Shown piece by piece: positions 1 through 64,000 of a DNA stretch of 64,000 bases. The position numbers and the translations under genes are program-made. Numbering within the stretch: the first letter of the stretch is position 1; every line of letters starts with the position of its first letter. The notes beneath the pieces were generated by a model, which worked only from the letters and a program-made list of their open reading frames with translations, had not been told where the DNA came from and made no database searches. The stretch spans positions 131,527 to 195,526 of the forward strand of contig BJGC01000001.1 of the NCBI GenBank assembly GCA_014190235.1, given 5' to 3'. The stretch is from Actinomycetes bacterium. GTDB lineage: Bacteria > Actinomycetota > Acidimicrobiia > Acidimicrobiales > Ilumatobacteraceae.

Positions 1-872
1 TAACCCGAATGCGCGACGCGAAGGGCTTTATTGCAGCCCTTGACCAAAGTGGAGGGAGCACTCCTAAGGCTCTCAACCTCTACGGAATCGCTGACACGCA
101 ATACTCAGGTGAAGCAGAAATGTTTGACGTGATTCATGCCATGCGTAGTCGCATGGTGATGAGTCCAGCGTTCAATGGCACGCGGGTGCTCGGTGCAATT
201 TTGTTTGAAGGCACTATGGACCGCCAGATAGACGGACTTGGGAGCGCTGAGTTCTTATGGGCTAAAAAACAAGTGATTCCGTTTCTCAAAATTGACAAAG
301 GTCTTGCAGATGAGCAAGACGATGTCCAAATAATGAAACCGAATCCCGATCTTGATGCACTACTCGCCAGAGCAGTAAAACTCGGGATATTTGGTACAAA
401 GATGCGTTCTGTCATCAAGATGGCCAATCCTGTCGGTATCACCGCAGTGGTGAAACAACAATTTGAAGTAGGTCGACAGATCCTGCGGGCAGGTTTGATA
501 CCTATCATCGAGCCAGAAGTTGATATCCACAGTTCGCAAAAGGCGCAGGCAGAGGTTCTACTGAAAGCGGCATTGCTCGAAGAACTGAGCGTGCAGCCAG
601 CCAATCAGCCAATTATTTTGAAATTGACTCTGCCCGAGATTGACGGCTTCTATAGCGAACTTGTCACTCATCCGAGCGTGTTGAGAGTGGTTGCTCTTTC
701 GGGTGGATACAGCCGAGCGGATGCAAATGCGCGTCTTGCCCGTAATCACGGGGTGATTGCAAGTTTCTCTCGGGCGTTAACTGAAGGTCTTTCGGCACAG
801 CAGAGCGATGCGCAATTTAATGCAGCAATCGATTCGGCGATTGCAGACATTTATGCTGCGTCTGTGAGTTAA
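1..872 (+). CDS. fda: Class I fructose-bisphosphate aldolase, 5' end cut by window
   Basis: Bacterial class I aldolase of the Staphylococcus type. It cleaves fructose 1,6-bisphosphate to dihydroxyacetone phosphate and glyceraldehyde 3-phosphate through a Schiff base, without a metal, in glycolysis and gluconeogenesis. Seen: KGFIAALDQSGGSTPKAL near the N-terminus, IIEPEV in the middle, LKLTLPE with the expected Schiff-base lysine, and VALSGGYSR near the C-terminus. The frame is open to the window edge and relatives carry about eight residues before the methionine at position 9, so the true start is probably upstream of the window. Its stop directly abuts the stop of the convergent DUF1015 gene. 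Confidence 0.93.
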   Translation, partial: TRMRDAKGFIAALDQSGGSTPKALNLYGIADTQYSGEAEMFDVIHAMRSRMVMSPAFNGTRVLGAILFEGTMDRQIDGLGSAEFLWAKKQVIPFLKIDKGLADEQDDVQIMKPNPDLDALLARAVKLGIFGTKMRSVIKMANPVGITAVVKQQFEVGRQILRAGLIPIIEPEVDIHSSQKAQAEVLLKAALLEELSVQPANQPIILKLTLPEIDGFYSELVTHPSVLRVVALSGGYSRADANARLARNHGVIASFSRALTEGLSAQQSDAQFNAAIDSAIADIYAASVS

Positions 873-2054
873 TCACGCATCGAGTGAACGCATCACTAGC
901 CCTGTGCGAAGCTTGGGTGTGAAGAACGTTGATTTAGGTGGCATGAGATCACCTGTGTGAGCAGTGCGTCGAATCTCGTCAATGCTGACGGGTCGAATAA
1001 GAACTGCAGACTTCGCTACGCCAGTGTGTATCGCGTGTAAAACTTCTTCGACGCCATGTTGGTATTGCACAGCGTGAGTTGTGTTGCGTAGAGCGTACTC
1101 AAGGCGAGCACTATCCATTTCACGCACGCCCGGGAATGCGGTCTCGATGGGTTCAAGAAATGTTCCGTTACCGCTGGCGTCAACAAGACACATGCATGAC
1201 GTGCTGTCCATTGTCAGCAAAGTCTTGGCGGATACAGGTGCGGTTGCACGGGGCACATAAAACCTTTCAAGAGCGCTGATGAGTTGAGAGGGTGAAAGAT
1301 CGTAGAGGCGATGAATAGCGGCGACACTGAGTTGCTCTTCAACAAGCTCAGCCACATAGGTCATGGTGAGTTCACTTGCATTATCGCCACTCTGACTGCG
1401 TTGTTCATCTCGATAGGTTCTGCTGATGGCATAACGATGATGGCCATCGGCAATAAGTACTGGATGCGATGAGACGGCATAGCGAATCGCACTAATGCGA
1501 GTTGGCTGTGAGACGCGTTCAATCTGGTGAGTGACGCCGTCGTTGTCGACAAATGACGACACGAGATCACCTGGTTCTTCGAGCAGACTCGTTAGTCCTG
1601 CTGTCAAAGAGAGTCCCCAGACTGGGCTGAGATTGGCTCGCGTTGCGCGAGTGAGGTCAAGCCGATCAGTTTTTGCTTTTGGTGTTGTGCGCTCGTGAGG
1701 AAGTACCCCAGAGCCGCCGACGTCGACAACCTCAAGTGCACCGATGACACCAACGGTTGATCGAGGTCTCCCTGCATCGTCGGTGAACGACATCCTGTAG
1801 AGCGAAAACGACGGCGTGGCATCGGCGACGAGGACTGCAGTCGAGATCCATTGCGCCAGAGTGTGAGCGGCTGTTTCGTATCGAGCATCGCCATCTGACT
1901 CAACGGGATAATCGACGTGAACCACATTGTGGGCATGTTGGGCGGCGTAGTCGGCGCGCGCGTTCTCGTCAAACACATCGTATGGTGGAGACGTCACCGC
2001 CCCAATATCATCGGTGGCGTAGCGCAGGGCTCGAAAGGGCTCAAAGCGTGGCAC
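873..2054 (-). CDS. DUF1015 family protein
   Basis: 393-residue member of the DUF1015 family, whose biochemical role is not established. Family hallmarks seen are SPPYDVF near the N-terminus, GVLPHERT at about residue 115, and ADGHHRYAISR at about residue 205, a histidine-rich motif suggestive of a catalytic or metal site. The start is a GTG read as VPRFEPFRALR, which matches how relatives begin. It is divergent from the HAD hydrolase, with only about 27 bases between the two starts, and convergent with the aldolase with no gap. The family call is firm, the function unknown. Confidence 0.85.
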   Translation of the reverse strand: MPRFEPFRALRYATDDIGAVTSPPYDVFDENARADYAAQHAHNVVHVDYPVESDGDARYETAAHTLAQWISTAVLVADATPSFSLYRMSFTDDAGRPRSTVGVIGALEVVDVGGSGVLPHERTTPKAKTDRLDLTRATRANLSPVWGLSLTAGLTSLLEEPGDLVSSFVDNDGVTHQIERVSQPTRISAIRYAVSSHPVLIADGHHRYAISRTYRDEQRSQSGDNASELTMTYVAELVEEQLSVAAIHRLYDLSPSQLISALERFYVPRATAPVSAKTLLTMDSTSCMCLVDASGNGTFLEPIETAFPGVREMDSARLEYALRNTTHAVQYQHGVEEVLHAIHTGVAKSAVLIRPVSIDEIRRTAHTGDLMPPKSTFFTPKLRTGLVMRSLDA

Positions 2055-2081
2055 CTATACAGAGTGACAGGAACACATCAA

Positions 2082-2861
2082 ATGAACAAAATCGGCGTCC
2101 CAAGAGTGGTCCTGTGTGATCTCGATGGCGTCATCTGGTTGAGTCATCAACCAATCCAAGGATCGGTTGATGCCATTACCCGTTTGCGCGCACTAGGGGT
2201 GCAGGTGTTGTTTGTTACCAATAATTCCGCAACTCCAGTTCATGAAGTTGAGGCCGTATTACAACGCATTGGTATTCCGGCCGAGGGGTGCGTTCTTACA
2301 TCAGCACAAGCCGCAGTGCGATTGGTGCGTCCTCGCGAACGAGTTCTGGTATGCGGTGGACCTGGTTTGCTTGCTCAGATCGGGGAGATCGCCGATGTTG
2401 TCGTTGGATATCAAGAAGCAGAACCAGAGGGTGTTTTTGATGCGGTCGTTGTGGGGTTTCATTGGGAGTTCAATGACGTCGTGTTGCGCCGCGCCGCACA
2501 AGCCATCAAGTCCGGAGCTCGATTCATCGCTAGCAATGACGACGCGACGTATCCGACTCCTGACGGTCCGATCCCAGGGGGAGGAGCGATCATGGATGCG
2601 ATTGCTGTAGCGTGCGGCGAAACCGCTCAGGTTGCCGGAAAGCCCCATCAGGCAATGGCTGATCTCGTGCGATCTCGTTGTGCAAATATCGAACCAAGTC
2701 AGATGCTGATGATCGGGGACCGCGTCTCAACAGATGGACAATTTGCCACTGTATTGGGATGCAAATTTGCCCTTGTGTTGTCGGGGGTCACCCTTGACTC
2801 AAGCGATAGCGACGCAGATTACATTGGGCGCGCCTTGTGCGACATTGTTGACCAAATGTAG
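2082..2861 (+). CDS. HAD-IIA (NagD-like) phosphatase
   Basis: Cytosolic HAD-superfamily phosphatase of subfamily IIA (NagD / 4-nitrophenylphosphatase group). Motif I is CDLDGVIW with the two catalytic aspartates, motif II is VLFVTNNSATP, the IIA cap follows, and motif IV is MLMIGDRVSTDGQFA. The start is set at ATG 2082 because the family begins only a few residues before motif I. The frame stays open upstream over the antisense DUF1015 gene, and GTG 2064 is a possible alternative. About 259 residues. The substrate cannot be read from sequence: sugar phosphates, glycerol phosphate and phosphoglycolate are all known in this subfamily. Confidence 0.85.
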   Translation: MNKIGVPRVVLCDLDGVIWLSHQPIQGSVDAITRLRALGVQVLFVTNNSATPVHEVEAVLQRIGIPAEGCVLTSAQAAVRLVRPRERVLVCGGPGLLAQIGEIADVVVGYQEAEPEGVFDAVVVGFHWEFNDVVLRRAAQAIKSGARFIASNDDATYPTPDGPIPGGGAIMDAIAVACGETAQVAGKPHQAMADLVRSRCANIEPSQMLMIGDRVSTDGQFATVLGCKFALVLSGVTLDSSDSDADYIGRALCDIVDQM

Positions 2862-2894
2862 ACACACCTCGCAGGTAGGCCTCACAGTAAACTA

Positions 2895-3671
2895 ATGATT
2901 GTGCGAGCACGACTTGATGCCGAGATGGTGCGCCGAGGTCTTGTCTCAAGTCGTCGCGAGGCTGCTGAATTAATTGAAATCGGACAGGTGCTTGTGAAGG
3001 GTTCGATTGCTGACAAGTCGTCTCGTTTGGTTGCTACTGGCGACCCCATCGAGTTGCAGGGTCCGCCACGCAAGTTCGTCGGAAGAGGCGCAGAAAAACT
3101 TGAGCACGCGCTTGCGCATTTTGGGGTGATCGTGATCAATCGATCTGTGCTTGACGCAGGTTCATCGACTGGTGGGTTTACAGACTGCGTTTTGCAGAAC
3201 GGAGCACGGCGAGTGGCGGGTTATGACGTCGGACGAAATCAAATGCACGAGCGACTGTTGGCCGACCCACGGGTACAACAACATGACAAGATCAATGTTC
3301 GTCATCTGAAACGAGCGGACCTACCGTTCGATTGTTCGCTCATTGTGGCAGATTTATCATTTATTTCTCTCACAAAAGTGTTTGTGGCTCTTGCGTCAGT
3401 CGGGTCTGCCGAGCCTGGATACGACGACGTGGAACTGCTCGTTCTTGTCAAGCCCCAGTTTGAAGTTGGACGCCAGGATGTGGCGCGTGGCAAGGGGGTT
3501 ATCACCGACCCAGATCTGCACGAGCAAGCAATTCGCGATGTAGCAAAGGCTAGTCAAGATGCTGGTTGTAAGGTTCTAGGCACTGTGATGTCTCCGATCA
3601 AGGGAGCAGACGGAAACACGGAGTTCGTCATGCACGCGATAAAAATTTCAGATGCAGGAGCACCACAGTGA
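2895..3671 (+). CDS. tlyA: TlyA-type rRNA (cytidine-2'-O) methyltransferase
   Basis: TlyA family protein that 2'-O-methylates ribosomal RNA cytidines; in mycobacteria this supports capreomycin sensitivity. An N-terminal S4 RNA-binding domain (about residues 1-60, RARLDAEMVRRGL then SRREAAELI) is followed by an FtsJ-like domain with the SAM motif LDAGSSTGGFTD, VADLSFISL and VLVKPQFEVG. ATG 2895 is the annotated start, but GTG 2901 is 7 bases after TAAACT (2888-2893) and aligns as well with relatives. First gene of a tight tlyA-nadK-recN run: its TGA overlaps the GTG of nadK. The same gene order occurs in mycobacteria. Confidence 0.93.
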   Translation: MIVRARLDAEMVRRGLVSSRREAAELIEIGQVLVKGSIADKSSRLVATGDPIELQGPPRKFVGRGAEKLEHALAHFGVIVINRSVLDAGSSTGGFTDCVLQNGARRVAGYDVGRNQMHERLLADPRVQQHDKINVRHLKRADLPFDCSLIVADLSFISLTKVFVALASVGSAEPGYDDVELLVLVKPQFEVGRQDVARGKGVITDPDLHEQAIRDVAKASQDAGCKVLGTVMSPIKGADGNTEFVMHAIKISDAGAPQ

Positions 3672-4540
3672 CGACGCGCACCATCGCCCTGGTGTTTCAT
3701 CGGTTACGGCCAAACGCCATTGCTCTGGCTCGTGATGTTGCCGCATGGGCACAACAATCTGGATGCAAAGTAGTTTGCGACGAGAGTGATGTTGACGCCA
3801 TTGCGCAAGGTGGTCATTCTCACTTAACGGCGAGCAGTTCTTTTCGAGATGCAGATCTGTTGGTGTCGGTGGGCGGAGACGGAACAATGCTGCGAGCAGT
3901 GCACTCTTTGAACGGAACACTCGTACCAGTGATGGGTGTCAATGTTGGATTGCTTGGCTATCTCACTAATGTCGAACCAGAGATGGCGTTAGGTGCACTT
4001 GATCAATGGTTACGCGGAACCGAAGGCACGTCGTTTCACTATGACGACCGAATGATGCTGAGAGTCTCGATTCAAAACGGCAGCACAAAACAATCATGGT
4101 TGGCTCTTAACGAAGTGGTGCTTGAAAAACAACAATCGGGTCATACCGTGCGCTTGGGAGTTGACATTGACGGAACCCACTTTGTGACATATTCAGCAGA
4201 TGGATTGATTATCGCCACGCCAACAGGATCAACTGCCTATGCCTTGTCAGCGCGAGGCCCTGTCTTGTCGCCACGTCTTAATGCACTTTTGATGACTCCA
4301 GTGTCACCTCACATGATGTTTGATCGTTCTTTGGTGCTTGATCCAAGAGAAGAAGTGATTGTCGAAGTGATGGGTCAACGACCTGTAGAAATTGCCATTG
4401 ATGGCGTGGCGGTGCACACACTTTTGGCGGGTGATCGTGTGTCGGTGCTTGCCGCAACTGAGCGAGCACGTCTTCTTCGCTTCAACGACAATCGATTTCA
4501 TCAAATATTACGTTCAAAGTTTGGATTGGCGGACAGATAA
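3668..4540 (+). CDS. nadK: NAD kinase
   Basis: ATP- or polyphosphate-dependent NAD kinase, which phosphorylates NAD to NADP in the cytosol. The GGDGTMLRA motif at about residues 69-77, VNVGLLGYL, the NE motif in LNEVVLEK and the glycine-rich TPTGSTAYALSARGP are all present. 290 residues, the usual length. It starts with GTG overlapping the tlyA stop by four bases, and its TAA shares its last base with the recN ATG, so translation of the three genes is probably coupled. Confidence 0.95.
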   Translation: MTTRTIALVFHRLRPNAIALARDVAAWAQQSGCKVVCDESDVDAIAQGGHSHLTASSSFRDADLLVSVGGDGTMLRAVHSLNGTLVPVMGVNVGLLGYLTNVEPEMALGALDQWLRGTEGTSFHYDDRMMLRVSIQNGSTKQSWLALNEVVLEKQQSGHTVRLGVDIDGTHFVTYSADGLIIATPTGSTAYALSARGPVLSPRLNALLMTPVSPHMMFDRSLVLDPREEVIVEVMGQRPVEIAIDGVAVHTLLAGDRVSVLAATERARLLRFNDNRFHQILRSKFGLADR

Positions 4541-6177
4541 TGCTGACTGAGTTGCAGATTGAAAATCTCGGAGTGATCGAGAGTTTGCAGGTCTCATTTG
4601 GAACTGGATTTTCTGTATTCACTGGCGAAACTGGTGCCGGAAAAACCATGCTTGTCGAGGCAATTAGTTTGCTCGTCGGTGGTCGTACAGATCCCTCTGT
4701 CGTGAGGGCCGGCGCAACCGAAGCACGCGTCGAAGGTCGATTCGTGCGAACTACTCAGAGTGGCGAAGAAGAAGTTGTTCTCTCAAGGGTCATTCCTGTC
4801 GAAGGTCGGAGTCGTGCGTATATCAATGGGCGCATGGCAACTGTTGCCTCGTTAGCAGAGGCTGGCATCGATCTTGTCGACATTCATGGACAACACTCCC
4901 ATCAACGCTTGCTTGGTGCTGCGACGCAGCGTGCAGCACTTGATCGCTTTGCCAATATCGATCTCACTGGTTTGCGCGAAGCGCGCAGTCGCGTCACCGA
5001 AATTGATGCAGCATTGGCGGCATTCGGAGGCGATGAGCGTTCTCGTGCTCGAGAAATTGATCTATTACGTTTTCAGTCACAAGAAATTCTCGGAGCGCTT
5101 ATTCTTGGCCCCAACGAAGAGTCTGATTTGCTCGAAGAAGAAACAATTCTTGCTGATGCGAACTCCCACCGAGAAGCACTTTGGATGGCATATTCAGAGG
5201 TAACGCAAGACTCTGGAGTGCTCGATCTTTTGGGTAAAGCCCGCAGTGCGGTGCAGTCAAAGGCAAGTTTGCAGTCGCTCGCAGAGCGTGTGAGTGCAAT
5301 CATCGTCGAGACAGAAGAATTAGCGTCTGATCTTCGCACTCAGGCAGAGAACGCAGAAGAAAACCCCGAACGATTGGCCGAGATTGGTGCCCGTCGCCAT
5401 TTATTGCGAGACATCATGCGCAAATATGGAGCCAATCTCGAAGATGCCATCGCCTACGGGCTGGAGTCGTCCAATCGCCTCGCAGAGTTAGAGGGATACG
5501 AGGAAAACGTGCGCAGGTTGTTGGAGCAGCGCGAAGAAGCTTTGAAAAAGTTGGCGGCGAGTGCACGCGCAGTTGCCAAGGCTCGACGCACCGCTGCACC
5601 GTTACTGGCTGCAGAGGTGGAATCTCGTCTGCAAACGCTGGCACTTCCACATGCGTCGATAGTGGTGGAGATTGAGGCGTCCAAAGAAGACATCGACGCT
5701 GGTGATGCAGTGGTGTTTCTGTTGAGCGCAAACCCCGGAAGTCCGCTGTTGCCGCTCACAAAGGTTGCAAGCGGTGGCGAACTGGCACGCACGATGTTGG
5801 CATTGCGGTTGGTGCTTTCTGAAGAACCAGGAACGCTGGTGTTCGACGAAGTTGATGCCGGTATCGGTGGCGCAGCAGCCGTCGCCGTTGCGACTGCACT
5901 GTCTGACCTTGGTCGTCTGCATCAGGTCTTGGCCGTGACACATTTGCCCCAAGTTGCCGCAGCCGCTCATCATCAGATCGCTGTCACCAAGGAAGTCCGC
6001 AAGGGTCTCACCTTTGGAGCCGCCACGACTTTGTCCGCCGAGGAGCGAATTCAAGAGATTGCCCGCATGTTGTCTGGTGGGGTAGCAGACCAGAGCGCAC
6101 GCCAGCACGCCTCGGACTTGATTGAACAATTGGGGGCCCCAAAGGCCGCTCGCAAGCAACCACGATCCAAGACCTAG
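4540..6177 (+). CDS. recN: DNA repair protein RecN
   Basis: SMC-like ATPase of double-strand-break repair. Walker A is GETGAGKTML at residues 29-38, followed by the HGQHSHQRLL family motif, a coiled-coil middle region of about residues 150-370, the ABC signature SGGELARTM and Walker B LVFDEVDAGIGG. 545 residues, normal for RecN. The ATG overlaps the nadK stop codon. A separate putative promoter and hairpin follow before pyrG, so recN may end this operon. Confidence 0.95.
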   Translation: MLTELQIENLGVIESLQVSFGTGFSVFTGETGAGKTMLVEAISLLVGGRTDPSVVRAGATEARVEGRFVRTTQSGEEEVVLSRVIPVEGRSRAYINGRMATVASLAEAGIDLVDIHGQHSHQRLLGAATQRAALDRFANIDLTGLREARSRVTEIDAALAAFGGDERSRAREIDLLRFQSQEILGALILGPNEESDLLEEETILADANSHREALWMAYSEVTQDSGVLDLLGKARSAVQSKASLQSLAERVSAIIVETEELASDLRTQAENAEENPERLAEIGARRHLLRDIMRKYGANLEDAIAYGLESSNRLAELEGYEENVRRLLEQREEALKKLAASARAVAKARRTAAPLLAAEVESRLQTLALPHASIVVEIEASKEDIDAGDAVVFLLSANPGSPLLPLTKVASGGELARTMLALRLVLSEEPGTLVFDEVDAGIGGAAAVAVATALSDLGRLHQVLAVTHLPQVAAAAHHQIAVTKEVRKGLTFGAATTLSAEERIQEIARMLSGGVADQSARQHASDLIEQLGAPKAARKQPRSKT

Positions 6178-6183
6178 ACACGA

Positions 6184-6189
6184 TAGGAT
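6184..6189 (+). promoter_or_regulatory. Putative -10 box for pyrG
   Basis: TAGGAT sits just after the recN stop. A transcript starting 6-8 bases downstream would begin within or next to the left arm of the hairpin described next. No convincing -35 hexamer is visible 16-18 bases upstream. The same hexamer precedes the tRNA-Pro gene at 45484. Confidence 0.4.
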
Positions 6190-6191
6190 GA

Positions 6192-8438
<2,247 letters not shown>

Positions 8439-8441
8439 GAA

Positions 8442-9383
8442 GTGACCCGTTTACCGTTGTCTCCTGTTCGTGCGGGTGAGTTGGTTGAAGCATTTCTCAC
8501 ATGGCTAACAGTCGAAAAGGGTCGAGCGAGCAACACGATTATCTCTTATCGTCGTGATTTGATGGCGTACGAACTATGGCTAGCAGAACACAAACTCAAA
8601 GTTTTGACGGTCAAGGCTCGTCATCTTGATGATTTGATTGATGAAAGACGTAACAGTGGTGAAGCAGCCGCAAGCACAGCACGCCTGCTCGCCGCGGTGC
8701 GCATGTTCCATGGGTATCTTTTGTCTGAGGATGTGCGAACAGACGATCCAACGGCGTTGCTTGAGGGTGTTCGCGTGCCGTTGGGCATCCCGCATCCCTT
8801 GTCCGAAAAAGAAATTCAAGATCTGCTTGGCGCAGTAGTCGGGGAGTCGGCTAATGCATTACGAGATCGGGCGCTTTTGGAATTTTTGTACGCAACTGGT
8901 GCCCGAATCTCAGAAGTTTGTGGTCTCAATATTGACGACCTAGATCTCAATAATTCCATGGTTCGACTATTTGGTAAAGGTTCTAAAGAACGTCTTGTTC
9001 CATTTGGCAAAATTGCTGCAGAAGCGTTACGTGATTATTTACAACGAGATGGTCGACAGAGTCTTGCTCCTGAGGTTTGGAGGTCTTCTTCTGACCGGGA
9101 TGCCGTATTCCTGACGAACAGAGGACTACGAATGAATCGTCAAAAAGCGTTTGAAATAGTGCGCCTCGCTGGAGTTCGTGCCGGAATAAGTCGACAATTA
9201 TCCCCCCATGTCATGCGCCACACATGTGCTACTCACATGCTCGAACATGGTGCGGATCTGAGAATCGTTCAAGAGATGCTCGGACATGCGACGATTTCGA
9301 CAACCCAGGTGTACACACGTGTGTCGCCCGAATTGCTATTTCAGGTGTATAAAAAGTCTCATCCCAGAAGCCGCGCAACGTGA
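8442..9383 (+). CDS. xerD: Tyrosine recombinase XerD
   Basis: Site-specific recombinase that, with XerC, resolves chromosome dimers at dif. The N-terminal SAM-like core-binding domain (residues 10-100) and catalytic domain are complete. Catalytic residues are the Arg in GARISEVCGL, the Lys in GKGSKERLVP, HVMRH, GHATISTT and the tyrosine in TQVYTRV. GTG start four bases after the Nudix stop; 313 residues. The housekeeping setting (pyrG, scpA) argues for XerD and against a phage or integron integrase. Its TGA overlaps the GTG of the following gene. Confidence 0.92.
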   Translation: MTRLPLSPVRAGELVEAFLTWLTVEKGRASNTIISYRRDLMAYELWLAEHKLKVLTVKARHLDDLIDERRNSGEAAASTARLLAAVRMFHGYLLSEDVRTDDPTALLEGVRVPLGIPHPLSEKEIQDLLGAVVGESANALRDRALLEFLYATGARISEVCGLNIDDLDLNNSMVRLFGKGSKERLVPFGKIAAEALRDYLQRDGRQSLAPEVWRSSSDRDAVFLTNRGLRMNRQKAFEIVRLAGVRAGISRQLSPHVMRHTCATHMLEHGADLRIVQEMLGHATISTTQVYTRVSPELLFQVYKKSHPRSRAT

Positions 9384-9826
9384 ATCGGTCTCTGTCACAT
9401 CTTGCACGACGCGCCCTATCGTCCTTGTCTCGTGCGCAATTGAGCATCACTGAGATTGATCGAGTGCGACAGGTTCTTCTGCCCGCTGAAATGAGTCTTT
9501 GGTTGCTTCAGCAGTCCAGAGACCAACGCCATTCAGTTGCAGTGTGGAACCGTTTTGTTGCTGCATATAATCACGCAACAATTGACGAACAACGAGCAGC
9601 TTTGTTGCACGACGTCGGCAAATCTATGTCGAACGTGGGCTGGCTTGGGCGCATTGTTGCCACCCTCATTGGTGGTCGTACCAAAAACTTGCAAAAGTAT
9701 CTTGATCATGAACAAGTAGGGGTTCAGATGTTACAAGGGGTGTCGTCAGCCCGAACACTGGAGATCTTGTCGGGTGCTGCTAGCGATAGTGCAGCACTAG
9801 CAATAGTTGCTGCCGACGATGCGTGA
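9380..9826 (+). CDS. HD-domain protein
   Basis: 148-residue protein with a short HD phosphohydrolase-like fold: H in RHSVAVWNRF, ALLHDVGKS carrying the HD pair at about residue 75, and DHEQVGVQML further on. The function is unknown; such proteins often act on nucleotides or cyclic nucleotides. GTG start overlapping the xerD stop by four bases, so it is translationally coupled. It ends six bases before the convergent trpS gene. Confidence 0.75.
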   Translation: MNRSLSHLARRALSSLSRAQLSITEIDRVRQVLLPAEMSLWLLQQSRDQRHSVAVWNRFVAAYNHATIDEQRAALLHDVGKSMSNVGWLGRIVATLIGGRTKNLQKYLDHEQVGVQMLQGVSSARTLEILSGAASDSAALAIVAADDA

Positions 9827-9832
9827 AATTAA

Positions 9833-10822
9833 CTAGGCCTTTGGCAGGAGTCCAATTGCTGAGTGCGCACGCGCCAGTGTTGCAGCAGCAATCGTGCGTG
9901 CCCGAGAATCACCGATTGCCAATAGGCGCGTGAGTTCTGCTGGATCTGACATGAGTGCCTTGTAACGCAAACGGATTGGCTCGAGTAAAGCAATAACAGC
10001 ATCTCCGGCATCGGCTTTGAGTGGTCCGTATTGTTGATATTGACTAAGCAAGGATTCGACAGGAGTAGAAGTCGCCGCCGAAAGTATCTCAAGCAGATTT
10101 GCGATACCAGGCTTCGTTGCAGCATCGTATCGAATGTCATTGTCGCTGTCGGTCACAGCACGTTTGAATTTGCGCATGATTGTCTCGTTGTCGTCAAGCA
10201 TGTAGATAATTCCGGCATCGGAGTGCGCTGACTTGGACATCTTTGAAGTTGGGTCTTGAAGGTCCATCACCCGTGCCCCCATTTTGGGATGAACAGCACG
10301 AGGAAGCACGAAGGTATCTCCAAATCGATGATTGAACCGAGTGGCGATATCTCGCGTAATCTCGATGTGTTGACGTTGGTCATCTCCGACCGGAACTTCT
10401 TGGGCGTCGTATAACAAAATATCTGCAGCCTGAAGAGCGGGATACGTGAATAATCCTGCCGATACGAAGTCAGATTCTCGTTTGGCGGCTTTGTCTTTGA
10501 ACTGTGTCATTCGAGAAAGTTCACCAAAGGAAACCGTGCACTCCATGACCCACGCCAATTCGCTGTGTTCGTGGATATGACTCTGTACAAAGATGGTGGC
10601 GCGCAAGGGGTCGAGCCCAACCGCAAAGAGCATCGCTGCGAGTTCAAGAGTCTGGACACCCAATACCTTGGGTTGGTCGGTCACCGTAAGGGCATGTAGG
10701 TCGACAATGCCATGAAACACCTCTGACTCGTGCTGACCTGAGACCCAATTGACGAGCGCTCCGAGGTAGTTGCCAAGATGGACCGATCCGGTGGGTTGGA
10801 TACAAGACAAGACTCGGGTCAC
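9833..10822 (-). CDS. trpS: Tryptophanyl-tRNA synthetase
   Basis: Class I aminoacyl-tRNA synthetase charging tRNA-Trp. The HIGH-type motif lies in PTGSVHLGNYLGAL close to the N-terminus and the KMSKS motif is SKMSKS. The frame stays open to 10924, but that would run over the start of divergent scpA and add 34 residues that relatives lack. GTG 10822 gives VTRVLSCIQPTG, the expected N-terminus (329 residues), and TAGCGT lies seven bases upstream as a leaderless-type -10 box. It is convergent with the HD gene. Confidence 0.94.
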   Translation of the reverse strand: MTRVLSCIQPTGSVHLGNYLGALVNWVSGQHESEVFHGIVDLHALTVTDQPKVLGVQTLELAAMLFAVGLDPLRATIFVQSHIHEHSELAWVMECTVSFGELSRMTQFKDKAAKRESDFVSAGLFTYPALQAADILLYDAQEVPVGDDQRQHIEITRDIATRFNHRFGDTFVLPRAVHPKMGARVMDLQDPTSKMSKSAHSDAGIIYMLDDNETIMRKFKRAVTDSDNDIRYDAATKPGIANLLEILSAATSTPVESLLSQYQQYGPLKADAGDAVIALLEPIRLRYKALMSDPAELTRLLAIGDSRARTIAAATLARAHSAIGLLPKA

Positions 10823-10829
10823 CTCTGGA

Positions 10830-10835
10830 ACGCTA
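10830..10835 (-). promoter_or_regulatory. Putative leaderless -10 box of trpS
   Basis: On the minus strand TAGCGT is followed by seven bases and the GTG at 10822, so transcription would begin at or next to the start codon. It supports the shorter trpS start. No ribosome binding site is present in the gap. Confidence 0.5.
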
Positions 10836-10890
10836 GCAACAGTGGCACAGTCAGACGTGGTTGATTCACTCTTTGTTGGGTCACGAGCAC

Positions 10891-10896
10891 TACATT
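10891..10896 (+). promoter_or_regulatory. Putative leaderless -10 box of scpA
   Basis: TACATT is followed by exactly six bases and then GTG 10903, so the predicted first transcribed base is the G of the start codon. It heads the scpA-scpB-rluB-tyrA-aroA run. Confidence 0.5.
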
Positions 10897-10902
10897 TGAG
10901 AG

Positions 10903-11676
10903 GTGGCATACGACGTGGCAACACCCCTCTATGAGGGTCCCTTTGATTTGTTGTTGCACCTCATTTTGCGCGAAGAGGTAGACATCCACGAGATTTCATT
11001 AACAACAATTGTGGATGCTTTTTTGGCAGAACTTGTTCAAATGCAACAACTTGATCTAGATATCGCGACTGAGTTTTTGCTCATTGCCGCAACCCTCGTC
11101 GAACTCAAGGCGCGGCGTCTCCTGCCCGGGAAAGAAAACATTGATCTTGACGACGAACTAGCGCTCTGGGAAGAACGTGATGTCTTGCTGGCGCGGCTCC
11201 TGGACTGCAAAACCTTTAAGGATGTGGCTCGAGTTTTGAGCAAATTTGTTGACGATGCTGACTTGAGTTACCCACGTACCGTCGGACCAGATGACCGCTT
11301 TGATGGAGTTGTCCCTGATCTATTGGAGGGGCTCACGATAGAGAAACTTCAAAAGGGTTTCGTGACTGCCATCACGCCAAAGAGACCAGACGAAGTCTCG
11401 ATGTTACATGTGTCCCCAATTCGCTTCACCGTTGCAGAAGCCGTGCAGAGGTTGATGCAGACCTTGCCTTCGACTGGTCAAACGTCTTTAAGAAAACTCA
11501 CAGCCGGTGTACACGAACGACTTGATGTCATCGTCCAGTTTCTTGCGTTGCTCGAGATGTACAAACAGAATTACATCGAGTTAGACCAGGCAGAGAGATT
11601 TGGTGACATTCAAATTACTTGGACAGGAATCGGTCCAGAAGTGGGCGACACTGAGACCGACGCATACGAAGGATGA
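10903..11676 (+). CDS. scpA: Segregation and condensation protein A
   Basis: Kleisin subunit of the SMC-ScpAB complex that organises and helps segregate the chromosome. The conserved N-terminus YEGPFDLLLHLI and the acidic ILREEVDIHEISL stretch are present. The C-terminal winged-helix SMC-binding region includes AEAVQRLMQ and FLALLEMYKQNYIELDQ. 257 residues, the usual length. GTG start directly downstream of a leaderless-type promoter; scpB follows two bases after its stop. Confidence 0.94.
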   Translation: MAYDVATPLYEGPFDLLLHLILREEVDIHEISLTTIVDAFLAELVQMQQLDLDIATEFLLIAATLVELKARRLLPGKENIDLDDELALWEERDVLLARLLDCKTFKDVARVLSKFVDDADLSYPRTVGPDDRFDGVVPDLLEGLTIEKLQKGFVTAITPKRPDEVSMLHVSPIRFTVAEAVQRLMQTLPSTGQTSLRKLTAGVHERLDVIVQFLALLEMYKQNYIELDQAERFGDIQITWTGIGPEVGDTETDAYEG

Positions 11677-11677
11677 C

Positions 11678-12286
11678 ATGATGGACGCTGATTTAATACG
11701 AGCAATTGAAGCGATGGTTTTGGTCTCTCAGGAACCTGTCCGATCTGAGTTGATGGCACAGTTGCTTGAAAGGCCCGTTGTTGAGATTGAGCACATGTGT
11801 GAGCGACTTTCTGAGTCGTACGAACAAGCCGGTCACGGATTCGAACTAGCCAAAATTGCCGGAGGATGGCGCTTTCAGACACACCCTTCAATGTCGATGT
11901 ATGTTGAGCAATTTTTACTTGACGGACAACGGGCTCGTCTGTCGAATCCGGCTCTTGAGACTTTGGCGATTGTTGCGTATAAGCAACCAATTTCGCGCAT
12001 GCAGATTGCATCAATCAGAGGAGTCGATCCAGATGCGGTATTGCGGACCCTGCATAGTCGCGGTTATGTCACGATTGTTAGCACCGACACAGGTCCAGGA
12101 CAAGCCTCAATGTGGGGAACCACACAATTGTTTCTTGAAAAACTCGGTATTGCATCGCTGGCAGATATGCCAGAGATTTCTTCGTTTGTTCCTGACGCAA
12201 ATATCATTGAAGCTCTTGAGAAAACGCTCAGTGGGTCGTTAGAACTTGAAGAGGAAACCCCCTTAACATCTGACGCCCCAGACTGA
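11678..12286 (+). CDS. scpB: Segregation and condensation protein B
   Basis: Winged-helix partner of ScpA in the SMC complex. Seen: DLIRAIEAMVLVSQEPV at the N-terminus, GGWRFQTHPSM in the middle, and the typical ETLAIVAYKQPISRMQIASIRG, cut here to its core AIVAYKQPISRMQI. ATG 11678 (or the adjacent ATG 11681) gives about 202 residues, the usual length; the frame extends upstream inside scpA without family similarity. It lies one base upstream of rluB. Confidence 0.94.
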   Translation: MMDADLIRAIEAMVLVSQEPVRSELMAQLLERPVVEIEHMCERLSESYEQAGHGFELAKIAGGWRFQTHPSMSMYVEQFLLDGQRARLSNPALETLAIVAYKQPISRMQIASIRGVDPDAVLRTLHSRGYVTIVSTDTGPGQASMWGTTQLFLEKLGIASLADMPEISSFVPDANIIEALEKTLSGSLELEEETPLTSDAPD

Positions 12287-12287
12287 C

Positions 12288-13106
12288 ATGAACACATCCG
12301 CGCCGGGAGGCGCCACGCCGGAGAAGCCACTGTGGGAGCAAAATGCGTCCGACGAAGGGGAGCGTCTACAAAAGGTTCTTGCTCGTGTCGGATATGGCTC
12401 TCGACGAGTGTGTGAAGAGATCATTCAAGATGGCAGAGTCACCGTTAACGGTGTCGTGGCAATACTTGGCAAAAGAGTGTCGATCGATACCGACACGGTC
12501 GAAGTCGATGGGGTCACGTTGGGGGTTCGGCCCGGCTTGGTGTATTACTTGTTGAATAAACCAACAGGAGTCGTATCAACTGCCTTTGACACCCATGACC
12601 GTCAAACTATTTTAGAACTAGTGCCAGCAGAGCCTCGAGTTTTTTCAATTGGTCGGCTCGACATGGAGACAGAGGGTCTAATCATCTTGACCAACGACGG
12701 TGATCTTGGCAATGTGATTGCACATCCAAGTAGCGCAGTTGAAAAAGAATATGTTGCAGAAGTGCAGTGTGGTCCACAAGGTGTTTCGCAAAGTGCGATT
12801 CGACGCCTGCGTGTGGGTGTCGAACTTGAAGACGGAGTAACTGCACCGGCAGAAGTCGGGCAACCAGAAAATGGTGTGCTTCGTATCACGATTCACGAAG
12901 GCAAGAATCGTCAGATTCGTCGAATGTGTGAAGAGGTCGGTTACCCGGTGCAAAGGCTTGTACGAGTGCGCATTGGTCCGATCCGAGATCAACACTTAAG
13001 CCCCGGTGAATGGCGGCATCTGACGCATACAGAACTTCGATTATTGCGCGAGGCCGTGGCTCAGGGAAAAGCAGGGGGTCGCCGTCAACCCCCACGGATA
13101 CGATAA
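12288..13106 (+). CDS. rluB: rRNA pseudouridine synthase, RluB/RsuA family
   Basis: Converts uridine to pseudouridine in ribosomal RNA. It has an N-terminal S4 domain (RLQKVLARVGYGSRRVCEE, residues 25-43) and a catalytic domain with GRLDMETEGLIILTNDG, whose Asp is the nucleophile, followed by EKEYVAEV and HEGKNRQIRRM. 272 residues. The partners scpA-scpB are the usual neighbours of rluB in Gram-positive bacteria. Its stop codon region holds the -10 box proposed for tyrA. Confidence 0.93.
   Translation: MNTSAPGGATPEKPLWEQNASDEGERLQKVLARVGYGSRRVCEEIIQDGRVTVNGVVAILGKRVSIDTDTVEVDGVTLGVRPGLVYYLLNKPTGVVSTAFDTHDRQTILELVPAEPRVFSIGRLDMETEGLIILTNDGDLGNVIAHPSSAVEKEYVAEVQCGPQGVSQSAIRRLRVGVELEDGVTAPAEVGQPENGVLRITIHEGKNRQIRRMCEEVGYPVQRLVRVRIGPIRDQHLSPGEWRHLTHTELRLLREAVAQGKAGGRRQPPRIR
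13099..13104 (+). promoter_or_regulatory. Putative internal leaderless -10 box of tyrA
   Basis: TACGAT overlaps the last codons of rluB and is followed by exactly six bases and GTG 13111. This would give tyrA-aroA their own leaderless transcript in addition to read-through from scpA. Confidence 0.45.
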
Positions 13107-13110
13107 GAAC

Positions 13111-14187
13111 GTGTCTCAGGATCCAAACATCTCCCGTCATGCCAATGTGGTGGGCCTGGGGCTGATCGGTGGATCATTGTGTTTGGCACTCAAAGACAAA
13201 GGCTTTATTGTTCACGGCACTGATTCTGACATCACACGCGTTCACGTTGCTCTCGAGCGTGGCATCATCGACGACAACACGGTCTTCCCGACAGCGGATA
13301 TTGGCTTTGTGGCAACTCCTGTCGCTGCAAGTGTTGATGCGATTACGAAGCTACTCGCCGAGATGTCGGGCTTCGTGACGGACGTTGGTTCTGTGAAGAA
13401 CGACATTGTTGCGCGCGTACAATCAGATCGCTTTGTCGGTGGGCATCCGATGGCTGGCTCAGAACTTGACGGTTTAGACGGTGCTGATGCAACCATGTTT
13501 GAATCAGCTGTGTGGGTGCTGACTCCTTCGCCACAGACATCTGACGCTGCGTTCGCAGCAGTAGCGGGGATCATTTCGCGTCTTGGTGCTGACGTCGTAG
13601 CGCTTTCTCCGCAAAAGCATGATGAACTTGTGGCGCTTATTAGTCATGTGCCGCATCTGACGGCTGCCACGCTTATGGGCCTCGCTGACGAACGCTCAGA
13701 AGAGCATCTCGCTCTGCTGCGGTTGGCGGCGGGCGGATTTAGAGACATGACCCGAATCGCATCCGGACGAACTGACATTTGGCTGGATATCTGCCAACAA
13801 AATCGTGTGGCGATTGTGGCTGCCTTGGATTCACTGATTGATGGGCTGCAACACATTCGACAGGTCGTACAAGATGAGGACAGGCCGGCACTCATGGCTC
13901 ACCTAGATCGAGCACGACAAGCTCGGATGAATCTGCCTTCTCGTGTTGGTCCGTCAACTGAACTCGCAGAAGTCCGCATTCCGATACCAGATCGTCCTGG
14001 TGCAGCAGCAGATGTCTTTGCTTTGGCCGGAGAACTAGGTGTGAATATTTTTGACTTTGAAGTCGTGCATTCTCTTGAGGGTGACCGTGGCATCATCGTA
14101 ATGGTTGTCGATAATCATCAAGTTGATTTATTTAAAGGCGGATTACTTGCGCGGACATTTCGTCCTGCCGTACACAGGTTGTCATGA
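13111..14187 (+). CDS. tyrA: Prephenate dehydrogenase
   Basis: Oxidative decarboxylation of prephenate (or arogenate) for tyrosine synthesis. The Rossmann motif VVGLGLIGGSL is at residues 12-22, the catalytic region includes GGHPMAGSELDGLDGA, and HLTAATLMGLA and FRDMTRIA follow. A C-terminal ACT domain (EVRIPIPDRPGAAADVFALA, about residues 285-350) suggests allosteric control by an amino acid, probably tyrosine. 358 residues. GTG start; its stop overlaps the aroA ATG by four bases. Confidence 0.93.
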   Translation: MSQDPNISRHANVVGLGLIGGSLCLALKDKGFIVHGTDSDITRVHVALERGIIDDNTVFPTADIGFVATPVAASVDAITKLLAEMSGFVTDVGSVKNDIVARVQSDRFVGGHPMAGSELDGLDGADATMFESAVWVLTPSPQTSDAAFAAVAGIISRLGADVVALSPQKHDELVALISHVPHLTAATLMGLADERSEEHLALLRLAAGGFRDMTRIASGRTDIWLDICQQNRVAIVAALDSLIDGLQHIRQVVQDEDRPALMAHLDRARQARMNLPSRVGPSTELAEVRIPIPDRPGAAADVFALAGELGVNIFDFEVVHSLEGDRGIIVMVVDNHQVDLFKGGLLARTFRPAVHRLS

Positions 14188-15455
14188 CATCGTCAGTGCG
14201 CGCTATCAAAGCCTCGCGAACGCCTCTGGATTGCACTGTTCAGGTGCCGGGCTCAAAAAGCATTGCCAATCGAGCGTTGGTGTGTGCTGCGTTATCGCAT
14301 GGTGAATCAGTTATTAAAAACATCCCTGATGGGGACGATACTTTTGCGATGCTCGATGCTCTCAAGGCAATGGGCTTGCCGTGTCAGGTGGTAAATAATC
14401 AAGTAACAGTTATCGGCGGTGACCTCGGTCATTCCGACGTCACTCTCAACGCTCGTCTTGCCGGAACAACATCTAGATTTTTAACTGCATTCGCCGCAGT
14501 GCGGGCTGGTGTTACGACGATTGATGGCGATGATGCTTTGCGTCGACGACCAATGAACGACTTACACGAAGCACTGGGACAGATTGGCGCCGATATCAGG
14601 TATTCGGGCGCCAACGGACTGCTACCTGTCACTCTTGGGCCAAATATTGTAAGAAGTGGTGTCGTGAATATTCGTGGTGATATATCGAGTCAATTTATTT
14701 CTGCCCTGATGATGATTGGGCCAGTAATCGGAGGACTGACAATTCAGTTGACGTCACAGTTGGTGTCCCGGCCATATGTTGACATGACGCGAGTAGTGAT
14801 GGAGTCTTTTGGTGCCCGCGTCACAGTTTCTGAAAAAATAATTACGGTTCATGCGCACAGTTACACGCCGACGCGTTTTGTTGTGGAGCCAGATTTTTCT
14901 TCGGCTGCGGTTCCCATAGTGGCAACAACTATTCGAGGTGGCACGATTCGTTTGACAGGATTAGGTCTGGCCACTACCCAAAGCGATGCATGCATCCTTG
15001 ACATAGTTGAGCAGTCAGGTGCCATCGTAGAGCGTGAGGGTGATGACATCGTGGTCACCGCACAGGTGGGAAAAGTATTACAGCCGTTAGAACTGCATCT
15101 GGGCGATTCGTCTGATCTCGTGCCGATTGTGGCGATGTTGTGTCTCAGGGCAACAGGCAAGAGTTCAATTGATGGAGTTGGTTTTATTCGAGCAAAGGAG
15201 AGTGATCGTCTAGGCGACTTAGCTCGTGAAGTCGTCAAGTTGGGAGGGCGAATAGAAGTGCTTCCCGATGGTCTAGAGATTCAAGGTGTTGACGCCTTAA
15301 ACGGTCAGACTATGAATACATACGACGACCATCGGCTAGCAATGGCATTTGCAGTGCTCGGAACAGTTGTCAGCGGAATAAGCGTCAATGATGCGGCCGT
15401 TGTATCGAAGAGTTGGCCTAGTTTTTGGCTCGACATGACAGAGGTGCTTGGATGA
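14184..15455 (+). CDS. aroA: EPSP synthase (3-phosphoshikimate 1-carboxyvinyltransferase)
   Basis: Sixth step of the shikimate pathway, transferring enolpyruvate from PEP to shikimate 3-phosphate. Seen: VPGSKSIANRALVCAAL at residues 15-31, LAGTTSRFLTAFAA in place of the common NAGTAMR-type motif, DGDDALRRRPMNDL, IRAKESDRL and DDHRLAMAFAV near the C-terminus. 423 residues, complete. ATGA overlap with tyrA. In many actinobacteria cmk follows aroA; here a phosphatase-prenyltransferase pair follows instead. Confidence 0.95.
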   Translation: MTSSVRAIKASRTPLDCTVQVPGSKSIANRALVCAALSHGESVIKNIPDGDDTFAMLDALKAMGLPCQVVNNQVTVIGGDLGHSDVTLNARLAGTTSRFLTAFAAVRAGVTTIDGDDALRRRPMNDLHEALGQIGADIRYSGANGLLPVTLGPNIVRSGVVNIRGDISSQFISALMMIGPVIGGLTIQLTSQLVSRPYVDMTRVVMESFGARVTVSEKIITVHAHSYTPTRFVVEPDFSSAAVPIVATTIRGGTIRLTGLGLATTQSDACILDIVEQSGAIVEREGDDIVVTAQVGKVLQPLELHLGDSSDLVPIVAMLCLRATGKSSIDGVGFIRAKESDRLGDLAREVVKLGGRIEVLPDGLEIQGVDALNGQTMNTYDDHRLAMAFAVLGTVVSGISVNDAAVVSKSWPSFWLDMTEVLG

Positions 15456-16113
15456 CTCGACTGTGGGCACTACCGTATTTGGAGTGGAGACAGAGACAGT
15501 CGTAGCGTTTGACGTTGATAAGACACTCACCACAAAGGATTGCGTTTTGCCCTTTATGTCGCTTGTGGCGGGTCGATTATTTTTGGTGAGCGTCGTGCTC
15601 AGAAATCCCCGACAGTTGGCGTCCTTGCTCAGACACCGAGACAGAGATGGTCTAAAAAGGCTCTTTGTTCGTGCAGTTTTCATGGGCAGAGATGCGAGTG
15701 AGATTGATGAACTCGGCAAACAATTTGCGACCATTGTTCTAAAAAAGTGGATACGTGCGGATGTCGCACAACGACTGCGCTGGCACCAAAAAAACGGTCA
15801 CACCGTGCTGCTGGTGTCGGCATCACTTGATGCATACTTGGTCCCGTTAGCCAACACGATTGGCGCAGAGACAGTCCTGTGCACAACTCTTGAAACAGAC
15901 GAGAATGGCGTGCTCACCGGAAACCTCGTCGGCAACAATTGTCGTGCTCAACAAAAAGTAGATCGACTCGAGAAGTGGGCGAAAAATCGTGGGACCGCTG
16001 GTGATAATTGGCTCAGTATCGCCTACGGCGATTCCCGGGGTGACTTGGAGATGTTGTCGTACGCCAAAATTGGCCACAATGTCTCGCGGCAGATACTTGA
16101 GCCCGCATGCTAA
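15448..16113 (+). CDS. HAD-IB phosphatase, candidate DPPR phosphatase
   Basis: SerB-like HAD-IB hydrolase: motif I FDVDKTLTT at residues 21-29, motif II in VLLVSASLDAYL, motif IV AYGDSRGDLEML. 221 residues. The start is uncertain: TTG 15448 overlapping aroA, GTG 15463 or GTG 15484. Its end overlaps the start of the UbiA-type prenyltransferase by seven bases. Inference: in decaprenylphosphoryl-arabinose synthesis the 5'-phosphate of DPPR must be removed (a role assigned to Rv3807c in mycobacteria), and this coupled enzyme is a good candidate. HAD domains fused to UbiA domains are known elsewhere, which supports the pairing. Nothing in the sequence proves the substrate. Confidence 0.75.
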   Translation: MDDSTVGTTVFGVETETVVAFDVDKTLTTKDCVLPFMSLVAGRLFLVSVVLRNPRQLASLLRHRDRDGLKRLFVRAVFMGRDASEIDELGKQFATIVLKKWIRADVAQRLRWHQKNGHTVLLVSASLDAYLVPLANTIGAETVLCTTLETDENGVLTGNLVGNNCRAQQKVDRLEKWAKNRGTAGDNWLSIAYGDSRGDLEMLSYAKIGHNVSRQILEPAC

Positions 16114-16976
16114 GTGCCCTACTTCGCGAAGCTCGTCCCAAGCAATGGGTCAAGAATGTTTTGGTGTTTGCCGCACCCGGAGCACTCGGAGTTCTGGGGC
16201 ACTGGACATCGTTGGCTCCGACTCTCGTGATGTTTTGCGCATTATGTTTAACTGCGAGCGGAACCTACTTTTTAAATGACGTGCAAGATGTTGCCAACGA
16301 TCGACTTCATCCGAAAAAAAGTCGGAGACCAATTGCAGCGGGAGAAATCCCAATACCGTTTGCTCGATTGGTAGCGGCAGCACTGCTTGTGGTCGGGCCG
16401 TTATTGGCAGCAACAACTCGACCCGCTGCTGGTGTGATTGTTGCGCTGTATGCGGTGACGACAATTTCGTACAGTATGGGCTTGAAAAATATCGTACTGC
16501 TAGATCTTGTGATCGTTGCATCGGGCTTTGTCTTGCGAGCAGTTGCTGGAGCAGTCGGTACAGACACGCATATGTCAAAGTGGTTTGTCTTGTGTACGAG
16601 TTTTGGTTCCTTATTCATTATCGCCGGAAAACGTTTCGGAGAGATGCGAGAAATGGGCCAAGACGCTGTGCTTACTCGAGCTGCTCTCAAAGATTACTCA
16701 GAGACATTTTTACGAATGCTCGTCATCGTGGCATGTGGTGCGACCTTGCTCGCGTACTGTCTCTGGGCTTTCGAAAGCGCAGAGTCGCTTTCGACGAATT
16801 TCCCATATTTTGAACTGTCAATTGTTCCTTTGGCGCTGAGTGTTTTTAGATATTTAATGGTGATTGAGCAAGGTGATGCGTCAGCACCCGAAGATGTCTT
16901 TGCCACCGACAGAGCAATTCAAATGTATGGAGCGGTTTGGTTGATTGTTTATGGACTGGGTATATACGCCAGTTGA
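16107..16976 (+). CDS. ubiA: Decaprenyl-phosphate phosphoribosyltransferase (DPPR synthase), UbiA family
   Basis: Membrane prenyltransferase, orthologue-like to Rv3806c, that transfers phosphoribose from PRPP to decaprenyl phosphate in the first committed step to decaprenylphosphoryl arabinose. The aspartate motif NDVQDVANDRLHPKKSRRP (residues 50-68) is close to the mycobacterial one, and YSMGLKN and ASGFVLRAVAGA follow. About eight or nine hydrophobic segments span the 289 residues. The ATG overlaps the upstream phosphatase. The dprE1 and dprE2 genes 2-4 kb downstream support this role over quinone or haem prenylation. Confidence 0.88.
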   Translation: MLSALLREARPKQWVKNVLVFAAPGALGVLGHWTSLAPTLVMFCALCLTASGTYFLNDVQDVANDRLHPKKSRRPIAAGEIPIPFARLVAAALLVVGPLLAATTRPAAGVIVALYAVTTISYSMGLKNIVLLDLVIVASGFVLRAVAGAVGTDTHMSKWFVLCTSFGSLFIIAGKRFGEMREMGQDAVLTRAALKDYSETFLRMLVIVACGATLLAYCLWAFESAESLSTNFPYFELSIVPLALSVFRYLMVIEQGDASAPEDVFATDRAIQMYGAVWLIVYGLGIYAS

Positions 16977-16981
16977 CAGGC

Positions 16982-18187
16982 TCAACGATCAGTGCGTTTG
17001 TTGTTTCTGTGTTGTCTCTTCGTTTCATCCAAGAGCACGCCTAATGTGCGCGTCGCAGTCGCGTCCCACGTGAACGACTTGGCATGCATCAGTGCGCCGT
17101 CGGACAAGGTCTTTTGAAGTGGTGGTTCAAGTAAGACTCGCAATACAGCCAAGCCAAGATCATCAAGAGTGGGCACAATCAGTCCGCTGACATTATGTTT
17201 CACGGCTCCACGATGCCCATCATTATCAAGCACAACACACGGCGTGGCGCACGCTGCGGCTTCGGTTATTGTCATACCCCAGCCCTCTGAGTGAGATGCA
17301 CTTGTCAAGAGCCAAGAAGACTGATACAGCGAGACGAGTTCTTGATTTGAGATATGTCCGAGCAGCGAGACTTGCTGCGTGAGGCCTAAGTGATCAATGA
17401 GATGTTGTAGTTCTGCTCGCTGTGGACCGTCTCCAACGATCACAAGACGAGCATCTGGTAGCTGTTGCGTAATGATTTTCATCTGTCTGATGAGAGCGTC
17501 AAATTGCTTGACAGGAGCCAGTCGTCCAACGGCACAGATAAGCGGCGACGGGGATCGTGGTGCTGCATTCAAGTTGGTGAAAGAAGCGTCTATGCCGGGA
17601 GCGATCACATGAATGAGGTCTGACTTGTAGCCGTGGCTCAAGAGATGATCACTCGTTGCTGGCGCAAGCGTAATAACTGGATGTGCCTTGTAGAACGATG
17701 GCGCAATCGTGCCTTCAAGCAATCGACCAAAGGGAGCAAGTGGCGCTGGCAGTGATTCTTTCCACATATCGGTGTGAATGTGATGCAGCCACGTGACATG
17801 TGGACGCCGTGCCCATAACGATGAAAACCAAGGGACTCCATTCCAAATCTCTATGACAGCGTCGTAGTGGTGCTTGTTCAACAGTTGGTGGGTGATGACG
17901 CGCGGAAAGACTCCATATCTGCCTGCTCGTTGTACTACTTGATACCCATTTCGTTCAAACTCGCGAGTGCCTGATGCACTTGATGTTCGATGCGTGATGT
18001 GCAGGCCGGTGCTCGCCCAACGGGAAAAAACCTGATCCGCATGGACCTCGGAGCCTCCAGCATCTGGGTCGTCCAGATCACGCCACGCAAAACTTGCAAT
18101 CTGATGCACGCCAAGGCCCTGTAATTCTGTGGAGATCATCTCGAGCGTGGGCTGGATTGATTGGGGATTGACCGTGGGCTCAGGCAT
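16982..18187 (-). CDS. GT4-type glycosyltransferase
   Basis: 401-residue retaining glycosyltransferase with a GT-B fold. N-terminal FAWRDLDDPDAGGSEVHADQ (about residues 33-52) fits cytoplasmic GT4 enzymes of actinobacteria. The C-terminal nucleotide-sugar half has ICAVGRLAPVKQFDALI, LVIVGDGPQRAEL and SHSEGWGMTITEAAACATP with the Glu pair of the EX7E motif. There are no membrane spans. Donor and acceptor are unknown; the location between DPPR synthase and dprE1 suggests a role in the same envelope glycan. Divergent from the methyltransferase with 24 bases between starts; convergent with ubiA with a five-base gap. Confidence 0.85.
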   Translation of the reverse strand: MPEPTVNPQSIQPTLEMISTELQGLGVHQIASFAWRDLDDPDAGGSEVHADQVFSRWASTGLHITHRTSSASGTREFERNGYQVVQRAGRYGVFPRVITHQLLNKHHYDAVIEIWNGVPWFSSLWARRPHVTWLHHIHTDMWKESLPAPLAPFGRLLEGTIAPSFYKAHPVITLAPATSDHLLSHGYKSDLIHVIAPGIDASFTNLNAAPRSPSPLICAVGRLAPVKQFDALIRQMKIITQQLPDARLVIVGDGPQRAELQHLIDHLGLTQQVSLLGHISNQELVSLYQSSWLLTSASHSEGWGMTITEAAACATPCVVLDNDGHRGAVKHNVSGLIVPTLDDLGLAVLRVLLEPPLQKTLSDGALMHAKSFTWDATATRTLGVLLDETKRQHRNNKRTDR

Positions 18188-18195
18188 GTCCTTTC

Positions 18196-18201
18196 TATAC
18201 T
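18196..18201 (+). promoter_or_regulatory. Putative -10 box for the methyltransferase-dprE1-dprE2 run
   Basis: TATACT, close to the sigma-A consensus, lies ten bases before ATG 18212, so the leader would be only a few bases long. It sits in the 24-base divergent gap to the GT4 gene. Confidence 0.45.
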
Positions 18202-18211
18202 AGGAATCTCC

Positions 18212-18985
18212 ATGAAGCAGACAGGTGAACGCCCCCTCAAGGACAGTACGCCGGCGGCACTTTTGGCCCTTCATGACGCTGGGTATCGAGAAATTCGCGC
18301 CAGGATCACTGCAGGAGTCGTGCTTGACGTGGGTTGTGGCGTCGGAGACGAGTCAATTCGCCTAGCCGTGGGTGACAGCGTGGTGCTCGGCATTGATTAT
18401 GACGCTGACACCGCAGCGATGGCTCGCGGAAATGGCGTCCATGCAACGTGTGCTGATGGGTCAATTTTGCCCCTGCGGACGGCAAGCATTGATGCAGTGT
18501 GTTCAAGTCATATCATCGAGCATTTTGTCGATCCAGAGCCGCATGTGGCAGAAGTTGCCAGAGTGACCAAAGATGACGGATCAGTCTTTTTCTTAACCCC
18601 CAACGAACCCGCTGATTTTGAGAACCCATTTCATGTTCACTTGTTCACTCCGTCGTCTTTACAGACAATGTTGCGCAGATACTTTGCAGATGTTGAGGTA
18701 ATGGGTCTTGACGGCGACGACATCGTGCATGCTGATTTCGACTCTCGGCGTCAGACCGGAAAAAGACTATTGGCTCTTGACGTATTTGGTTTACGCAAAA
18801 AATTGCCAAGATCGTGGTATATCGCGCTTCATGCGTTTGGGCGCAGAGTTGTATATCCGTTCACGAATCGGCATACCTCAGATGGTCCATCTATTACAGA
18901 GAAAAATTTTTTCGTGACACCAATACTCAGCGACAAAACCCTTGTACTTTTTGCTATTGCAAAAAGACCCGTACGGTCACGCTGA
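18212..18985 (+). CDS. SAM-dependent methyltransferase (class I)
   Basis: 257-residue methyltransferase of the UbiE/Methyltransf_11 type. Motif I is VLDVGCGVGDESIRLA at about residues 38-53, then VLGIDYD, ADGSILPLRTASIDAV and SSHIIEHFVDPEPHVAE. ATG 18212 is chosen over an upstream frame extension that runs into the divergent gene. Four bases separate it from dprE1, so it is likely cotranscribed with the decaprenylphosphoryl-arabinose epimerase. The acceptor is unknown; a polyprenyl-linked glycan or lipid is a guess from context. Confidence 0.8.
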   Translation: MKQTGERPLKDSTPAALLALHDAGYREIRARITAGVVLDVGCGVGDESIRLAVGDSVVLGIDYDADTAAMARGNGVHATCADGSILPLRTASIDAVCSSHIIEHFVDPEPHVAEVARVTKDDGSVFFLTPNEPADFENPFHVHLFTPSSLQTMLRRYFADVEVMGLDGDDIVHADFDSRRQTGKRLLALDVFGLRKKLPRSWYIALHAFGRRVVYPFTNRHTSDGPSITEKNFFVTPILSDKTLVLFAIAKRPVRSR

Positions 18986-18989
18986 CATC

Positions 18990-20345
18990 ATGAGACAAAA
19001 ACTCTCTGGTTGGGGTCGCACAGCGTGGTCGTATTCTGAAGTAGTTACTCCTTCGTCATCGCAGGATATCTCAGCCGTAGTTGCAGCACCTCAACATCGT
19101 GGAGTTATTGCTCGAGGACTCGGCCGTTCGTACGGAGCAGCATCCCAAAATGCGGGCGGAACTGTTATTGAAATGGCCAATGATGAGGCGTCACATATTG
19201 CACTTGATCCTCGTACCGGAGTCGTCACAGCAGGAGCAGGAGTCAGCATTGACGCTTTGCTCAAGTACTGCGTGCCGCGTGGATGGTTTGTTCCTGTGAC
19301 GCCCGGAACTCGCTTCGTGACAATTGGCGGGGCAATCGGTTCTGATATTCACGGCAAGAATCATCACGTTGACGGAAGTTTTGGTGCTCACGTGCTGTCG
19401 ATGCGAGTGATGTTGTCAACGACAGAGATCATTGAATTATCACCGTCGATTCAACCCGATTGGTTTTGGGCCACTATCGCAGGTATGGGCTTGACTGGGA
19501 TCGTCATTGATGCAACATTTCAGATGTTGACAATTTCGTCATCAATGATGCACGTTGAGACAGAGCGACTACAGAACTTTGACGCTCTCATTGCGGCAAT
19601 GGGGTCATCTAGTGACGATGATGGTTATCGGTATTCGGTTGCATGGGTCGATCTTTTGGCAAGTGGCTCGTCACTAGGGCGTGGCGTTCTTAGCAGGGGA
19701 GAGCATGCAACGCGGGATCAGGATTCGCGTGCAGAGCCCCTGGTGTATGACCCCAAAGTCAGGATTTCAGCGCCACCTTGGGTTCCAAACGGTGTGATCA
19801 ATAAGTTGTCAATCAAGGCGTTTAACGAAGCGTGGTATCGCAAGGCTCCACGACGACGCACCGAAAGCATTGAGTCAATAGCAGGATTTTTTCACCCTCT
19901 TGACGGAGTTCGCCAATGGAATCGGCTGTACGGGTCGCAAGGCTTTATTCAGTACCAGTTCATCGTGCCGCTTGATCAAACAGATGTTCTGCGAACAGTC
20001 ATTGGTCAATTCGCAGACGCCGGCGTCGCTTCGTTTTTGGCCGTACTCAAACGAATGGGTGAATCGAATCTGGCGCCGATGTCGTTTCCGACAGCCGGTT
20101 GGACATTGACGTTGGACATAGCGGCTGGTGCGCGTGGCTTGCCCGAATTATTATCAGCAGTCGACACAGTGGTACTTGATGCTGGAGGGCGACATTACTT
20201 GGCCAAAGATGCGCACGTATCCCCGCGGGCCGTTCGCAAAGGCTACGACCGCTTTGAAGAATGGAAAACCATTCGAAATGAAATGGACCCAACAGGTGTC
20301 TGGAAAAGTGATTTGGGCCGACGGTTGGGTTTAGTCGATCCATGA
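18990..20345 (+). CDS. dprE1: Decaprenylphosphoryl-beta-D-ribose 2'-oxidase
   Basis: FAD-dependent oxidase that converts decaprenylphosphoryl ribose to the 2'-keto intermediate, the first half of epimerisation to DPA. SGWGRTAWSYSEV at the N-terminus, IARGLGRSYGAASQNAGG, PGTRFVTIGGAIGSDIHGKN and HHVDGSFGAHV closely follow the mycobacterial enzyme, including the histidine used for flavin attachment. 451 residues from ATG 18990. The position of the mycobacterial inhibitor-target cysteine (Cys387, in PGWNICVDFP) is threonine here (residue 374, in AGWTLTLDIA). dprE2 follows 22 bases later. Confidence 0.93.
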   Translation: MRQKLSGWGRTAWSYSEVVTPSSSQDISAVVAAPQHRGVIARGLGRSYGAASQNAGGTVIEMANDEASHIALDPRTGVVTAGAGVSIDALLKYCVPRGWFVPVTPGTRFVTIGGAIGSDIHGKNHHVDGSFGAHVLSMRVMLSTTEIIELSPSIQPDWFWATIAGMGLTGIVIDATFQMLTISSSMMHVETERLQNFDALIAAMGSSSDDDGYRYSVAWVDLLASGSSLGRGVLSRGEHATRDQDSRAEPLVYDPKVRISAPPWVPNGVINKLSIKAFNEAWYRKAPRRRTESIESIAGFFHPLDGVRQWNRLYGSQGFIQYQFIVPLDQTDVLRTVIGQFADAGVASFLAVLKRMGESNLAPMSFPTAGWTLTLDIAAGARGLPELLSAVDTVVLDAGGRHYLAKDAHVSPRAVRKGYDRFEEWKTIRNEMDPTGVWKSDLGRRLGLVDP

Positions 20346-20367
20346 AGCATAACGAGGGAGAAACTGT

Positions 20368-21132
20368 ATGAAAAACGGGCTTGGCGTTGCGCAAAGCATC
20401 GTGTTGTTTGGCGGCACGAGCGATATTGGGCAGGCAATCGTCTCAGACTTGCTTCGCCCCGGGGTGGCACATGTTGTGTTGGTGAGTCGCAATATCGAAG
20501 ATGCAGACCGTTTCGGTCAAGACATTACGCAGCGGTATCCAGATATCGATGTTCATCATGTTCGATTCGACGGTCAAGATGCAGCCGCAATGACACGAGT
20601 GGTGCAAGAAGTCGTTTCGCTTGTTGCAGATATTGATGTTGTGATAGTTGCTCAGGCACTGCTTGGTGACGGAATTGATTTTTTACAGAATCCACACGAG
20701 GCAATACCACTCGCAACGGTTAATTTCACGGCGACCATGACGCTGTTGCTCGCTCTTGGACACCAAGTAACCAAGCAGGGATACGGGCGCATCGTCCTGT
20801 TGTCGTCTGTTGCAGGAGAACGCGTACGACGCAGTAATGCAGTGTACGGCGCAACCAAGGCCGGTATTGATGCTTTCGCACTTGCGCTTGACCATGAGTT
20901 GTCCCCGAGTGGTGGCTCAATTCTTGTTGTTCGCCCGGGTTTTGTAACAAGCAAGATGACAGCCGGAATGGATAAAGCACCCTTCAGTGCAACGCCCGCA
21001 GCGGTAGCCAAAAGTGTTGCTCGGGCTATTGACTCAAACGCACGTATCATCTGGACCCCAAGCATTCTGCGTTGGGTTTTTATGGTGTTTCGACACCTAC
21101 CGACAGCGTTGTGGAGAAGGATGCCGTTTTAG
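20368..21132 (+). CDS. dprE2: Decaprenylphosphoryl-2-keto-ribose reductase
   Basis: Short-chain dehydrogenase that reduces the DprE1 product to decaprenylphosphoryl arabinose with NADH. NAD motif FGGTSDIGQAI at residues 14-24, catalytic SSVAGERVRRSNAVYGATK (Ser, Tyr and Lys), and a C-terminal hydrophobic stretch RWVFMVFRHLP that may touch the membrane. 254 residues. A GAGGGAG ribosome binding site precedes the ATG, which is unusual in this window. Its TAG overlaps the TAA of the convergent GT2 gene by three of four bases (TTAG). Confidence 0.92.
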   Translation: MKNGLGVAQSIVLFGGTSDIGQAIVSDLLRPGVAHVVLVSRNIEDADRFGQDITQRYPDIDVHHVRFDGQDAAAMTRVVQEVVSLVADIDVVIVAQALLGDGIDFLQNPHEAIPLATVNFTATMTLLLALGHQVTKQGYGRIVLLSSVAGERVRRSNAVYGATKAGIDAFALALDHELSPSGGSILVVRPGFVTSKMTAGMDKAPFSATPAAVAKSVARAIDSNARIIWTPSILRWVFMVFRHLPTALWRRMPF

Positions 21133-21887
21133 ACAGAATCCTGGCTTGTGATGTTCGTGACCACGACTCTTTTTCGTTTCACGATGTCACGCAAACCCCA
21201 GCGAGTGACGCGCCATAACGCCTCGGTCACAATTGACTGATTCATTTTTGATGATCCAGTCGTTCTTTCTCTAAAGACGATCGGTATCTCGACAATCCGA
21301 GCGCCTGCGCGAACCAGTGTGTACGTCGTCTCGATTTGAAATGTATATCCATCAGATTTGGTCTTAGTGAGCCCGAGACGGTCAACGGTGTCGGCGCGAA
21401 ATGCGCGAAAACCAGATGTGGCATCGTTGATTGCTAAGCCCAGAACTAAGGCGACATAGCGGTTTCCCCATCTAGACAAAAACAGACGCTTGCGGGGCCA
21501 GCCAATGATTCCGCCGCCGGGAATATATCGAGAACCGATCGCGAGATCTGCACCGAGAGTTGCTGCGCTCACAAGTTCTGGAAGCACTGCCGGATCGTGA
21601 GAGAGGTCTGCGTCAATTTCTACCAAGATGTCATATTGACGCTCAAGGCCCCATGCAAAAGCAATTCGGTATGCGTTGCCCAAACCATCTTTGGATTGAC
21701 GGCGAATCACGAAGACATTTCCTTCGATGCCATGAAGTTGTTCTGCAAGGTCAGGCGTTGCGTCCGTGCTGATGTCGTCAATGACAAGCACATCGGCTTG
21801 CGGTAAGGCTCGATGAATACGCTGGATCACGATGGCGATATTGCCAGCCTCGTTGTGTGTCGGAATGCAAACGAGTGTTTTAGTCAC
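21129..21887 (-). CDS. Polyprenol monophosphomannose synthase-like GT2
   Basis: GT2 glycosyltransferase of the dolichol-phosphate-mannose synthase type, expected to transfer mannose from GDP-mannose to polyprenyl phosphate on the cytoplasmic side. Seen: CIPTHNEAGNI at residues 7-17, DVLVIDDISTDAT, VEIDADLSHDP with the metal-binding DAD, GSRYIPGGGIIGWPRKR and FRERTTGSSKM. 252 residues with no C-terminal membrane domain, like the Ppm1 catalytic domain. It is the last gene of a minus-strand run with the AftD-like and PIG-V-like enzymes, which could use its product; its start overlaps the upstream gene by four bases. Confidence 0.9.
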   Translation of the reverse strand: MTKTLVCIPTHNEAGNIAIVIQRIHRALPQADVLVIDDISTDATPDLAEQLHGIEGNVFVIRRQSKDGLGNAYRIAFAWGLERQYDILVEIDADLSHDPAVLPELVSAATLGADLAIGSRYIPGGGIIGWPRKRLFLSRWGNRYVALVLGLAINDATSGFRAFRADTVDRLGLTKTKSDGYTFQIETTYTLVRAGARIVEIPIVFRERTTGSSKMNQSIVTEALWRVTRWGLRDIVKRKRVVVTNITSQDSV

Positions 21888-24800
21888 GTCTTGAGAGTAG
21901 TGGGGTCAGACCGCTCAATTGCGGAAGTAATAACGATCGCGATTGCTGCCCATGCCACCATGTTCCAGTGCATGAAATGTCCAGGCCAGTCAAGGGTTGC
22001 GGGGTATCGGTAATGAATTTGAGATGCAATGATCCAAGCCACCGGCGCAAGACCGAGAGTCATAAAACTCAAGTATGCCACTCGACGAGAAATGAATGTT
22101 GTCGTAATCGACGCTAGTGCTGCCAAAGGTCCAACCAGCACCAAGATGACTAGCGCAACTGGCCATCGGCCAAGGAGCAACGAGCGTGACTCGCGTCGCC
22201 CTTGTTGCAGAGTCAGTCGACCTTGTTGCAGAGTCAATGGTCGTCGCAGCAAAAGCAAGGCACACATGATGGCGATGGCGAGCGATAAAGCAATGGCTTT
22301 TGGAACTGATCGCTGTGGAGTCCAATCAAGAGTCAAGATTCCAGAACCGTTCACGAGCCATCCATTGGCGTAGCCCTGCACGACAAATGGTTCGCCAAGA
22401 TCAGTTGACGTCGATGTTGATGTCTGTCTGTAGGTTGCCTTCCAGCCGGGATTAATGCTGTAAGCGAAACTCACAATGGTTGGACCAGTTGCTGTCACGT
22501 CGGCCTCTAGATGTGTTGTGCTCCGTGACAGGATCGTTGTCTGCGCAGCCGGCGTCGATGTTTTTACCGTTTGATTTTTAGGTTGCAAGATGATTCGGTC
22601 GAGATCAAATCCGACATCCTGGCCCAGGGCAGTTCGAAGAGTATGTTTTCCTGCGCCGAGCATGAGCGATTCATTGCACAGCGTTAGGTCCAGAGTTTTA
22701 CGATTAAGGGCATCGGTGACTGAGCCTTTGACAAACACCCCAACAGCAACATCATCGATCCAGAGCAGGTCAGAATGACAAAGAACTGAGAGGTCGTGTT
22801 TGACTAATTCATTGTCTTCGCCTGTGTCGATCTCTCGAACAGAAACAGGCAAAACCCGAGGGAAGCCACTGAAGTAGTCGGGTGAAGTCTTGGCTGCAAT
22901 CTCGTCAATCACGATAGAAGTAATCGGCGCTTGAATGGTTGCCGGCAGATCTACGACAGAAGTGCCAGTGTCATCTGGTTTTGGTACTTGAACTAGCGAA
23001 CTGCCACCAGTGCCTGTAATGGTGATTGCAGTTGGTATCGAATGTTCGTCGTCATTGATAAAAGCGAAACGCAATTGGCGCGTCGTGGCTGTACCGAGTG
23101 CGAGATTAAGTTGTGCGCCGATGGATGCATCGATCGGCGTTGTCCAAGAAGTATTTCGAACACCGTCTACTGCGGAGAGTCCAAAACTACTTGGTGAACC
23201 TTGAGTACGCCGAGATGCAAAGACTAAGGGATCAGCGCCAATCAATCGATTAATAACGGCATCTTTTGCCAAGCCAGAAACGCGCACGTCGCCACGTATT
23301 GAGAATGCAGTCGGTGCTGTCGTCGAAAACATGCGCGAAATATTGGATTCAGGATCAAATCGATTTGGCGTCGCCTGGTCAATTCGTCGACGTGTCAGAA
23401 GAAAGGTGGAGGGTGCGTCGGAAACTCTGGCAACTGGGAGACGGAAAAACTCGGCACTCGAGACGCCGTCAATCTGTACTTCGGCGATTCCGACTCCTGG
23501 TGCAGCCGAGAAAGAAGTTCTCACACCGTAGCTGTCTGATAGCACACGAATTAAAACACGAGAAAATGACTGTGATGCAAATGGGACGGTAACTGAATTG
23601 CCTCTTCCAAAAGAAGAAAAAATTGGCGACGTAGAACTATCTAGCGTGATGGAAAACTTTATGATCTTACGTGCTGTGACCCCAGTGGTTGGCAATACAA
23701 GTGTGATGTGGTCAGCGGTCACCTTGCGGCGCAGCGATATTTCCAGAGATTCGTCGCGAGATGATTGAAATACTGCGGTTCGCCAAGCGGTGCGCGGGTC
23801 GCCGTCCACTGCATTTTCTGGCCGATCCTCAGGCGTAAAGGTCACAGGGTTTCCGTAGTTTGTGGCACGCACGGACTCAATATCGCCCACAAGTTCGCTG
23901 ACGGTTTGTGAGTCTGGCGAGACATCTAGGTCGTGATCAGCGATGAATGGCATCAGACGGTTGTCGCTGGGATCTTTTCGCAAGGCCTCTGTTTTTGCCC
24001 CGTCTGTTTTACCGGTGTTGCTGCCGACTGAATACCAACGTCGTGCGGCTCGTCGGTTGGTATCGGTCAGTATCTGAAGAGATGAAGTTCGTGAGATGTC
24101 GCTGAGTTCTCGCTGGTGAATCGTGTCGGCATAAATGATGGGTCGGCGTGGCTCAATTAGATTGGCGTTTAGCGCATCTATGAGACCCTCGCCATCACCT
24201 GACAGCACAACAGCTGAGTCTGCAGGTTGTGCGTCCAGAAGCGGACGAGAGTTAGCGATGCTCCACGCCTCAACCGACGGGTAACTTTGCGCTCGTGCGT
24301 GGGCATAGGTTTGACTGTCGATAAGCGGAACACTCGACACAATGTTTTGTTGGGGACCCCGAAACAAGAGGTCACCTGGAGGTGTTGTTTCAATGAGCGG
24401 TACTAACGCTTCGGGGCGAGGTGTTCTATATCTCTCATGTTCAATGTCATTTCGTTGAATCACATGAGATGCCGAGATGAGATTTGCAAATTGCCTCAGG
24501 GATTGTGGTTCGTACCAACCATCTTGCAGCCGGGATTCGAATGAATTCAAAATGTCAGCAGTAGAGTCGCTTCCGTATGGAACCAATTCCCGTGCGATGT
24601 AGCCAGAGTTAATTAACCCAGGTGTAATTGGATCAATCGTTCCTCCCCACGTGTAGTTTGCAAAATCTGCCCCAGGGAACTCATACGTGCGATCAACATC
24701 ATTTGGCGATGATGTCAGGGATTGGCTGTTGATGGTGTCACTCAGTTGAGTCCAATAGGCCGGAAGTTGTTCAGAACGAGATATTGATGGCGTCATTGCC

Positions 24801-26047
24801 GAAGCCGTGAACCACGGGAAAAAGTTAACAAGGCAAAGTATTGCTATGGCGTAGGGTGCAATGACAAACGTGCGCGCAAAACGCTTCGCATAGGCAATTC
24901 TCAATTGGTCGTATCCAAATGCAATTCCAAGGGCTAGAGCCAAGATGACTATTGGTGCGGCTCGCGGGGTTGAGCGCAGCGCAAAACCTGATTCGTTGTG
25001 TACGAGACGCGAAAAAAAACGCCCGTAGACGCTTGGTCCTCCGATTGGTGCGGCGCCAACAGCAACGGCGAGTCCGAACAACAGAAGTAGTGCCAAATGA
25101 ACACGGTATCGATGGTTGATGGTCATAATGCACAGCAATCCAAGTCCTGCAACTGACCAGCCGATCACCAATACGAGAGGGTTTGTGAGATAGGACGCGC
25201 TTGGTCCGACCCAGCGACCTAGCTTGTCGCCTCCATAGAAAAACCAATATCCAAGTCCGCGCACAATCTCTTGCACTGATGAAGCCTTGGCAACAGTTTC
25301 GTACGTCTCTGTGTAGCGCAATATCGGTAGGCCAAATTTTCCTTGGATCAGCAATCCGTTGATCCACCACACAGAAACGCCGAGACACAACACTCCAGAT
25401 CGCCAGGCAAACCTCAGCGTGTCTCGCCATGTCGTTACTCGTGACAACGCGTCAGCGATCATCCACACGACCACTCCAAGGCCAGACATGATGAGTGCCG
25501 TCGCGTTGACCGTTCCAACCGTGCCTGTAATCAAAGCAAAAAGAGCCGGCCAACGCCATGAGGAGTCGGTGCGGGCGCGCACGACACACCAGATGAGAAA
25601 AGGTAGTCCAGCCCACGGGAGTAAAAGCCCAGAAAGCCTGGAGAAATATTGCAAAAAATATGGACTAAAGCCATAGGCGAGTCCGGCGAGCATCGAAGCA
25701 ACAAGAGACGTGCCAAGTGTTCTGGCTACTAAACGCGCACCGAGTGCGGCGATAAAAATTAGCAATCCCCACCAACATCGCTGTGCGACCCAATCAGGGA
25801 TTCTGAGTGTGTCCATAACAAAGTAATACGGTCCCATTGGCCAGAGGTAACCGAGCATCTGATGCGTTACTGTGCCCGCGCCAATATTTGGATTCCAGAT
25901 GTTGATGGACTCACGAAGGAGTTTGGTCGGATTGAGATACAGGTACGACTTGGTATCGGCACTCACGTCTCCGATGCGCGTATAAAAAGACGGAATAAAG
26001 GCACATAGTGCATAGAGATATATATGTCCGCGTTGACGAAGGTTCAT
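21884..26047 (-). CDS. aftD: AftD-like arabinofuranosyltransferase (DUF3367), copy 1
   Basis: 1387-residue GT-C membrane glycosyltransferase. In mycobacteria AftD adds alpha-1,3-arabinofuranose from decaprenylphosphoryl arabinose to arabinan. The N-terminal half has many membrane spans. The first periplasmic loop holds SADTKSYLYLNPTKLLRE, with the probable catalytic Asp, and GYLWPMGPYYFVMD. The middle and C-terminal region is extracytoplasmic, with discoidin-like carbohydrate-binding modules (ENAVDGDPRTAWRTAVF; VDGVRNTSWTTPIDASIG). Two or more spans follow near the end. Its start overlaps the acyltransferase stop by four bases. A 21-base tandem repeat near the 3' end duplicates LTLQQGR. Confidence 0.85.
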   Translation of the reverse strand: MNLRQRGHIYLYALCAFIPSFYTRIGDVSADTKSYLYLNPTKLLRESINIWNPNIGAGTVTHQMLGYLWPMGPYYFVMDTLRIPDWVAQRCWWGLLIFIAALGARLVARTLGTSLVASMLAGLAYGFSPYFLQYFSRLSGLLLPWAGLPFLIWCVVRARTDSSWRWPALFALITGTVGTVNATALIMSGLGVVVWMIADALSRVTTWRDTLRFAWRSGVLCLGVSVWWINGLLIQGKFGLPILRYTETYETVAKASSVQEIVRGLGYWFFYGGDKLGRWVGPSASYLTNPLVLVIGWSVAGLGLLCIMTINHRYRVHLALLLLFGLAVAVGAAPIGGPSVYGRFFSRLVHNESGFALRSTPRAAPIVILALALGIAFGYDQLRIAYAKRFARTFVIAPYAIAILCLVNFFPWFTASAMTPSISRSEQLPAYWTQLSDTINSQSLTSSPNDVDRTYEFPGADFANYTWGGTIDPITPGLINSGYIARELVPYGSDSTADILNSFESRLQDGWYEPQSLRQFANLISASHVIQRNDIEHERYRTPRPEALVPLIETTPPGDLLFRGPQQNIVSSVPLIDSQTYAHARAQSYPSVEAWSIANSRPLLDAQPADSAVVLSGDGEGLIDALNANLIEPRRPIIYADTIHQRELSDISRTSSLQILTDTNRRAARRWYSVGSNTGKTDGAKTEALRKDPSDNRLMPFIADHDLDVSPDSQTVSELVGDIESVRATNYGNPVTFTPEDRPENAVDGDPRTAWRTAVFQSSRDESLEISLRRKVTADHITLVLPTTGVTARKIIKFSITLDSSTSPIFSSFGRGNSVTVPFASQSFSRVLIRVLSDSYGVRTSFSAAPGVGIAEVQIDGVSSAEFFRLPVARVSDAPSTFLLTRRRIDQATPNRFDPESNISRMFSTTAPTAFSIRGDVRVSGLAKDAVINRLIGADPLVFASRRTQGSPSSFGLSAVDGVRNTSWTTPIDASIGAQLNLALGTATTRQLRFAFINDDEHSIPTAITITGTGGSSLVQVPKPDDTGTSVVDLPATIQAPITSIVIDEIAAKTSPDYFSGFPRVLPVSVREIDTGEDNELVKHDLSVLCHSDLLWIDDVAVGVFVKGSVTDALNRKTLDLTLCNESLMLGAGKHTLRTALGQDVGFDLDRIILQPKNQTVKTSTPAAQTTILSRSTTHLEADVTATGPTIVSFAYSINPGWKATYRQTSTSTSTDLGEPFVVQGYANGWLVNGSGILTLDWTPQRSVPKAIALSLAIAIMCALLLLRRPLTLQQGRLTLQQGRRESRSLLLGRWPVALVILVLVGPLAALASITTTFISRRVAYLSFMTLGLAPVAWIIASQIHYRYPATLDWPGHFMHWNMVAWAAIAIVITSAIERSDPTTLKT
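22200..22236 (-). repeat. 21-base tandem repeat inside aftD copy 1
   Basis: The 16-base string CCTTGTTGCAGAGTCA occurs at 22200-22215 and 22221-22236, a 21-base period that encodes LTLQQGR twice on the minus strand, between two predicted membrane segments. It is in frame and probably a recent slippage duplication. Confidence 0.8.
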
Positions 26048-27252
26048 TGGCGGCTATTTCGAGTACGTTTGTTGACTATGCGCGAGAGCGGTTCTTCAAA
26101 TAGGTAGTAACTCAGAGCCGCAATCACAAACGTTGCAACTGTAGTGATAAGAACTCGACTCAGGATTTGAGAATCGAAAAACTCATAGGGCATCCATCGT
26201 TGAGCCCAGTTGCCGCTAATAAAGACTTGGTGCCACAAGTACACGCCATAGGAGACGATGCCGGCCCAGGCCAACCAGCGCTGTCCGAAGAATAGATGGG
26301 ATTTCGTTCGAGGACCTGGAAGTGCAAACGGTGCAACGAGAAATAATCCAATGAGACCATAGAAGCCTTGACGCAGTGTTTCGCGCACAAAACCGGAAGT
26401 GTCGAGACCGACAGCGAGTGAAAATTGAGTAGAGACAATCCAGAACAACGCGAGAGCCACGATCACCGAAGCGGTTGCCCAGCGACTAACAAAATTGCAA
26501 ATACGTTGTGCCCAGCGTTGGGTGTTTGAAAGTTCAGCAAGGATTGCTAAAGCGATGCCAAGAGCAAAGATGTCTACCAAAGAAGGCAACCAAAAAGGAA
26601 TTACCTTACTAAAAGATGGCTCAATAAAATAAACGGCAACTCGAAAACAAATGCTTGAGAGATACAGGCTTGCAGCAAAACATAGTGCGATGACACCGCG
26701 ATGCCTAAGTGGCTTGTTTTTTGTGAGAAGTAAAAGACCGTGTGCGAGCCCAGGAACTATGAGGTAGAAGCTCAGTTCGGTCGCAAGACTCCAGGATTGC
26801 GTAATGCCCGAGATCAGATGAGTAGTGGAATAGATGTTCAGAAGAAATGCGGAGAAGAAAAAACCGCTCGTACCCCCAACTTGAATTGCGCCAATAAGCA
26901 ACATCACAATCAGTGCGAGCCAGTATGCAGGCACAATACGAACGAGACGTTTACGCCAGAACTGTAACGAAGAAGGGAGAGGCTGTTCGTTTAAGATCGA
27001 CCGAGCAAATGGCTTGAATAATAAGTATCCACTCAAGATGAAAAAGATTGGCACCCCAACATCAAATCGCCCGGTGAAGCGTCCCCAGAATCTATAGGAG
27101 GCATTAGACGTTATTCCAGCGGCAAACATAATGTGATGGAGCACGATGAGATACGCAGCCATGGCTCGCACCCCGTCAAGGGCCAAGTTATGTTGTGTTA
27201 GTAGAGTATCCGTGCGGCGTGGTGTAACTATTGCCTGTAACCGGTCTCGCAC
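26044..27252 (-). CDS. Acyltransferase 3 family membrane protein
   Basis: 402-residue integral membrane acyltransferase (OafA/AT3 family) that typically O-acylates exported glycans. The N-terminus LALDGVRAMAAYLIVLHHI has the conserved Asp-Arg region and histidine, followed by FFILSGYLLFKPF and about ten hydrophobic segments. The GTG start is seven bases after a TAGTAT hexamer that overlaps the stop of the upstream aftD copy. It sits between two AftD-like genes, so acylation of an arabinan-like polymer is a reasonable inference. Confidence 0.85.
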   Translation of the reverse strand: MRDRLQAIVTPRRTDTLLTQHNLALDGVRAMAAYLIVLHHIMFAAGITSNASYRFWGRFTGRFDVGVPIFFILSGYLLFKPFARSILNEQPLPSSLQFWRKRLVRIVPAYWLALIVMLLIGAIQVGGTSGFFFSAFLLNIYSTTHLISGITQSWSLATELSFYLIVPGLAHGLLLLTKNKPLRHRGVIALCFAASLYLSSICFRVAVYFIEPSFSKVIPFWLPSLVDIFALGIALAILAELSNTQRWAQRICNFVSRWATASVIVALALFWIVSTQFSLAVGLDTSGFVRETLRQGFYGLIGLFLVAPFALPGPRTKSHLFFGQRWLAWAGIVSYGVYLWHQVFISGNWAQRWMPYEFFDSQILSRVLITTVATFVIAALSYYLFEEPLSRIVNKRTRNSRQ

Positions 27253-27259
27253 AGTAGTG

Positions 27260-27265
27260 ATACTA
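27260..27265 (-). promoter_or_regulatory. Putative internal leaderless -10 box of the acyltransferase gene
   Basis: On the minus strand TAGTAT, which contains the TAG stop of the upstream aftD copy, is followed by seven bases and the GTG at 27252. It would let the acyltransferase-aftD1-GT2 part be transcribed separately. Confidence 0.4.
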
Positions 27266-30200
27266 ATTGCTTGGTTGTCGTGGTGTCGTGAGTGTCACAA
27301 GGACCGCAAAAACTATGAGGGCATACATCAGGCCCTGATGGCTAGATGCAGTATTGGTCGACCAGTCAAATCGTGGCGTGAGATCAGAGTCTTTGATATT
27401 GGCAAAAGCCCCCCAGATGCGATAAGCAGGCAATCCTGCGGCGACGACAATCAACACGGTGCGCCACCTTGTAATGACAAGAACCGCACAAAGTGCCAGA
27501 AGCCCCTTCCATGACGGGGTATCAACGACCAATGCAGCGAGCAACCCAATGGCGACAACCGCAAATACTCGAGTGCGCATCGACAGCGGTGGATTGCTCA
27601 CATATTGCGAGGATGTGCGCACAGGCAGACTTGGGGATCTTCTGCATCTCCACAAAATGCCCAAGCAAAGAAGCACTGTCAAGGCTGAAAGCAACTGTGC
27701 CAGATAGGCGTATCGCTGTGGTGTAAACGAGAGGGTGATCCTTGCGGGCGCATCATGCGCGTCGATGAACCACGCGTTGAAACCACCATCAGCTCGAACA
27801 TGGTTTTGAATTTTCTTGCCGTTCAGAGAAGCGATCCAACCCGAAGAGTATCCCTCCCCAAAGACAAACCATCGCGTGGTAGCACTCGGCGGCAGTGTCG
27901 CGGTGCGGTGTGTAGGCGAGCCGGACATGGAAAGATTGGTCTGCGTTGCAAGTGGCCAAGATAATTGGCTGATGAGTGCTACGTCATCAATTGAAATCGG
28001 CGTCTCATTGTAAGAAGACGTGCGTATCGTGTGGTCTCCCGCATCGAGTGTCAATTTTTGGTCGTACTGTAGAGATGTAGTTGGCTTGGTGACATCTCCA
28101 CTAAAAGTGACACTGGTGGTCATCTGGCTTGAATCAAGATCAAAGGTGACTTGTTGCGGCTCCTTGGGCAGAGTTGGATCAACTTGCATGATGCCTGCGC
28201 CTTTGATTGAAAAAATTTCTAACGGATACAGCATGTTCTTGCCGAAGCGGGAGTCATAAAATATCCTGTCAGTTGAAGATTTTGCAGTGAGTGTCCACCG
28301 ACCAACACTCAACGCATTTGTGTTGATGGTGCTTACTTTATCTGTGACAGAAATAGCGATATCTAAAGATGTCGTTCCGTCAGTGATTGTTGCGTTCGTG
28401 ATCGCGTTACAATTTGCCAAGGAGCACTGAGTTAAAAATATCTCAGGAGTCTTGCTTGTTACATCAAACGAAATCGAAGCAGCCGTGGTGTGTCCGACTC
28501 GGCTCTGCCATGACGTTGCATCGCTTGAATCAGTGGCATACCACCCTGCATGTTCGAACGAGCCTCGAGTGTGTTCGGACGCAGTAGTAGTGACGCCGAG
28601 AAGTTTGGCGGTGAGTTTCTCAGGCGAATCAGCATGAAGTGATGCGCCAAGCACGACATCGTATTGCTGCGAAGATGCCAACGTAAAGGTGCGGTTCAGA
28701 AGTAATTCTGGGTCATTTCGCCACCATCTTTGTGGAGATGCCTGTTGACGAGACATGACAATTGATACGGGTGTAGTCGCGTTTGCAACAGAGGTGGCAT
28801 CACTAGGCATGAGGGTCTTTTCGATGGTAAAAGACTTGTTATCGACAACTTCAGCAAAACCAACGCCGTCAAGACTTGCCTGCTGCGTTCCTTTGATCCA
28901 GTCCAATCCGATCAGGGCAATAAATACATCAGTTGCAGGCTGAGATAGCGGGACGATCTGTCCGGTTGTCCGTGACTCCGGAGTCATCGGGACCTCGGTC
29001 CAAGTTTTTTGATCTAGAGAAACGACGACCAAGTTGAGCCAACGATTCGGATTATTTTGGGGTTGCAATAATTTGAGGTGGTCTAGGGGTTGTCGTGATT
29101 GAAGATGCAACGTTGCGCCGTACGGGTCTGCGTACGCACCTGCTGTCCAGGCCGTGAGTGGATCTCCGTCGAGGGCAAAAAAGGGACGCGACTCTGGCCA
29201 ATATGACAACGGTGTTCCATACGAAGATGCACTGGCTGTCACATTTCCAGATTGAGAAACAGTTGTGTTGGATAGGTTGTCACGTGTTTCAAAGATCGGC
29301 AGTCTTCTATCGGATGGGTCCACAACAGAGAGAACACCCGGTGATGAAGTATCTTGCGAGTAGCCAAGTGTGTCAATCGAGGATCTCCAGTGTCTTTGCT
29401 GCAAGCGATTTGAGTCCGTTACAACTAGAGGACTGTTCTGTAGTGCGAGTGTCAGCTCCTGAGGCGTCATGTCTGCGCTGTACCGCATCAGTGAGTCGTT
29501 GACGAGACCATGTTGTGCAGCGTTCACAACTCCTGCCCCCGATCCAGAGAGGATCATGGCATTGGTCGTTGTTCGAGCCACGGACGAGTCAGCAATCTTG
29601 GCGACACTCGTTTTTGACGTACCAGAAGAAAACAATCGTGATACCCCTTGATCAAGGTCGGCAAGTAGTGACGATGGATCTGCACTCATAAAACGCTGCG
29701 TGTCTAAGTCATGGGGGACAAAAAGCGAACTCACTCCGAGTTTTTTGGCCGTTGACGACAAGGCTTGTGAGTGAAGCGTTTGGTTTTGTACGGCATCGTC
29801 GAGGCTAAAAAGTAAATCCATGACTTGGGGCTGACCGAGTGGCAAAAGATCGCGAGTGATAATGGGTGTGTCTGTGACTGTGGGTAACGCAGGGTCTACT
29901 GTGAACCCCCAGTTGTATGCGCCAAACTCTTGGCCAGGCACCTGCAAGACGCGCGATGACGCACCAGAGATCTCATCAATCAAAGATCCGGCTTCGTGCC
30001 AAGCCCTTGGCGCAGACTGCTCACGGCTCAGGTTGGGATCTGTTGTTCCGGTCGTCCACAATGTGGGCATGGCGCTGAACACAAGCATTGATGCAAGGGC
30101 AATAATGGCGAGATGCCCGAGTGGACGCCGTTCGAGGGCTTTCATTGAAAGAATTTTTTGAACAAGTGCGCCCACACCAAATGCAATACCTAATAACAAC

Positions 30201-31315
30201 ACTGGATACGCGCGCGTGCTGCTGCGCAACGCAAGTGCTGCAGAAGACCCCTGATGGTTGGCAATCGGAGACATCAGACGCGAGGCTGATAACAACGGGT
30301 AGACACCAACGGCGAGTACCGCACCCACCAGCACAAGCCAGGCTGTAACGCGTCGCGCCAGTAAGCGCGTCAGTGCGATTCCCAAAATACCCAAAGTAGG
30401 TATTGCTAATGTCAGAAAAATTGTAAGTGGCGAAGACAAGTAGCGAGATGCACTAGAGGGAGCTGCCGCGCCCTGTTCTGTGACGTAGTTGAGCCAGTAG
30501 CCCATGCCTCGAATCACTTCTGCGGATGTACTGGTAGAGGATACTGATTCAAGCGTCTCTGAATAGGAAAGTACTTTTGCGCCGTAGCGATTTTGTATCG
30601 CGATCATTGTGGCCCACCACAACGAGACCCCGCCGCACAAAACCACAGATCGGCTGACTAGCACTACAGCGCCTCTCAGTCGGATCCGACGATCTACAAG
30701 TGCGTCGATTATGAAGAGTAACGGGGCTGGTGCGATCATGATCAATGCTGTTGCATTGATTCCTCCAACGGAAAATACAATAAGAGCCAGAAGTGCGGGG
30801 TATCTCCATCCTGAATTTCGAATCGCCAATAATGTGATGCCGCAGATCCAGCCAAGTCCGACCCAAGGTAAGAGCAATACAGAAGTGCGGGTTTGATAAG
30901 CCAAAACAAAGGGAGTGACTTGATACGCAACGGCAGCAATAAATGCGCCCGAACGCTGTAGGCCTAGGTGCTTCGCACACCATCTCACTCCAAGCCCAGC
31001 GAGCAAGAAGAGAGTTGCAACCCAGATGCGCTGAATAAGCCACGGTGAAATGTGCATGGAGTGAAGCAACAGATAGAACGGCCCACTTGGCCATAGATAC
31101 CCGACAGCCTGGTGCGGCACGTATCCACCAAATTGCGATGGATCCCATGCGTACTGCGCATTCCTAAGAAGTTTCCAAGGATTGCTGGTGAGGTAGAGCT
31201 TTGTGTCTGAGTTTGTAACGCCCGAGTGCAAGAGAACTGTCGGAATAAAAGCAATGAGCGTTAGCGCCAAACACTCAACGCGGCGCGATAGCCCGATGAG
31301 AAATGCGGCTCTCAC
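27263..31315 (-). CDS. AftD-like arabinofuranosyltransferase (DUF3367), copy 2
   Basis: 1350-residue paralogue of the enzyme at 21884-26047 with the same plan: TNSDTKLYLTSNPWKLLRN in the first loop, VGYLWPSGPFYLLLH, many N-terminal membrane spans, then a long extracytoplasmic part with discoidin-like modules (FALDGDPLTAWTAGAY; WYATDSSDATSWQSRVG) and C-terminal spans. Similarity to copy 1 is obvious in the N-terminal loop but the proteins are far diverged, so this is an old duplication with probably distinct acceptors. Its start overlaps the PIG-V-like gene by four bases. Confidence 0.82.
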   Translation of the reverse strand: MRAAFLIGLSRRVECLALTLIAFIPTVLLHSGVTNSDTKLYLTSNPWKLLRNAQYAWDPSQFGGYVPHQAVGYLWPSGPFYLLLHSMHISPWLIQRIWVATLFLLAGLGVRWCAKHLGLQRSGAFIAAVAYQVTPFVLAYQTRTSVLLLPWVGLGWICGITLLAIRNSGWRYPALLALIVFSVGGINATALIMIAPAPLLFIIDALVDRRIRLRGAVVLVSRSVVLCGGVSLWWATMIAIQNRYGAKVLSYSETLESVSSTSTSAEVIRGMGYWLNYVTEQGAAAPSSASRYLSSPLTIFLTLAIPTLGILGIALTRLLARRVTAWLVLVGAVLAVGVYPLLSASRLMSPIANHQGSSAALALRSSTRAYPVLLLGIAFGVGALVQKILSMKALERRPLGHLAIIALASMLVFSAMPTLWTTGTTDPNLSREQSAPRAWHEAGSLIDEISGASSRVLQVPGQEFGAYNWGFTVDPALPTVTDTPIITRDLLPLGQPQVMDLLFSLDDAVQNQTLHSQALSSTAKKLGVSSLFVPHDLDTQRFMSADPSSLLADLDQGVSRLFSSGTSKTSVAKIADSSVARTTTNAMILSGSGAGVVNAAQHGLVNDSLMRYSADMTPQELTLALQNSPLVVTDSNRLQQRHWRSSIDTLGYSQDTSSPGVLSVVDPSDRRLPIFETRDNLSNTTVSQSGNVTASASSYGTPLSYWPESRPFFALDGDPLTAWTAGAYADPYGATLHLQSRQPLDHLKLLQPQNNPNRWLNLVVVSLDQKTWTEVPMTPESRTTGQIVPLSQPATDVFIALIGLDWIKGTQQASLDGVGFAEVVDNKSFTIEKTLMPSDATSVANATTPVSIVMSRQQASPQRWWRNDPELLLNRTFTLASSQQYDVVLGASLHADSPEKLTAKLLGVTTTASEHTRGSFEHAGWYATDSSDATSWQSRVGHTTAASISFDVTSKTPEIFLTQCSLANCNAITNATITDGTTSLDIAISVTDKVSTINTNALSVGRWTLTAKSSTDRIFYDSRFGKNMLYPLEIFSIKGAGIMQVDPTLPKEPQQVTFDLDSSQMTTSVTFSGDVTKPTTSLQYDQKLTLDAGDHTIRTSSYNETPISIDDVALISQLSWPLATQTNLSMSGSPTHRTATLPPSATTRWFVFGEGYSSGWIASLNGKKIQNHVRADGGFNAWFIDAHDAPARITLSFTPQRYAYLAQLLSALTVLLCLGILWRCRRSPSLPVRTSSQYVSNPPLSMRTRVFAVVAIGLLAALVVDTPSWKGLLALCAVLVITRWRTVLIVVAAGLPAYRIWGAFANIKDSDLTPRFDWSTNTASSHQGLMYALIVFAVLVTLTTPRQPSN

Positions 31316-32535
31316 GGAATTGCGCCGTAGACCCCGTAGAGGGCTGAAATAAAGACAAGCCCCGCGCTGAGCAATACTACGAGCAGAGTCCAGTATCTGT
31401 CATCCTCATCTCGCAACATGGCCGCTACAGAGATAAAGAGGGGGAAAGCTGTGTACAAAAAACGCGGCCGAGCAGTGACGGTGGCCGGAATTAGCATCAG
31501 CACCAGGATGCCGATTGAGTACCAGAAAAAGATTGATGGCAGTTTGTGTTTACGAGCGGCATACAAGAGAAATATTGTGACGAATAATGATGCTGCGGTG
31601 ATGAGGCTTGTCGGCGAGGAAAAAGGCGAACGAAAAAAGTCAAAGGTGCGAACAACAGCGGTTCCGCCAAAACTTGTGCTTTCTTGCCATGCTTCGTTTT
31701 GAACTCGAAACCAAGCCCACGGCTCGTTGGTGTGATGCCGCAGGAAAAGCATGAATCCGATGTAGCCCCATGGCGCAAGTAATGGTGCAAGTAGAGAAGA
31801 GTAATCTCGACGTTCTTTTATTGCAATCAGACATGCGATCGCACACGCCAAACACAATGCAATACCGTTAGGTCGCGCGAGGCCCGCCAGTAACGCAAAG
31901 ACTCCTGCATACACCCAAGCGTGGCGAACAAGTGCCAGTAGACATAAAGCGGCGAGACACAGCATGATCGCCTCTGAGTAGGCAAATGATAAAACGAAAC
32001 TTCCTGGGAAAAGACACAGAAGAACCATTGTTCTTTCGGCGACTTTGGCATTGAAAAAAATAAGAGCAATACGGCCAGCCAAATAAATAAAAACTCCACC
32101 AAGAATGATGTTGAGCAAGAGGGACACCCAGACGGGACCACCAGGAAGCAATAAATCAAAAAAGTGGACAAGACGCGGATACAGCGGAAAAAACGCGGCG
32201 CGTGCGTCTGAGACAAAGTACGTGACATCGGGTTGAATTACACGCGGATAACCTTTGCGGACGACCTCGAGATACCAATGCCCATCCCACATGTCGAGGT
32301 ACTCGATCAACATCTTGAGACCGTTTTTGGCTGGTTTGCCTTCTTCTTTGTCCTGAAGTGCCCAGGTTGTAACAGCGATTGCGCCGCCGGCTAGAACAAA
32401 AAGGCGTGATACCAAATACGCAACAAGGGCATAGAGACGAGCCCGTTTCCAATCAATAGATGATGACGTTGCAGTGTTGCGAAGAAAACGCGGAAAACTC
32501 AGCATGGAGGACTCGGACGTAGATACAGATGTCAT
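31312..32535 (-). CDS. PIG-V-like polyprenyl-phosphate-mannose mannosyltransferase
   Basis: GT-C membrane mannosyltransferase resembling GPI mannosyltransferase 2 (PIG-V, GT76). Seen: YLDMWDGHWYLEVVRKGYP with the Asp-rich first loop, DARAAFFPLYPRLVHFF, and LSFAYSEAIMLCLAALCLLA; about ten hydrophobic segments in 407 residues. ATG 32535 is chosen because a longer frame would run to the end of the OppF gene with a Cys-rich, non-hydrophobic extension. In other actinobacteria relatives are thought to use polyprenyl-phosphate mannose outside the membrane; the GT2 at 21129 could supply that donor. Confidence 0.82.
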   Translation of the reverse strand: MTSVSTSESSMLSFPRFLRNTATSSSIDWKRARLYALVAYLVSRLFVLAGGAIAVTTWALQDKEEGKPAKNGLKMLIEYLDMWDGHWYLEVVRKGYPRVIQPDVTYFVSDARAAFFPLYPRLVHFFDLLLPGGPVWVSLLLNIILGGVFIYLAGRIALIFFNAKVAERTMVLLCLFPGSFVLSFAYSEAIMLCLAALCLLALVRHAWVYAGVFALLAGLARPNGIALCLACAIACLIAIKERRDYSSLLAPLLAPWGYIGFMLFLRHHTNEPWAWFRVQNEAWQESTSFGGTAVVRTFDFFRSPFSSPTSLITAASLFVTIFLLYAARKHKLPSIFFWYSIGILVLMLIPATVTARPRFLYTAFPLFISVAAMLRDEDDRYWTLLVVLLSAGLVFISALYGVYGAIP

Positions 32536-32597
32536 GGGCGGTGTATTCCGTTGACAACAATAGGCGCTGATGCTGTCAGCATCGTGGTATTGGTTGT

Positions 32598-33617
32598 TTA
32601 GGAAATCGCCACAGGGGATTGTGCATCCCATGCAGGGTGATGGCATGCCACAAAATGGTTTGCGCTCAGTTCCCTGATTTGGGGTTCTTCGGTGCGACAA
32701 CGGTCGCTTGCTGCGGGGCAACGTGGATTGAATCGGCAACCAGGAGGTGGGAGTACCGGCGATGGTGGTTCGCCATCGGCAACGATGTGATTGACCTCGA
32801 CTGTTGGATCTGGCACCGGAATACTGGAGAGCAGAAGCTGTGTGTATGGGTGAGCAGGTCGTGCATAGAGATCATCAGATGGTGCCACCTCGCAGATCTT
32901 GCCGAGATACATGACTGCGACTCGATCACTGATGTTTTTGACCACGGCAAGATCATGAGCAATGAAAATAAGCGTGAGGCCGTATTCCTTCTTTAGGTCT
33001 TCGAGCAGGTTAAGAACCTGGGCCTGCACTGAGACATCCAGCGCTGAAACTGGTTCGTCACAAATAATAAGTTTTGGGTCTAGAACCAAAGATCGGGCAA
33101 TCGAGATTCGCTGACATTGACCTCCCGAAAACTGGTGTGGTTGGCTTTCGGCAGCACGTTGTGGATCGATACCGACATCTTCGAGAACTTTGTCAACACG
33201 GGTAGCACGCTCTATCTTTGTGCCTCGCTTCCAGATTGCAAGCGGTTCCATAACGATGTCACGTACTTTTCGGCGCGGATTGAGACTAGAAATCGGATCT
33301 TGAAAGATCATCTGAATATTGGTTCGCGCCTCGCGCATCTCGCTGCCATGCATGGCAGTGAGTTCTTGGCCATCAAAAGTCACTTTTCCGCCATTGGGCG
33401 GGGGCAATTGCATGATTGCTCTACCCGTGGTGCTTTTACCGCAGCCACTTTCGCCAACGATGCCGAGTGTTTCTCCTCGAAGAACATCAAAACTTATTCC
33501 TGAGACCGCATTGACTTTAAGCCCTGTGCGTCCGACGGGAAACTCGACTAACAGGTTTTCGACGCGCAAAAGCACGTCTTGTGATTCCCGTAGATGTGCA
33601 GTTCCGCTACCAGCCAT
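32598..33617 (-). CDS. Oligopeptide/dipeptide ABC transporter ATPase (OppF/DppF type), orphan
   Basis: 339-residue ABC ATPase: Walker A GIVGESGCGKSTTGRA, Q-loop QMIFQDPISSLNP, signature FSGGQCQRISIARSL, Walker B LIICDEPVSALDVSVQAQ, H-loop IAHDL. The C-terminal oligo_HPY domain carries a cysteine cluster (GCRFNPRCP, then a CRTEEP and CHHP). In Opp/Dpp systems this subunit works with OppD, two permeases and a binding protein, none of which is in the window. A GGGGGGA ribosome binding site and a TACGCT hexamer lie upstream. It is oriented into the glycan gene run but 62 bases away from it. Confidence 0.88.
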   Translation of the reverse strand: MAGSGTAHLRESQDVLLRVENLLVEFPVGRTGLKVNAVSGISFDVLRGETLGIVGESGCGKSTTGRAIMQLPPPNGGKVTFDGQELTAMHGSEMREARTNIQMIFQDPISSLNPRRKVRDIVMEPLAIWKRGTKIERATRVDKVLEDVGIDPQRAAESQPHQFSGGQCQRISIARSLVLDPKLIICDEPVSALDVSVQAQVLNLLEDLKKEYGLTLIFIAHDLAVVKNISDRVAVMYLGKICEVAPSDDLYARPAHPYTQLLLSSIPVPDPTVEVNHIVADGEPPSPVLPPPGCRFNPRCPAASDRCRTEEPQIRELSANHFVACHHPAWDAQSPVAIS

Positions 33618-33723
33618 TGTTCCCCCCGTAATTTTCTAGCGTAGTAGACAGAGGTAGACTTGCCTAACTGAGCGCAAGACTACAAAACAAGCGTGCATCT
33701 TGTTGTCGCGGACCACGACGGAC

Positions 33724-33729
33724 TAGTTT
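33724..33729 (+). promoter_or_regulatory. Putative leaderless -10 box of the phosphoribosyltransferase
   Basis: TAGTTT is followed by seven bases and GTG 33737. It overlaps an alternative TTG start at 33728, and so favours the GTG. Confidence 0.45.
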
Positions 33730-33736
33730 GTCAGTT

Positions 33737-34231
33737 GTGGAAGACCGAGAAATCATGACATGGGACAGTTTTGGTGTTGCAAGCAGGGAACTGGCAGTGT
33801 TGGTGGCCGACTCCGGTTATGAGCCAGATCTCATATTGGCTATAGCACGAGGTGGTTTGCTGGCTGCTGGGGCATTGGGCTATGCGTTGGCCGTGAAGAA
33901 TCTTTACACGATGAATGTTGAATTTTACACAGGTGTCGACGCGCGTCTGCCAGTGCCGATGATTTTGCCACCCGTTCCAGATCTTGTCGAGCTTCGTTTT
34001 GCCCGAATTCTGGTTGTCGACGATGTCGCAGATACGGGACACACACTAAAAATTGTTCAAGAGTTTTTTAAAGGTCGAGTCAAAGAGGTTCGATCTGCAG
34101 TTCTGTATGAAAAGAGTCATTCTGTCGTGCGGTGCGATTATGTCTGGAAACACACGGATCAATGGATCAATTTTCCTTGGTCAGACAAGGACCCGGTTGT
34201 CACGAGAGCCGGAATCGTTAAAGACGCTTAG
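33737..34231 (+). CDS. Phosphoribosyltransferase (XPRT/HPRT-like)
   Basis: Type I phosphoribosyltransferase of about 164 residues. The PRPP-binding loop is ILVVDDVADTGHTL near residue 97, preceded by DLILAIARGGLLAAGALGYAL, as in purine-base (xanthine/hypoxanthine-guanine) enzymes of actinobacteria. It would salvage a purine base with PRPP to the nucleotide. GTG 33737 is chosen for the upstream hexamer; TTG 33728 and ATG 33755 are alternatives. The gene is convergent with the transporter operon, sharing the 4-base TTAG stop overlap. Confidence 0.83.
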   Translation: MEDREIMTWDSFGVASRELAVLVADSGYEPDLILAIARGGLLAAGALGYALAVKNLYTMNVEFYTGVDARLPVPMILPPVPDLVELRFARILVVDDVADTGHTLKIVQEFFKGRVKEVRSAVLYEKSHSVVRCDYVWKHTDQWINFPWSDKDPVVTRAGIVKDA

Positions 34232-35400
34232 CCGTCGCGACCAGGAGCATTAGCGCAGAACTCATTTGTGACAACTGCAGTGAGATCATCAGCAACCTGC
34301 ACGCCTCGTTTAACAAATAGTTCTCCAAGAATTCCCGCCATATCATCAACACGTTCTGTGTCAAACGAGCAGTAGGTACCGTCCTTGCTGTTTGCCGCCA
34401 TCTTGTTCAGTTCTAAAATCTTTAGTCCTGCAGCGTTTAGTTCAGGGCTCGTTTTCCAAAATGTGTCGTATGAGTCGTTGATTGTCGTGATGAGATCAGT
34501 GATCGGTGTTGGCTCGTTCAAATAATCAATCCAAGCAGACTGTATTTTTGGTATCAGTACTTTAAGGCATGGTGTGAGCGAAGCGAGTTTGTCAGCACGA
34601 ACAGAAAGCATCGCAGGGTAATCCCGAAATCCCCAGTCATTTAGGAGCGCATATTGAACTGGTGCTGGCGCACCATTCTTCCATTTATATATATTTTCGT
34701 ATTTATAGACCTCGTTCGTAGCAAAGCCCTGCTGAACTAAGTCTCCTGCTTGGCTGATCCAATCCGATGGTGATCCCGTGTAGCTCGGATTGCTTTGTGC
34801 TGCTGACATGTAGTCCTGAGATATAAACCAATCGATATATGTCATGCCATCAAAATGGTTGACAGTTTTTCCAGTTTTCTTCAGATCCGTCGGTGTCTTG
34901 ATTGTTGTTTGGGCTGGGTCCCAATACAAAATTTGAGGATTGATTTCAAGGGTCTTTGCGACGCCAACCACCGGAGACGATGCGGACACCTTCATTGCGC
35001 CGCCAAGAGTCACATAGGCAAAAGTGATGCTGTCGTCGGTTTTGATCTCATTCGTGACGGACGTGGCAATCGCATCGCCACCTGCACGAATTTCGACCGT
35101 CTCTACGCCGCCAGCCCCATATTGAGGTTGTATTGGTCCCGAGTAACGAAATGAAGTTTTATTGATGACACCTTGCGTGCCGATGAGTTGGTATGTTCCG
35201 CCATGTTCGAGTTCAGGCCACCAGTCAGTTTGGATCACGATATTTCGGGGGCAAATCGAAGCCCCTGATTGAACTACGGAACTTGGCGACTCAGACTCTG
35301 TGGAGCTCGAAGACGACGACGAGGATGGACCAGAACTACTGCACGCGACGAGACCAGCGGTCAGGGCGAAAAAAACCAGAAGGGGTATTTTTTTGAACAT
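34228..35400 (-). CDS. ABC transporter substrate-binding lipoprotein (NMT1/SsuA-like)
   Basis: 390-residue lipoprotein: MFKKIPLLVFFALTAGLVAC is a type II signal peptide with lipobox LVAC, followed by a serine-rich tether of about 25 residues and an NMT1/THI5-like binding domain (VIQTDWWPELEHGG; ADKLASLTPCLKVLIP). Relatives bind nitrate, sulfonates, thiamine precursors or other small anions or heterocycles; the ligand cannot be assigned. ATG 35400 is preferred over an upstream GTG because the signal peptide starts there. Last gene of the operon running from 39312. Confidence 0.85.
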   Translation of the reverse strand: MFKKIPLLVFFALTAGLVACSSSGPSSSSSSSSTESESPSSVVQSGASICPRNIVIQTDWWPELEHGGTYQLIGTQGVINKTSFRYSGPIQPQYGAGGVETVEIRAGGDAIATSVTNEIKTDDSITFAYVTLGGAMKVSASSPVVGVAKTLEINPQILYWDPAQTTIKTPTDLKKTGKTVNHFDGMTYIDWFISQDYMSAAQSNPSYTGSPSDWISQAGDLVQQGFATNEVYKYENIYKWKNGAPAPVQYALLNDWGFRDYPAMLSVRADKLASLTPCLKVLIPKIQSAWIDYLNEPTPITDLITTINDSYDTFWKTSPELNAAGLKILELNKMAANSKDGTYCSFDTERVDDMAGILGELFVKRGVQVADDLTAVVTNEFCANAPGRDG

Positions 35401-35429
35401 ATTGAGCCTACTTCGATTAGGGGGCATCT

Positions 35430-36242
35430 TTAAGGTACTTGAGTTGCGGAGTCATGCCAATGTTTGATCGCAACTTTTGACAAAAAACCAAAACCGATGA
35501 AAATTGCCACACCGAAGAGTGACGACACGATCGCCGCTGCGAAGAGTTCGGTTGTTCTGCCTTCCTTTTGGTAGTTATCGATTAATCGGCCAATGCCGAT
35601 TGCGCCCTGGCGAAAGAAGAAATCGCCGACTATGGCTCCGATGACGCTGCCACCCGCGGCGATTCGAAGTCCTATAAAAATTGCCGGAAGAGCGGAAGGG
35701 AACTCGAGTTTGCGGAGCCTCGTGAACTTGGAGGCCTTGTGCAGCGAAAACAGCTCATGAAGTGACCGGTCAGTTGACTGGAGTCCAAAGAGCGCATTGG
35801 TGATAATGGGGAAAATAGCGACAAGCACGCACGCAACTGTGCGTGATGTCAAATTGGCACCAAACCAAATCTTGATAATAGGAACAAGTGCCAAGATCGG
35901 AAGCGTCTGCACGATGACGGCATACGGATAGAGCGACCACTCTAGGGGCTTAGCAAAATTCATCACGATGGCAATCAACAATCCGAGAATTGTTGCGATC
36001 AACAGTCCAACAATAGCGACTCTGCCAGTCACCAACATTGCACGCAAAATTGGTTGGATACCTCTGTTATGTGCCCATGTAAAGAATCCTTGACGCAAGA
36101 CATCGTGTGGAGCTGGGAGAGCGACACTTCTTCGATTGGCGTTCATGACGACATATGAAATGAAATACCATATTGACAACACGAGCCCAAACGTGACAAT
36201 CGGGCTGATTACCCGGCCCATAACTAAAATTTTTTTACTCAT
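35430..36242 (-). CDS. ABC transporter permease (SsuC/TauC-like)
   Basis: 270-residue BPD_transp_1 permease with about six spans. The EAA-like loop is in FTRLRKLEFPSALPAIFIGLRIA, and AGGSVIGAIVGDFFF follows. It pairs with the downstream lipoprotein and the upstream ATPase, whose stop overlaps this start by four bases. The substrate class is that of NMT1-type importers. Confidence 0.9.
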   Translation of the reverse strand: MSKKILVMGRVISPIVTFGLVLSIWYFISYVVMNANRRSVALPAPHDVLRQGFFTWAHNRGIQPILRAMLVTGRVAIVGLLIATILGLLIAIVMNFAKPLEWSLYPYAVIVQTLPILALVPIIKIWFGANLTSRTVACVLVAIFPIITNALFGLQSTDRSLHELFSLHKASKFTRLRKLEFPSALPAIFIGLRIAAGGSVIGAIVGDFFFRQGAIGIGRLIDNYQKEGRTTELFAAAIVSSLFGVAIFIGFGFLSKVAIKHWHDSATQVP

Positions 36243-36997
36243 GACTCTGTTTCCCTCAATGCGTGAGATACTTCGAGCGCATGCTGACCAAATGATGGAT
36301 CGAAACGCAGATCTGCTTCGCGTGGATAGCCAAATGGAATCTCAATTGTGCGGCTAATCACGCCGGGACGTGCGGACATGACATGAATTTTGGACGATAG
36401 ATAGACGGCTTCGGTTACGGAATGGGTGACAAAGAGGACACCGAACTGCTGCTGTTCAAAAAGGTTCAGTAATTCATCATTGAGGCGTTGGCGGTTGATC
36501 TCGTCCAGTGCACTAAAGGGTTCATCAAGAAGAAACAAATGGGGGCGCAAGACGAGAGATCGCGCAAGTGAGACGCGCATGCGCATTCCACCTGAAAGTT
36601 GGCGTGGATACTTGTCCTGATGGTCCTGTAATCCGACCAAAGCAATCGCTTCATCGACTCGAGTTTGCATCATGGTGCTGTCTAGTTGTTGCAGTTCAGC
36701 CAAGAGCGCGACATTGGCGCGAACAGATCGCCAGGGCAATAATGTGGGGTCCTGAAACACGTAGCCAATACCCTGAGCGTCAACAGTGCATGTGCCTGTC
36801 GTCGGCGGTTCGAGGTGTGCAGCAATTCTTAAAAGCGTTGACTTACCACATCCAGATGGCCCGACAATCGAGACGATCTCACCTCGCTTGACAGTAAGAC
36901 TCAAATCATTAATAACAGCGGCACCGTCGGCAAAGGTTTTAGAGATGTGCTCTAAAGAGAGGACATTTGTGGGATTATTTGTCATTGTGTTGACCAT
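36239..36997 (-). CDS. ABC transporter ATPase (SsuB/TauB-like)
   Basis: 252-residue ATPase: Walker A VGPSGCGKSTLL, Q-loop GYVFQDPTLLPWRSV, signature QLSGGMRMRVSLARSL, Walker B LFLLDEPFSALDEI, H-loop VTHSVTEAVYL. The RPGVISRTIEIPFGYPR tail is typical of nitrate/sulfonate/taurine importers. Its start overlaps the end of the GDPD gene by 16 bases, implying coupled translation. Confidence 0.92.
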   Translation of the reverse strand: MVNTMTNNPTNVLSLEHISKTFADGAAVINDLSLTVKRGEIVSIVGPSGCGKSTLLRIAAHLEPPTTGTCTVDAQGIGYVFQDPTLLPWRSVRANVALLAELQQLDSTMMQTRVDEAIALVGLQDHQDKYPRQLSGGMRMRVSLARSLVLRPHLFLLDEPFSALDEINRQRLNDELLNLFEQQQFGVLFVTHSVTEAVYLSSKIHVMSARPGVISRTIEIPFGYPREADLRFDPSFGQHALEVSHALRETES

Positions 36998-37743
36998 ATT
37001 CCGCGGGCTGTCATGACATCTTTGAGGGCTCTCGTGTCATCTGTCATGATCCCGTCAACCCCCAGATCAAGCAGACGAGCCATCTCCACTGGGTCGTCAA
37101 TGGTCCACACATGAATCACAATTCCCAAACTGTGGCAAACGTCAATGAAGCGAGACGTCACAATAGGTAACTTCGATTGAGCAACTGGCACCTGTGCAGC
37201 GCATGCGCCATGCGGTTTGGCAACGATTCGATGTGAGAGTGATGCCCCGACCATTCGAGCGACGCCAAGTGGTCCAAGTGATGAGCAGAGATCAGGTCCG
37301 AGCGCAATTCGAAGCTTTTTTAAGCGCGAATCACTAAACGATCCAAGGCATACACGTTCGATTGAATTCGTACGGCGAATAGTTGCTATCAATGGCTCAA
37401 GAGCAGAATCAGTTTTGCAATCAATATTGACGCGTAAAGTAGGCCAACTGCCCAAGATGTCTTCGAGCAGCGGAATCTGTTCGGTTCCTGAAACACGAGC
37501 CTGCGATACGGTTGACCACGGGAGTTGAGCGATTCGACCGGGAGTAGAACAGGTTCGTGAAAGATCATCATCATGGAATGCGACAAGTACACCGTCAGCA
37601 GTTGCGTGCACATCTGTCTCAACGTATGTGTAGCCAAGAGAGACTGCATCTGCAAACGCAGCTAACGTGTTCTCAGGTGCGGCCGATGCTCCGCCACGAT
37701 GAGCGAAAGCGATAGGACCCGTTGTTTCAAGGAAAGGATGCAC
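36982..37743 (-). CDS. Glycerophosphodiester phosphodiesterase
   Basis: 253-residue GDPD (UgpQ-like) enzyme hydrolysing glycerophosphodiesters to glycerol 3-phosphate and an alcohol. IAFAHRGGASAAPENTLAAF carries the catalytic HRG and the E of PENT; VETDVHATADGVLVAFHDDDL has the second His and metal ligands; HVWTIDDPVEMARLLDLGVD closes the barrel. No signal peptide, so it acts in the cytosol. It sits between an acyl-CoA synthetase and an ABC transporter in one operon. Confidence 0.92.
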   Translation of the reverse strand: MHPFLETTGPIAFAHRGGASAAPENTLAAFADAVSLGYTYVETDVHATADGVLVAFHDDDLSRTCSTPGRIAQLPWSTVSQARVSGTEQIPLLEDILGSWPTLRVNIDCKTDSALEPLIATIRRTNSIERVCLGSFSDSRLKKLRIALGPDLCSSLGPLGVARMVGASLSHRIVAKPHGACAAQVPVAQSKLPIVTSRFIDVCHSLGIVIHVWTIDDPVEMARLLDLGVDGIMTDDTRALKDVMTARGIWSTQ

Positions 37744-37758
37744 GCACGCACTGGTTCG

Positions 37759-39312
37759 CTAAATAGAGCGACCAGCAGCCTTCCAGTACTCATCTTTGAG
37801 TAGGCGCTTGTATAACTTGCCCGTTGGATGTCTTGGTAAATCTTTTCGAAAGTCGATTGAACGAGGGCATTTGATGTCGGCTAGTTGACTTCGACAAAAG
37901 ACAATCAGTTCTTGAGAAAGTAATCGAGCCTCTTCTTCGTTGGCGGGCATCGTGACTGGTTGCACGACCCCTTTGACTTCTTCGCCGAAGTCGGCATTAG
38001 GAACACCAAACACGGCAACATCAATGACTTTTGGATGATTGATGAGAATGTTCTCTGATTCTTGAGGATAAATGTTCACACCGCCCGAGATAATCATGAA
38101 CGCTTTTCGATCTGTCAGATACAGAAAATTATCCGCATCCTGGTATCCGATGTCTCCTAAGGTTGACCAGCCTCGACCAAGAGGATCTCGCGATGCTTTG
38201 GTTTTCTCCTTGTCGTTGTGGTACTCAAATATTCCGCCGTTCTCAAAAAAGATTGTTCCGGATTCTCCGTTGGCGACTTCATTGCCCTCGTCATCACAGA
38301 TGTGCACAATTCCTTGTATGGCAGTGCCGACTGTCCCGGGATGAGCAAGCCACTGTTCGCTGTTGCAATAGACAAAACCGTTTCCTTCTGTCCCTGCGTA
38401 GTACTCATGAATCACAGGGCCCCACCATTCGATCATCTTGCGTTTTGTTTCAATGGGGCAGGGTGCTGCGGCATGTACTGCGTGGGTAATCGTCGAGCAG
38501 TCATATTGAGAGCGCACATCGGCTTCTAGTTTGAGCATTCGTATGAACATTGTTGGCACTACCTGAGTTTGTGTGACTTTGTACTTTTGCGTAAGTTGCA
38601 AAAACTCCTCTGCGTCAAAGTTCTCCATGACAATCGTGGTGGCTCCAAGAGTATGAACCGTCATATTAAAACGAAGTGGTGCTGCGTGATACAGAGGTGC
38701 CGGCGACAGATACATCGTGTTTTCATTGAAGCCAAACAACATGACCGTCAACATTCCGAGCCCGACGGATGTGCCAATTGGCGACATCGGCAAAGGCTTA
38801 GCAATTCCCTTTGGCATTCCAGTCGTACCACTTGAATACAGCATGTCTGTGCCGTCCACCATGTCGGTAAGCGGAGTAACGGATGCGGCAGCGATGGTTT
38901 GTTCAAAGGAGTCATAACCGTCAATTGTTCCGTCAAGCATGAGTCGAAGATGAACATCTGGAATTGTGTCAATGATGTCAAGTGCCTGGTCGGCTTTGTA
39001 ATGAGACGTAATAAATGCTTTAGCAGCGCAGTCGTTCAAGATGTACGTGAGTTCGGCACTCGTGAGTCTGCTTGAGCACGCGGTGTAGATAAGTCCCGCG
39101 TAATGACAGCCCCACAATATTTCAAGGTATCGAGCGTGATTTTCTAAACACAACGCAACGTGATCGCCGGGGTTAAGACCTGCGTCGCGCAACACATTGC
39201 TCAGACGGATTGCGGCCTCATCAAGTTGGCGATACGTGATCACTTCTCCGGTTGAGCCCATAATGATGGCGGCCTTGTCAGGGGTGGTGAGAGCGAAGTC
39301 GTGCGGAAACAT
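37759..39312 (-). CDS. AMP-dependent acyl-CoA synthetase/ligase
   Basis: 517-residue member of the ANL superfamily (FadD4/fatty-acid-CoA ligase type). The phosphate loop is MLYSSGTTGMPKGIAKP, followed by IHEYYAGTEGNGF, LGDIGYQDADNFLYLTDRK and the A10 motif PTGKLYKRLL with the catalytic Lys. It activates a carboxylic acid to the acyl-CoA. A TAAGTT hexamer seven bases before the ATG predicts a leaderless mRNA, and this gene would head the operon with GDPD and the NMT1-type transporter, 15 bases upstream of GDPD. Confidence 0.9.
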   Translation of the reverse strand: MFPHDFALTTPDKAAIIMGSTGEVITYRQLDEAAIRLSNVLRDAGLNPGDHVALCLENHARYLEILWGCHYAGLIYTACSSRLTSAELTYILNDCAAKAFITSHYKADQALDIIDTIPDVHLRLMLDGTIDGYDSFEQTIAAASVTPLTDMVDGTDMLYSSGTTGMPKGIAKPLPMSPIGTSVGLGMLTVMLFGFNENTMYLSPAPLYHAAPLRFNMTVHTLGATTIVMENFDAEEFLQLTQKYKVTQTQVVPTMFIRMLKLEADVRSQYDCSTITHAVHAAAPCPIETKRKMIEWWGPVIHEYYAGTEGNGFVYCNSEQWLAHPGTVGTAIQGIVHICDDEGNEVANGESGTIFFENGGIFEYHNDKEKTKASRDPLGRGWSTLGDIGYQDADNFLYLTDRKAFMIISGGVNIYPQESENILINHPKVIDVAVFGVPNADFGEEVKGVVQPVTMPANEEEARLLSQELIVFCRSQLADIKCPRSIDFRKDLPRHPTGKLYKRLLKDEYWKAAGRSI

Positions 39313-39319
39313 AGATATG

Positions 39320-39325
39320 AACTTA
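39320..39325 (-). promoter_or_regulatory. Putative leaderless -10 box of acyl-CoA synthetase operon
   Basis: On the minus strand TAAGTT is followed by seven bases and the ATG at 39312. It is back to back with the box at 39334, with only eight bases between them. Confidence 0.5.
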
Positions 39326-39333
39326 GTAAAAGG

Positions 39334-39339
39334 TACTCT
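39334..39339 (+). promoter_or_regulatory. Putative leaderless -10 box of the SirB1-like gene
   Basis: TACTCT is followed by exactly six bases and GTG 39346. The -35 region of this promoter would fall on the start codon of the divergent acyl-CoA synthetase. Confidence 0.5.
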
Positions 39340-39345
39340 GACTTA

Positions 39346-40041
39346 GTGAACTCAACCCCAAGGGACCATCTTTTTGAGGCATTCAGTGGGTTATTTTTGG
39401 ATGAGCACAATGACCCGGACCTAGAGGAAGTCTTTTCTTTGCTGTGCCAGATTTTTGACCCTGAATGTGATGTGTCGTTTTTGGGCAACGAACTAGATGC
39501 CCTTGCAAAATCCGTCACTAACAAAACTCCACAGGGAATGATTGAGTTTCTCTTTTCTTCGGGACTACTTGTCGGTGATAAATTGCAGTACGACCACCCT
39601 CACAATTCGTTGCCCCACAAAGTGTTGACATCTGGTCGGGGACTCCCGATCACATTGTGTGTGATTGCCATCCTGGTCAGCCGGAGATCCGGGGTCAATC
39701 TGTGGGGTGTGGGATTACCCGGACACTTCGTCCTCGGTGCCAACGTGTCAGACCAGACAGAATACTTCGACCCGTTTAATGGGGGATTACCGCTGACGCA
39801 GGATCAGTGCGTAGCAATTGCGTCGATGTCAGGCGGGATGTCTGGCGATGCAGATGAAATTTTGCAACCAACAACGACAAGAGCTGTGGTAATTCGCACG
39901 CTCAATAACCTGACTCAGTCGTATCGGCGGCGCTCAGACATGGTCGGTCTGCAGGCTGTCGTGGCGCTTCGCCTTGTGGTGCCTGAATTGTGCAGAATCG
40001 ACCAAAAGTCCACTTTTGCCCTGCTTCGTGAATTAAATTAG
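39346..40041 (+). CDS. SirB1/transglutaminase-like protein
   Basis: About 231-residue protein of the SirB1 (transglutaminase-like, TPR-associated) family of unknown function. Seen: FLDEHNDPDLEEVFSLL, an N-terminal helical part, YDHPHNSLPHKVLTSGRGLPITL and LPGHFVLGANVSD with DPFNGG, all family hallmarks. The usual catalytic cysteine of true transglutaminases is not evident at the ITL position, although a Cys follows two residues later (ITLCVIAIL). GTG 39346 is chosen because a longer frame overlaps the divergent gene and because of the hexamer six bases upstream. Confidence 0.75.
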   Translation: MNSTPRDHLFEAFSGLFLDEHNDPDLEEVFSLLCQIFDPECDVSFLGNELDALAKSVTNKTPQGMIEFLFSSGLLVGDKLQYDHPHNSLPHKVLTSGRGLPITLCVIAILVSRRSGVNLWGVGLPGHFVLGANVSDQTEYFDPFNGGLPLTQDQCVAIASMSGGMSGDADEILQPTTTRAVVIRTLNNLTQSYRRRSDMVGLQAVVALRLVVPELCRIDQKSTFALLRELN

Positions 40042-40120
40042 GGCGTGGCTTGTGCACACTTCACTAGCAATTGTTACAGTCGCAATGTCTACAGCAGTAT
40101 TTATAAAATAAGGAACCACC

Positions 40121-41326
40121 ATGGCCGTACTTGAAACGCAACTCACTGTCCAAGAGCAACAAATAATCGATCTCACTGAAGAGCTCTTGAAAGAGTTTCC
40201 TCCTAAAAACACTCCACCCGCAGTGTTTTTGGGCGCTCAATATGACAAGGGACTCGCATGGGTGCATTTTCCTATCGGCTGCGGCGGACTTGGCGTCTCT
40301 CCGAAGTATCAAAAGTTGGTCAACGAGCGAGTATTCGCGCAAGGTGCGCCAAGTGCACAGGCTCGCAATCCAATTGGTCAGGGAATGTGTGGACCTACTG
40401 TCGTCGAATGGGGAAGCGATGCCCAAAAGAAAAGGTATTTACGCCCCCTCTTCACGGGCGAAGAGATTTGGTGTCAACTGTTTTCTGAACCAGGCTCAGG
40501 ATCCGATTTTGCTGGTTTGTCATCAAAAGGCGTTAAAGACGGCGATGAGTGGATAGTAAATGGACAAAAGGTTTGGACAACACTTGCTCATCTCTCGCGC
40601 TTTGGTCTGTTGGTTGTACGCACAGACTCTGAGGCCGTCAAGCATGCGGGTCTCACCGCGTTTGTTGTCGATATGCAGGCACCTGGCGTAGAAGTTCGAC
40701 CATTGCGCCAGATGACCGGTGAGGCTGAATTCAACGAGGTGTATTTTACTGATACACGAATTGCCGAGACAGAAATGTTGGGCAAGCCCGGCGAAGGATG
40801 GCGTGTGTCGCTCACAACATTGATGAACGAACGCGTGTCGATCGGCGGAAGTATTCCCGCTAGAGGTTCAGGTCCAATTGGTCAAGCCGTCAAGGTCTGG
40901 ACCGCAATGGACGAGTCTCAAAAAGATGGTGCAACAAAAGATGAATTGATGAAGCTATGGTCTCGCGCAGAGGTGCTGCGGCTGACGAATATTCGTGCAT
41001 CGCAGAGCAGAAAAATGGGTGTCCCTGGACCGGAGGGTTCAATAGGCAAGATGGCTAGCGCCGATCTCAACAAAGACGTTTTTGAGTTCGTTGTTGACGG
41101 CATGGGTGCAAATGGAATGCTCTACGGAAGTTATGCAATGGTGCGTCCAGAAAGTGCAATGGGATTTGACACTTGGCAGAAAGCATTTCTCCGCGCTCGT
41201 GCTAACAGTATCGAGGGTGGCACAACAGAGGTCATGAAAAACATTCTTGGCGAAAGAGTTCTTGGACTACCCGGCGATGTGCGTGTTGACCGAGACATCG
41301 CGTGGAGCAAAGTACCCCGCAACTGA
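40121..41326 (+). CDS. Acyl-CoA dehydrogenase
   Basis: 401-residue FAD-dependent acyl-CoA dehydrogenase of the actinobacterial FadE type. Seen: WCQLFSEPGSGSDFAGL and VNGQKVWTTLAHLSRFGLLV in the FAD-binding middle domain, and RARANSIEGGTTEVMKNILGERVLGLP at the C-terminus, read here in parts. It oxidises an acyl-CoA to the enoyl-CoA; chain length or steroid specificity is not readable. An AGGA ribosome binding site lies seven bases before the ATG, so this is one of the leadered genes. The 79-base gap upstream is A+T-rich and holds TATAAA/TAAAAT, but no promoter could be assigned with confidence. Confidence 0.9.
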   Translation: MAVLETQLTVQEQQIIDLTEELLKEFPPKNTPPAVFLGAQYDKGLAWVHFPIGCGGLGVSPKYQKLVNERVFAQGAPSAQARNPIGQGMCGPTVVEWGSDAQKKRYLRPLFTGEEIWCQLFSEPGSGSDFAGLSSKGVKDGDEWIVNGQKVWTTLAHLSRFGLLVVRTDSEAVKHAGLTAFVVDMQAPGVEVRPLRQMTGEAEFNEVYFTDTRIAETEMLGKPGEGWRVSLTTLMNERVSIGGSIPARGSGPIGQAVKVWTAMDESQKDGATKDELMKLWSRAEVLRLTNIRASQSRKMGVPGPEGSIGKMASADLNKDVFEFVVDGMGANGMLYGSYAMVRPESAMGFDTWQKAFLRARANSIEGGTTEVMKNILGERVLGLPGDVRVDRDIAWSKVPRN

Positions 41327-41336
41327 GCTGTGCAAT

Positions 41337-42374
41337 TTACGAGAATTGCAAGGTTTCAAGAATTGTGCTGGCAGCAAGAGTGCGGTCTTCAAGATCTGGA
41401 GCGGACAAGAGACCCCCACCGAGTAAAACTGTTGACGCTGCTTCAAAGACGGATTGAAGTTCGCGTATGTTTCGAGGAGGCGGGAAATACTCATCTTCAC
41501 TAGTGACGCGAACTTCTTCCACCCCGTCACGTGGTGCGAGTCTTTTCAAAATGCGATCAATCAGCTCTTCAGGGGCGGACGCACCGGCAGTGACTCCAAC
41601 TACGCCGGTTAAATCGTCCGGAAGTTCGAAGTCATCATTGATTCGTAGAACACGTGAGCACCCCGCCTCGATGCCAAGTTGCTGGAGCGCAACGGTATTG
41701 GAACTATTTGCTGATCCGATAACAACGAGTGCATCACATCGTGGAGCAATTTCCATTAATGCAGATTGCCTATTTGTCGTCGCAAAACATAAATCACTTC
41801 GACCAGGTGTCCAGACGTCTGGAAATCGTTGTTGAACGCTGACGGCAACTTCATGCCATTCTCTGTGTGAGAGGGTGGTTTGAGCGAGGAGTGCAACTGG
41901 CTTAGTAAATGTCGGTAATGCAAGGACCTGATCAACAGACTCGACTCGAGAGATTGAATCGGGAGCGACGGCCATCGTGCCGACTGCTTCTTCGTGACCA
42001 TCGTGGCCGATATAGACAATGTGGTACCCACGATCCGCCCTGGTTTTTACTTCGTGATGAACTTTGGTCACAAGTGGACATACTGCATCAACCACGTAAC
42101 TGCCTCTTTTGCGTGCTGCTGCCACCACCTCCGGAGCAGAACCATGCGCGGACAACATGATGGGTTTGCCGATAGGGACGTCGTTGATGTCATCAACAAA
42201 AATTACGCCTTGCGCTTTGAAGCGATCAACGACAATTTTGTTATGCACTATCTCGTGATAGCAGTAGACAGGAGCATCAAATGACCGCACCATCCAAGCG
42301 AGGGCCTTGATCGCCATCTCTACTCCAGCGCAAAAACCGCGGGGCGACGCTAGAAGAACCTTTTGTACATCCAT
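41337..42374 (-). CDS. ispH: 4-hydroxy-3-methylbut-2-enyl diphosphate reductase
   Basis: Iron-sulfur enzyme of the last MEP-pathway step, giving IPP and DMAPP. All three cluster cysteines are present in ASPRGFCAGV, VVDAVCPLVTKVH and SDLCFATTNRQ. ATG 42374 gives MDVQKVLLASPRGFCAG, the usual N-terminus, with GAGGG seven bases upstream and TATCCT further up (42387-42392). The frame is open further, to 42437 and 42527, but this would overlap the divergent gene. The product feeds polyprenyl phosphate synthesis needed by the glycan genes nearby. Confidence 0.93.
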   Translation of the reverse strand: MDVQKVLLASPRGFCAGVEMAIKALAWMVRSFDAPVYCYHEIVHNKIVVDRFKAQGVIFVDDINDVPIGKPIMLSAHGSAPEVVAAARKRGSYVVDAVCPLVTKVHHEVKTRADRGYHIVYIGHDGHEEAVGTMAVAPDSISRVESVDQVLALPTFTKPVALLAQTTLSHREWHEVAVSVQQRFPDVWTPGRSDLCFATTNRQSALMEIAPRCDALVVIGSANSSNTVALQQLGIEAGCSRVLRINDDFELPDDLTGVVGVTAGASAPEELIDRILKRLAPRDGVEEVRVTSEDEYFPPPRNIRELQSVFEAASTVLLGGGLLSAPDLEDRTLAASTILETLQFS

Positions 42375-42409
42375 ACAACAGCCCTCAGGATACAGACGGC
42401 TCACGGCGA

Positions 42410-42415
42410 TAGCCT
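42410..42415 (+). promoter_or_regulatory. Putative -10 box of the DUF512 gene
   Basis: TAGCCT lies eight bases before GTG 42424, so the transcript would begin at or within two bases of the start codon. It shares a 49-base divergent gap with ispH. Confidence 0.35.
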
Positions 42416-42423
42416 CTATCTGC

Positions 42424-43872
42424 GTGTCAACAATCATCGATTCCCTTCCCGAAATTGCTTCGGTTGCGCCGGGAAGCGCCAGCGCACGCGCTGGAGTGCA
42501 GATCGGTGATCTGATTTGTGCCGTCAACGGAGTATCGCCAAGAGATGTTCTGGAGTGGCAAACTCTGACCGCTCAAAGTGTGGTCGAGTTGGAAATTCTT
42601 CGGGGTCGCCGAGAAACCCGAATTCTCGTGGACGTGGGTCCCGGAGAGCAATTCGGTGCTTCGGTAACCAGTGCGTTATTCGATCGCATCCATACGTGTG
42701 ATAACCACTGCGAATTTTGCTTCATCTACCAACTCCCAAAGGGAATGCGTAAGAGTCTCTATCTCAAAGATGACGATTATCGACTGAGTTTCCTTTACGG
42801 CAATTTCACGACGATGACACGCTTTACTGAGGCCGACTTTGAAAGAGTAGTCGACCAGCGACTCTCACCGCTCTATGTCAGCATTCATGCAACCGAGGCG
42901 TCAAAACGAGCAGAGATGCTTCGTAATCAACGTGGAGGGATGAGTCTGAGATGGATGTCAGAACTCATGAAAAACGATATTGAGATTCGTGGTCAGATTG
43001 TGTTGTGCCCAGGAGTCAATGACGGTGAAGTCCTGGAGAGCACTCTGCTGGATCTGTTAGAGAAATTTGATCGACTTACCGCTATTGCGATCGTGCCTCT
43101 TGGTTTAAGCAAGCACAACACAGAAGCGCGTATGCGAATACAGACTCCAGAAGAAAGCCGAGAAGTCATTGCCCTCGTCGAGCGATGGCAAGATGTCTTC
43201 ATGCGCACACTTGGTCGCCCAACGGTTTATGCTGCCGACGAATTCTATTTGTTGGCGGCTTCAGATCTGCCAAAGGCGCCAATTTACGGTGAGTTCGAAA
43301 TGCTCGAAGACGGTATCGGTATCGGACGTAAATTTATTGATGATTTCTTCGCGCTACCAAAAGACTCAGACGCGCTTGCAGACAGACGGTCTGGAGCAGG
43401 TGGCTTTTTCACATCCGTTGATATTCAAAATCCAACTGCCTATACCGCGCATAATCCTGCCGCCGATACATCGTTACGACCAGTCTCGGTAGAGATCACA
43501 AAACGCCGTCCCATTCGCAACACAACGTCGATTGGCGTGTTGACTGGTACATACGGAGCACAGATCATCACGCCTTTAGTGGCATCACTCGGCGAGCCCC
43601 GCGCGTTTGTGCACGAAGTCAAGAACCTCTTCTTTGGCGGAAACACCGCGGTGTCTGGTCTGATGACAGGCGCAGATATTCTTGCGACGCTTGCGCAACT
43701 GCCCAGTGATCGGTTGTACATGATTCCTGATGTCTGCCTTAATGGCAATCGATTTTTAGATGGCGTGACACTGGACGAAGTAAACAAAGCGTATTGCGTT
43801 GAAGCGATTCCAACGAACGGACTTGCACTTCGCCAAGCCATTGAAGACTTCTCAAAAAGGAGTCCTCAATGA
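42424..43872 (+). CDS. DUF512 family protein with PDZ and radical-SAM-like Cys motif
   Basis: 482-residue protein: an N-terminal PDZ-like domain (PEIASVAPGSASARAGVQIGD, shown in part, about residues 8-70), then CDNHCEFCF, a Cx3Cx2C cluster of radical-SAM type at about residue 100, and the C-terminal DUF512 domain (TGTYGAQIITPLV; VKNLFFGGNTAVSGLMTG; DRLYMIPDVCLNG). The function is unknown. In many Gram-positive genomes it is adjacent to der, as here: its stop overlaps the der ATG by four bases, hinting at a ribosome or GTPase-linked role. GTG start is chosen because upstream codons are antisense to ispH. Confidence 0.85.
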   Translation: MSTIIDSLPEIASVAPGSASARAGVQIGDLICAVNGVSPRDVLEWQTLTAQSVVELEILRGRRETRILVDVGPGEQFGASVTSALFDRIHTCDNHCEFCFIYQLPKGMRKSLYLKDDDYRLSFLYGNFTTMTRFTEADFERVVDQRLSPLYVSIHATEASKRAEMLRNQRGGMSLRWMSELMKNDIEIRGQIVLCPGVNDGEVLESTLLDLLEKFDRLTAIAIVPLGLSKHNTEARMRIQTPEESREVIALVERWQDVFMRTLGRPTVYAADEFYLLAASDLPKAPIYGEFEMLEDGIGIGRKFIDDFFALPKDSDALADRRSGAGGFFTSVDIQNPTAYTAHNPAADTSLRPVSVEITKRRPIRNTTSIGVLTGTYGAQIITPLVASLGEPRAFVHEVKNLFFGGNTAVSGLMTGADILATLAQLPSDRLYMIPDVCLNGNRFLDGVTLDEVNKAYCVEAIPTNGLALRQAIEDFSKRSPQ

Positions 43873-45182
43873 AAGATCCAATGGTGGTCATAGTTGGGCG
43901 ACCAAATGTCGGCAAAAGTACATGGTTCAACAGAGTTGTGGGCGAGCAAGCCGCAATTGTTGAGGATAAACCTGGCATTACGCGCGATCGCTTTGTTCGA
44001 TCGGCGTCATGGTTAGGCATCGAGTTTCAACTCGTCGACACGGGTGGCTGGTTGCCGGGTGGGTCAGAACTTGAAGAGAAAATAAGTCGACAAGTCGAGG
44101 TCGCGGTACGTGAAGCAGACCTAGTGATATTTATGGTCGACGCATCGGTCGGAGTGACAGATGCGGACGAACGTATTGCTTCTTGGTTACGTAGATCTGG
44201 AGTGACTGTTGTTGTGGCTGCCAACAAGGCAGACAACGAGCGTCGCGAACTTGATCGATGGGGCTTTTTATCACTAGGACTCGGCGAGCCATATCCGGTC
44301 TCTGCGCTGCATGGGCGTCGGTCAGGTGACTTCTTGGATGAAATCGTGGCACGCCTACCGCCACCCCAAGAAGAGCTAGACACCGAAACACAAGTTCTGC
44401 CGACCGACGGAGTTCCGCGAGTGGCTTTGGTCGGCCGACCCAATGTTGGCAAAAGCACACTGTTTAATCGTCTTGTCGGTGAGGATCGCGCTGTCGTTCA
44501 TGACATGCCAGGCACTACCCGCGATGCAATTGACACAATGGTCGAAACTGACGAGGGTCCACTGATCTTTATCGACACAGCGGGCATGCGTCGTCGGAGC
44601 CGAATCGACAACTCTGCGGAGTATTACTCACTTGTCCGTGCACTACAAGCAATTGATGGCGCAGATATCGCGATGCTCATCATTGATGCTCAAGAAAATG
44701 TCACCAGTCAAGACCAACGTCTTGCAGAACGTATTGATGCAGCAGGTTGCCCTATTTTGATCGTTTTGAATAAGTGGGAACTGCTTGACGCAGAAGCAAA
44801 GAAATACGTCGAGTCCGAAGTGTCACGGAAACTCTATTTTCTGGGAGAGTCACCGGTAATAAAGATCAGTGCACTTACAGGTAAGGGTGTTCACAAACTA
44901 CGTCCTGTACTGCAAGAAACTATCGAGCAGTATCACCGCAGGGTTCCCACACGAGATGTCAATCGAATCATCGCGGAGGCACAGCAAAAGGCACCCGCTG
45001 GTGGTGGTGCAAAAGTCATGTACGCCGTACAAGGCGCAAGTGATCCGCCAACGTTCACACTCTTTGTAAACCGAGAACTCCCAGCAACGTACTTGCGATA
45101 CCTAGAACGCAGTATCAGAGAAGGTTTTGACTTTGGATCCGTTCCAATAAAATTAAGAATACGAAATCGTTCGGATCGCTGA
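43869..45182 (+). CDS. der: Ribosome-biogenesis GTPase Der (EngA)
   Basis: 437-residue GTPase for 50S subunit assembly, with two tandem G domains: G1 VGRPNVGKSTWFNR and later VGRPNVGKSTLFNR, switch motifs DKPGITRD and DMPGTTRD, G3 DTGGW and DTAGM, G4 ANKAD and LNKWE. A C-terminal KH-like domain ends in FDFGSVPIKLRIRNRS. ATGA overlap with the upstream gene. A small zinc-ribbon membrane protein follows one base after the stop. Confidence 0.96.
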   Translation: MKDPMVVIVGRPNVGKSTWFNRVVGEQAAIVEDKPGITRDRFVRSASWLGIEFQLVDTGGWLPGGSELEEKISRQVEVAVREADLVIFMVDASVGVTDADERIASWLRRSGVTVVVAANKADNERRELDRWGFLSLGLGEPYPVSALHGRRSGDFLDEIVARLPPPQEELDTETQVLPTDGVPRVALVGRPNVGKSTLFNRLVGEDRAVVHDMPGTTRDAIDTMVETDEGPLIFIDTAGMRRRSRIDNSAEYYSLVRALQAIDGADIAMLIIDAQENVTSQDQRLAERIDAAGCPILIVLNKWELLDAEAKKYVESEVSRKLYFLGESPVIKISALTGKGVHKLRPVLQETIEQYHRRVPTRDVNRIIAEAQQKAPAGGGAKVMYAVQGASDPPTFTLFVNRELPATYLRYLERSIREGFDFGSVPIKLRIRNRSDR

Positions 45183-45183
45183 C

Positions 45184-45447
45184 ATGCCGTGGTGTGAACC
45201 GTGCGCTAAATACTTTGCCCCATCGTCATTGACGGACACTGGTCAGTGCCCTAAGTGCGGAATCGCCCCTACTGTCGCAGATCTTCATGGTCGCGTCGAG
45301 GCTAACAACCTAAATCTTCGTAGTCTTGCCGCGCGCGGCACGGCTGATGATTCCGGTGACGATGAAAAAGCCCCTTGGCACTTTAAGTTGCTCGTAGGCC
45401 TGTTAATCATCTACTTGTCTTGGAGATTAGTCCAAATCTTTGCATAA
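45184..45447 (+). CDS. Small zinc-ribbon single-span membrane protein
   Basis: 87 residues with two CxxC pairs (WCEPCAKYF and CPKCG), predicted to bind zinc, then a polar linker and one C-terminal membrane span (WHFKLLVGLLIIYLSWRLV). Cytoplasmic zinc ribbon with a membrane anchor is the likely topology. The start is one base after der, so it belongs to the same transcript. Similar small proteins follow der in related genomes to my recollection, but the function is unknown. Confidence 0.75.
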   Translation: MPWCEPCAKYFAPSSLTDTGQCPKCGIAPTVADLHGRVEANNLNLRSLAARGTADDSGDDEKAPWHFKLLVGLLIIYLSWRLVQIFA

Positions 45448-45483
45448 CATCACGTGCATAGACTGCGACTTGTTCGTTCACGC

Positions 45484-45489
45484 TAGGAT
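45484..45489 (+). promoter_or_regulatory. Putative -10 box of tRNA-Pro
   Basis: TAGGAT ends ten bases before the mature 5' end of the tRNA. No clear -35 is seen 16-18 bases upstream. Confidence 0.4.
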
Positions 45490-45498
45490 GCATCGCTA

Positions 45499-45572
45499 CG
45501 GGTTGTAGCGCAGCTTGGTAGCGCGCTTGTCTGGGGGACAAGAGGTCGTGGGTTCAAATCCCGCCAGCCCGA
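45499..45572 (+). tRNA. tRNA-Pro (anticodon GGG)
   Basis: 74-base cloverleaf. The acceptor CGGGTTG pairs with CAGCCCG with one G-T pair and discriminator A. The D stem is GCGC/GCGC, the anticodon stem CTTGT/ACAAG with loop CTGGGGG giving anticodon GGG for CCC/CCU, and the T arm is GTGGG-TTCAAAT-CCCGC. CCA is not encoded. Confidence 0.95.
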
Positions 45573-45668
45573 CTGATGTTGTTCGGTACGTGTGGACAGA
45601 CTTGAGCTGCCAGCCCTCTGAAGTGAAGCCCAGTGGTTCGTGGCTTCGTGGGAAAAATATTACTTTTG

Positions 45669-45674
45669 TAGAAT
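45669..45674 (+). promoter_or_regulatory. Putative leaderless -10 box of the SRAP gene
   Basis: TAGAAT is followed by exactly six bases and GTG 45681. The upstream 95 bases after the tRNA hold nothing else recognisable. Confidence 0.55.
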
Positions 45675-45680
45675 AAAAGC

Positions 45681-46367
45681 GTGTGCGGACGTTTTGTGAC
45701 CAATTTTGTCATGACAGAACTCACGTCGTATCTAGAACAAGCGCTGCAAAAACCTGTCAAGGTGAATGACTCAAATTTGCCTGTGATGTTCAACGCCGCA
45801 CCGTCGCAGTTGATTCCAATCATCATCGCAGGAACCGAGGCAACAGAAATCCATGTCGCCCATTGGGGCTTGACGCCGCCGTGGTTGCGTGCAGGTGTCG
45901 CCCTAAAGCCGCTGATCAATGCGAGAGCCGAGAGCGTGCACGAAAAGCCATCATTTCGGAATCTGATTACGAATAATCGCTGTGTTGTGCCGATGCGGGG
46001 TTTCTATGAATGGGGGACGACCCCCACAAAATCGAAAATCCCTTTTTATATTCGCAGACAAGATGGTGAACCGGCAATGGTTGCGGGGTTGTATTCGCGC
46101 ATTGAAGGCCAGGAAGCAGAACAAATGTTTGTTGTAATGACAAGAGAGGCATCGCCTGATGTGGCGGATATTCATCACAGAAGTCCAGCGATCCTTGAAG
46201 CCTCTGAACTGAGTAGCTGGCTATATGACGGCGAGCCGCCTCTCGAATTGGCGACAACTATTTGTCGGTCGAGGTTGCAGCACCACCCAGTGTCGACACA
46301 CGTAAATAGTGTCAGAAACCAAGGCGAAGATCTTGTGACGCCCGTTGATACAGGTCAATTATTCTGA
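45681..46367 (+). CDS. SRAP domain protein (YedK/HMCES family)
   Basis: 228-residue SRAP protein that protects abasic sites in single-stranded DNA by a thiazolidine crosslink. The invariant Cys2 follows the start codon (VCGRFV), which becomes the N-terminal residue after methionine removal. NARAESV, RGFYEWG with the catalytic Glu and the HHRSPAIL histidine are present. The GTG start is fixed both by Cys2 and by the hexamer six bases upstream. Its 3' end overlaps the convergent HIT gene by nine bases. Confidence 0.92.
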   Translation: MCGRFVTNFVMTELTSYLEQALQKPVKVNDSNLPVMFNAAPSQLIPIIIAGTEATEIHVAHWGLTPPWLRAGVALKPLINARAESVHEKPSFRNLITNNRCVVPMRGFYEWGTTPTKSKIPFYIRRQDGEPAMVAGLYSRIEGQEAEQMFVVMTREASPDVADIHHRSPAILEASELSSWLYDGEPPLELATTICRSRLQHHPVSTHVNSVRNQGEDLVTPVDTGQLF

Positions 46368-46778
46368 AGCTTTGAGCCCAACTGAGGCGAGCATTGAGCG
46401 CAGCGTGTTCGCAGAGTCGCGAAGATCGTCAGCGGTTACAGACATGGCAGCATTTGCAAAAGATAGTTGGTGCATGCTGTTTGTCGGTATGACGTGAAGA
46501 TGGCAATGGTTAATTTCATAACCGGCAATAATCAGACCAACGCGATTGCAAGAGAACGCTTTTTTTTGCGCCTGTCCGATGAGATGAGCAACATGGAAGA
46601 CATGATCAGCAGTGTCGCGGTCAAGGTCCGTCCACTCGTCAACTTCTTCAATGGGCACAACTAACGTGTGGCCAATCGCTAGTGGATTAATACTCATAAA
46701 AGCAGCACAAACGTGATCACGGTAGACAAAGACGCCGGGTATTTCGTGGTTGATAATCTTGGTGAAGAGCGTTGTCAT
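46359..46778 (-). CDS. HIT family hydrolase
   Basis: 139-residue histidine-triad protein, probably a nucleotide hydrolase (AMP-lysine, ADP-ribose derivatives or dinucleoside polyphosphates). FTKIINHEIPG near the N-terminus, NPLAIGHTLVVP, and the active-site HCHLHVIP. Its start overlaps the upstream SDR gene by four bases, so they form an operon. Confidence 0.92.
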   Translation of the reverse strand: MTTLFTKIINHEIPGVFVYRDHVCAAFMSINPLAIGHTLVVPIEEVDEWTDLDRDTADHVFHVAHLIGQAQKKAFSCNRVGLIIAGYEINHCHLHVIPTNSMHQLSFANAAMSVTADDLRDSANTLRSMLASVGLKASE

Positions 46779-47590
46779 GCGTTGTAGCCTCCAGAAGCTG
46801 TAAAGACGCTGCCAGTACAGTACGACGATTCTGGACCAACTAAGAACCGTACGAGTTCGGCGATCTCTCCCACAGTTCCGAGTCGGCCGATTCCGATACG
46901 CGTGACGATTGCGGCCATCATGAGCTCGCTAAACGGAGTCAGCAGGGGAGTATTGATGTATCCGGGACACACTGCGTTGATTCGAATCCCTAAGTGAGCT
47001 GTTTCGTCGGCTACTGATTTTGTGAACGCAATGATTCCGGCCTTAGCGGTGCTGTAATGCGCGGCCCCTGCGGATGGAGATTGTCCGAGGATTGAAGAGA
47101 TGTTGACAATGGTGCCGAAGCGTTGTTGTTGCATGACGCGAAGTGCTGCACGGCACCCGTAGAAAGTTCCGTAGAGATGGACTCGAATCATGCGATCCCA
47201 GTCTTGATCGCTGAGCGATGTCAGGTAGTCAAGGGGTTGCATCTCAGATATTCGAGTTTCGATACGCAGCATTTGATTGGCAATTGCTTTGTCAAAACTT
47301 GCAGCAGTTCCGCTCGGAGCGATTCCGGCGTTGTTGATCAAAATATCGAGTCGGCCAAAGCGTTCAAACACATCACTAATGGCGTCGTCGAAAGCAGAAC
47401 TGTCTGTGACGTCAAATGGTGACGCAATTCCTTCAACCAACGAAGCTGTGTGCTGAGCAGCTTGGGGATCAAGATCGTTTACAACCACGGTGGCACCATC
47501 TTGGGCTAATCGAGAAGCAAATGCAGCGCCCAAACCAGAGCCAGCGCCCGTGATAAATGCGACTTGACCATCAAGAGGCGAATTGTTCAT
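46775..47590 (-). CDS. Short-chain dehydrogenase/reductase (FabG-like)
   Basis: 271-residue classical SDR: TGAGSGLGAAF at about residue 15, DILINNAG, catalytic SSILGQSPSAGAAHYSTAK (Ser, Tyr, Lys) and NAVCPGYINTPL. A roughly 20-residue insertion (after IAPSG) lengthens it compared with FabG. The substrate is unknown. TAGTTT exactly six bases before the ATG predicts a leaderless mRNA carrying this gene and the HIT gene. Confidence 0.88.
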   Translation of the reverse strand: MNNSPLDGQVAFITGAGSGLGAAFASRLAQDGATVVVNDLDPQAAQHTASLVEGIASPFDVTDSSAFDDAISDVFERFGRLDILINNAGIAPSGTAASFDKAIANQMLRIETRISEMQPLDYLTSLSDQDWDRMIRVHLYGTFYGCRAALRVMQQQRFGTIVNISSILGQSPSAGAAHYSTAKAGIIAFTKSVADETAHLGIRINAVCPGYINTPLLTPFSELMMAAIVTRIGIGRLGTVGEIAELVRFLVGPESSYCTGSVFTASGGYNA

Positions 47591-47596
47591 ATCGTC

Positions 47597-47602
47597 AAAC
47601 TA
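47597..47602 (-). promoter_or_regulatory. Putative leaderless -10 box of SDR-HIT operon
   Basis: On the minus strand TAGTTT is followed by six bases and the ATG at 47590. It is back to back with the pgsA box at 47626. Confidence 0.5.
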
Positions 47603-47625
47603 ATCCTTGGAACGATCAAAATGAC

Positions 47626-47631
47626 TACGCT
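47626..47631 (+). promoter_or_regulatory. Putative leaderless -10 box of the pgsA-garA-ftsR operon
   Basis: TACGCT is followed by exactly six bases and GTG 47638. It overlaps an alternative ATG at 47632, so it favours the GTG as start. Confidence 0.45.
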
Positions 47632-47637
47632 ATGCGG

Positions 47638-48210
47638 GTGCGCCGTAGTGATGTTGTAACGCTCCCCAATGGCGTCACGTTGCTGAGATTGTGTCTTTTG
47701 CCGTTTTATGTACTGCTGATGAGCGACGGTCGAATAGTTGCCGGGGCTTTCATGCTTGGATCTTTGGGTGCAACGGATTGGGTTGATGGCTACCTTGCGC
47801 GGCGTTTTAACCAAGTGAGCGAACTCGGCAAAGTTTTAGATCCGGTCGTCGACCGGCTGGTGTTTTTCGTCGGCGTGTCAACGGCGTTGTACTACTCGGG
47901 AATCCCTCTCTGGTTCGGTGTGGCAATTTTGGTTCGGGAAGGATTCGTGGCTCTCTTGATGCTGATAGCCACCCTGTTTGGAATGCAACGATTCGGGGTC
48001 ACCTACTGGGGCAAATGGGCGACTTTTTTGCTTCTGGGGGCTGTGCCGTGGGTGCTGGCGGGGAGCGAAGGCGGGGTGTGGCAGATCTTTTGGGTGTTGG
48101 GCTGGATCTTGGCCGTGCCTGGTCTCATTTTGAGTTACATCACCGCTGTGCAATACATCCCGATGGTGCGTGCTCATATGGGGCCCTCCGAGTACCGTAA
48201 GAGTCCATGA
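47638..48210 (+). CDS. pgsA: CDP-alcohol phosphatidyltransferase (PgsA2-like)
   Basis: About 190 residues, integral membrane. NGVTLLRLCLLPFYV and the CDP-alcohol motif DWVDGYLARRFNQVSELGKVLDPVVDR (given in its two halves, D-G-x2-A-R then G-x3-D-x3-D) are intact. It makes phosphatidylglycerol phosphate or a related phospholipid from CDP-diacylglycerol. GTG 47638 gives VRRSDVVTLPNGVTLLR and fits the hexamer. It heads a block that matches mycobacterial Rv1822-Rv1830 in content (pgsA2, gcvH, garA and others); its stop overlaps the gcvH ATG. Confidence 0.85.
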   Translation: MRRSDVVTLPNGVTLLRLCLLPFYVLLMSDGRIVAGAFMLGSLGATDWVDGYLARRFNQVSELGKVLDPVVDRLVFFVGVSTALYYSGIPLWFGVAILVREGFVALLMLIATLFGMQRFGVTYWGKWATFLLLGAVPWVLAGSEGGVWQIFWVLGWILAVPGLILSYITAVQYIPMVRAHMGPSEYRKSP

Positions 48211-48584
48211 GTCTTCCTGCGAACCTGCGATATACCTCCGATCATGAATGGGTTTCAGGTGACGGACCAAGAGTGCGAGTCGGTATTACCGACTACGCCC
48301 AAGATGCGCTAGGGGACATTGTCTTTATTCAACTACCGACTGTGGGTAATTCAGTAGCGGCGAATGCGAGCTTCAGTGAAATCGAGAGCACGAAGTCGGT
48401 CAACGATGTGTACGCACCAATTGCGGGAGTCGTTGTGTCCGTCAACGAACGACTCTCAGATAAACCAGAACTCGTCAACACCGATCCGTATGGCGATGGT
48501 TGGATCTGTGAGATTGAGTGTGATCCAGCCGACCTTGCATCTTTGTTAGACGCTGAGGCGTACCAACTGCTTCTGGGGCATTGA
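48207..48584 (+). CDS. gcvH: Glycine cleavage system H protein
   Basis: 125-residue lipoyl carrier of the glycine cleavage complex. The lipoylated lysine is in IESTKSVNDVYAP at about residue 63, preceded by YTSDHEWV near the N-terminus and YGDGWICEIE near the end. It shuttles the aminomethyl group between GcvP (52278) and GcvT (50972). ATGA overlap with pgsA; the next start overlaps its stop. Confidence 0.95.
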   Translation: MSLPANLRYTSDHEWVSGDGPRVRVGITDYAQDALGDIVFIQLPTVGNSVAANASFSEIESTKSVNDVYAPIAGVVVSVNERLSDKPELVNTDPYGDGWICEIECDPADLASLLDAEAYQLLLGH

Positions 48585-49075
48585 TGGCGTACGTTTTTTG
48601 CAATTCCTGCGGACACAGAAACCCACCAGAGTCTGGGTTTTGTTCGTCTTGCGGCACCGTCCTTGATGTGCGAGAGGATCGAACCGTCACCTTAAGCAAA
48701 ATAGATTCCTTTCAGGACGCTCACGGGTCAGCAGATGATGCTGTCGTGGCGTTAGGGGAGATTGTTCCGGGTCAAGGAATATTAGTTGTGAGATCTGGAT
48801 CGCAAGCAGGAAACCGTTTTGTTCTAGCCAAAGAGACAACCACGCTTGGACGTCATCCAGATAGCGACATCAGTCTTGATGACATCACAGTGTCACGTCG
48901 ACATGTCGACATCACACGCGTCGGAAAAGTTTATGTCGTGAGAGATGTAGGTTCACTGAACGGAACATATGTCAATCAAACTCGAATAGATGAATGCGCT
49001 CTTGCACAAGGAGATGATTTGCAGGTTGGCAAGTTTCATTTAGTGTTTTTTGAACGCGCAGAAGATGCCACATGA
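48584..49075 (+). CDS. garA: GarA-like FHA protein with N-terminal zinc ribbon
   Basis: 163 residues. An N-terminal double CxxC zinc ribbon (CNSCGHRN and CSSCG, Cys 6, 9, 20, 23) precedes EDRTVTLSKIDSF, whose threonines may correspond to the phosphorylated ETTSVF motif of GarA. A C-terminal FHA domain has TLGRHPDSDISLDDITVSRRH, the phosphothreonine-binding Arg-Ser-His set, and GSLNGTYVN. GarA is a target of PknB/PknG kinases and controls 2-oxoglutarate and glutamate enzymes. The order gcvH-garA-Rv1828-like supports orthology. ATG 48584 is chosen over an overlapping TTG. Confidence 0.85.
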   Translation: MAYVFCNSCGHRNPPESGFCSSCGTVLDVREDRTVTLSKIDSFQDAHGSADDAVVALGEIVPGQGILVVRSGSQAGNRFVLAKETTTLGRHPDSDISLDDITVSRRHVDITRVGKVYVVRDVGSLNGTYVNQTRIDECALAQGDDLQVGKFHLVFFERAEDAT

Positions 49076-49887
49076 CAGTGCGTGACTATCTCTCTATCGG
49101 CGAAGTCTTGGCTGTCTTGTTAGACGAGTTCGCCGATGTCACGATCTCTAAGATTCGATTCCTTGAGAGCCAGGGACTTATTAATCCCGAACGAACACCA
49201 TCGGGTTACCGTAAGTTCAGTGATGACGAAGTTGAAAAACTTCGGTATGTGTTGCGACAACAAAAAGATACCTATTTACCACTGCGCGTTATTCGGGATC
49301 GTTTACACGACGAAACGGGTGATCACGCCAACTACGCCGAACTGTCGCCTGAGTCCATTGATCAGAGTGAAGCGGCTCATCCGACATCCCGCCAGAAACC
49401 TCGCATTATCGCCGCCGTTAAAAACTCCCGGCCCGAACAAACAGAGGCTCGTCGAGAACAGCGCCAACAGCATGCCCAAGCGGTAGCGCACGCTGACAAG
49501 ACCGAGTCACTGCCGCGAGATCTGTTGATGTCTCAATGTGATATTCCGCCAGAGGTTTTGAAGAGTCTGGAAACAGCAGGTTTGGTCGAGGGTCACAATG
49601 TCGGAGATACGACGTTTTACGACGAACAGTCTGTTTCGGTCGCACGAGTTGCTAAAAGGTTTATGGACCTTGGTATCGATGTCAGACACCTGCGGGCATG
49701 GAAAATGTCTGCCGACAGAGAAGTCGATCTTTTCGAACAGAGAATCTTGCCGTTGATGAGGCAAAGAAACCCAGGCGCTCGCGAAGAAGCAACTGAGATG
49801 CTAGAGGAGTTTGTTTTGCTCGGAGCACAACTCCGTGAAGCGTTGATGAATCGAGAGATCACCCGATTGACAGAAGGCCGCAAATGA
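49072..49887 (+). CDS. ftsR: MerR-family regulator, FtsR (Rv1828)-like
   Basis: 271-residue MerR-type activator. The N-terminal winged helix is YLSIGEVLAVL, VTISKIRFLESQGLINP and TPSGYRKFS (residues 5-50), very like Rv1828 and corynebacterial FtsR, which activates ftsZ. A low-complexity linker rich in Arg, Gln and Glu (about residues 105-150) and a C-terminal helical dimerisation domain follow. ATGA overlap with garA. Its stop lies in the first copy of a 16-base triplicated sequence that separates it from the DUF151 gene. Confidence 0.88.
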   Translation: MTVRDYLSIGEVLAVLLDEFADVTISKIRFLESQGLINPERTPSGYRKFSDDEVEKLRYVLRQQKDTYLPLRVIRDRLHDETGDHANYAELSPESIDQSEAAHPTSRQKPRIIAAVKNSRPEQTEARREQRQQHAQAVAHADKTESLPRDLLMSQCDIPPEVLKSLETAGLVEGHNVGDTTFYDEQSVSVARVAKRFMDLGIDVRHLRAWKMSADREVDLFEQRILPLMRQRNPGAREEATEMLEEFVLLGAQLREALMNREITRLTEGRK

Positions 49888-49919
49888 AGAAGGCCGCAAA
49901 TGAAGAAGGCCGCAAATGA
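49872..49919 (+). repeat. Three perfect tandem copies of a 16-base gene junction
   Basis: AGAAGGCCGCAAATGA occurs at 49872-49887, 49888-49903 and 49904-49919. Each copy carries a ribosome binding site (AGAAGG), an ATG and an overlapping TGA. The first copy ends the ftsR gene and the third starts the DUF151 gene, so the original junction was probably an ATGA overlap. Confidence 0.95.
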
Positions 49920-50395
49920 AGAAAGTCGAAGTTGTTGGAGTTCGAGTAGACCAAATGGCAAATACACCTGCGATGAGGCTAAAAGAGTCCGTCTCGCCAC
50001 ATCGGTATTTTGACATTTTCATTGGTGCTCCTGAAGCGGCATCGATTCACACAGCGCTAGAAGGCACTGAGATGCCGCGGCCCTTAACACATGATTTATT
50101 TGTCCTGGCGTTGGGCAAAATTGATGTAGTGCTGAAACAGGTCGTCATCACAGAGATGGTGAGCGGTACTTATTACGCAGAGATGACCTTGACATCTCAG
50201 GGTGTAGACAATGTCATCTCATGTCGCCCCTCTGATGGCGTGGCGCTAGCGCTGCGAGCACAATGCCCGATCTACATTCAAGACTCTTTGATAGACGATG
50301 TCGGCAAAGTTTCGCCTGAGGCAGATGAAGAAAACATCCTCGAGGAGTTCAAAGACTTCATTGACACCATCAAACCAGAGGATTTTCTGACATAA
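49916..50395 (+). CDS. DUF151 (bifunctional nuclease family) protein, Rv1829-like
   Basis: 159-residue DUF151 protein. Seen: KKVEVVGVRVDQMANTP, RPLTHDLFVLALGKIDV and SRPSDGVALALRAQCPIYI (here with CRPSDGVALALR), the core family motifs. Some plant members have nuclease activity, but the bacterial role is unknown. It is the third ATG of a triplicated junction, chosen because only this frame continues. It lies between two MerR genes exactly as Rv1829 lies between Rv1828 and Rv1830. Confidence 0.88.
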   Translation: MKKVEVVGVRVDQMANTPAMRLKESVSPHRYFDIFIGAPEAASIHTALEGTEMPRPLTHDLFVLALGKIDVVLKQVVITEMVSGTYYAEMTLTSQGVDNVISCRPSDGVALALRAQCPIYIQDSLIDDVGKVSPEADEENILEEFKDFIDTIKPEDFLT

Positions 50396-50436
50396 GTAGA
50401 GCGAAATGCGTCAAGACGTTACGAACGAATGTTCTC

Positions 50437-50465
50437 TTGACGAAATCAATTGTCGCCTCTAGCGT
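50437..50465 (+). promoter_or_regulatory. Sigma-A-type promoter of the second merR gene
   Basis: TTGACG (50437-50442), a 17-base spacer and TAGCGT (50460-50465). The leader of roughly 45 bases has GGAG seven bases before the ATG and TTAC at 50467, 50481 and 50494, with one more at 50419. The repeated TTAC may be regulator half-sites. Confidence 0.55.
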
Positions 50466-50516
50466 GTTACATCCGCGTAGTTACTTGCGTGTATTACGAG
50501 ATTTTGGAGTCTGATA

Positions 50517-50969
50517 ATGGAAAGCTTTACCGGAAAGCATGCGGCGAAGATCGTCGGGATTACTTATCGACAATTGGACTATTGGGCTCGCACCAACCTC
50601 ATACGTCCAAGCGTCATTGATGCTGCAGGCTGCGGTAGTCGACGAGTGTATAACTATCAAGACTTGCTCGAACTAAAAGTTGTAAAGATGCTTCTTGATG
50701 CCGGTATTCGACTCGCATCGGTTCGAGATGTATTTAACTACATGAGAGATCATCTTGATAGTGACATTGTGTCAGCGCATATTGTTATTAGTGGTTCGAG
50801 TGTTGTGTTCTGTAAGGGCGATGAGTTGATTGATGTCATGCGCAAAGGGCAAGGTGTCTTTAATGTGTTGCCGCTTGCGCCAATCAAAGACGAAGTTGAT
50901 GCCACAATTATCTCGATACGCAAGGCTAAAGAAGAGATTCTTATTGCTGCGAATGTCGCTAACTTGTAG
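50517..50969 (+). CDS. MerR-family regulator, Rv1830-like
   Basis: 150 residues. A MerR helix-turn-helix at the N-terminus (GKHAAKIVGITYRQLDYWARTNLIRPS, read in parts, residues 6-32), then YNYQDLLELKVVKMLLDAGIRLASVRDVF, with a short effector region. Rv1830 is linked to cell-cycle and drug-response control in mycobacteria. It has its own leadered promoter with a GGAG ribosome binding site, unlike most genes here. Its last codons carry the proposed gcvT -10 box. Confidence 0.85.
   Translation: MESFTGKHAAKIVGITYRQLDYWARTNLIRPSVIDAAGCGSRRVYNYQDLLELKVVKMLLDAGIRLASVRDVFNYMRDHLDSDIVSAHIVISGSSVVFCKGDELIDVMRKGQGVFNVLPLAPIKDEVDATIISIRKAKEEILIAANVANL
50960..50965 (+). promoter_or_regulatory. Putative internal leaderless -10 box of gcvT
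   Basis: TAACTT overlaps the last codons of the MerR gene and is followed by exactly six bases and ATG 50972. Confidence 0.45.
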
Positions 50970-50971
50970 TA

Positions 50972-52027
50972 ATGAGTGACAAAGTTTCTCCGCTAGATGC
51001 GGTGCACCGTGACCTGAAGGCCAAGATGGCTCCATTCGGTGGATGGGAGATGCCAATTGCATATCCGAGCGGAACACTGTTAGAGCACGAAGCGTGTCGT
51101 CAAGGTGCAGCGCTCTTTGACGTGTCGCATTTAGGCACAGTTCGAGTGTCGGGTGACAAGGCTTTTGGCTTATTGCAAAAAGCGCTCACAAATGATCTGA
51201 ATAAAATCTCTGTTGGTCGCGCGCAGTACACGCATTTGCTGGATGCAAATGATGCTTCAGTATCGGACGACATCATTGTGTGGTGGGTGCGTGATGACGT
51301 GTTTGATGTCATGCCTAATGCGTCTAATACAACTGGCGTGCAAGAAGCAATCGGCGGCGTCGACACCACAAATACACGGGCAATCATCGCCGCGCAAGGA
51401 CCAATGGCGCGAAAAGTTGTTGGTGCGATCTCTCAGGATGCAGCAGATGTTGGCCGATTTCGCGTCAAAGAACTAGATCTCATGGGCGCGGCCTGCACTG
51501 TGGCCGGAACTGGGTATACAGGCGAAGACGGTCTTGAACTTGCAGTGCCCGTTGCACATGCAACCACCATCTGGAATGCACTCGTGCAGGCCGGTGGAGT
51601 GCCTGCGGGACTAGGTGCTCGCGATACATTGCGCCTAGAGGCAGGTCTTCCGCTGCACGGACATGAACTGGGCAAAGGGATCAACTCCCTTGAGGCGGGT
51701 CTTGAATGGGTCGTGTCATGGGATAAGGGTGCCTTTCGCGGACGTGATGCACTGTTCGCCAAAAAAGAGTCAGGTTTGTCAAAGAGACTTGTGGGTATCG
51801 AAATACAAGGTCGACGTCCGGCACGCGATGGCACAGAAGTTCTTTCTCAGGGCAAGTCAATCGGATACGTATCGAGCGGGAATTACTCTCCAACGCTTGG
51901 TCACTGCATAGCGATGGCATTCGTGACGGTCGAAGTATCGGTAGGGCAAAACGTAGACCTAGATGTACGCGGCTCACTGATTGAGGGCGTCATCACTGTC
52001 TTGCCTTTTGTTGCCAAAAAGAAATAG
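50972..52027 (+). CDS. gcvT: Glycine cleavage system T protein (aminomethyltransferase)
   Basis: 351 residues. Transfers the methylene group from GcvH-bound aminomethyl to tetrahydrofolate and releases ammonia. Seen: KMAPFGGWEMPIAY, ALFDVSHLGTVRVSG, GYTGEDGLELAVP, ARDTLRLEAGLPLHGHEL and SSGNYSPTLG, all canonical. It ends two bases before the convergent gcvP-linked small gene, so the glycine cleavage genes face each other. Confidence 0.95.
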   Translation: MSDKVSPLDAVHRDLKAKMAPFGGWEMPIAYPSGTLLEHEACRQGAALFDVSHLGTVRVSGDKAFGLLQKALTNDLNKISVGRAQYTHLLDANDASVSDDIIVWWVRDDVFDVMPNASNTTGVQEAIGGVDTTNTRAIIAAQGPMARKVVGAISQDAADVGRFRVKELDLMGAACTVAGTGYTGEDGLELAVPVAHATTIWNALVQAGGVPAGLGARDTLRLEAGLPLHGHELGKGINSLEAGLEWVVSWDKGAFRGRDALFAKKESGLSKRLVGIEIQGRRPARDGTEVLSQGKSIGYVSSGNYSPTLGHCIAMAFVTVEVSVGQNVDLDVRGSLIEGVITVLPFVAKKK

Positions 52028-52029
52028 GT

Positions 52030-52281
52030 TCAGTCGTCCTCCAGTAATTGCTCTTGCATGCGATCCATAAAAACATTGAGTCGGGTAGCCGTTGCGTTCA
52101 GATTGTCCATCGTGGTTGTGAATGCGGCGATCGCAGCAAAAATTTCATCGGCTAAGCGACGAGTTCCGTCGAGTGCCTGGGTTCCTAGGTTGATGGGGTC
52201 GACTTGGACGAGTAGTTTGAGAAGTTCCTCGATGCCCGAAAGTGGATGAGTTTGATCGGAACTTTTGTCGTCAGTGGTCAT
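52030..52281 (-). CDS. Small hypothetical helical protein downstream of gcvP
   Basis: 83 residues, not recognised. The sequence after an acidic N-terminus is mostly amphipathic helix (GIEELLKLLVQVDP; RRLADEIFAAIAAFTTTMDNLN), compatible with an oligomerising coiled coil. No signal peptide or cysteine. Its ATG overlaps the gcvP stop by four bases, which is the main evidence that it is real and made with GcvP under the glycine riboswitch. Confidence 0.6.
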   Translation of the reverse strand: MTTDDKSSDQTHPLSGIEELLKLLVQVDPINLGTQALDGTRRLADEIFAAIAAFTTTMDNLNATATRLNVFMDRMQEQLLEDD

Positions 52282-55157
52282 TGCGACAGAGTAATACTCT
52301 CTAACGACATCGCGTACTCCTCGATCGGTGCGCAGTTGCAGACTAGATTTCTGTCTCCAAAAACAGCATCGATACGTGATACGGCTGGGTAAAACGAGCG
52401 TGTTCGCAGGAGTGGTGTTGGAAACAAGGCTGTCTCGCGAGAGTAGGGCCGAGCCCAGTTGCTTGAGACAACATCTTCAACGGTGTGAGGCGCATGTCTC
52501 AATGGAGAGTCTTCAATGCCAACCTTGCCCTGTCGCACTGAATCAATCTCGACACCAATCTGAAGCATTGCTTCAATGAAACGATTGAGTTCGGCCAAGG
52601 ATTCACTCTCGGTTGGCTCAACCATCAGTGTTCCGGTCACAGGGAAACTCATTGTTGGTGCATGAAAACAAAAGTCCATTAATCGCTTGGCGATGTCGTC
52701 AACACTCACTCCAGTGTCTTTAGTGATCGACCGAATATCAAGGATGCACTCATGGGCAACTGTGCCTGATGGTCCGGAGTAAAGAGTGGGGTAGACGTCG
52801 CGTAGGCGACGGGCGACATAATTGGCCGAGAGTATGGCGTCTCCGGTGGCAGCCAATAGTCCGTCTGGTCCCATCATTGAGATATACACCCAAGGAATGG
52901 CCAAGATGCCCGCTGACCCAAAGGGCGCCGCTGACACGGCGCCAACAGTGGAGTCGTCATGGCCGGCGAGTGGGTGTCCTGGCAGAAAGGGTGCAAGGTG
53001 AGATCTCACCGCAACAGGGCCAACTCCTGGACCGCCACCGCCATGGGGAATGCAAAAAGTTTTATGCAAGTTGAGGTGACTGACATCCGCGCCGAATTTG
53101 CCCGGCTGAGCGACTGCGACGAGAGCATTGAGATTTGCTCCGTCTACATACACCTGACCACCGCGTTGATGAATAATCTCACAGATCTCACTGATGGCAG
53201 TTTCAAAAACGCCGTGGGTTGATGGGTATGTCACCATTAACGCCGCCAGTCGTTCTCCGGCTGCGTCTGCTTTTTCACGAAGGTCTTGCACATCCACATT
53301 GCCGCTTTCGTCGCAGGCAATAACGACGACACCCATTCCTGCCATTACTGCGCTTGCGGCATTGGTGCCGTGAGCGCTTGACGGAATGAGACAGATGGTG
53401 CGATTGATGTCGCCACGCGAACGGTGGTATGCACGGATTGCTAGAAGGCCGGCAAACTCGCCTTGACTACCCGCATTAGGCTGCAGGCTGACTGCGTCGT
53501 AGCCAGTGATGGCACACAACATTGTTTCGAGATCTGTAATCAAAGAGCGATAGCCAACGCTTTCATCTGCAGGTGCATACGGATGCAGATCGGCTAAAAG
53601 AGACCATGTGATCGGTTCCATCTCGGTGGTGGAGTTGAGTTTCATTGTGCAAGAACCAAGTGGAATCATTGTTCGATCAAGTGCCAAGTCTTTATCTGAG
53701 AGACGGCGCACATATCGAAGCATTTCGTGTTCGGTGTGGTATCTACCAAAAACGCTCTGCGACATAAACTGATCTGTGCGCATAAGAGATGCGTTCTGAT
53801 CGGTCCTAGCGCTGTTATTGACATCTTCAAGCGTGGCGTTAATGCCAATCGCATGAAGAAGTGTGACGACATCTTGTGCTGTCATTGTTTCGTCAAAACT
53901 CGCTGACACTGTTCGTTCATCGATTTGTCGAATGTTGCAGCCATGCTGCCTGGCTTGTGATACCAAGCCTTGTGCATCAGGTGTGTGCAGTGCGACGGTG
54001 TCAAAGAAATCAGTTGATACGAGACTCACCTTCTCACTGACAGCCAAAGACGCAAATGCAGATGCAAATGCGTGCACACGACGAGCAATTACTTGTAGCC
54101 CAGTTGGGCCATGCCAAGCCCCGTAGAAGCCAGCGATATTGGCGAGCAGTACCTGCGCTGTGCATATGTTTGATGTTGCTTTTTCGCGTCGAATATGTTG
54201 TTCACGTGTTTGCAGACTCAATCGCAGTGCTGGGCGACCAGCAGTGTCGGTGCTGACTCCGACAAGGCGACCCGGCAACGATCGTGCATGTTCTGTGGCG
54301 ACTGCCATAAACGCGGCGTGAGGTCCACCAAAACCCATCGGAACTCCGAACCGTTGCGCCGAACCAACCGCAACATCAAAGCCAAGTTGTCCCGGTGGAA
54401 TAATTTGGGCGCACGCTAAAAGGTCGGTGCTCGCAATAGTGATGACGCCACGAGAACGATGGTGAGCAACAGAGGATGCAACATTTTTTGGTGAAGCCAA
54501 GGCCCCAGAACTTGCAGGCCAGGAGACAACTAATGCAAAGGCATCCACCTCAGTAAAGTCGCTGAGTTCACCGAGAATAACTTCAATACCCACAGGTTCG
54601 GTGCGAGTGCGTAAAACATTAAGAGTCTGGGGATGAATATCTTTTTCGACCAAGACAATGTTCGAAGGGTTCTTGCTCACGCGACGTGCCATCGTTACGG
54701 CCTCGGCGACAGCAGTTGCTTCGTCCAGCAATGACGCATTGGCAAGTGCAAGTCCAGTGAGTTCGGCAATCATTGTTTGAAAGTTCAGAATCGCTTCAAG
54801 TCGGCCTTGGCTAATCTCTGGTTGATACGGCGTGTACGCCGTATACCATGCTGGATTTTCCAAAACATTTCGCTTGATCACCGGCGGTGTAATTGTTCCG
54901 TAATAGCCCTGACCGATGTAGTTACGGCGTACGACATCGTTGTTGAACTTGTCTCGCAACATGCTGAGAACTTCTGCTTCGGGTACTGCTGAGCCAAGGG
55001 TCAACGACGCACGCAGACGTATCTGCTCGGGGATAGTTGCGCTTAGTAGATCATCGATCGAATTGCGCTCGATCACTCGGAGCATTTCTGCTCGGTCGTC
55101 TGACGATAAACCAAGGTGGCGATCAAGAAATTGTTCGCGGTCAAAAACATGTGGCAT
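52278..55157 (-). CDS. gcvP: Glycine dehydrogenase (decarboxylating), GcvP
   Basis: 959-residue single-chain P protein that decarboxylates glycine with PLP and loads GcvH. Both halves are present: [14 protein letters not shown] at the N-terminus, [20 protein letters not shown]-type region, and the PLP lysine in [20 protein letters not shown] in the second half. ATG 55157 follows AAGGAG at seven bases and matches the family start; a longer open frame to 55220 would be inside the riboswitch. It is followed with overlap by an 83-residue protein. Confidence 0.96.
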   Translation of the reverse strand: [959 protein letters not shown]

Positions 55158-55187
55158 GGTGCGGCTCCTTAATAGAGAACTATGTGC

Positions 55188-55364
55188 ACCCCCGCTGTCT
55201 TTTGTGCCTGAGAGCTTCACCCGTGAGGGCTTTCCCCGTCGGCGAGGGACGAGTCCCTTCTTTCCAGCGTTGCCAGTCCGTTCGGTCCTTGGGCCTGAGA
55301 GGTTCCGGGGTGGTTGCTCCTTCGGCGATCATTGCACTGGCTGTGTAATGATGCTCTCCCAAAC
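55188..55364 (-). promoter_or_regulatory. Tandem glycine riboswitch upstream of gcvP
   Basis: On the minus strand two glycine aptamers lie in series. Aptamer I runs from GGGAGAG (55354-55360) through GCCGAAGGAGCAA (55314-55326) to CTCTCAGG (55294-55301). Aptamer II has CGCCGACGGGGAAAGCC (55228-55244) and a second CTCTCAGG (55207-55214), and ends with GACAGCGG (55192-55199). The two CTCTCAGG motifs are 87 bases apart. It precedes the gcvP ribosome binding site directly, so glycine probably switches on gcvP. The gap 55365-55422 holds a TATAAC hexamer as a possible -10 box. Confidence 0.92.
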
Positions 55365-55422
55365 GGGTTATAGCACTCCTCAGAGTACATCTTGGACAAC
55401 TGCTTTGAGCGCACCAAGCGGT

Positions 55423-55428
55423 TAGTTT
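55423..55428 (+). promoter_or_regulatory. Putative -10 box of the SCO6745-like gene
   Basis: TAGTTT lies eight bases before ATG 55437. The transcript would start within about two bases of the start codon. Confidence 0.35.
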
Positions 55429-55436
55429 TTTTGTAT

Positions 55437-56198
55437 ATGACAACTCTGACCGCTCAAGAAACTGTTCGAGCACTTGCTCAGCCCATTGGTGATGTCGGTG
55501 GCAAATTTATGTTGCACCCCGAAACCATTGCCGCTTGCAAGGATTTCGGATACCCCAATGGCTTTGCGTATTACGTAGTCGGACGTGGGGGAGTACTGGG
55601 CGACGTTGACGCCGATGTCGTTTCAGCGGCATTTGGACCGTTTGCGCCTTCACTTGTGCGCGTGATGTGGGAGGCAGGAATTGGTGTCGAAGGAGCAAAA
55701 GCCGGCGCCCAACGTTTTGCAGATGCGTGCGGCGCATATGGACGTAAACGTCTTGCAGATACGGCAGGTCTTGATCGTTTTATTGAACTTGGTGAAAAAG
55801 TTGTCGCTGCTGTTCCAATTAGTGGTCATTCTCTTTTTGTCGGCTGGAGAGTGATGCCCCGACCAATTGACAATTCGGCACGTGCATATTTTCTGATGCA
55901 TCTCTTGCGTGAGTGGAGAGGAAGCGCCCACATCATGGCCGTAGCAGCAAGTGGTTTGACACCGGTGGAGGCGATCCTGACGCGGTATTTCGATTCAGGT
56001 GATGGGGTCGAGACTGCCACTAAGTTTGGTTGGCAGCCTCCGTTTGCTGATGTTGAGCACCTTGTAGCGACTCGTGCTGCAGCAGAGAAACTTACAGATG
56101 TTCTGCAAGAGTCTGTGTATGAGTCGGCACTGGGTCCCGAGGAAAGGGCTGAGTTTGTTGCCGTTGTTGAAGTGATTGTGGACGTGCTATCGCATTAA
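55437..56198 (+). CDS. SCO6745/SalK-like family protein
   Basis: About 253 residues. The pattern of TLTAQETVRALAQPIGDVGG, FMLHPETIAACKDFG, YYVVGRGGVLGDVDADVVSAAFGPFAPSLVRVMWE (in parts), HILREW-like LMHLLREWRGSAHIM and a C-terminal helical tail fits the actinobacterial SCO6745 family of helical proteins, some annotated SalK. The function is unknown; no membrane spans. ATG 55437 is chosen over an upstream frame because of the hexamer and since family members begin near TAxETVRAL. Confidence 0.6.
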   Translation: MTTLTAQETVRALAQPIGDVGGKFMLHPETIAACKDFGYPNGFAYYVVGRGGVLGDVDADVVSAAFGPFAPSLVRVMWEAGIGVEGAKAGAQRFADACGAYGRKRLADTAGLDRFIELGEKVVAAVPISGHSLFVGWRVMPRPIDNSARAYFLMHLLREWRGSAHIMAVAASGLTPVEAILTRYFDSGDGVETATKFGWQPPFADVEHLVATRAAAEKLTDVLQESVYESALGPEERAEFVAVVEVIVDVLSH

Positions 56199-56203
56199 TT
56201 TAG

Positions 56204-56209
56204 TAGAAT
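56204..56209 (+). promoter_or_regulatory. Putative leaderless -10 box of the 66-residue gene
   Basis: TAGAAT is followed by exactly six bases and ATG 56216. It begins six bases after the stop of the preceding gene. Confidence 0.55.
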
Positions 56210-56215
56210 TTTGGC

Positions 56216-56416
56216 ATGGCTAGTTTGTTTGGTTGTTTGCAGTGCATTGATGCCGGATCAGGAAGCATGGCGGTAACGGCTGCTGCTGGTGGCATCTCGG
56301 CTCTCACGATGGGAGCCAAGCTCGGAATCCGCAAACTTCGTCTGAGCATGCTTATTGGACGCAAAGAGAAATCCCTTGATGAACCACTCGAAGAAATCGA
56401 GCATGCTCACAAATAA
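56216..56416 (+). CDS. Small hypothetical protein, 66 residues
   Basis: Not recognised. The N-terminal half is small and hydrophobic with CLQC (residues 7-10) and a Gly/Ala-rich stretch (AVTAAAGGISALTMGAKLG) that could be a membrane-associated helix; the C-terminal half is charged (IGRKEKSLDEPLEEIEHAHK). Support for it being real: a leaderless-type promoter six bases before the ATG, and position in a gap that would otherwise be empty. Start and stop both lie between known genes without overlap. Confidence 0.55.
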   Translation: MASLFGCLQCIDAGSGSMAVTAAAGGISALTMGAKLGIRKLRLSMLIGRKEKSLDEPLEEIEHAHK

Positions 56417-56439
56417 TTCGCACTAATTGGCGATGCGTG

Positions 56440-57702
56440 TTAGTCGATAGTTCCGTAGGCGCCCTGAGTCGCGCCTTGAGTTGTGTCTGCGCCCGACATG
56501 CTCTCAGATACGGCTTCATCGAGGTGCTGAAGGAATAACGTCATGACGTTATTGTGGATTGCGTTCACGGTGAGATGCAGCGAGGGGGGAGGGCTTTGTC
56601 GGTCGAGATACCAACCACGTGTTCTCAAGTTGTCAGCGAGCGTAAAAATATCTAATTGGTCATCGTTGCTTGCAAACGAGAGGAGAGTGGCCTCAGGTTG
56701 CGCTAGCAAAACCAAAGAGGGATGTTGATCGATGTGATTTGCAATTGCAAGAGCTGTCGTGCGCGCGGATGCAGTGACTCGTTCGTAGCCGTTGTCGCCG
56801 AGATAATGCATGACTGCCCACGCAGATGCAATGGGTCCGCCGGATTTTGTTCCAAGGATGCCGCTCGAGCCATATGCACCCCCAAGCCAATTATCGGTGA
56901 CGAACGTTTGATCACTGCGCAACTCTTTTGTTCGATGTACAAGAACTCCTGCGCCTTTTGATGTGTAACCGTATTTATGTAGATCGACAGAAATAGACGT
57001 CACGCCATCAACGCGAAAATCCCAAGGAGAGATATCGTTCCCGAGTCGTTCAAGATAGGTGAGTGTGACTCCACCCATACACGCATCGACATGACAATTA
57101 ATCTGCGAGGTATAGGCGAGTTGGGCAATCTCTGCAACTGGGTCAATCACGCCTTGGGGGTATTGGGGAGCAGAGGCGACGAGCAAAATGGTGCCGTCGT
57201 CTACTGCGTTTGACATGGCATCAGAATCGGCACGCCAATCTCGCCCAACATCAACACGACGACTCGCAACCTCAAAATATGAGCAAGCTTTCTCAAAGGC
57301 TGCGTGCGCGGATGTCGGCAGAACGACATTGAGATCTGACTGGCGCTTGTCTTGGCGTCGACGCCGTTGGCGAGCGGCACGAACCGCCAGAAGGAGACTT
57401 TCGGTGCCCCCGGAGGTCATGAAGCCAGCCCCCGTATCTGGCGCATGTGTCCAGCCCAGGACAGTATTGACGACATCATTTGCCATCGTGCGAAGGCTCG
57501 GAAATGCCTCTGTGTTGAGGGCGTTCTCATTGGCAAATCTTTGGTACGCATCTTGGGCAACATCTAAGACGTCTTGGCCAGCGCTGTAGGCCAAGGTAAA
57601 TGCGCGCCCATCGCGCCACGAAACATCGTTCACGCGCATTGCTTCAAGTTGTTCTTGGATGCTGTGTTGGTCGCGGCCAGGACCAAGAAAGGGGAATGTC
57701 AT
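56440..57702 (-). CDS. PLP-dependent lyase similar to sphingosine-1-phosphate lyase
   Basis: 420-residue group II decarboxylase-fold enzyme. GAGFMTSGGTESLLLAVRAAR at about residues 90-110 (read in parts), HVDACMGGVTLTY with the PLP-binding Asp, and SVDLHKYGYTSKGAGV with the catalytic lysine match sphinganine-1-phosphate lyase more closely than glutamate decarboxylase. Eukaryotic and some bacterial relatives cleave sphingoid-base phosphates to phosphoethanolamine and an aldehyde. No N-terminal membrane anchor. TAGAGT six bases before the ATG predicts a leaderless mRNA. The substrate in this organism is unknown. Confidence 0.82.
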   Translation of the reverse strand: MTFPFLGPGRDQHSIQEQLEAMRVNDVSWRDGRAFTLAYSAGQDVLDVAQDAYQRFANENALNTEAFPSLRTMANDVVNTVLGWTHAPDTGAGFMTSGGTESLLLAVRAARQRRRRQDKRQSDLNVVLPTSAHAAFEKACSYFEVASRRVDVGRDWRADSDAMSNAVDDGTILLVASAPQYPQGVIDPVAEIAQLAYTSQINCHVDACMGGVTLTYLERLGNDISPWDFRVDGVTSISVDLHKYGYTSKGAGVLVHRTKELRSDQTFVTDNWLGGAYGSSGILGTKSGGPIASAWAVMHYLGDNGYERVTASARTTALAIANHIDQHPSLVLLAQPEATLLSFASNDDQLDIFTLADNLRTRGWYLDRQSPPPSLHLTVNAIHNNVMTLFLQHLDEAVSESMSGADTTQGATQGAYGTID

Positions 57703-57708
57703 ATCTGC

Positions 57709-57714
57709 ACTCTA
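57709..57714 (-). promoter_or_regulatory. Putative leaderless -10 box of the lyase gene
   Basis: On the minus strand TAGAGT is followed by exactly six bases and the ATG at 57702. The rest of the gap to 57800 shows nothing recognisable. Confidence 0.5.
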
Positions 57715-57800
57715 TGAAGCATCAAACCCTGATGGCGCCTTGTCATCCTAATATTACATAACGGACATTATGGGCTGGATTGGCAAACCGAATGAAACAC

Positions 57801-58172
57801 TCACGTTGGCCGCGGCCTGAGATCGCTTGCAATGACGGGCTCTGCTGACTCGATCAGCCATCTGAGGTCGTCTTGCAGCGTTTCTCTGGTCGCACGAGAT
57901 GCAGAATCTATGTCGGATCGAACGTCTTCGACTGCGCAACTTAAGACATAAATCATGTCTTTTAATCCATCGAGTTCGTCTCGTGCAATCACCAGTTCGT
58001 TCTCTGTCAGGGCCAGTTCTTTTGATCGTTGTTTGGCCACCCAATCCCACTGACGGCAGACCTGGCTACAGAACTCGCGGGGTCGTCCTGGACCTGATTT
58101 TGCGGTCAGTATTCGGCGGCACCATCGACACCTCTCCGATTCTCTATCAGGGCGTTTATTGATTTTCGTCAT
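57801..58172 (-). CDS. Zinc-finger and coiled-coil hypothetical protein
   Basis: 123 residues. N-terminal CRWCRRIL and REFCSQVCRQWDW form a CxxC-x16-CxxxC zinc finger resembling those in small actinobacterial proteins with a GRPRxFCS motif; it is followed by a helical, heptad-like region (residues 45-105: ELALTENELVIARDELDGL, then VEDVRSDIDS). Possibly nucleic-acid binding, but no function is established. The ATG lies six bases after TAGTAT. It is divergent from the threonine aldolase gene with a 33-base gap. Confidence 0.7.
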   Translation of the reverse strand: MTKINKRPDRESERCRWCRRILTAKSGPGRPREFCSQVCRQWDWVAKQRSKELALTENELVIARDELDGLKDMIYVLSCAVEDVRSDIDSASRATRETLQDDLRWLIESAEPVIASDLRPRPT

Positions 58173-58178
58173 GACGAA

Positions 58179-58184
58179 ATACTA
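58179..58184 (-). promoter_or_regulatory. Putative leaderless -10 box of the zinc-finger gene
   Basis: On the minus strand TAGTAT is followed by exactly six bases and the ATG at 58172. It lies eight bases from the opposing box at 58193. Confidence 0.5.
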
Positions 58185-58192
58185 ATGACGAC

Positions 58193-58198
58193 TACAAT
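58193..58198 (+). promoter_or_regulatory. Putative leaderless -10 box of the threonine aldolase gene
   Basis: TACAAT, close to the sigma-A consensus, is followed by seven bases and GTG 58206. This favours GTG 58206 over the ATG at 58185, which would put the box inside the gene. Confidence 0.5.
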
Positions 58199-58205
58199 CA
58201 TCAAG

Positions 58206-59258
58206 GTGTCAATGCCAACTCCTCCGCAACGGTTATTTGCCAGCGACAACGCGAGCGGTATTCATCCGGCGTATTTGGAGGCAATTACTCACGCCAATGT
58301 GAGCCACGACCTTGCCTATGGAGATGATCGGTTGACGCCGCTTGCAGTGAATGCCTTTGGTGAACTTGCTGATTGTGACGTTGATGTGTTGTTTACATTC
58401 GGCGGCACGGGTGCAAATATTTTGGCTCTTGCCGTGTTGCTGGATCGAGCCGAATCAGTGTTGTGTACAGAGTGGTCTCATATAGCAGTCGATGAAACCG
58501 GAGCACCTGAGCGCATTCTTGGTGTCAAGTTACAAACGGTTGTGTCCCCCGACGGCAAACTGAGGCCTGAACAAATTGTGTCTGCAGCAAATGCGCTAGG
58601 AAGTGTTCATCATGCTCAGCCAGGCGTGGTATCAATCTCGCAACCTACAGAATTAGGAACGCTTTACACAGTCGCTGAAATTGAGGCTCTTTGTCAGACA
58701 GCGCATCAATATGGCATGCGTGTCCATGTTGACGGTGCACGGATCGCCAACGCGGTTGCCGCAATGGGAGCCACACGTGAGATTTTTCGAGCAATAACTT
58801 TTGCGGCTGGTGTCGATGCACTGAGTTTTGGCGGAACAAAAAATGCAATGCTCAACGCAGAAGCAGTTTTGCTTGCTCCTCAGTATCGAGGACGTCGTGC
58901 TCAGTATCTGCACAAACAAGTGACACAGTTGCCCTCAAAAATGCGCTTTACCTCTGCTCAGTATGTGCGAGCTTTGCGTGATGACCTCTGGCTCTCAACT
59001 GCTTCTGCAGCGAACGCGGCCGCGCAGACACTGTATGAAAAGTCCAAGTCCTTTGCGTCCCTGCAGATAGCCAGCCCAGCCGTCAACAGCCTGTTCCCCA
59101 CCATGCTTGATCCAGCTAAAACCAAACTTCAAGAATGGTCATTTTTTTGGGACTGGGACATTGATCGCCATCAAGTGCGGTGGATGACATCTTGGGATAC
59201 CTCCCCCGCCGACATCGATGCCTTTATTGCTGGTGTTGATCATGTTTTGGGCGGCTAG
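58206..59258 (+). CDS. L-threonine aldolase (beta-eliminating lyase family)
   Basis: About 350 residues, PLP-dependent, cleaving threonine or allo-threonine to glycine and acetaldehyde. Seen: FASDNASGIHPAYLEAI at the N-terminus, FGGTGANILALAVLL, HVDGARIANAVAAMG with the PLP Asp, and the Schiff-base lysine in LSFGGTKNAMLNAEAV. It could feed glycine to the cleavage system encoded at 48207-55157. GTG 58206 is chosen for the hexamer; ATG 58212 and ATG 58185 are possible. Confidence 0.88.
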   Translation: MSMPTPPQRLFASDNASGIHPAYLEAITHANVSHDLAYGDDRLTPLAVNAFGELADCDVDVLFTFGGTGANILALAVLLDRAESVLCTEWSHIAVDETGAPERILGVKLQTVVSPDGKLRPEQIVSAANALGSVHHAQPGVVSISQPTELGTLYTVAEIEALCQTAHQYGMRVHVDGARIANAVAAMGATREIFRAITFAAGVDALSFGGTKNAMLNAEAVLLAPQYRGRRAQYLHKQVTQLPSKMRFTSAQYVRALRDDLWLSTASAANAAAQTLYEKSKSFASLQIASPAVNSLFPTMLDPAKTKLQEWSFFWDWDIDRHQVRWMTSWDTSPADIDAFIAGVDHVLGG

Positions 59259-59377
59259 CGCACAGCAACCAGTCCTGCCAATCAGTCCGGTGCTGTGGAT
59301 AACTTGCGCCCACCCGAGATAGGCATGACGCGTGCCATTGTCTGCGAGATTTTCTTTGCGCTGTGAAACCTTTGGGG

Positions 59378-59383
59378 TAAGGT
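59378..59383 (+). promoter_or_regulatory. Possible -10 box of whiB
   Basis: TAAGGT lies 24 bases before the whiB ATG, with TTTGCG 17 bases upstream as a weak -35. A GGGGGG ribosome binding site follows. The remaining part of the 149-base gap (59259-59350) shows nothing recognisable. Confidence 0.3.
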
Positions 59384-59407
59384 TGGGACGAGCTAACGGG
59401 GGGCGAG

Positions 59408-59713
59408 ATGGCAATTGGAGATTTTTTTTCAGCACGACCATGGGAAGAAACATCGTGGGAAGTCCAAGCGGCATGTCGCGGACTCTCAAATATTTTCTTT
59501 CCAGCAGCCGCCGAAAGGCCTCAAGCACGTGAACGACGCGAGTCTCAAGCCCGAGATGTTTGCTTTTCATGTTCAGTTCTCGATGAGTGCAGGTCGTTTG
59601 CGCGACGTCACCGTGAGTACGGATTTTGGGGTGGTGAATCCGAAGAAGAACGTCACAGTGCCGGGTATCGATTGATCGCCCCGATCGGTGTACGCGCTCG
59701 CAACGTTGGATGA
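59408..59713 (+). CDS. whiB: WhiB-family iron-sulfur transcriptional regulator
   Basis: 101 residues, an actinobacteria-specific [4Fe-4S] regulator that works with the main sigma factor. Cluster cysteines are at 23, 52, 55 and 61 (AACRGL, VCFSCSVLDEC), followed by the GFWGG turn at 72-76 and a basic C-terminus (RRHREY earlier, YRLIAPIGVRAR at the end). Complete. Its presence is a firm marker of Actinobacteria. A GGGGGGCGAG stretch precedes the ATG. Which WhiB group it belongs to cannot be decided here. Confidence 0.93.
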   Translation: MAIGDFFSARPWEETSWEVQAACRGLSNIFFPAAAERPQARERRESQARDVCFSCSVLDECRSFARRHREYGFWGGESEEERHSAGYRLIAPIGVRARNVG

Positions 59714-59716
59714 CGT

Positions 59717-60235
59717 TTATTTAATTAATCGCAAAGATGCGCTAAAACGTTTTCCCTTAGAGACATACGCCATTGCTGCAAACTCAATGTCTTCTTGACG
59801 TGCTCGATCAGGCTTAATAATTGCCGGAGCACCAACGGCTAGTGCACCAGGCGGAACCACGGAGTTGTTGAGAACCACGGCATTTGCAGCAACAATCGCA
59901 CCTGACCCGACGCTCACGTTGTGCAGCACAACAGCACCAGAACTTACTTGGGCCTTGTCGGCGATGCGACACCCTTCAAGATGCACGAGATGACCGATGA
60001 CGCAATCATCTCCCACTGTTGTTGGGTGTTGAGGCGTTGTGTGCACCACTGTTCCGTCTTGGATACTTGTGCGTGCCCCGATAAAGATCTCGCCATCGTC
60101 GCCACGCAGAACAGCATTTGGCCAGATCGTGCTCTCGGCGCCAATAGTGACCGAGCCGATGACAACGGCATCGGGATGAACATAGGCGGATTCGTGAATA
60201 TTGGGAATTTGATCACCGAGTGCATAAATGGGCAT
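59717..60235 (-). CDS. Gamma-carbonic-anhydrase-like hexapeptide protein
   Basis: 172-residue left-handed beta-helix protein (YrdA/PaaY/CaiE group). Hexapeptide repeats run from IPNIHESAYVHPDAVVIGSV to VGAPAIIKP. Likely metal ligands are His65 (VVHTT) and His82 (IGHLVHLEGC); at the place of the usual third histidine (GHxxxxHGC) there is Glu87, with a His at 85 instead. Trimeric and cytosolic by family. Carbonic anhydrase activity is therefore uncertain. TACGGT lies five bases before the ATG as a possible -10 box. Confidence 0.88.
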   Translation of the reverse strand: MPIYALGDQIPNIHESAYVHPDAVVIGSVTIGAESTIWPNAVLRGDDGEIFIGARTSIQDGTVVHTTPQHPTTVGDDCVIGHLVHLEGCRIADKAQVSSGAVVLHNVSVGSGAIVAANAVVLNNSVVPPGALAVGAPAIIKPDRARQEDIEFAAMAYVSKGKRFSASLRLIK

Positions 60236-60281
60236 GCCCTACCGTACCAATTCGCTGATCAGCAGATACCGTGTTGCCGCT

Positions 60282-61748
60282 ATGTCTCGCAGAATTGAAA
60301 TTGAACTCACCAGTAAACGTCCAGACGGAACATGGACATGGCGTGCCGCCGGAGCCCGTGAGCCCAAGGGCGTGGTTGAGGCAGACGTCGTGCCTAACGG
60401 TGCAGTCGTCAACGAGACCTTGCGTGCTGAGATAGAGACCGACCTTGACGGAAGTCGTGTGTTGACGATGACATCTCTCAAGGCCAAGGCAGCTCGTGTC
60501 GGCATGTTGGACTTGATTCCAAGTGAAAAAAAATTCGAACCAGTGACATCTGTGTTGCAAAAAAAAGGTGGACGTAGTGATGGCCCTCGTCGTGATCGTG
60601 CTGAAGGTGCACCAGATCGCGATCGACCATCTCGCCCACGTTCTGACAAGCCAACAAGCGATCGCACACGCTCAGACAAACCACACTCAGACAAACCACG
60701 CTCAGACAAACCTGTCTCGGATCGTCCACGTCGTCCTCGTTTTGAAACACCTGAAGAGATTCCTCAGCGTCCAAAAGCTCGACGCATTCATCCTGGCCGA
60801 ATCAACGTTGATATCGTCCTGGGCACTTTGCCCGAAGCACATCGCGCAGTTGCGGAGCGTGTGTTACAAGGTGGTGTGCCAGCCGTTCGTGCAGCAGTGG
60901 CCCAACAAAACGCTGATGCGGTTGCGGCCGGACGCGATGTAGTTCCTGCTGACGGTCTTGTTGCTATTGCAGAACAATTGCTCCCCCGTTTGCGAGTTGC
61001 CGAATGGCTTGACCGTGCACAGGCAGCCGAAAAGATAATGTCAGATATCGATCTTCGAGATCTTCGTGCACTGATTGTTGCCGGCGATGACCCAGCAATT
61101 GCTCGTGATCAATCCACTCGAACACTCGCCGCCGCTCTCAAGTTGTCACTCGCGCGGCGCCAAGAAGAAGAGATCAAGAACTGGCTTGAAGACATTGCGA
61201 TGGCGCTCAAAGTCGGCAGAGTTGTACGCGCTCTTAACGCATCTTCGTTGCCACCAAAGGCTGGGCATCCATTCCCGGCTGAACTCGGAAATCAGCTTGC
61301 CGCCGCTGCTAGTTCGTCACTGACTGCTGATCTTCCAGTAGACCGTTGGATCATTGTGTTAGAGGCTGCAGCGTTCTCACCTGTGCATGCTCGTATTTTG
61401 CCGCCCGTGTTACCAGTGACAGTGACAGAAGAACTCACCAAGACTGTTACTCGCCTTGCACCACTCATGCCTCAGGTTGCAACCTTGTTTGGCGTGACTA
61501 TGGCGACTAAAAAGCAGATGCCTCGACCACTGAGGCCAACACGCGTCTCAAGCAAGACTCCCAACAAAACAACCACGGTTCGAACCCAGGCAACGCCAGT
61601 CATTGAGGCAACGCCAGTCATTGAGGCAACGCCAGAAGTAGGCGAGGTCAGTGCCGACGTGATCGCGCAAGTTGTGGCGCCTGTGGCGGAAATCATCGAG
61701 AGCAATGTTGATGTACAAGAGCCAATAGTTCCCGAACCTGAAGCCTGA
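60282..61748 (+). CDS. Hypothetical protein with disordered SDKP repeat linker
   Basis: About 488 residues, family not recognised by name. The N-terminal part (RIEIELTSKRPDGTWTWRAA to TMTSLKAKAARVGMLDLIP) looks like a small beta-barrel, perhaps OB- or TRAM-like. A basic, disordered Arg/Asp/Ser/Pro linker with SDKP repeats spans residues 105-155. A helical middle domain includes HRAVAERVLQGGVPAVRAAV, and the C-terminus carries ATPVIE repeats and an acidic tail. The basic linker suggests RNA or DNA binding, but this is inference. ATG 60282 is chosen because the upstream extension overlaps the divergent gene. Confidence 0.65.
   Translation: MSRRIEIELTSKRPDGTWTWRAAGAREPKGVVEADVVPNGAVVNETLRAEIETDLDGSRVLTMTSLKAKAARVGMLDLIPSEKKFEPVTSVLQKKGGRSDGPRRDRAEGAPDRDRPSRPRSDKPTSDRTRSDKPHSDKPRSDKPVSDRPRRPRFETPEEIPQRPKARRIHPGRINVDIVLGTLPEAHRAVAERVLQGGVPAVRAAVAQQNADAVAAGRDVVPADGLVAIAEQLLPRLRVAEWLDRAQAAEKIMSDIDLRDLRALIVAGDDPAIARDQSTRTLAAALKLSLARRQEEEIKNWLEDIAMALKVGRVVRALNASSLPPKAGHPFPAELGNQLAAAASSSLTADLPVDRWIIVLEAAAFSPVHARILPPVLPVTVTEELTKTVTRLAPLMPQVATLFGVTMATKKQMPRPLRPTRVSSKTPNKTTTVRTQATPVIEATPVIEATPEVGEVSADVIAQVVAPVAEIIESNVDVQEPIVPEPEA
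60671..60715 (+). repeat. 15-base tandem repeat encoding SDKP units
   Basis: CTCAGACAAACC begins at 60671, 60686 and 60701, a 15-base period. It encodes SDKPH, SDKPR and SDKPV in frame, so copy changes keep the reading frame. Confidence 0.9.
61590..61636 (+). repeat. 18-base tandem repeat encoding ATPVIE units
   Basis: GGCAACGCCAGTCATTGA occurs at 61590-61607 and 61608-61625, with a partial third copy. It encodes ATPVIE repeats in the C-terminal tail of the same protein. Confidence 0.9.
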
Positions 61749-61761
61749 TTTCGTCCGAATC

Positions 61762-61789
61762 TTGTCACTCACCCGTGGGCAACTACCGT
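61762..61789 (+). promoter_or_regulatory. Promoter of the enoyl-CoA hydratase gene
   Basis: TTGTCA (61762-61767), a 16-base spacer and TACCGT (61784-61789), followed by seven bases and ATG 61797. This is the clearest case with both hexamers and a leaderless start. Confidence 0.6.
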
Positions 61790-61796
61790 ATGGGGC

Positions 61797-62582
61797 ATGT
61801 CAGAAATAGTCCAGTATGAACGTCGTGGTCAAGTAGCAATCATCACCCTGAACCGACCCGAAGCACGAAATGCCGTCAACGGTGATGTTGCCCAAGGCTT
61901 AGAAGCAGCAATTGACAAAATGGAAGAAGACCCTGATGTGTGGGTCGGTGTGTTAACTGCAAATACTGTCGGTCAAAAAAATCCAGTATTTTGTGCGGGA
62001 GCTGATCTCAAAGCGATTAATTCCGGAGACGCAGGCGCGCTCAACACCAAACGTGGTGGTTTTGGCGGCTACGCATATCGGGAGCGCACAAAACCGGTCA
62101 TCGTTGCTGTCGACGGACTTGCAACGGCAGGTGGATGCGAAATTGTTCTCGCATCTGACATGGTGGTGGCCTCATCTATTTCTGCGTTCGGACTAGCAGA
62201 AGTAAAACGCAATCTCATCGCGGGTGCTGGCGGTTTGTTCCGACTTCCACGCGCTATCGGACAAGCAGTGGCCATGGAAGTCATCTTGACTGGTGAGCCA
62301 CTTCCCGCGCAACGGGCCTATGAACTAGGTCTTGTCAATCGAATCACAGAGCCAGGTAAAACAGTTGAGGTAGCACTAGAACTTGCGAACAAGATTTGCC
62401 TCGCTGCTCCCCTTGCTGTTTATGCAAGTCGCAAGGTTGTCCTTGCTGCCGCATACGAAACCGACGATGTACTCAAAAAAATGACAAATGCGGAATTTGC
62501 TGTTGTGTTGCAGTCAGAAGACACCAAAGAGGGTTTGACTGCCTTTATTGAGAAGCGCGCGCCTCAGTGGAAGGGTCGCTAA
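61797..62582 (+). CDS. Enoyl-CoA hydratase/isomerase family protein
   Basis: 261-residue crotonase-fold enzyme. NRPEARNAVNGD at the N-terminus, CAGADLKAI (oxyanion hole 1), AVDGLATAGGCEIVLASD (oxyanion hole 2) and the FGLAEVKRNLIAGAGGLFRLPR active-site loop, read in parts, with the Glu of AEVK in place. It probably hydrates an enoyl-CoA in fatty-acid or steroid breakdown, acting after acyl-CoA dehydrogenases such as that at 40121. Its last 38 bases overlap the convergent GNAT gene. Confidence 0.9.
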   Translation: MSEIVQYERRGQVAIITLNRPEARNAVNGDVAQGLEAAIDKMEEDPDVWVGVLTANTVGQKNPVFCAGADLKAINSGDAGALNTKRGGFGGYAYRERTKPVIVAVDGLATAGGCEIVLASDMVVASSISAFGLAEVKRNLIAGAGGLFRLPRAIGQAVAMEVILTGEPLPAQRAYELGLVNRITEPGKTVEVALELANKICLAAPLAVYASRKVVLAAAYETDDVLKKMTNAEFAVVLQSEDTKEGLTAFIEKRAPQWKGR

Positions 62583-62991
62583 GGTCGCGTCCCACAACAA
62601 TGGTGCGCGCAGTGAGCCCGTGCCGTTCAAAGAGATTCTTCATCGCTCTGTCCCCTGGTAGAGCCTGCGCATAAATACGACCTGCAGAAGACCTCAGTGA
62701 CTCAAGCGCTGCGTGCATAAGCGCGTCTGCAGTGCCGATATCTCTCGCATCTGGTTCGACGTAGACATGACTGATGCACCAATGATTGAGTCGCCAACGA
62801 GAGCACACCAATGTGCCCACAACAGTGTCTCCAAGTCTGGCAACAAAAAAGGCTTCGTCCGTGATGTCATCCGTGACAAAGACATCAATGTCTCCGCGCA
62901 TGGATGATCCCTCCGCTTGAGATCGCCCACGATGATCTAGCAGAACGTCTTGATCGGTATCTTGACCACGCTCTACCGATACGAGCGACAC
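62545..62991 (-). CDS. GNAT family N-acetyltransferase
   Basis: About 148 residues. VARLGDTVVGTLVCSR, HVYVEPDARDIGTADALMHAAL (motif A with an altered Q/RxxGxG/A, here ARDIGTA) and NLFERHGLTARTIVVGRDL fit the GNAT fold that transfers acetyl from acetyl-CoA. The substrate is unknown. GTG 62991, one base after the stop of the upstream gene, is chosen; the frame is open to 63105 but only inside that gene. It ends inside the convergent enoyl-CoA hydratase gene. Confidence 0.72.
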   Translation of the reverse strand: MSLVSVERGQDTDQDVLLDHRGRSQAEGSSMRGDIDVFVTDDITDEAFFVARLGDTVVGTLVCSRWRLNHWCISHVYVEPDARDIGTADALMHAALESLRSSAGRIYAQALPGDRAMKNLFERHGLTARTIVVGRDLSDPSTEARASQ

Positions 62992-62992
62992 G

Positions 62993-63373
62993 CTAAATCG
63001 AGTCTTTGAGAGCGCGTCGGCAGGCTTGCGCCACAGTGACTCTGTTGCGGTGAAGGACTTCGTAATCGAGAATGCTTTGCAGTTGAGCCGATGTCCGGGT
63101 GCCAAGCGTTTCGATTATCTGCCGGGCCGTCAGTGTGTCGTAGGCATCAAGAGGCTCAACTTGAATTTGTGAATCAGTGACAACTGTTGTGGGTTTGACG
63201 TCAGAACGCACAGAACTCGGCGCCACCATCTGAAGCCGTTGCATCACTGTCTCGATGCCTTTTTTGACGGCGAACTCGCCGATCATGCGTGCTGCTGGCG
63301 CTTGACGACGCAACTCAGCGAGATAAGCCTCGGCCTTTGTAGCCATCTCAGAAAGCGACTCATTGGAGGTCAT
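62993..63373 (-). CDS. Hypothetical helical protein
   Basis: 126 residues, not recognised by name. The N-terminal half is helical (LSEMATKAEAYLAELRRQAPAARMIGEF, in parts, residues 8-35), followed by a Thr/Ser linker and a C-terminal region (TARQIIETLGTRTSAQLQSI, LDYEVLHRNRVTVAQACRRAL) that reads like a small helical DNA- or protein-binding domain. Its ATG overlaps the stop of the upstream acidic gene by four bases, and a GNAT gene follows directly, so the three form an operon. Confidence 0.65.
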   Translation of the reverse strand: MTSNESLSEMATKAEAYLAELRRQAPAARMIGEFAVKKGIETVMQRLQMVAPSSVRSDVKPTTVVTDSQIQVEPLDAYDTLTARQIIETLGTRTSAQLQSILDYEVLHRNRVTVAQACRRALKDSI

Positions 63374-63864
63374 GATCTTTTAGCAAAAATAGGACAGTCG
63401 TCGTCACCGATGGGACATATCGGTGCGGCGCTGCGAACGAGCAAGAAACAACTTGAGCACAGTTGCTCATCTTCTCGCTTGGGCTGCAAGTGGTCATCGT
63501 CTAGTCCACGCTCAACAAATTCGACTTCATCGTCTTCGTTGATCTCATCCTCTGTTGCGACGAGTTTCTCTTTTAGAATTTTACTGAGATCGTCTTCGAC
63601 GTCATCAGGTGTAGTGAGGTCGTCTTCATCGTCATCATCACTTGCACCAGGACGAGCCACGATGGTGGCGCCCATGCTGGCATCGTCGTCTATGTCGTCT
63701 ATGTCGCCTGTGTCATCGCCAAACTCATCGTCTTCGTCAACCTCACCGTCAAGTGCCTCAGGATCGATTTCAAGTCCCTCAAGGTCTGCCGCATCTATTT
63801 CGTCGTCTTCTGGATCGATGGCCTCAACAAGTTTTTTCGGTTCAATTTTTTTCTTTGCAGCCAT
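63370..63864 (-). CDS. Highly acidic DUF4193-like zinc protein
   Basis: 164 residues. Lys-rich start (MAAKKKIEPKKLVEAID), a long Asp/Glu-rich disordered middle (residues 17-125), then a C-terminal CSSCFLLVRSAAPICPIGDDDCP with four Cys, which resembles the zinc motif of the actinobacterial DUF4193 family (CxxCFLV). The function is unknown. A GAAAGG ribosome binding site lies seven bases before the ATG. It heads the three-gene operon, with a candidate promoter at 63938 and a palindrome at 63959. Confidence 0.72.
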   Translation of the reverse strand: MAAKKKIEPKKLVEAIDPEDDEIDAADLEGLEIDPEALDGEVDEDDEFGDDTGDIDDIDDDASMGATIVARPGASDDDDEDDLTTPDDVEDDLSKILKEKLVATEDEINEDDEVEFVERGLDDDHLQPKREDEQLCSSCFLLVRSAAPICPIGDDDCPIFAKRS

Positions 63865-63937
63865 GCGGTTGCCTTTCTGATGTATTGCTTCTCGCCGACT
63901 TGGTCACAGCGTGTTTCATAACAAAGCGTGCGGCGGG

Positions 63938-63943
63938 ATACTA
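63938..63943 (-). promoter_or_regulatory. Putative -10 box of the acidic-protein operon
   Basis: On the minus strand TAGTAT lies about 75 bases upstream of the ATG at 63864, giving a leader of about 65 bases. The palindrome at 63959 covers its -35 position. Confidence 0.4.
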
Positions 63944-63958
63944 GGCACAAAATTGAGC

Positions 63959-63972
63959 CAATACGCGTATTG
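63959..63972. promoter_or_regulatory. 14-bp perfect palindrome, candidate operator
   Basis: CAATACGCGTATTG is its own reverse complement. It is 15 bases upstream of the TAGTAT hexamer, where a -35 element would be, so a dimeric regulator bound here would affect initiation. The rest of 63865-64000 shows nothing recognisable. Confidence 0.45.
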
Positions 63973-64000
63973 CACGGAATAATCTGCCAAGTTTATGTGA

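What the first reader, a model, noticed from the sequence alone, without database searches (positions are those of the whole stretch)
15448..32535. A decaprenylphosphoryl-arabinose and arabinan-type gene cluster in a genome that looks acidimicrobial
UbiA-type DPPR synthase, DprE1, DprE2 and two AftD-like enzymes are together here, along with a polyprenol-phosphate-mannose synthase, a PIG-V-like mannosyltransferase, an AT3 acyltransferase, a GT4 and a methyltransferase. The cluster is best known from Mycobacteriales, where it makes arabinogalactan and lipoarabinomannan. There are no mycolate, embABC or galactan polymerase genes in view, so a different arabinose-containing polymer or lipoglycan is plausible.
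Basis: partly seen in the sequence, partly recalled or inferred. Interest (0 to 1): 0.6.

Follow-up and report, generated by a model that had tools for sequence, protein, structure and literature searches.

The report
Arabinose-adding envelope gene cluster in Ilumatobacteraceae
An uncultured actinobacterium far from the mycobacteria carries a full set of genes for making lipid-linked arabinose plus several membrane enzymes that could attach it, yet it seems to lack key genes of both mycobacterial arabinose polymers, so it probably decorates a different, undescribed surface sugar.

Summary
Window 15448-32739 encodes a DPA-donor cassette (HAD phosphatase, DPPR synthase, DprE1, DprE2; the last three over curated cut-offs), two AftD-family GT-Cs, a PIG-V-like GT-C, GT2, GT4, methyltransferase and AT3. 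The organism falls with Ilumatobacteraceae. Comparison splits the locus into modules. (1) The DPA cassette: in 148 genomes of the order, DPPR synthase and DprE1 co-occur (74 both, 2 synthase only). (2) PIG-V-like GT-C with AftD2, seen only where DprE1 is: in 81 family genomes the PIG-V-like ortholog is in 57, all with DprE1. (3) GT4/AftD1, largely independent of DPA: 31 of 84 AftD-bearing order genomes lack both DPPR synthase and DprE1. Five of nine genomes in the window's genus have no AftD but keep a compact DPA-cassette/PIG-V-like locus under purifying selection; a sixth (G556) has the same compact locus with the AftD genes on other contigs. That makes the PIG-V-like protein, rather than AftD, the best candidate core arabinofuranosyltransferase. 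Emb and AftA are absent from the window's genome; MptB from all 81 family genomes. Arabinogalactan or LAM as known is therefore unlikely. The product is inferred, not shown.

The parts
15448..16113 (+). HAD-IB phosphatase; proposed 5'-phosphatase of polyprenyl-phospho-phosphoribose (in place of the unrelated Rv3807c); exact start uncertain
   Evidence: TIGR01490 147.6 bits over cut-off 98.3; overlaps the start of the DPPR synthase gene; present in compact loci L190, L193, L196, L197, L072. Function inferred.
16107..16976 (+). UbiA-type decaprenyl-phosphate phosphoribosyltransferase (DPPR synthase)
   Evidence: NF008978 313.6 bits over cut-off 207; PDB 8j8j 186 bits, keeping the NDVxDxxxDRxHPxKxxRPIAAG and AGKRxxE stretches
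16982..18187 (-). GT4 glycosyltransferase, module largely independent of DPA
   Evidence: PF00534/PF13692; homologue over 200 bits in the fetched stretch of 33 of 42 AftD1-type rows other than the window
18212..18985 (+). class I methyltransferase (frame opens at 18161; first ATG at 18212)
   Evidence: PF08241 60.8 bits; homologue over 180 bits in the fetched stretch of 9 of 42 AftD1-type rows
18990..20345 (+). DprE1, decaprenylphosphoryl-ribose oxidase (frame opens at 18942; homology begins about the ATG at 18990)
   Evidence: NF053785 548.6 bits over cut-off 500; PDB 4aut 369 bits
20368..21132 (+). DprE2, decaprenylphosphoryl-2-keto-erythro-pentose reductase
   Evidence: NF053786 253.5 bits over cut-off 250, SDR with a YxxxK stretch
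21129..21887 (-). GT2, polyprenyl-phosphate-hexose-synthase-like; overlaps AftD1 by 4 bases
   Evidence: PF00535 87.4 bits; best NCBIfam match AglJ 75.8 of cut-off 325; not in the compact loci
21884..26047 (-). AftD1: GT-C_AftD-family glycosyltransferase with CBM
   Evidence: PF11847 323 bits, PF24607 31 bits; PDB 6w98 127.5 bits; clade A1 in the tree; D31, E247 and R358 conserved in 80, 82 and 82 of 82 rows
26044..27252 (-). AT3 membrane O-acyltransferase
   Evidence: PF01757 85.7 bits; not in the compact loci
27263..31315 (-). AftD2: second GT-C_AftD-family glycosyltransferase; in a clade seen only in DPA-bearing genomes
   Evidence: PF11847 266 bits; PDB 6w98 112 bits; clade A2, PIG-V-like gene in the fetched stretch of 12 of 12 other A2 rows, 11 loci
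31312..32535 (-). PIG-V-like GT-C, 407 aa; proposed core arabinofuranosyltransferase of the DPA cassette
   Evidence: PF04188 21.5 of cut-off 22.4 bits; WDG and WY invariant in 18 of 18 rows; in 57 of 81 family genomes, all with DprE1; the GT-C kept beside the DPA cassette in the compact loci

Best explanation
The locus makes polyprenyl-phosphate-arabinofuranose and uses it outside the membrane to add D-arabinofuranose to an envelope glycan that is neither mycobacterial arabinogalactan nor lipoarabinomannan. PRPP is loaded on polyprenyl phosphate by the UbiA enzyme, the HAD enzyme removes the 5'-phosphate, DprE1/DprE2 invert C2 (well supported by family identity, except the HAD step, which is inferred). 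The lipid donor is flipped by an unidentified carrier. The PIG-V-like GT-C (31312-32535) is the constant arabinofuranosyltransferase of the system (inferred from co-occurrence and retention). AftD2 extends or branches the product, also with DPA (inferred). GT4, MT, GT2 and AftD1 form a second, separable module that builds or modifies the acceptor glycan; AftD1 may use a different polyprenyl-phosphate sugar, perhaps the one made by GT2 (inferred). AT3 O-acylates the product (inferred).
For: Family identity of DPPR synthase, DprE1 and DprE2 over curated cut-offs and PDB matches. DPPR synthase and DprE1 coupled in the order sample: 74 both, 2 synthase only, 0 DprE1 only, 72 neither, n=148. Within the family (81 genomes) AftD and DprE1: 52 both, 0 AftD only, 8 DprE1 only, 21 neither; PIG-V-like ortholog (381 bits or more): 57 with DprE1, 0 without, 3 DprE1 only, 21 neither. 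Compact loci: G558, G559, G560 and G562 have HAD-UbiA-DprE1-DprE2-PIGV with aroA on one side; G561, L071 and L072 show the part that their contigs hold; GT4, MT, GT2, AftD1, AT3 and AftD2 are not in these stretches, and AftD is absent genome-wide from the five G genomes. Kept genes have no in-frame stops, and dN/dS is 0.009-0.07 for UbiA, DprE1, DprE2 and PIGV where estimable, 0.146 for the one estimable HAD pair. G556 has the same compact locus while GT4-MT-GT2-AftD1 and AftD2 lie on two other contigs, so the modules are separable. A Nitriliruptorales record (L133) has PIGV-UbiA-DprE1-DprE2 in one direction and no AftD match in 13.6 kb. No Emb or AftA in the genome; no MptB in 81 of 81.
Against: No sugar analysis was found for this organism and no activity of these proteins was tested. 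Three DprE1-positive family genomes (G534, G565, G582) lack both AftD and the PIG-V-like ortholog; in G582 the DPA cassette stands next to aroA and no GT-C was recognised among the neighbours examined. So another DPA user can exist, and could also exist elsewhere in the AftD-less genomes. The history of the genus is not settled: G556, with AftD, falls among the AftD-less genomes in an unresolved part of the tree. The PIG-V-like protein resembles mannosyltransferases by name, its AlphaFold model is poor (mean pLDDT 55.9) and its Foldseek matches to GT-C enzymes are weak (none at E<=0.001). No GtrA/SMR-type flippase was found in the genome. dS is near or beyond saturation. Absences rest on draft genomes (the window's is 96% complete).
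Confidence: 0.57

Rival explanations
1. A lipoarabinomannan-like lipoglycan: the PIG-V-like protein is a mannosyltransferase fed by polyprenyl-phosphate-mannose from the GT2, and AftD1/AftD2 put arabinan on the mannan.
For: GT2 resembles polyprenyl-phosphate-hexose synthases and the GT-C resembles PIG-V. Phosphatidylinositol mannosides are listed for several type strains of the related family Iamiaceae (PMC12263773, section 15 read).
Against: MptB match in 0 of 81 family genomes, with the C. glutamicum control positive; Emb absent from the window's genome. The compact loci of AftD-less genomes have no GT2 in the stretch but keep the PIG-V-like gene beside the DPA cassette. PIM genes, and GT2 elsewhere in those genomes, were not searched.
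Confidence: 0.18
2. An arabinogalactan-type wall polymer made by divergent enzymes.
For: DPA cassette and AftD family are shared with Mycobacteriales.
Against: AftA N-domain (galactan priming) in 0 of 27 genomes of the window's class including its own, while the mycobacterial-side genome G337 and the C. glutamicum control are positive (G209, with a mycobacterial-type AftD, was negative too); Emb absent from the window's genome. GlfT was not searched.
Confidence: 0.07
3. Arabinosylation of a protein (as proposed for Pseudomonas type IV pilin) rather than of a polysaccharide; the AftD/GT4 module is unrelated and only neighbouring.
For: A compact cassette with one GT-C is what a simple decorating system needs; PMC11127046 (passages and Discussion part 1) mentions proposed pilin glycosylation with Araf in Pseudomonas. 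GT4-AftD1 is largely independent of DPA and stands apart in G556.
Against: No pilin or other evident acceptor among the frames examined in the locus; AftD2, with an F5/8-type C match just under the cut-off (26.0 of 28.2 bits), is tied to DPA in this family.
Confidence: 0.11
4. The lipid-linked pentose is used by AftD alone; the PIG-V-like gene is a bystander.
For: AftD and DprE1 are coupled within the family (52/0/8/21).
Against: Five congeners have no AftD, yet DPA genes and the PIG-V-like gene stay together and under purifying selection.
Confidence: 0.07

Closest known systems
Mycobacterial DPA pathway (Rv3806c, Rv3807c, DprE1, DprE2)
   Same: DPPR synthase, DprE1 and DprE2 homologues close together, over curated cut-offs
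   Different: HAD-IB phosphatase at the place of the unrelated Rv3807c; DprE1 has Thr at the Cys387 position; no Emb or AftA; no GtrA-type flippase found
AftD (GT-C_AftD, PF11847; M. abscessus 6w98)
   Same: Same family, same invariant residues in the GT-C part, a CBM match in AftD1
   Different: Two separate clades outside the clade of the Mycobacteriales-side rows; the clade of AftD1 is common in genomes without the DPA pathway
Three-component extracytoplasmic pentofuranose systems (Kelly et al. 2024, PMC11127046)
   Same: UbiA-type polyprenyl phosphoribose synthase, HAD phosphatase, pentose epimerase, a GT-C; DprE1/E2 homologues where arabinose is added
   Different: Separate HAD gene instead of a fused domain; PIG-V-like GT-C, not compared with the described GT136; no flippase identified; actinobacterium; AftD-bearing elaboration
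PIG-V / GT87 GT-C enzymes
   Same: Weak Pfam similarity; the Nitriliruptorales homologue passes the GT87 cut-off (30.5 of 25 bits)
   Different: The window protein is below the PIG-V cut-off and no solved GT-C structure matches its profile by sequence

Membership tests
DPA biosynthesis cassette | DPPR synthase homologue over curated cut-off | tested here: met
   NF008978 313.6 of 207 bits; PDB 8j8j
DPA biosynthesis cassette | DprE1 and DprE2 over curated cut-offs | tested here: met
   548.6 of 500 and 253.5 of 250 bits
DPA biosynthesis cassette | Rv3807c-type phosphatase | not tested
   No genome search for it; a HAD-IB phosphatase sits at that place
DPA biosynthesis cassette | Product is polyprenyl-phosphate-arabinose | not testable with these tools
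   Needs lipid analysis
AftD family (PF11847) | GT-C_AftD domain over cut-off, conserved residues of the GT-C part | tested here: met
   323 and 266 of 26 bits; one E and one R invariant in 82 of 82 rows, a D in 80 of 82
AftD as arabinan marker | Occurs only with the DPA pathway | tested here: not met
   Order: 31 of 84 AftD genomes lack DPPR synthase and DprE1. Within the family it is met: 0 of 52 lack DprE1
Arabinogalactan biosynthesis | AftA and Emb transferases | tested here: not met
   PF04602 0 in own genome, control positive; PF12250 0 in own genome, control positive
Arabinogalactan biosynthesis | GlfT galactan polymerase | not tested
Lipoarabinomannan biosynthesis | MptB-type mannan polymerase | tested here: not met
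   NF038066 (MptB) 0 of 81 family genomes, control positive
Lipoarabinomannan biosynthesis | PimA-PimE | not tested
Three-component pentofuranose system | Polyprenyl phosphoribose synthase, HAD phosphatase, epimerase, GT-C together | tested here: met
   Compact loci L190, L193/L194, L196, L197/L198; L072 and L208 with one gene cut by the contig end. HAD identity with the described phosphatase domain not tested
Three-component pentofuranose system | Flippase (MATE or SMR/GtrA) | tested here: inconclusive
   GtrA family 0 in own genome; MATE family not searched
Three-component pentofuranose system | GT-C of family GT136 | not tested
   No GT136 sequence was at hand
PIG-V mannosyltransferase (PF04188) | Score over Pfam cut-off | tested here: not met
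   21.5 of 22.4 bits with the trimmed start, 22.0 with the long frame

The most novel reading that the evidence does not exclude
The PIG-V-like protein founds a new family of arabinofuranosyltransferases that, with the DPA cassette, forms a minimal arabinose-adding system in Ilumatobacteraceae and in Nitriliruptorales; its product is an undescribed envelope glycan, and AftD1-type enzymes of the order use a donor other than DPA, so that AftD is not inherently an arabinosyltransferase.
Probability: 0.4. Interest if true: 0.75.

Novelty: new variant of a known kind. Interest (0 to 1): 0.55.

Why it matters
DprE1 and the arabinosyltransferases are tuberculosis drug targets and are usually discussed as part of the mycolate-bearing wall. 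Here the donor pathway stands in an actinobacterial class far from Mycobacteriales, without the transferases that prime and build arabinogalactan and without the lipomannan polymerase MptB. That points to a more general use of lipid-linked arabinose, offers a candidate new arabinosyltransferase that can be tested in a five-gene system, and warns that an AftD annotation alone does not mean arabinan.

Tried and rejected
Tried without result: a search of solved structures with the PIG-V-like profile gave only chance-level matches, best a riboflavin transporter. The AlphaFold model from a five-row alignment was poor (mean pLDDT 55.9); its Foldseek list is headed by GT-C enzymes (oligosaccharyltransferases, ALG9, further down Emb and PimE) but nothing reaches E 0.001, so it is only weak support. 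GT2 as the fixed partner of AftD1: a homologue over 180 bits is in the fetched stretch of 11 of 42 AftD1-type rows, against 33 of 42 for GT4, so the idea that AftD1 uses the GT2 product remains a guess. One search listed only columns conserved in 90% of all AftD rows; no search was made for residues that separate AftD1 of DPA-positive from DPA-negative genomes. Literature: no paper of the open-licence library holds both 'Acidimicrob' and 'decaprenylphosphoryl'; searches showed none on this locus among the rows listed, which for searches are only part of the papers found. Cell sugars of Ilumatobacter were not found there; Actinospongicola (Iamiaceae) is reported with rhamnose, ribose, mannose and galactose and without arabinose (PMC12263773, passages and section 15), but whether it carries the locus was not tested.

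Fetching G556 showed the same compact DPA/PIG-V-like locus inside that clade, with GT4-MT-GT2-AftD1 and AftD2 on other contigs; the clade is now 8 rows (99/99), its inner order is unresolved, and the AftD status of the genomes behind L071 and L072 was not searched. The confidence of the best explanation was lowered from 0.60 to 0.57 for this.

Counting rules and rows set aside. Order sample (148 genomes, minimum completeness 85): DprE1 counted from 336 bits, with G424 accepted as a split match (311 and 266 bits, 580.5 joined); G479 (217 bits) counted negative. DPPR synthase: 76 counted, 73 over the cut-off and 3 at 173-200 bits. AftD: all 84 genomes of the tally, among them some partial matches and the weak G472 (49.5 bits), which is one of the 31. 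Family sample: G553 (DprE1 244.9 bits with 4 in-frame stops) and G549 (two pieces on two contigs) counted positive. Tree: 9 of the 20 Mycobacteriales-side loci were used; of 93 matches 82 rows were kept after dropping short ones and those loci; quick method, SH-aLRT only. In one search the 42 AftD1-type rows include two contigs counted twice (L048/L118, L051/L080) and two rows of one genome (L156). Genome counts are not independent events: the 21 family genomes without DprE1 fall in 5 genus codes.
Full report
WHAT IS THERE. Eleven reading frames fill 15448-32739. The donor half is HAD phosphatase, DPPR synthase, methyltransferase, DprE1 and DprE2 on the plus strand, with the GT4 on the minus strand between DPPR synthase and methyltransferase. 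The transfer half, all on the minus strand, is PIG-V-like GT-C, AftD2, AT3, AftD1, GT2 in order of transcription, with 4-base overlaps except a short gap between AftD2 and AT3. DPPR synthase, DprE1 and DprE2 pass NCBIfam's curated cut-offs. The two large proteins are members of Pfam's GT-C_AftD family and match the solved AftD entries 6w98 and 6wbx (that these are M. abscessus AftD is recalled). Flanks include prephenate dehydrogenase and aroA on one side, ABC transporter genes and a phosphoribosyltransferase-domain gene on the other.

WHO CARRIES IT. The window lies in a 2.02 Mb, 55-contig assembly, 96% complete. Its family code f1 is Ilumatobacteraceae by inference: two f1 genomes have contigs of the same length as, and AftD rows identical to, records titled Ilumatobacteraceae (JABSQH010000075.1 and JAFMEI010000032.1). 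The nearest named DprE1 is 87% identical, in record SXUP01000049.1, whose fetched DNA is part of the congener G289; it repeats the donor half gene for gene. DprE1 itself is widely spread: the named records include Streptomyces, Streptacidiphilus, Blastococcus, a Nitriliruptorales assembly and Acidithrix.

MODULES. In 148 genomes of the order, DPPR synthase and DprE1 travel together (74 both, 2 synthase only, 0 DprE1 only, 72 neither), but AftD does not follow them: 51 with DprE1, 33 without, and 31 of 84 AftD genomes lack DPPR synthase as well. The tree of AftD GT-C parts (82 rows) has a clade with the Mycobacteriales-side rows and acidimicrobial members, a wide clade A1 (43 rows) that holds the window's AftD1 and mixes DPA-positive and DPA-negative genomes, a four-row group, and clade A2 (13 rows) with the window's AftD2, seen only in the family and in G398. 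A GT4 homologue lies in the fetched stretch of 33 of 42 A1 rows; the PIG-V-like gene in that of 12 of 12 A2 rows (window not counted). Every genome with an A2 row has DprE1.

INSIDE THE FAMILY THE COUPLING IS TIGHT. Of 81 genomes, 52 have AftD and DprE1, none AftD alone, 8 DprE1 alone, 21 neither. The PIG-V-like ortholog (381 bits or more) is in 57, every one with DprE1; 3 have DprE1 without it and 21 have neither. In genus code g3 five genomes have all three genes and three have none. These are counts of genomes, not of independent events. Order-wide, matches over 500 bits occur in 6 of 148 genomes, five of the family and G398, all with DprE1; weaker homologues, up to 294 bits, occur with and without DprE1.

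THE WINDOW'S GENUS SEPARATES THE MODULES. Five of nine genomes in the genus (G558-G562) have DprE1 and the PIG-V-like gene but no AftD match. In G558, G559, G560 and G562 the order is aroA, HAD, UbiA, DprE1, DprE2 and then the PIG-V-like gene on the other strand, followed at some distance by the phosphoribosyltransferase-domain gene of the window's other flank; GT4 and MT (between UbiA and DprE1 in the window) and GT2, AftD1, AT3 and AftD2 (between DprE2 and the PIG-V-like gene) are not there, nor is the neighbouring ABC gene. The short contigs of G561, L071 and L072 show the same as far as they reach. G556 has the same compact locus on one contig and GT4, MT, GT2 and AftD1 on another and an AftD2-type gene on a third. 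In the DprE1 tree these eight form a clade (99/99) whose inner order is unresolved, next to G557 (92/87) and then the window and G289, which have the full locus. Loss of the AftD block in the five is the likely direction, since full loci surround the clade, but the number of events is open. The kept genes have no in-frame stops; dN/dS is 0.009-0.035 for UbiA, DprE1 and DprE2, 0.019-0.07 for the PIG-V-like gene and 0.146 for the one estimable HAD pair, with dS high and for some pairs beyond estimation. A selected DPA pathway needs a user, and the GT-C left beside it is the PIG-V-like protein. A Nitriliruptorales record shows the same partnership in another class: PIGV, UbiA, DprE1, DprE2 in one direction, without an AftD match on its 13.6 kb. 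Against this, G582 has the DPA cassette beside aroA with neither AftD nor the PIG-V-like ortholog in the genome.

WHAT POLYMER. The window's genome has no Emb match, no AftA N-domain and no GtrA-type flippase. MptB has no match in any of the 81 family genomes while the C. glutamicum control is positive. This speaks against arabinogalactan and lipoarabinomannan as known, though drafts and divergent enzymes leave room, and GlfT, AftB, AftC, Pim and mycolate genes were not searched. The arrangement works like the three-component pentofuranose systems of PMC11127046 (abstract, passages, Discussion part 1), where DprE1/E2 homologues mark arabinose, but no flippase was identified and the GT-C was not compared with GT136. 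Membership in that system is therefore not claimed.

SHOWN AND INFERRED. Shown: gene content, family membership of the donor enzymes and AftDs, the co-occurrence counts, the separable modules and the retained compact loci. Inferred: the HAD step, the PIG-V-like protein as arabinosyltransferase, DPA as donor of AftD2, another donor for AftD1, acylation by AT3, and the nature of the acceptor.

Noticed in passing
window 18990-20345 (DprE1): The residue aligned with the benzothiazinone-binding Cys387/Cys394 is Thr; in the 8-row alignment 5 rows have Ala, 2 Thr and 1 Cys. Replacing that Cys gives benzothiazinone resistance in mycobacteria (PMC3206020, passages), so insensitivity is likely.
   Followed up: partly
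G398, G406, G407, G408, G424, G376, G435, G440, G446, G459, G467, G476, G489, G515: 14 of 148 order genomes carry a mycobacterial-type AftD (over 620 bits); 5 of the 14 (G406, G435, G440, G459, G515) lack both DPPR synthase and DprE1.
   Followed up: partly
G398 contig C13, L170 and L171: One genome outside the family holds four AftD genes of different clades within about 42 kb, including an AftD2-type gene with the PIG-V-like gene, which suggests transfer of that pair.
   Followed up: no
G556: L208, L209, L210: Compact DPA/PIG-V-like locus on one contig and the AftD genes on others within one genome; rearrangement, regain or binning error is open.
   Followed up: partly
L203:17820-19118: G557, same genus with the full locus, has an extra PMT_2-type GT-C between AftD1 and AT3.
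   Followed up: no
window 33728-34231: A phosphoribosyltransferase-domain gene (PF00156) beside the locus is 87-90% conserved at the compact loci of the genus; any link to PRPP use is untested.
   Followed up: no
G553:C14:18867-19910: DprE1 match with 3 TGA and 1 TAG inside, in a genome that keeps AftD and the PIG-V-like gene: decay or sequencing error.
   Followed up: no
G121 contigs C190 and C143: Two DPPR synthase/DprE1 pairs in one genome, the second more divergent.
   Followed up: no
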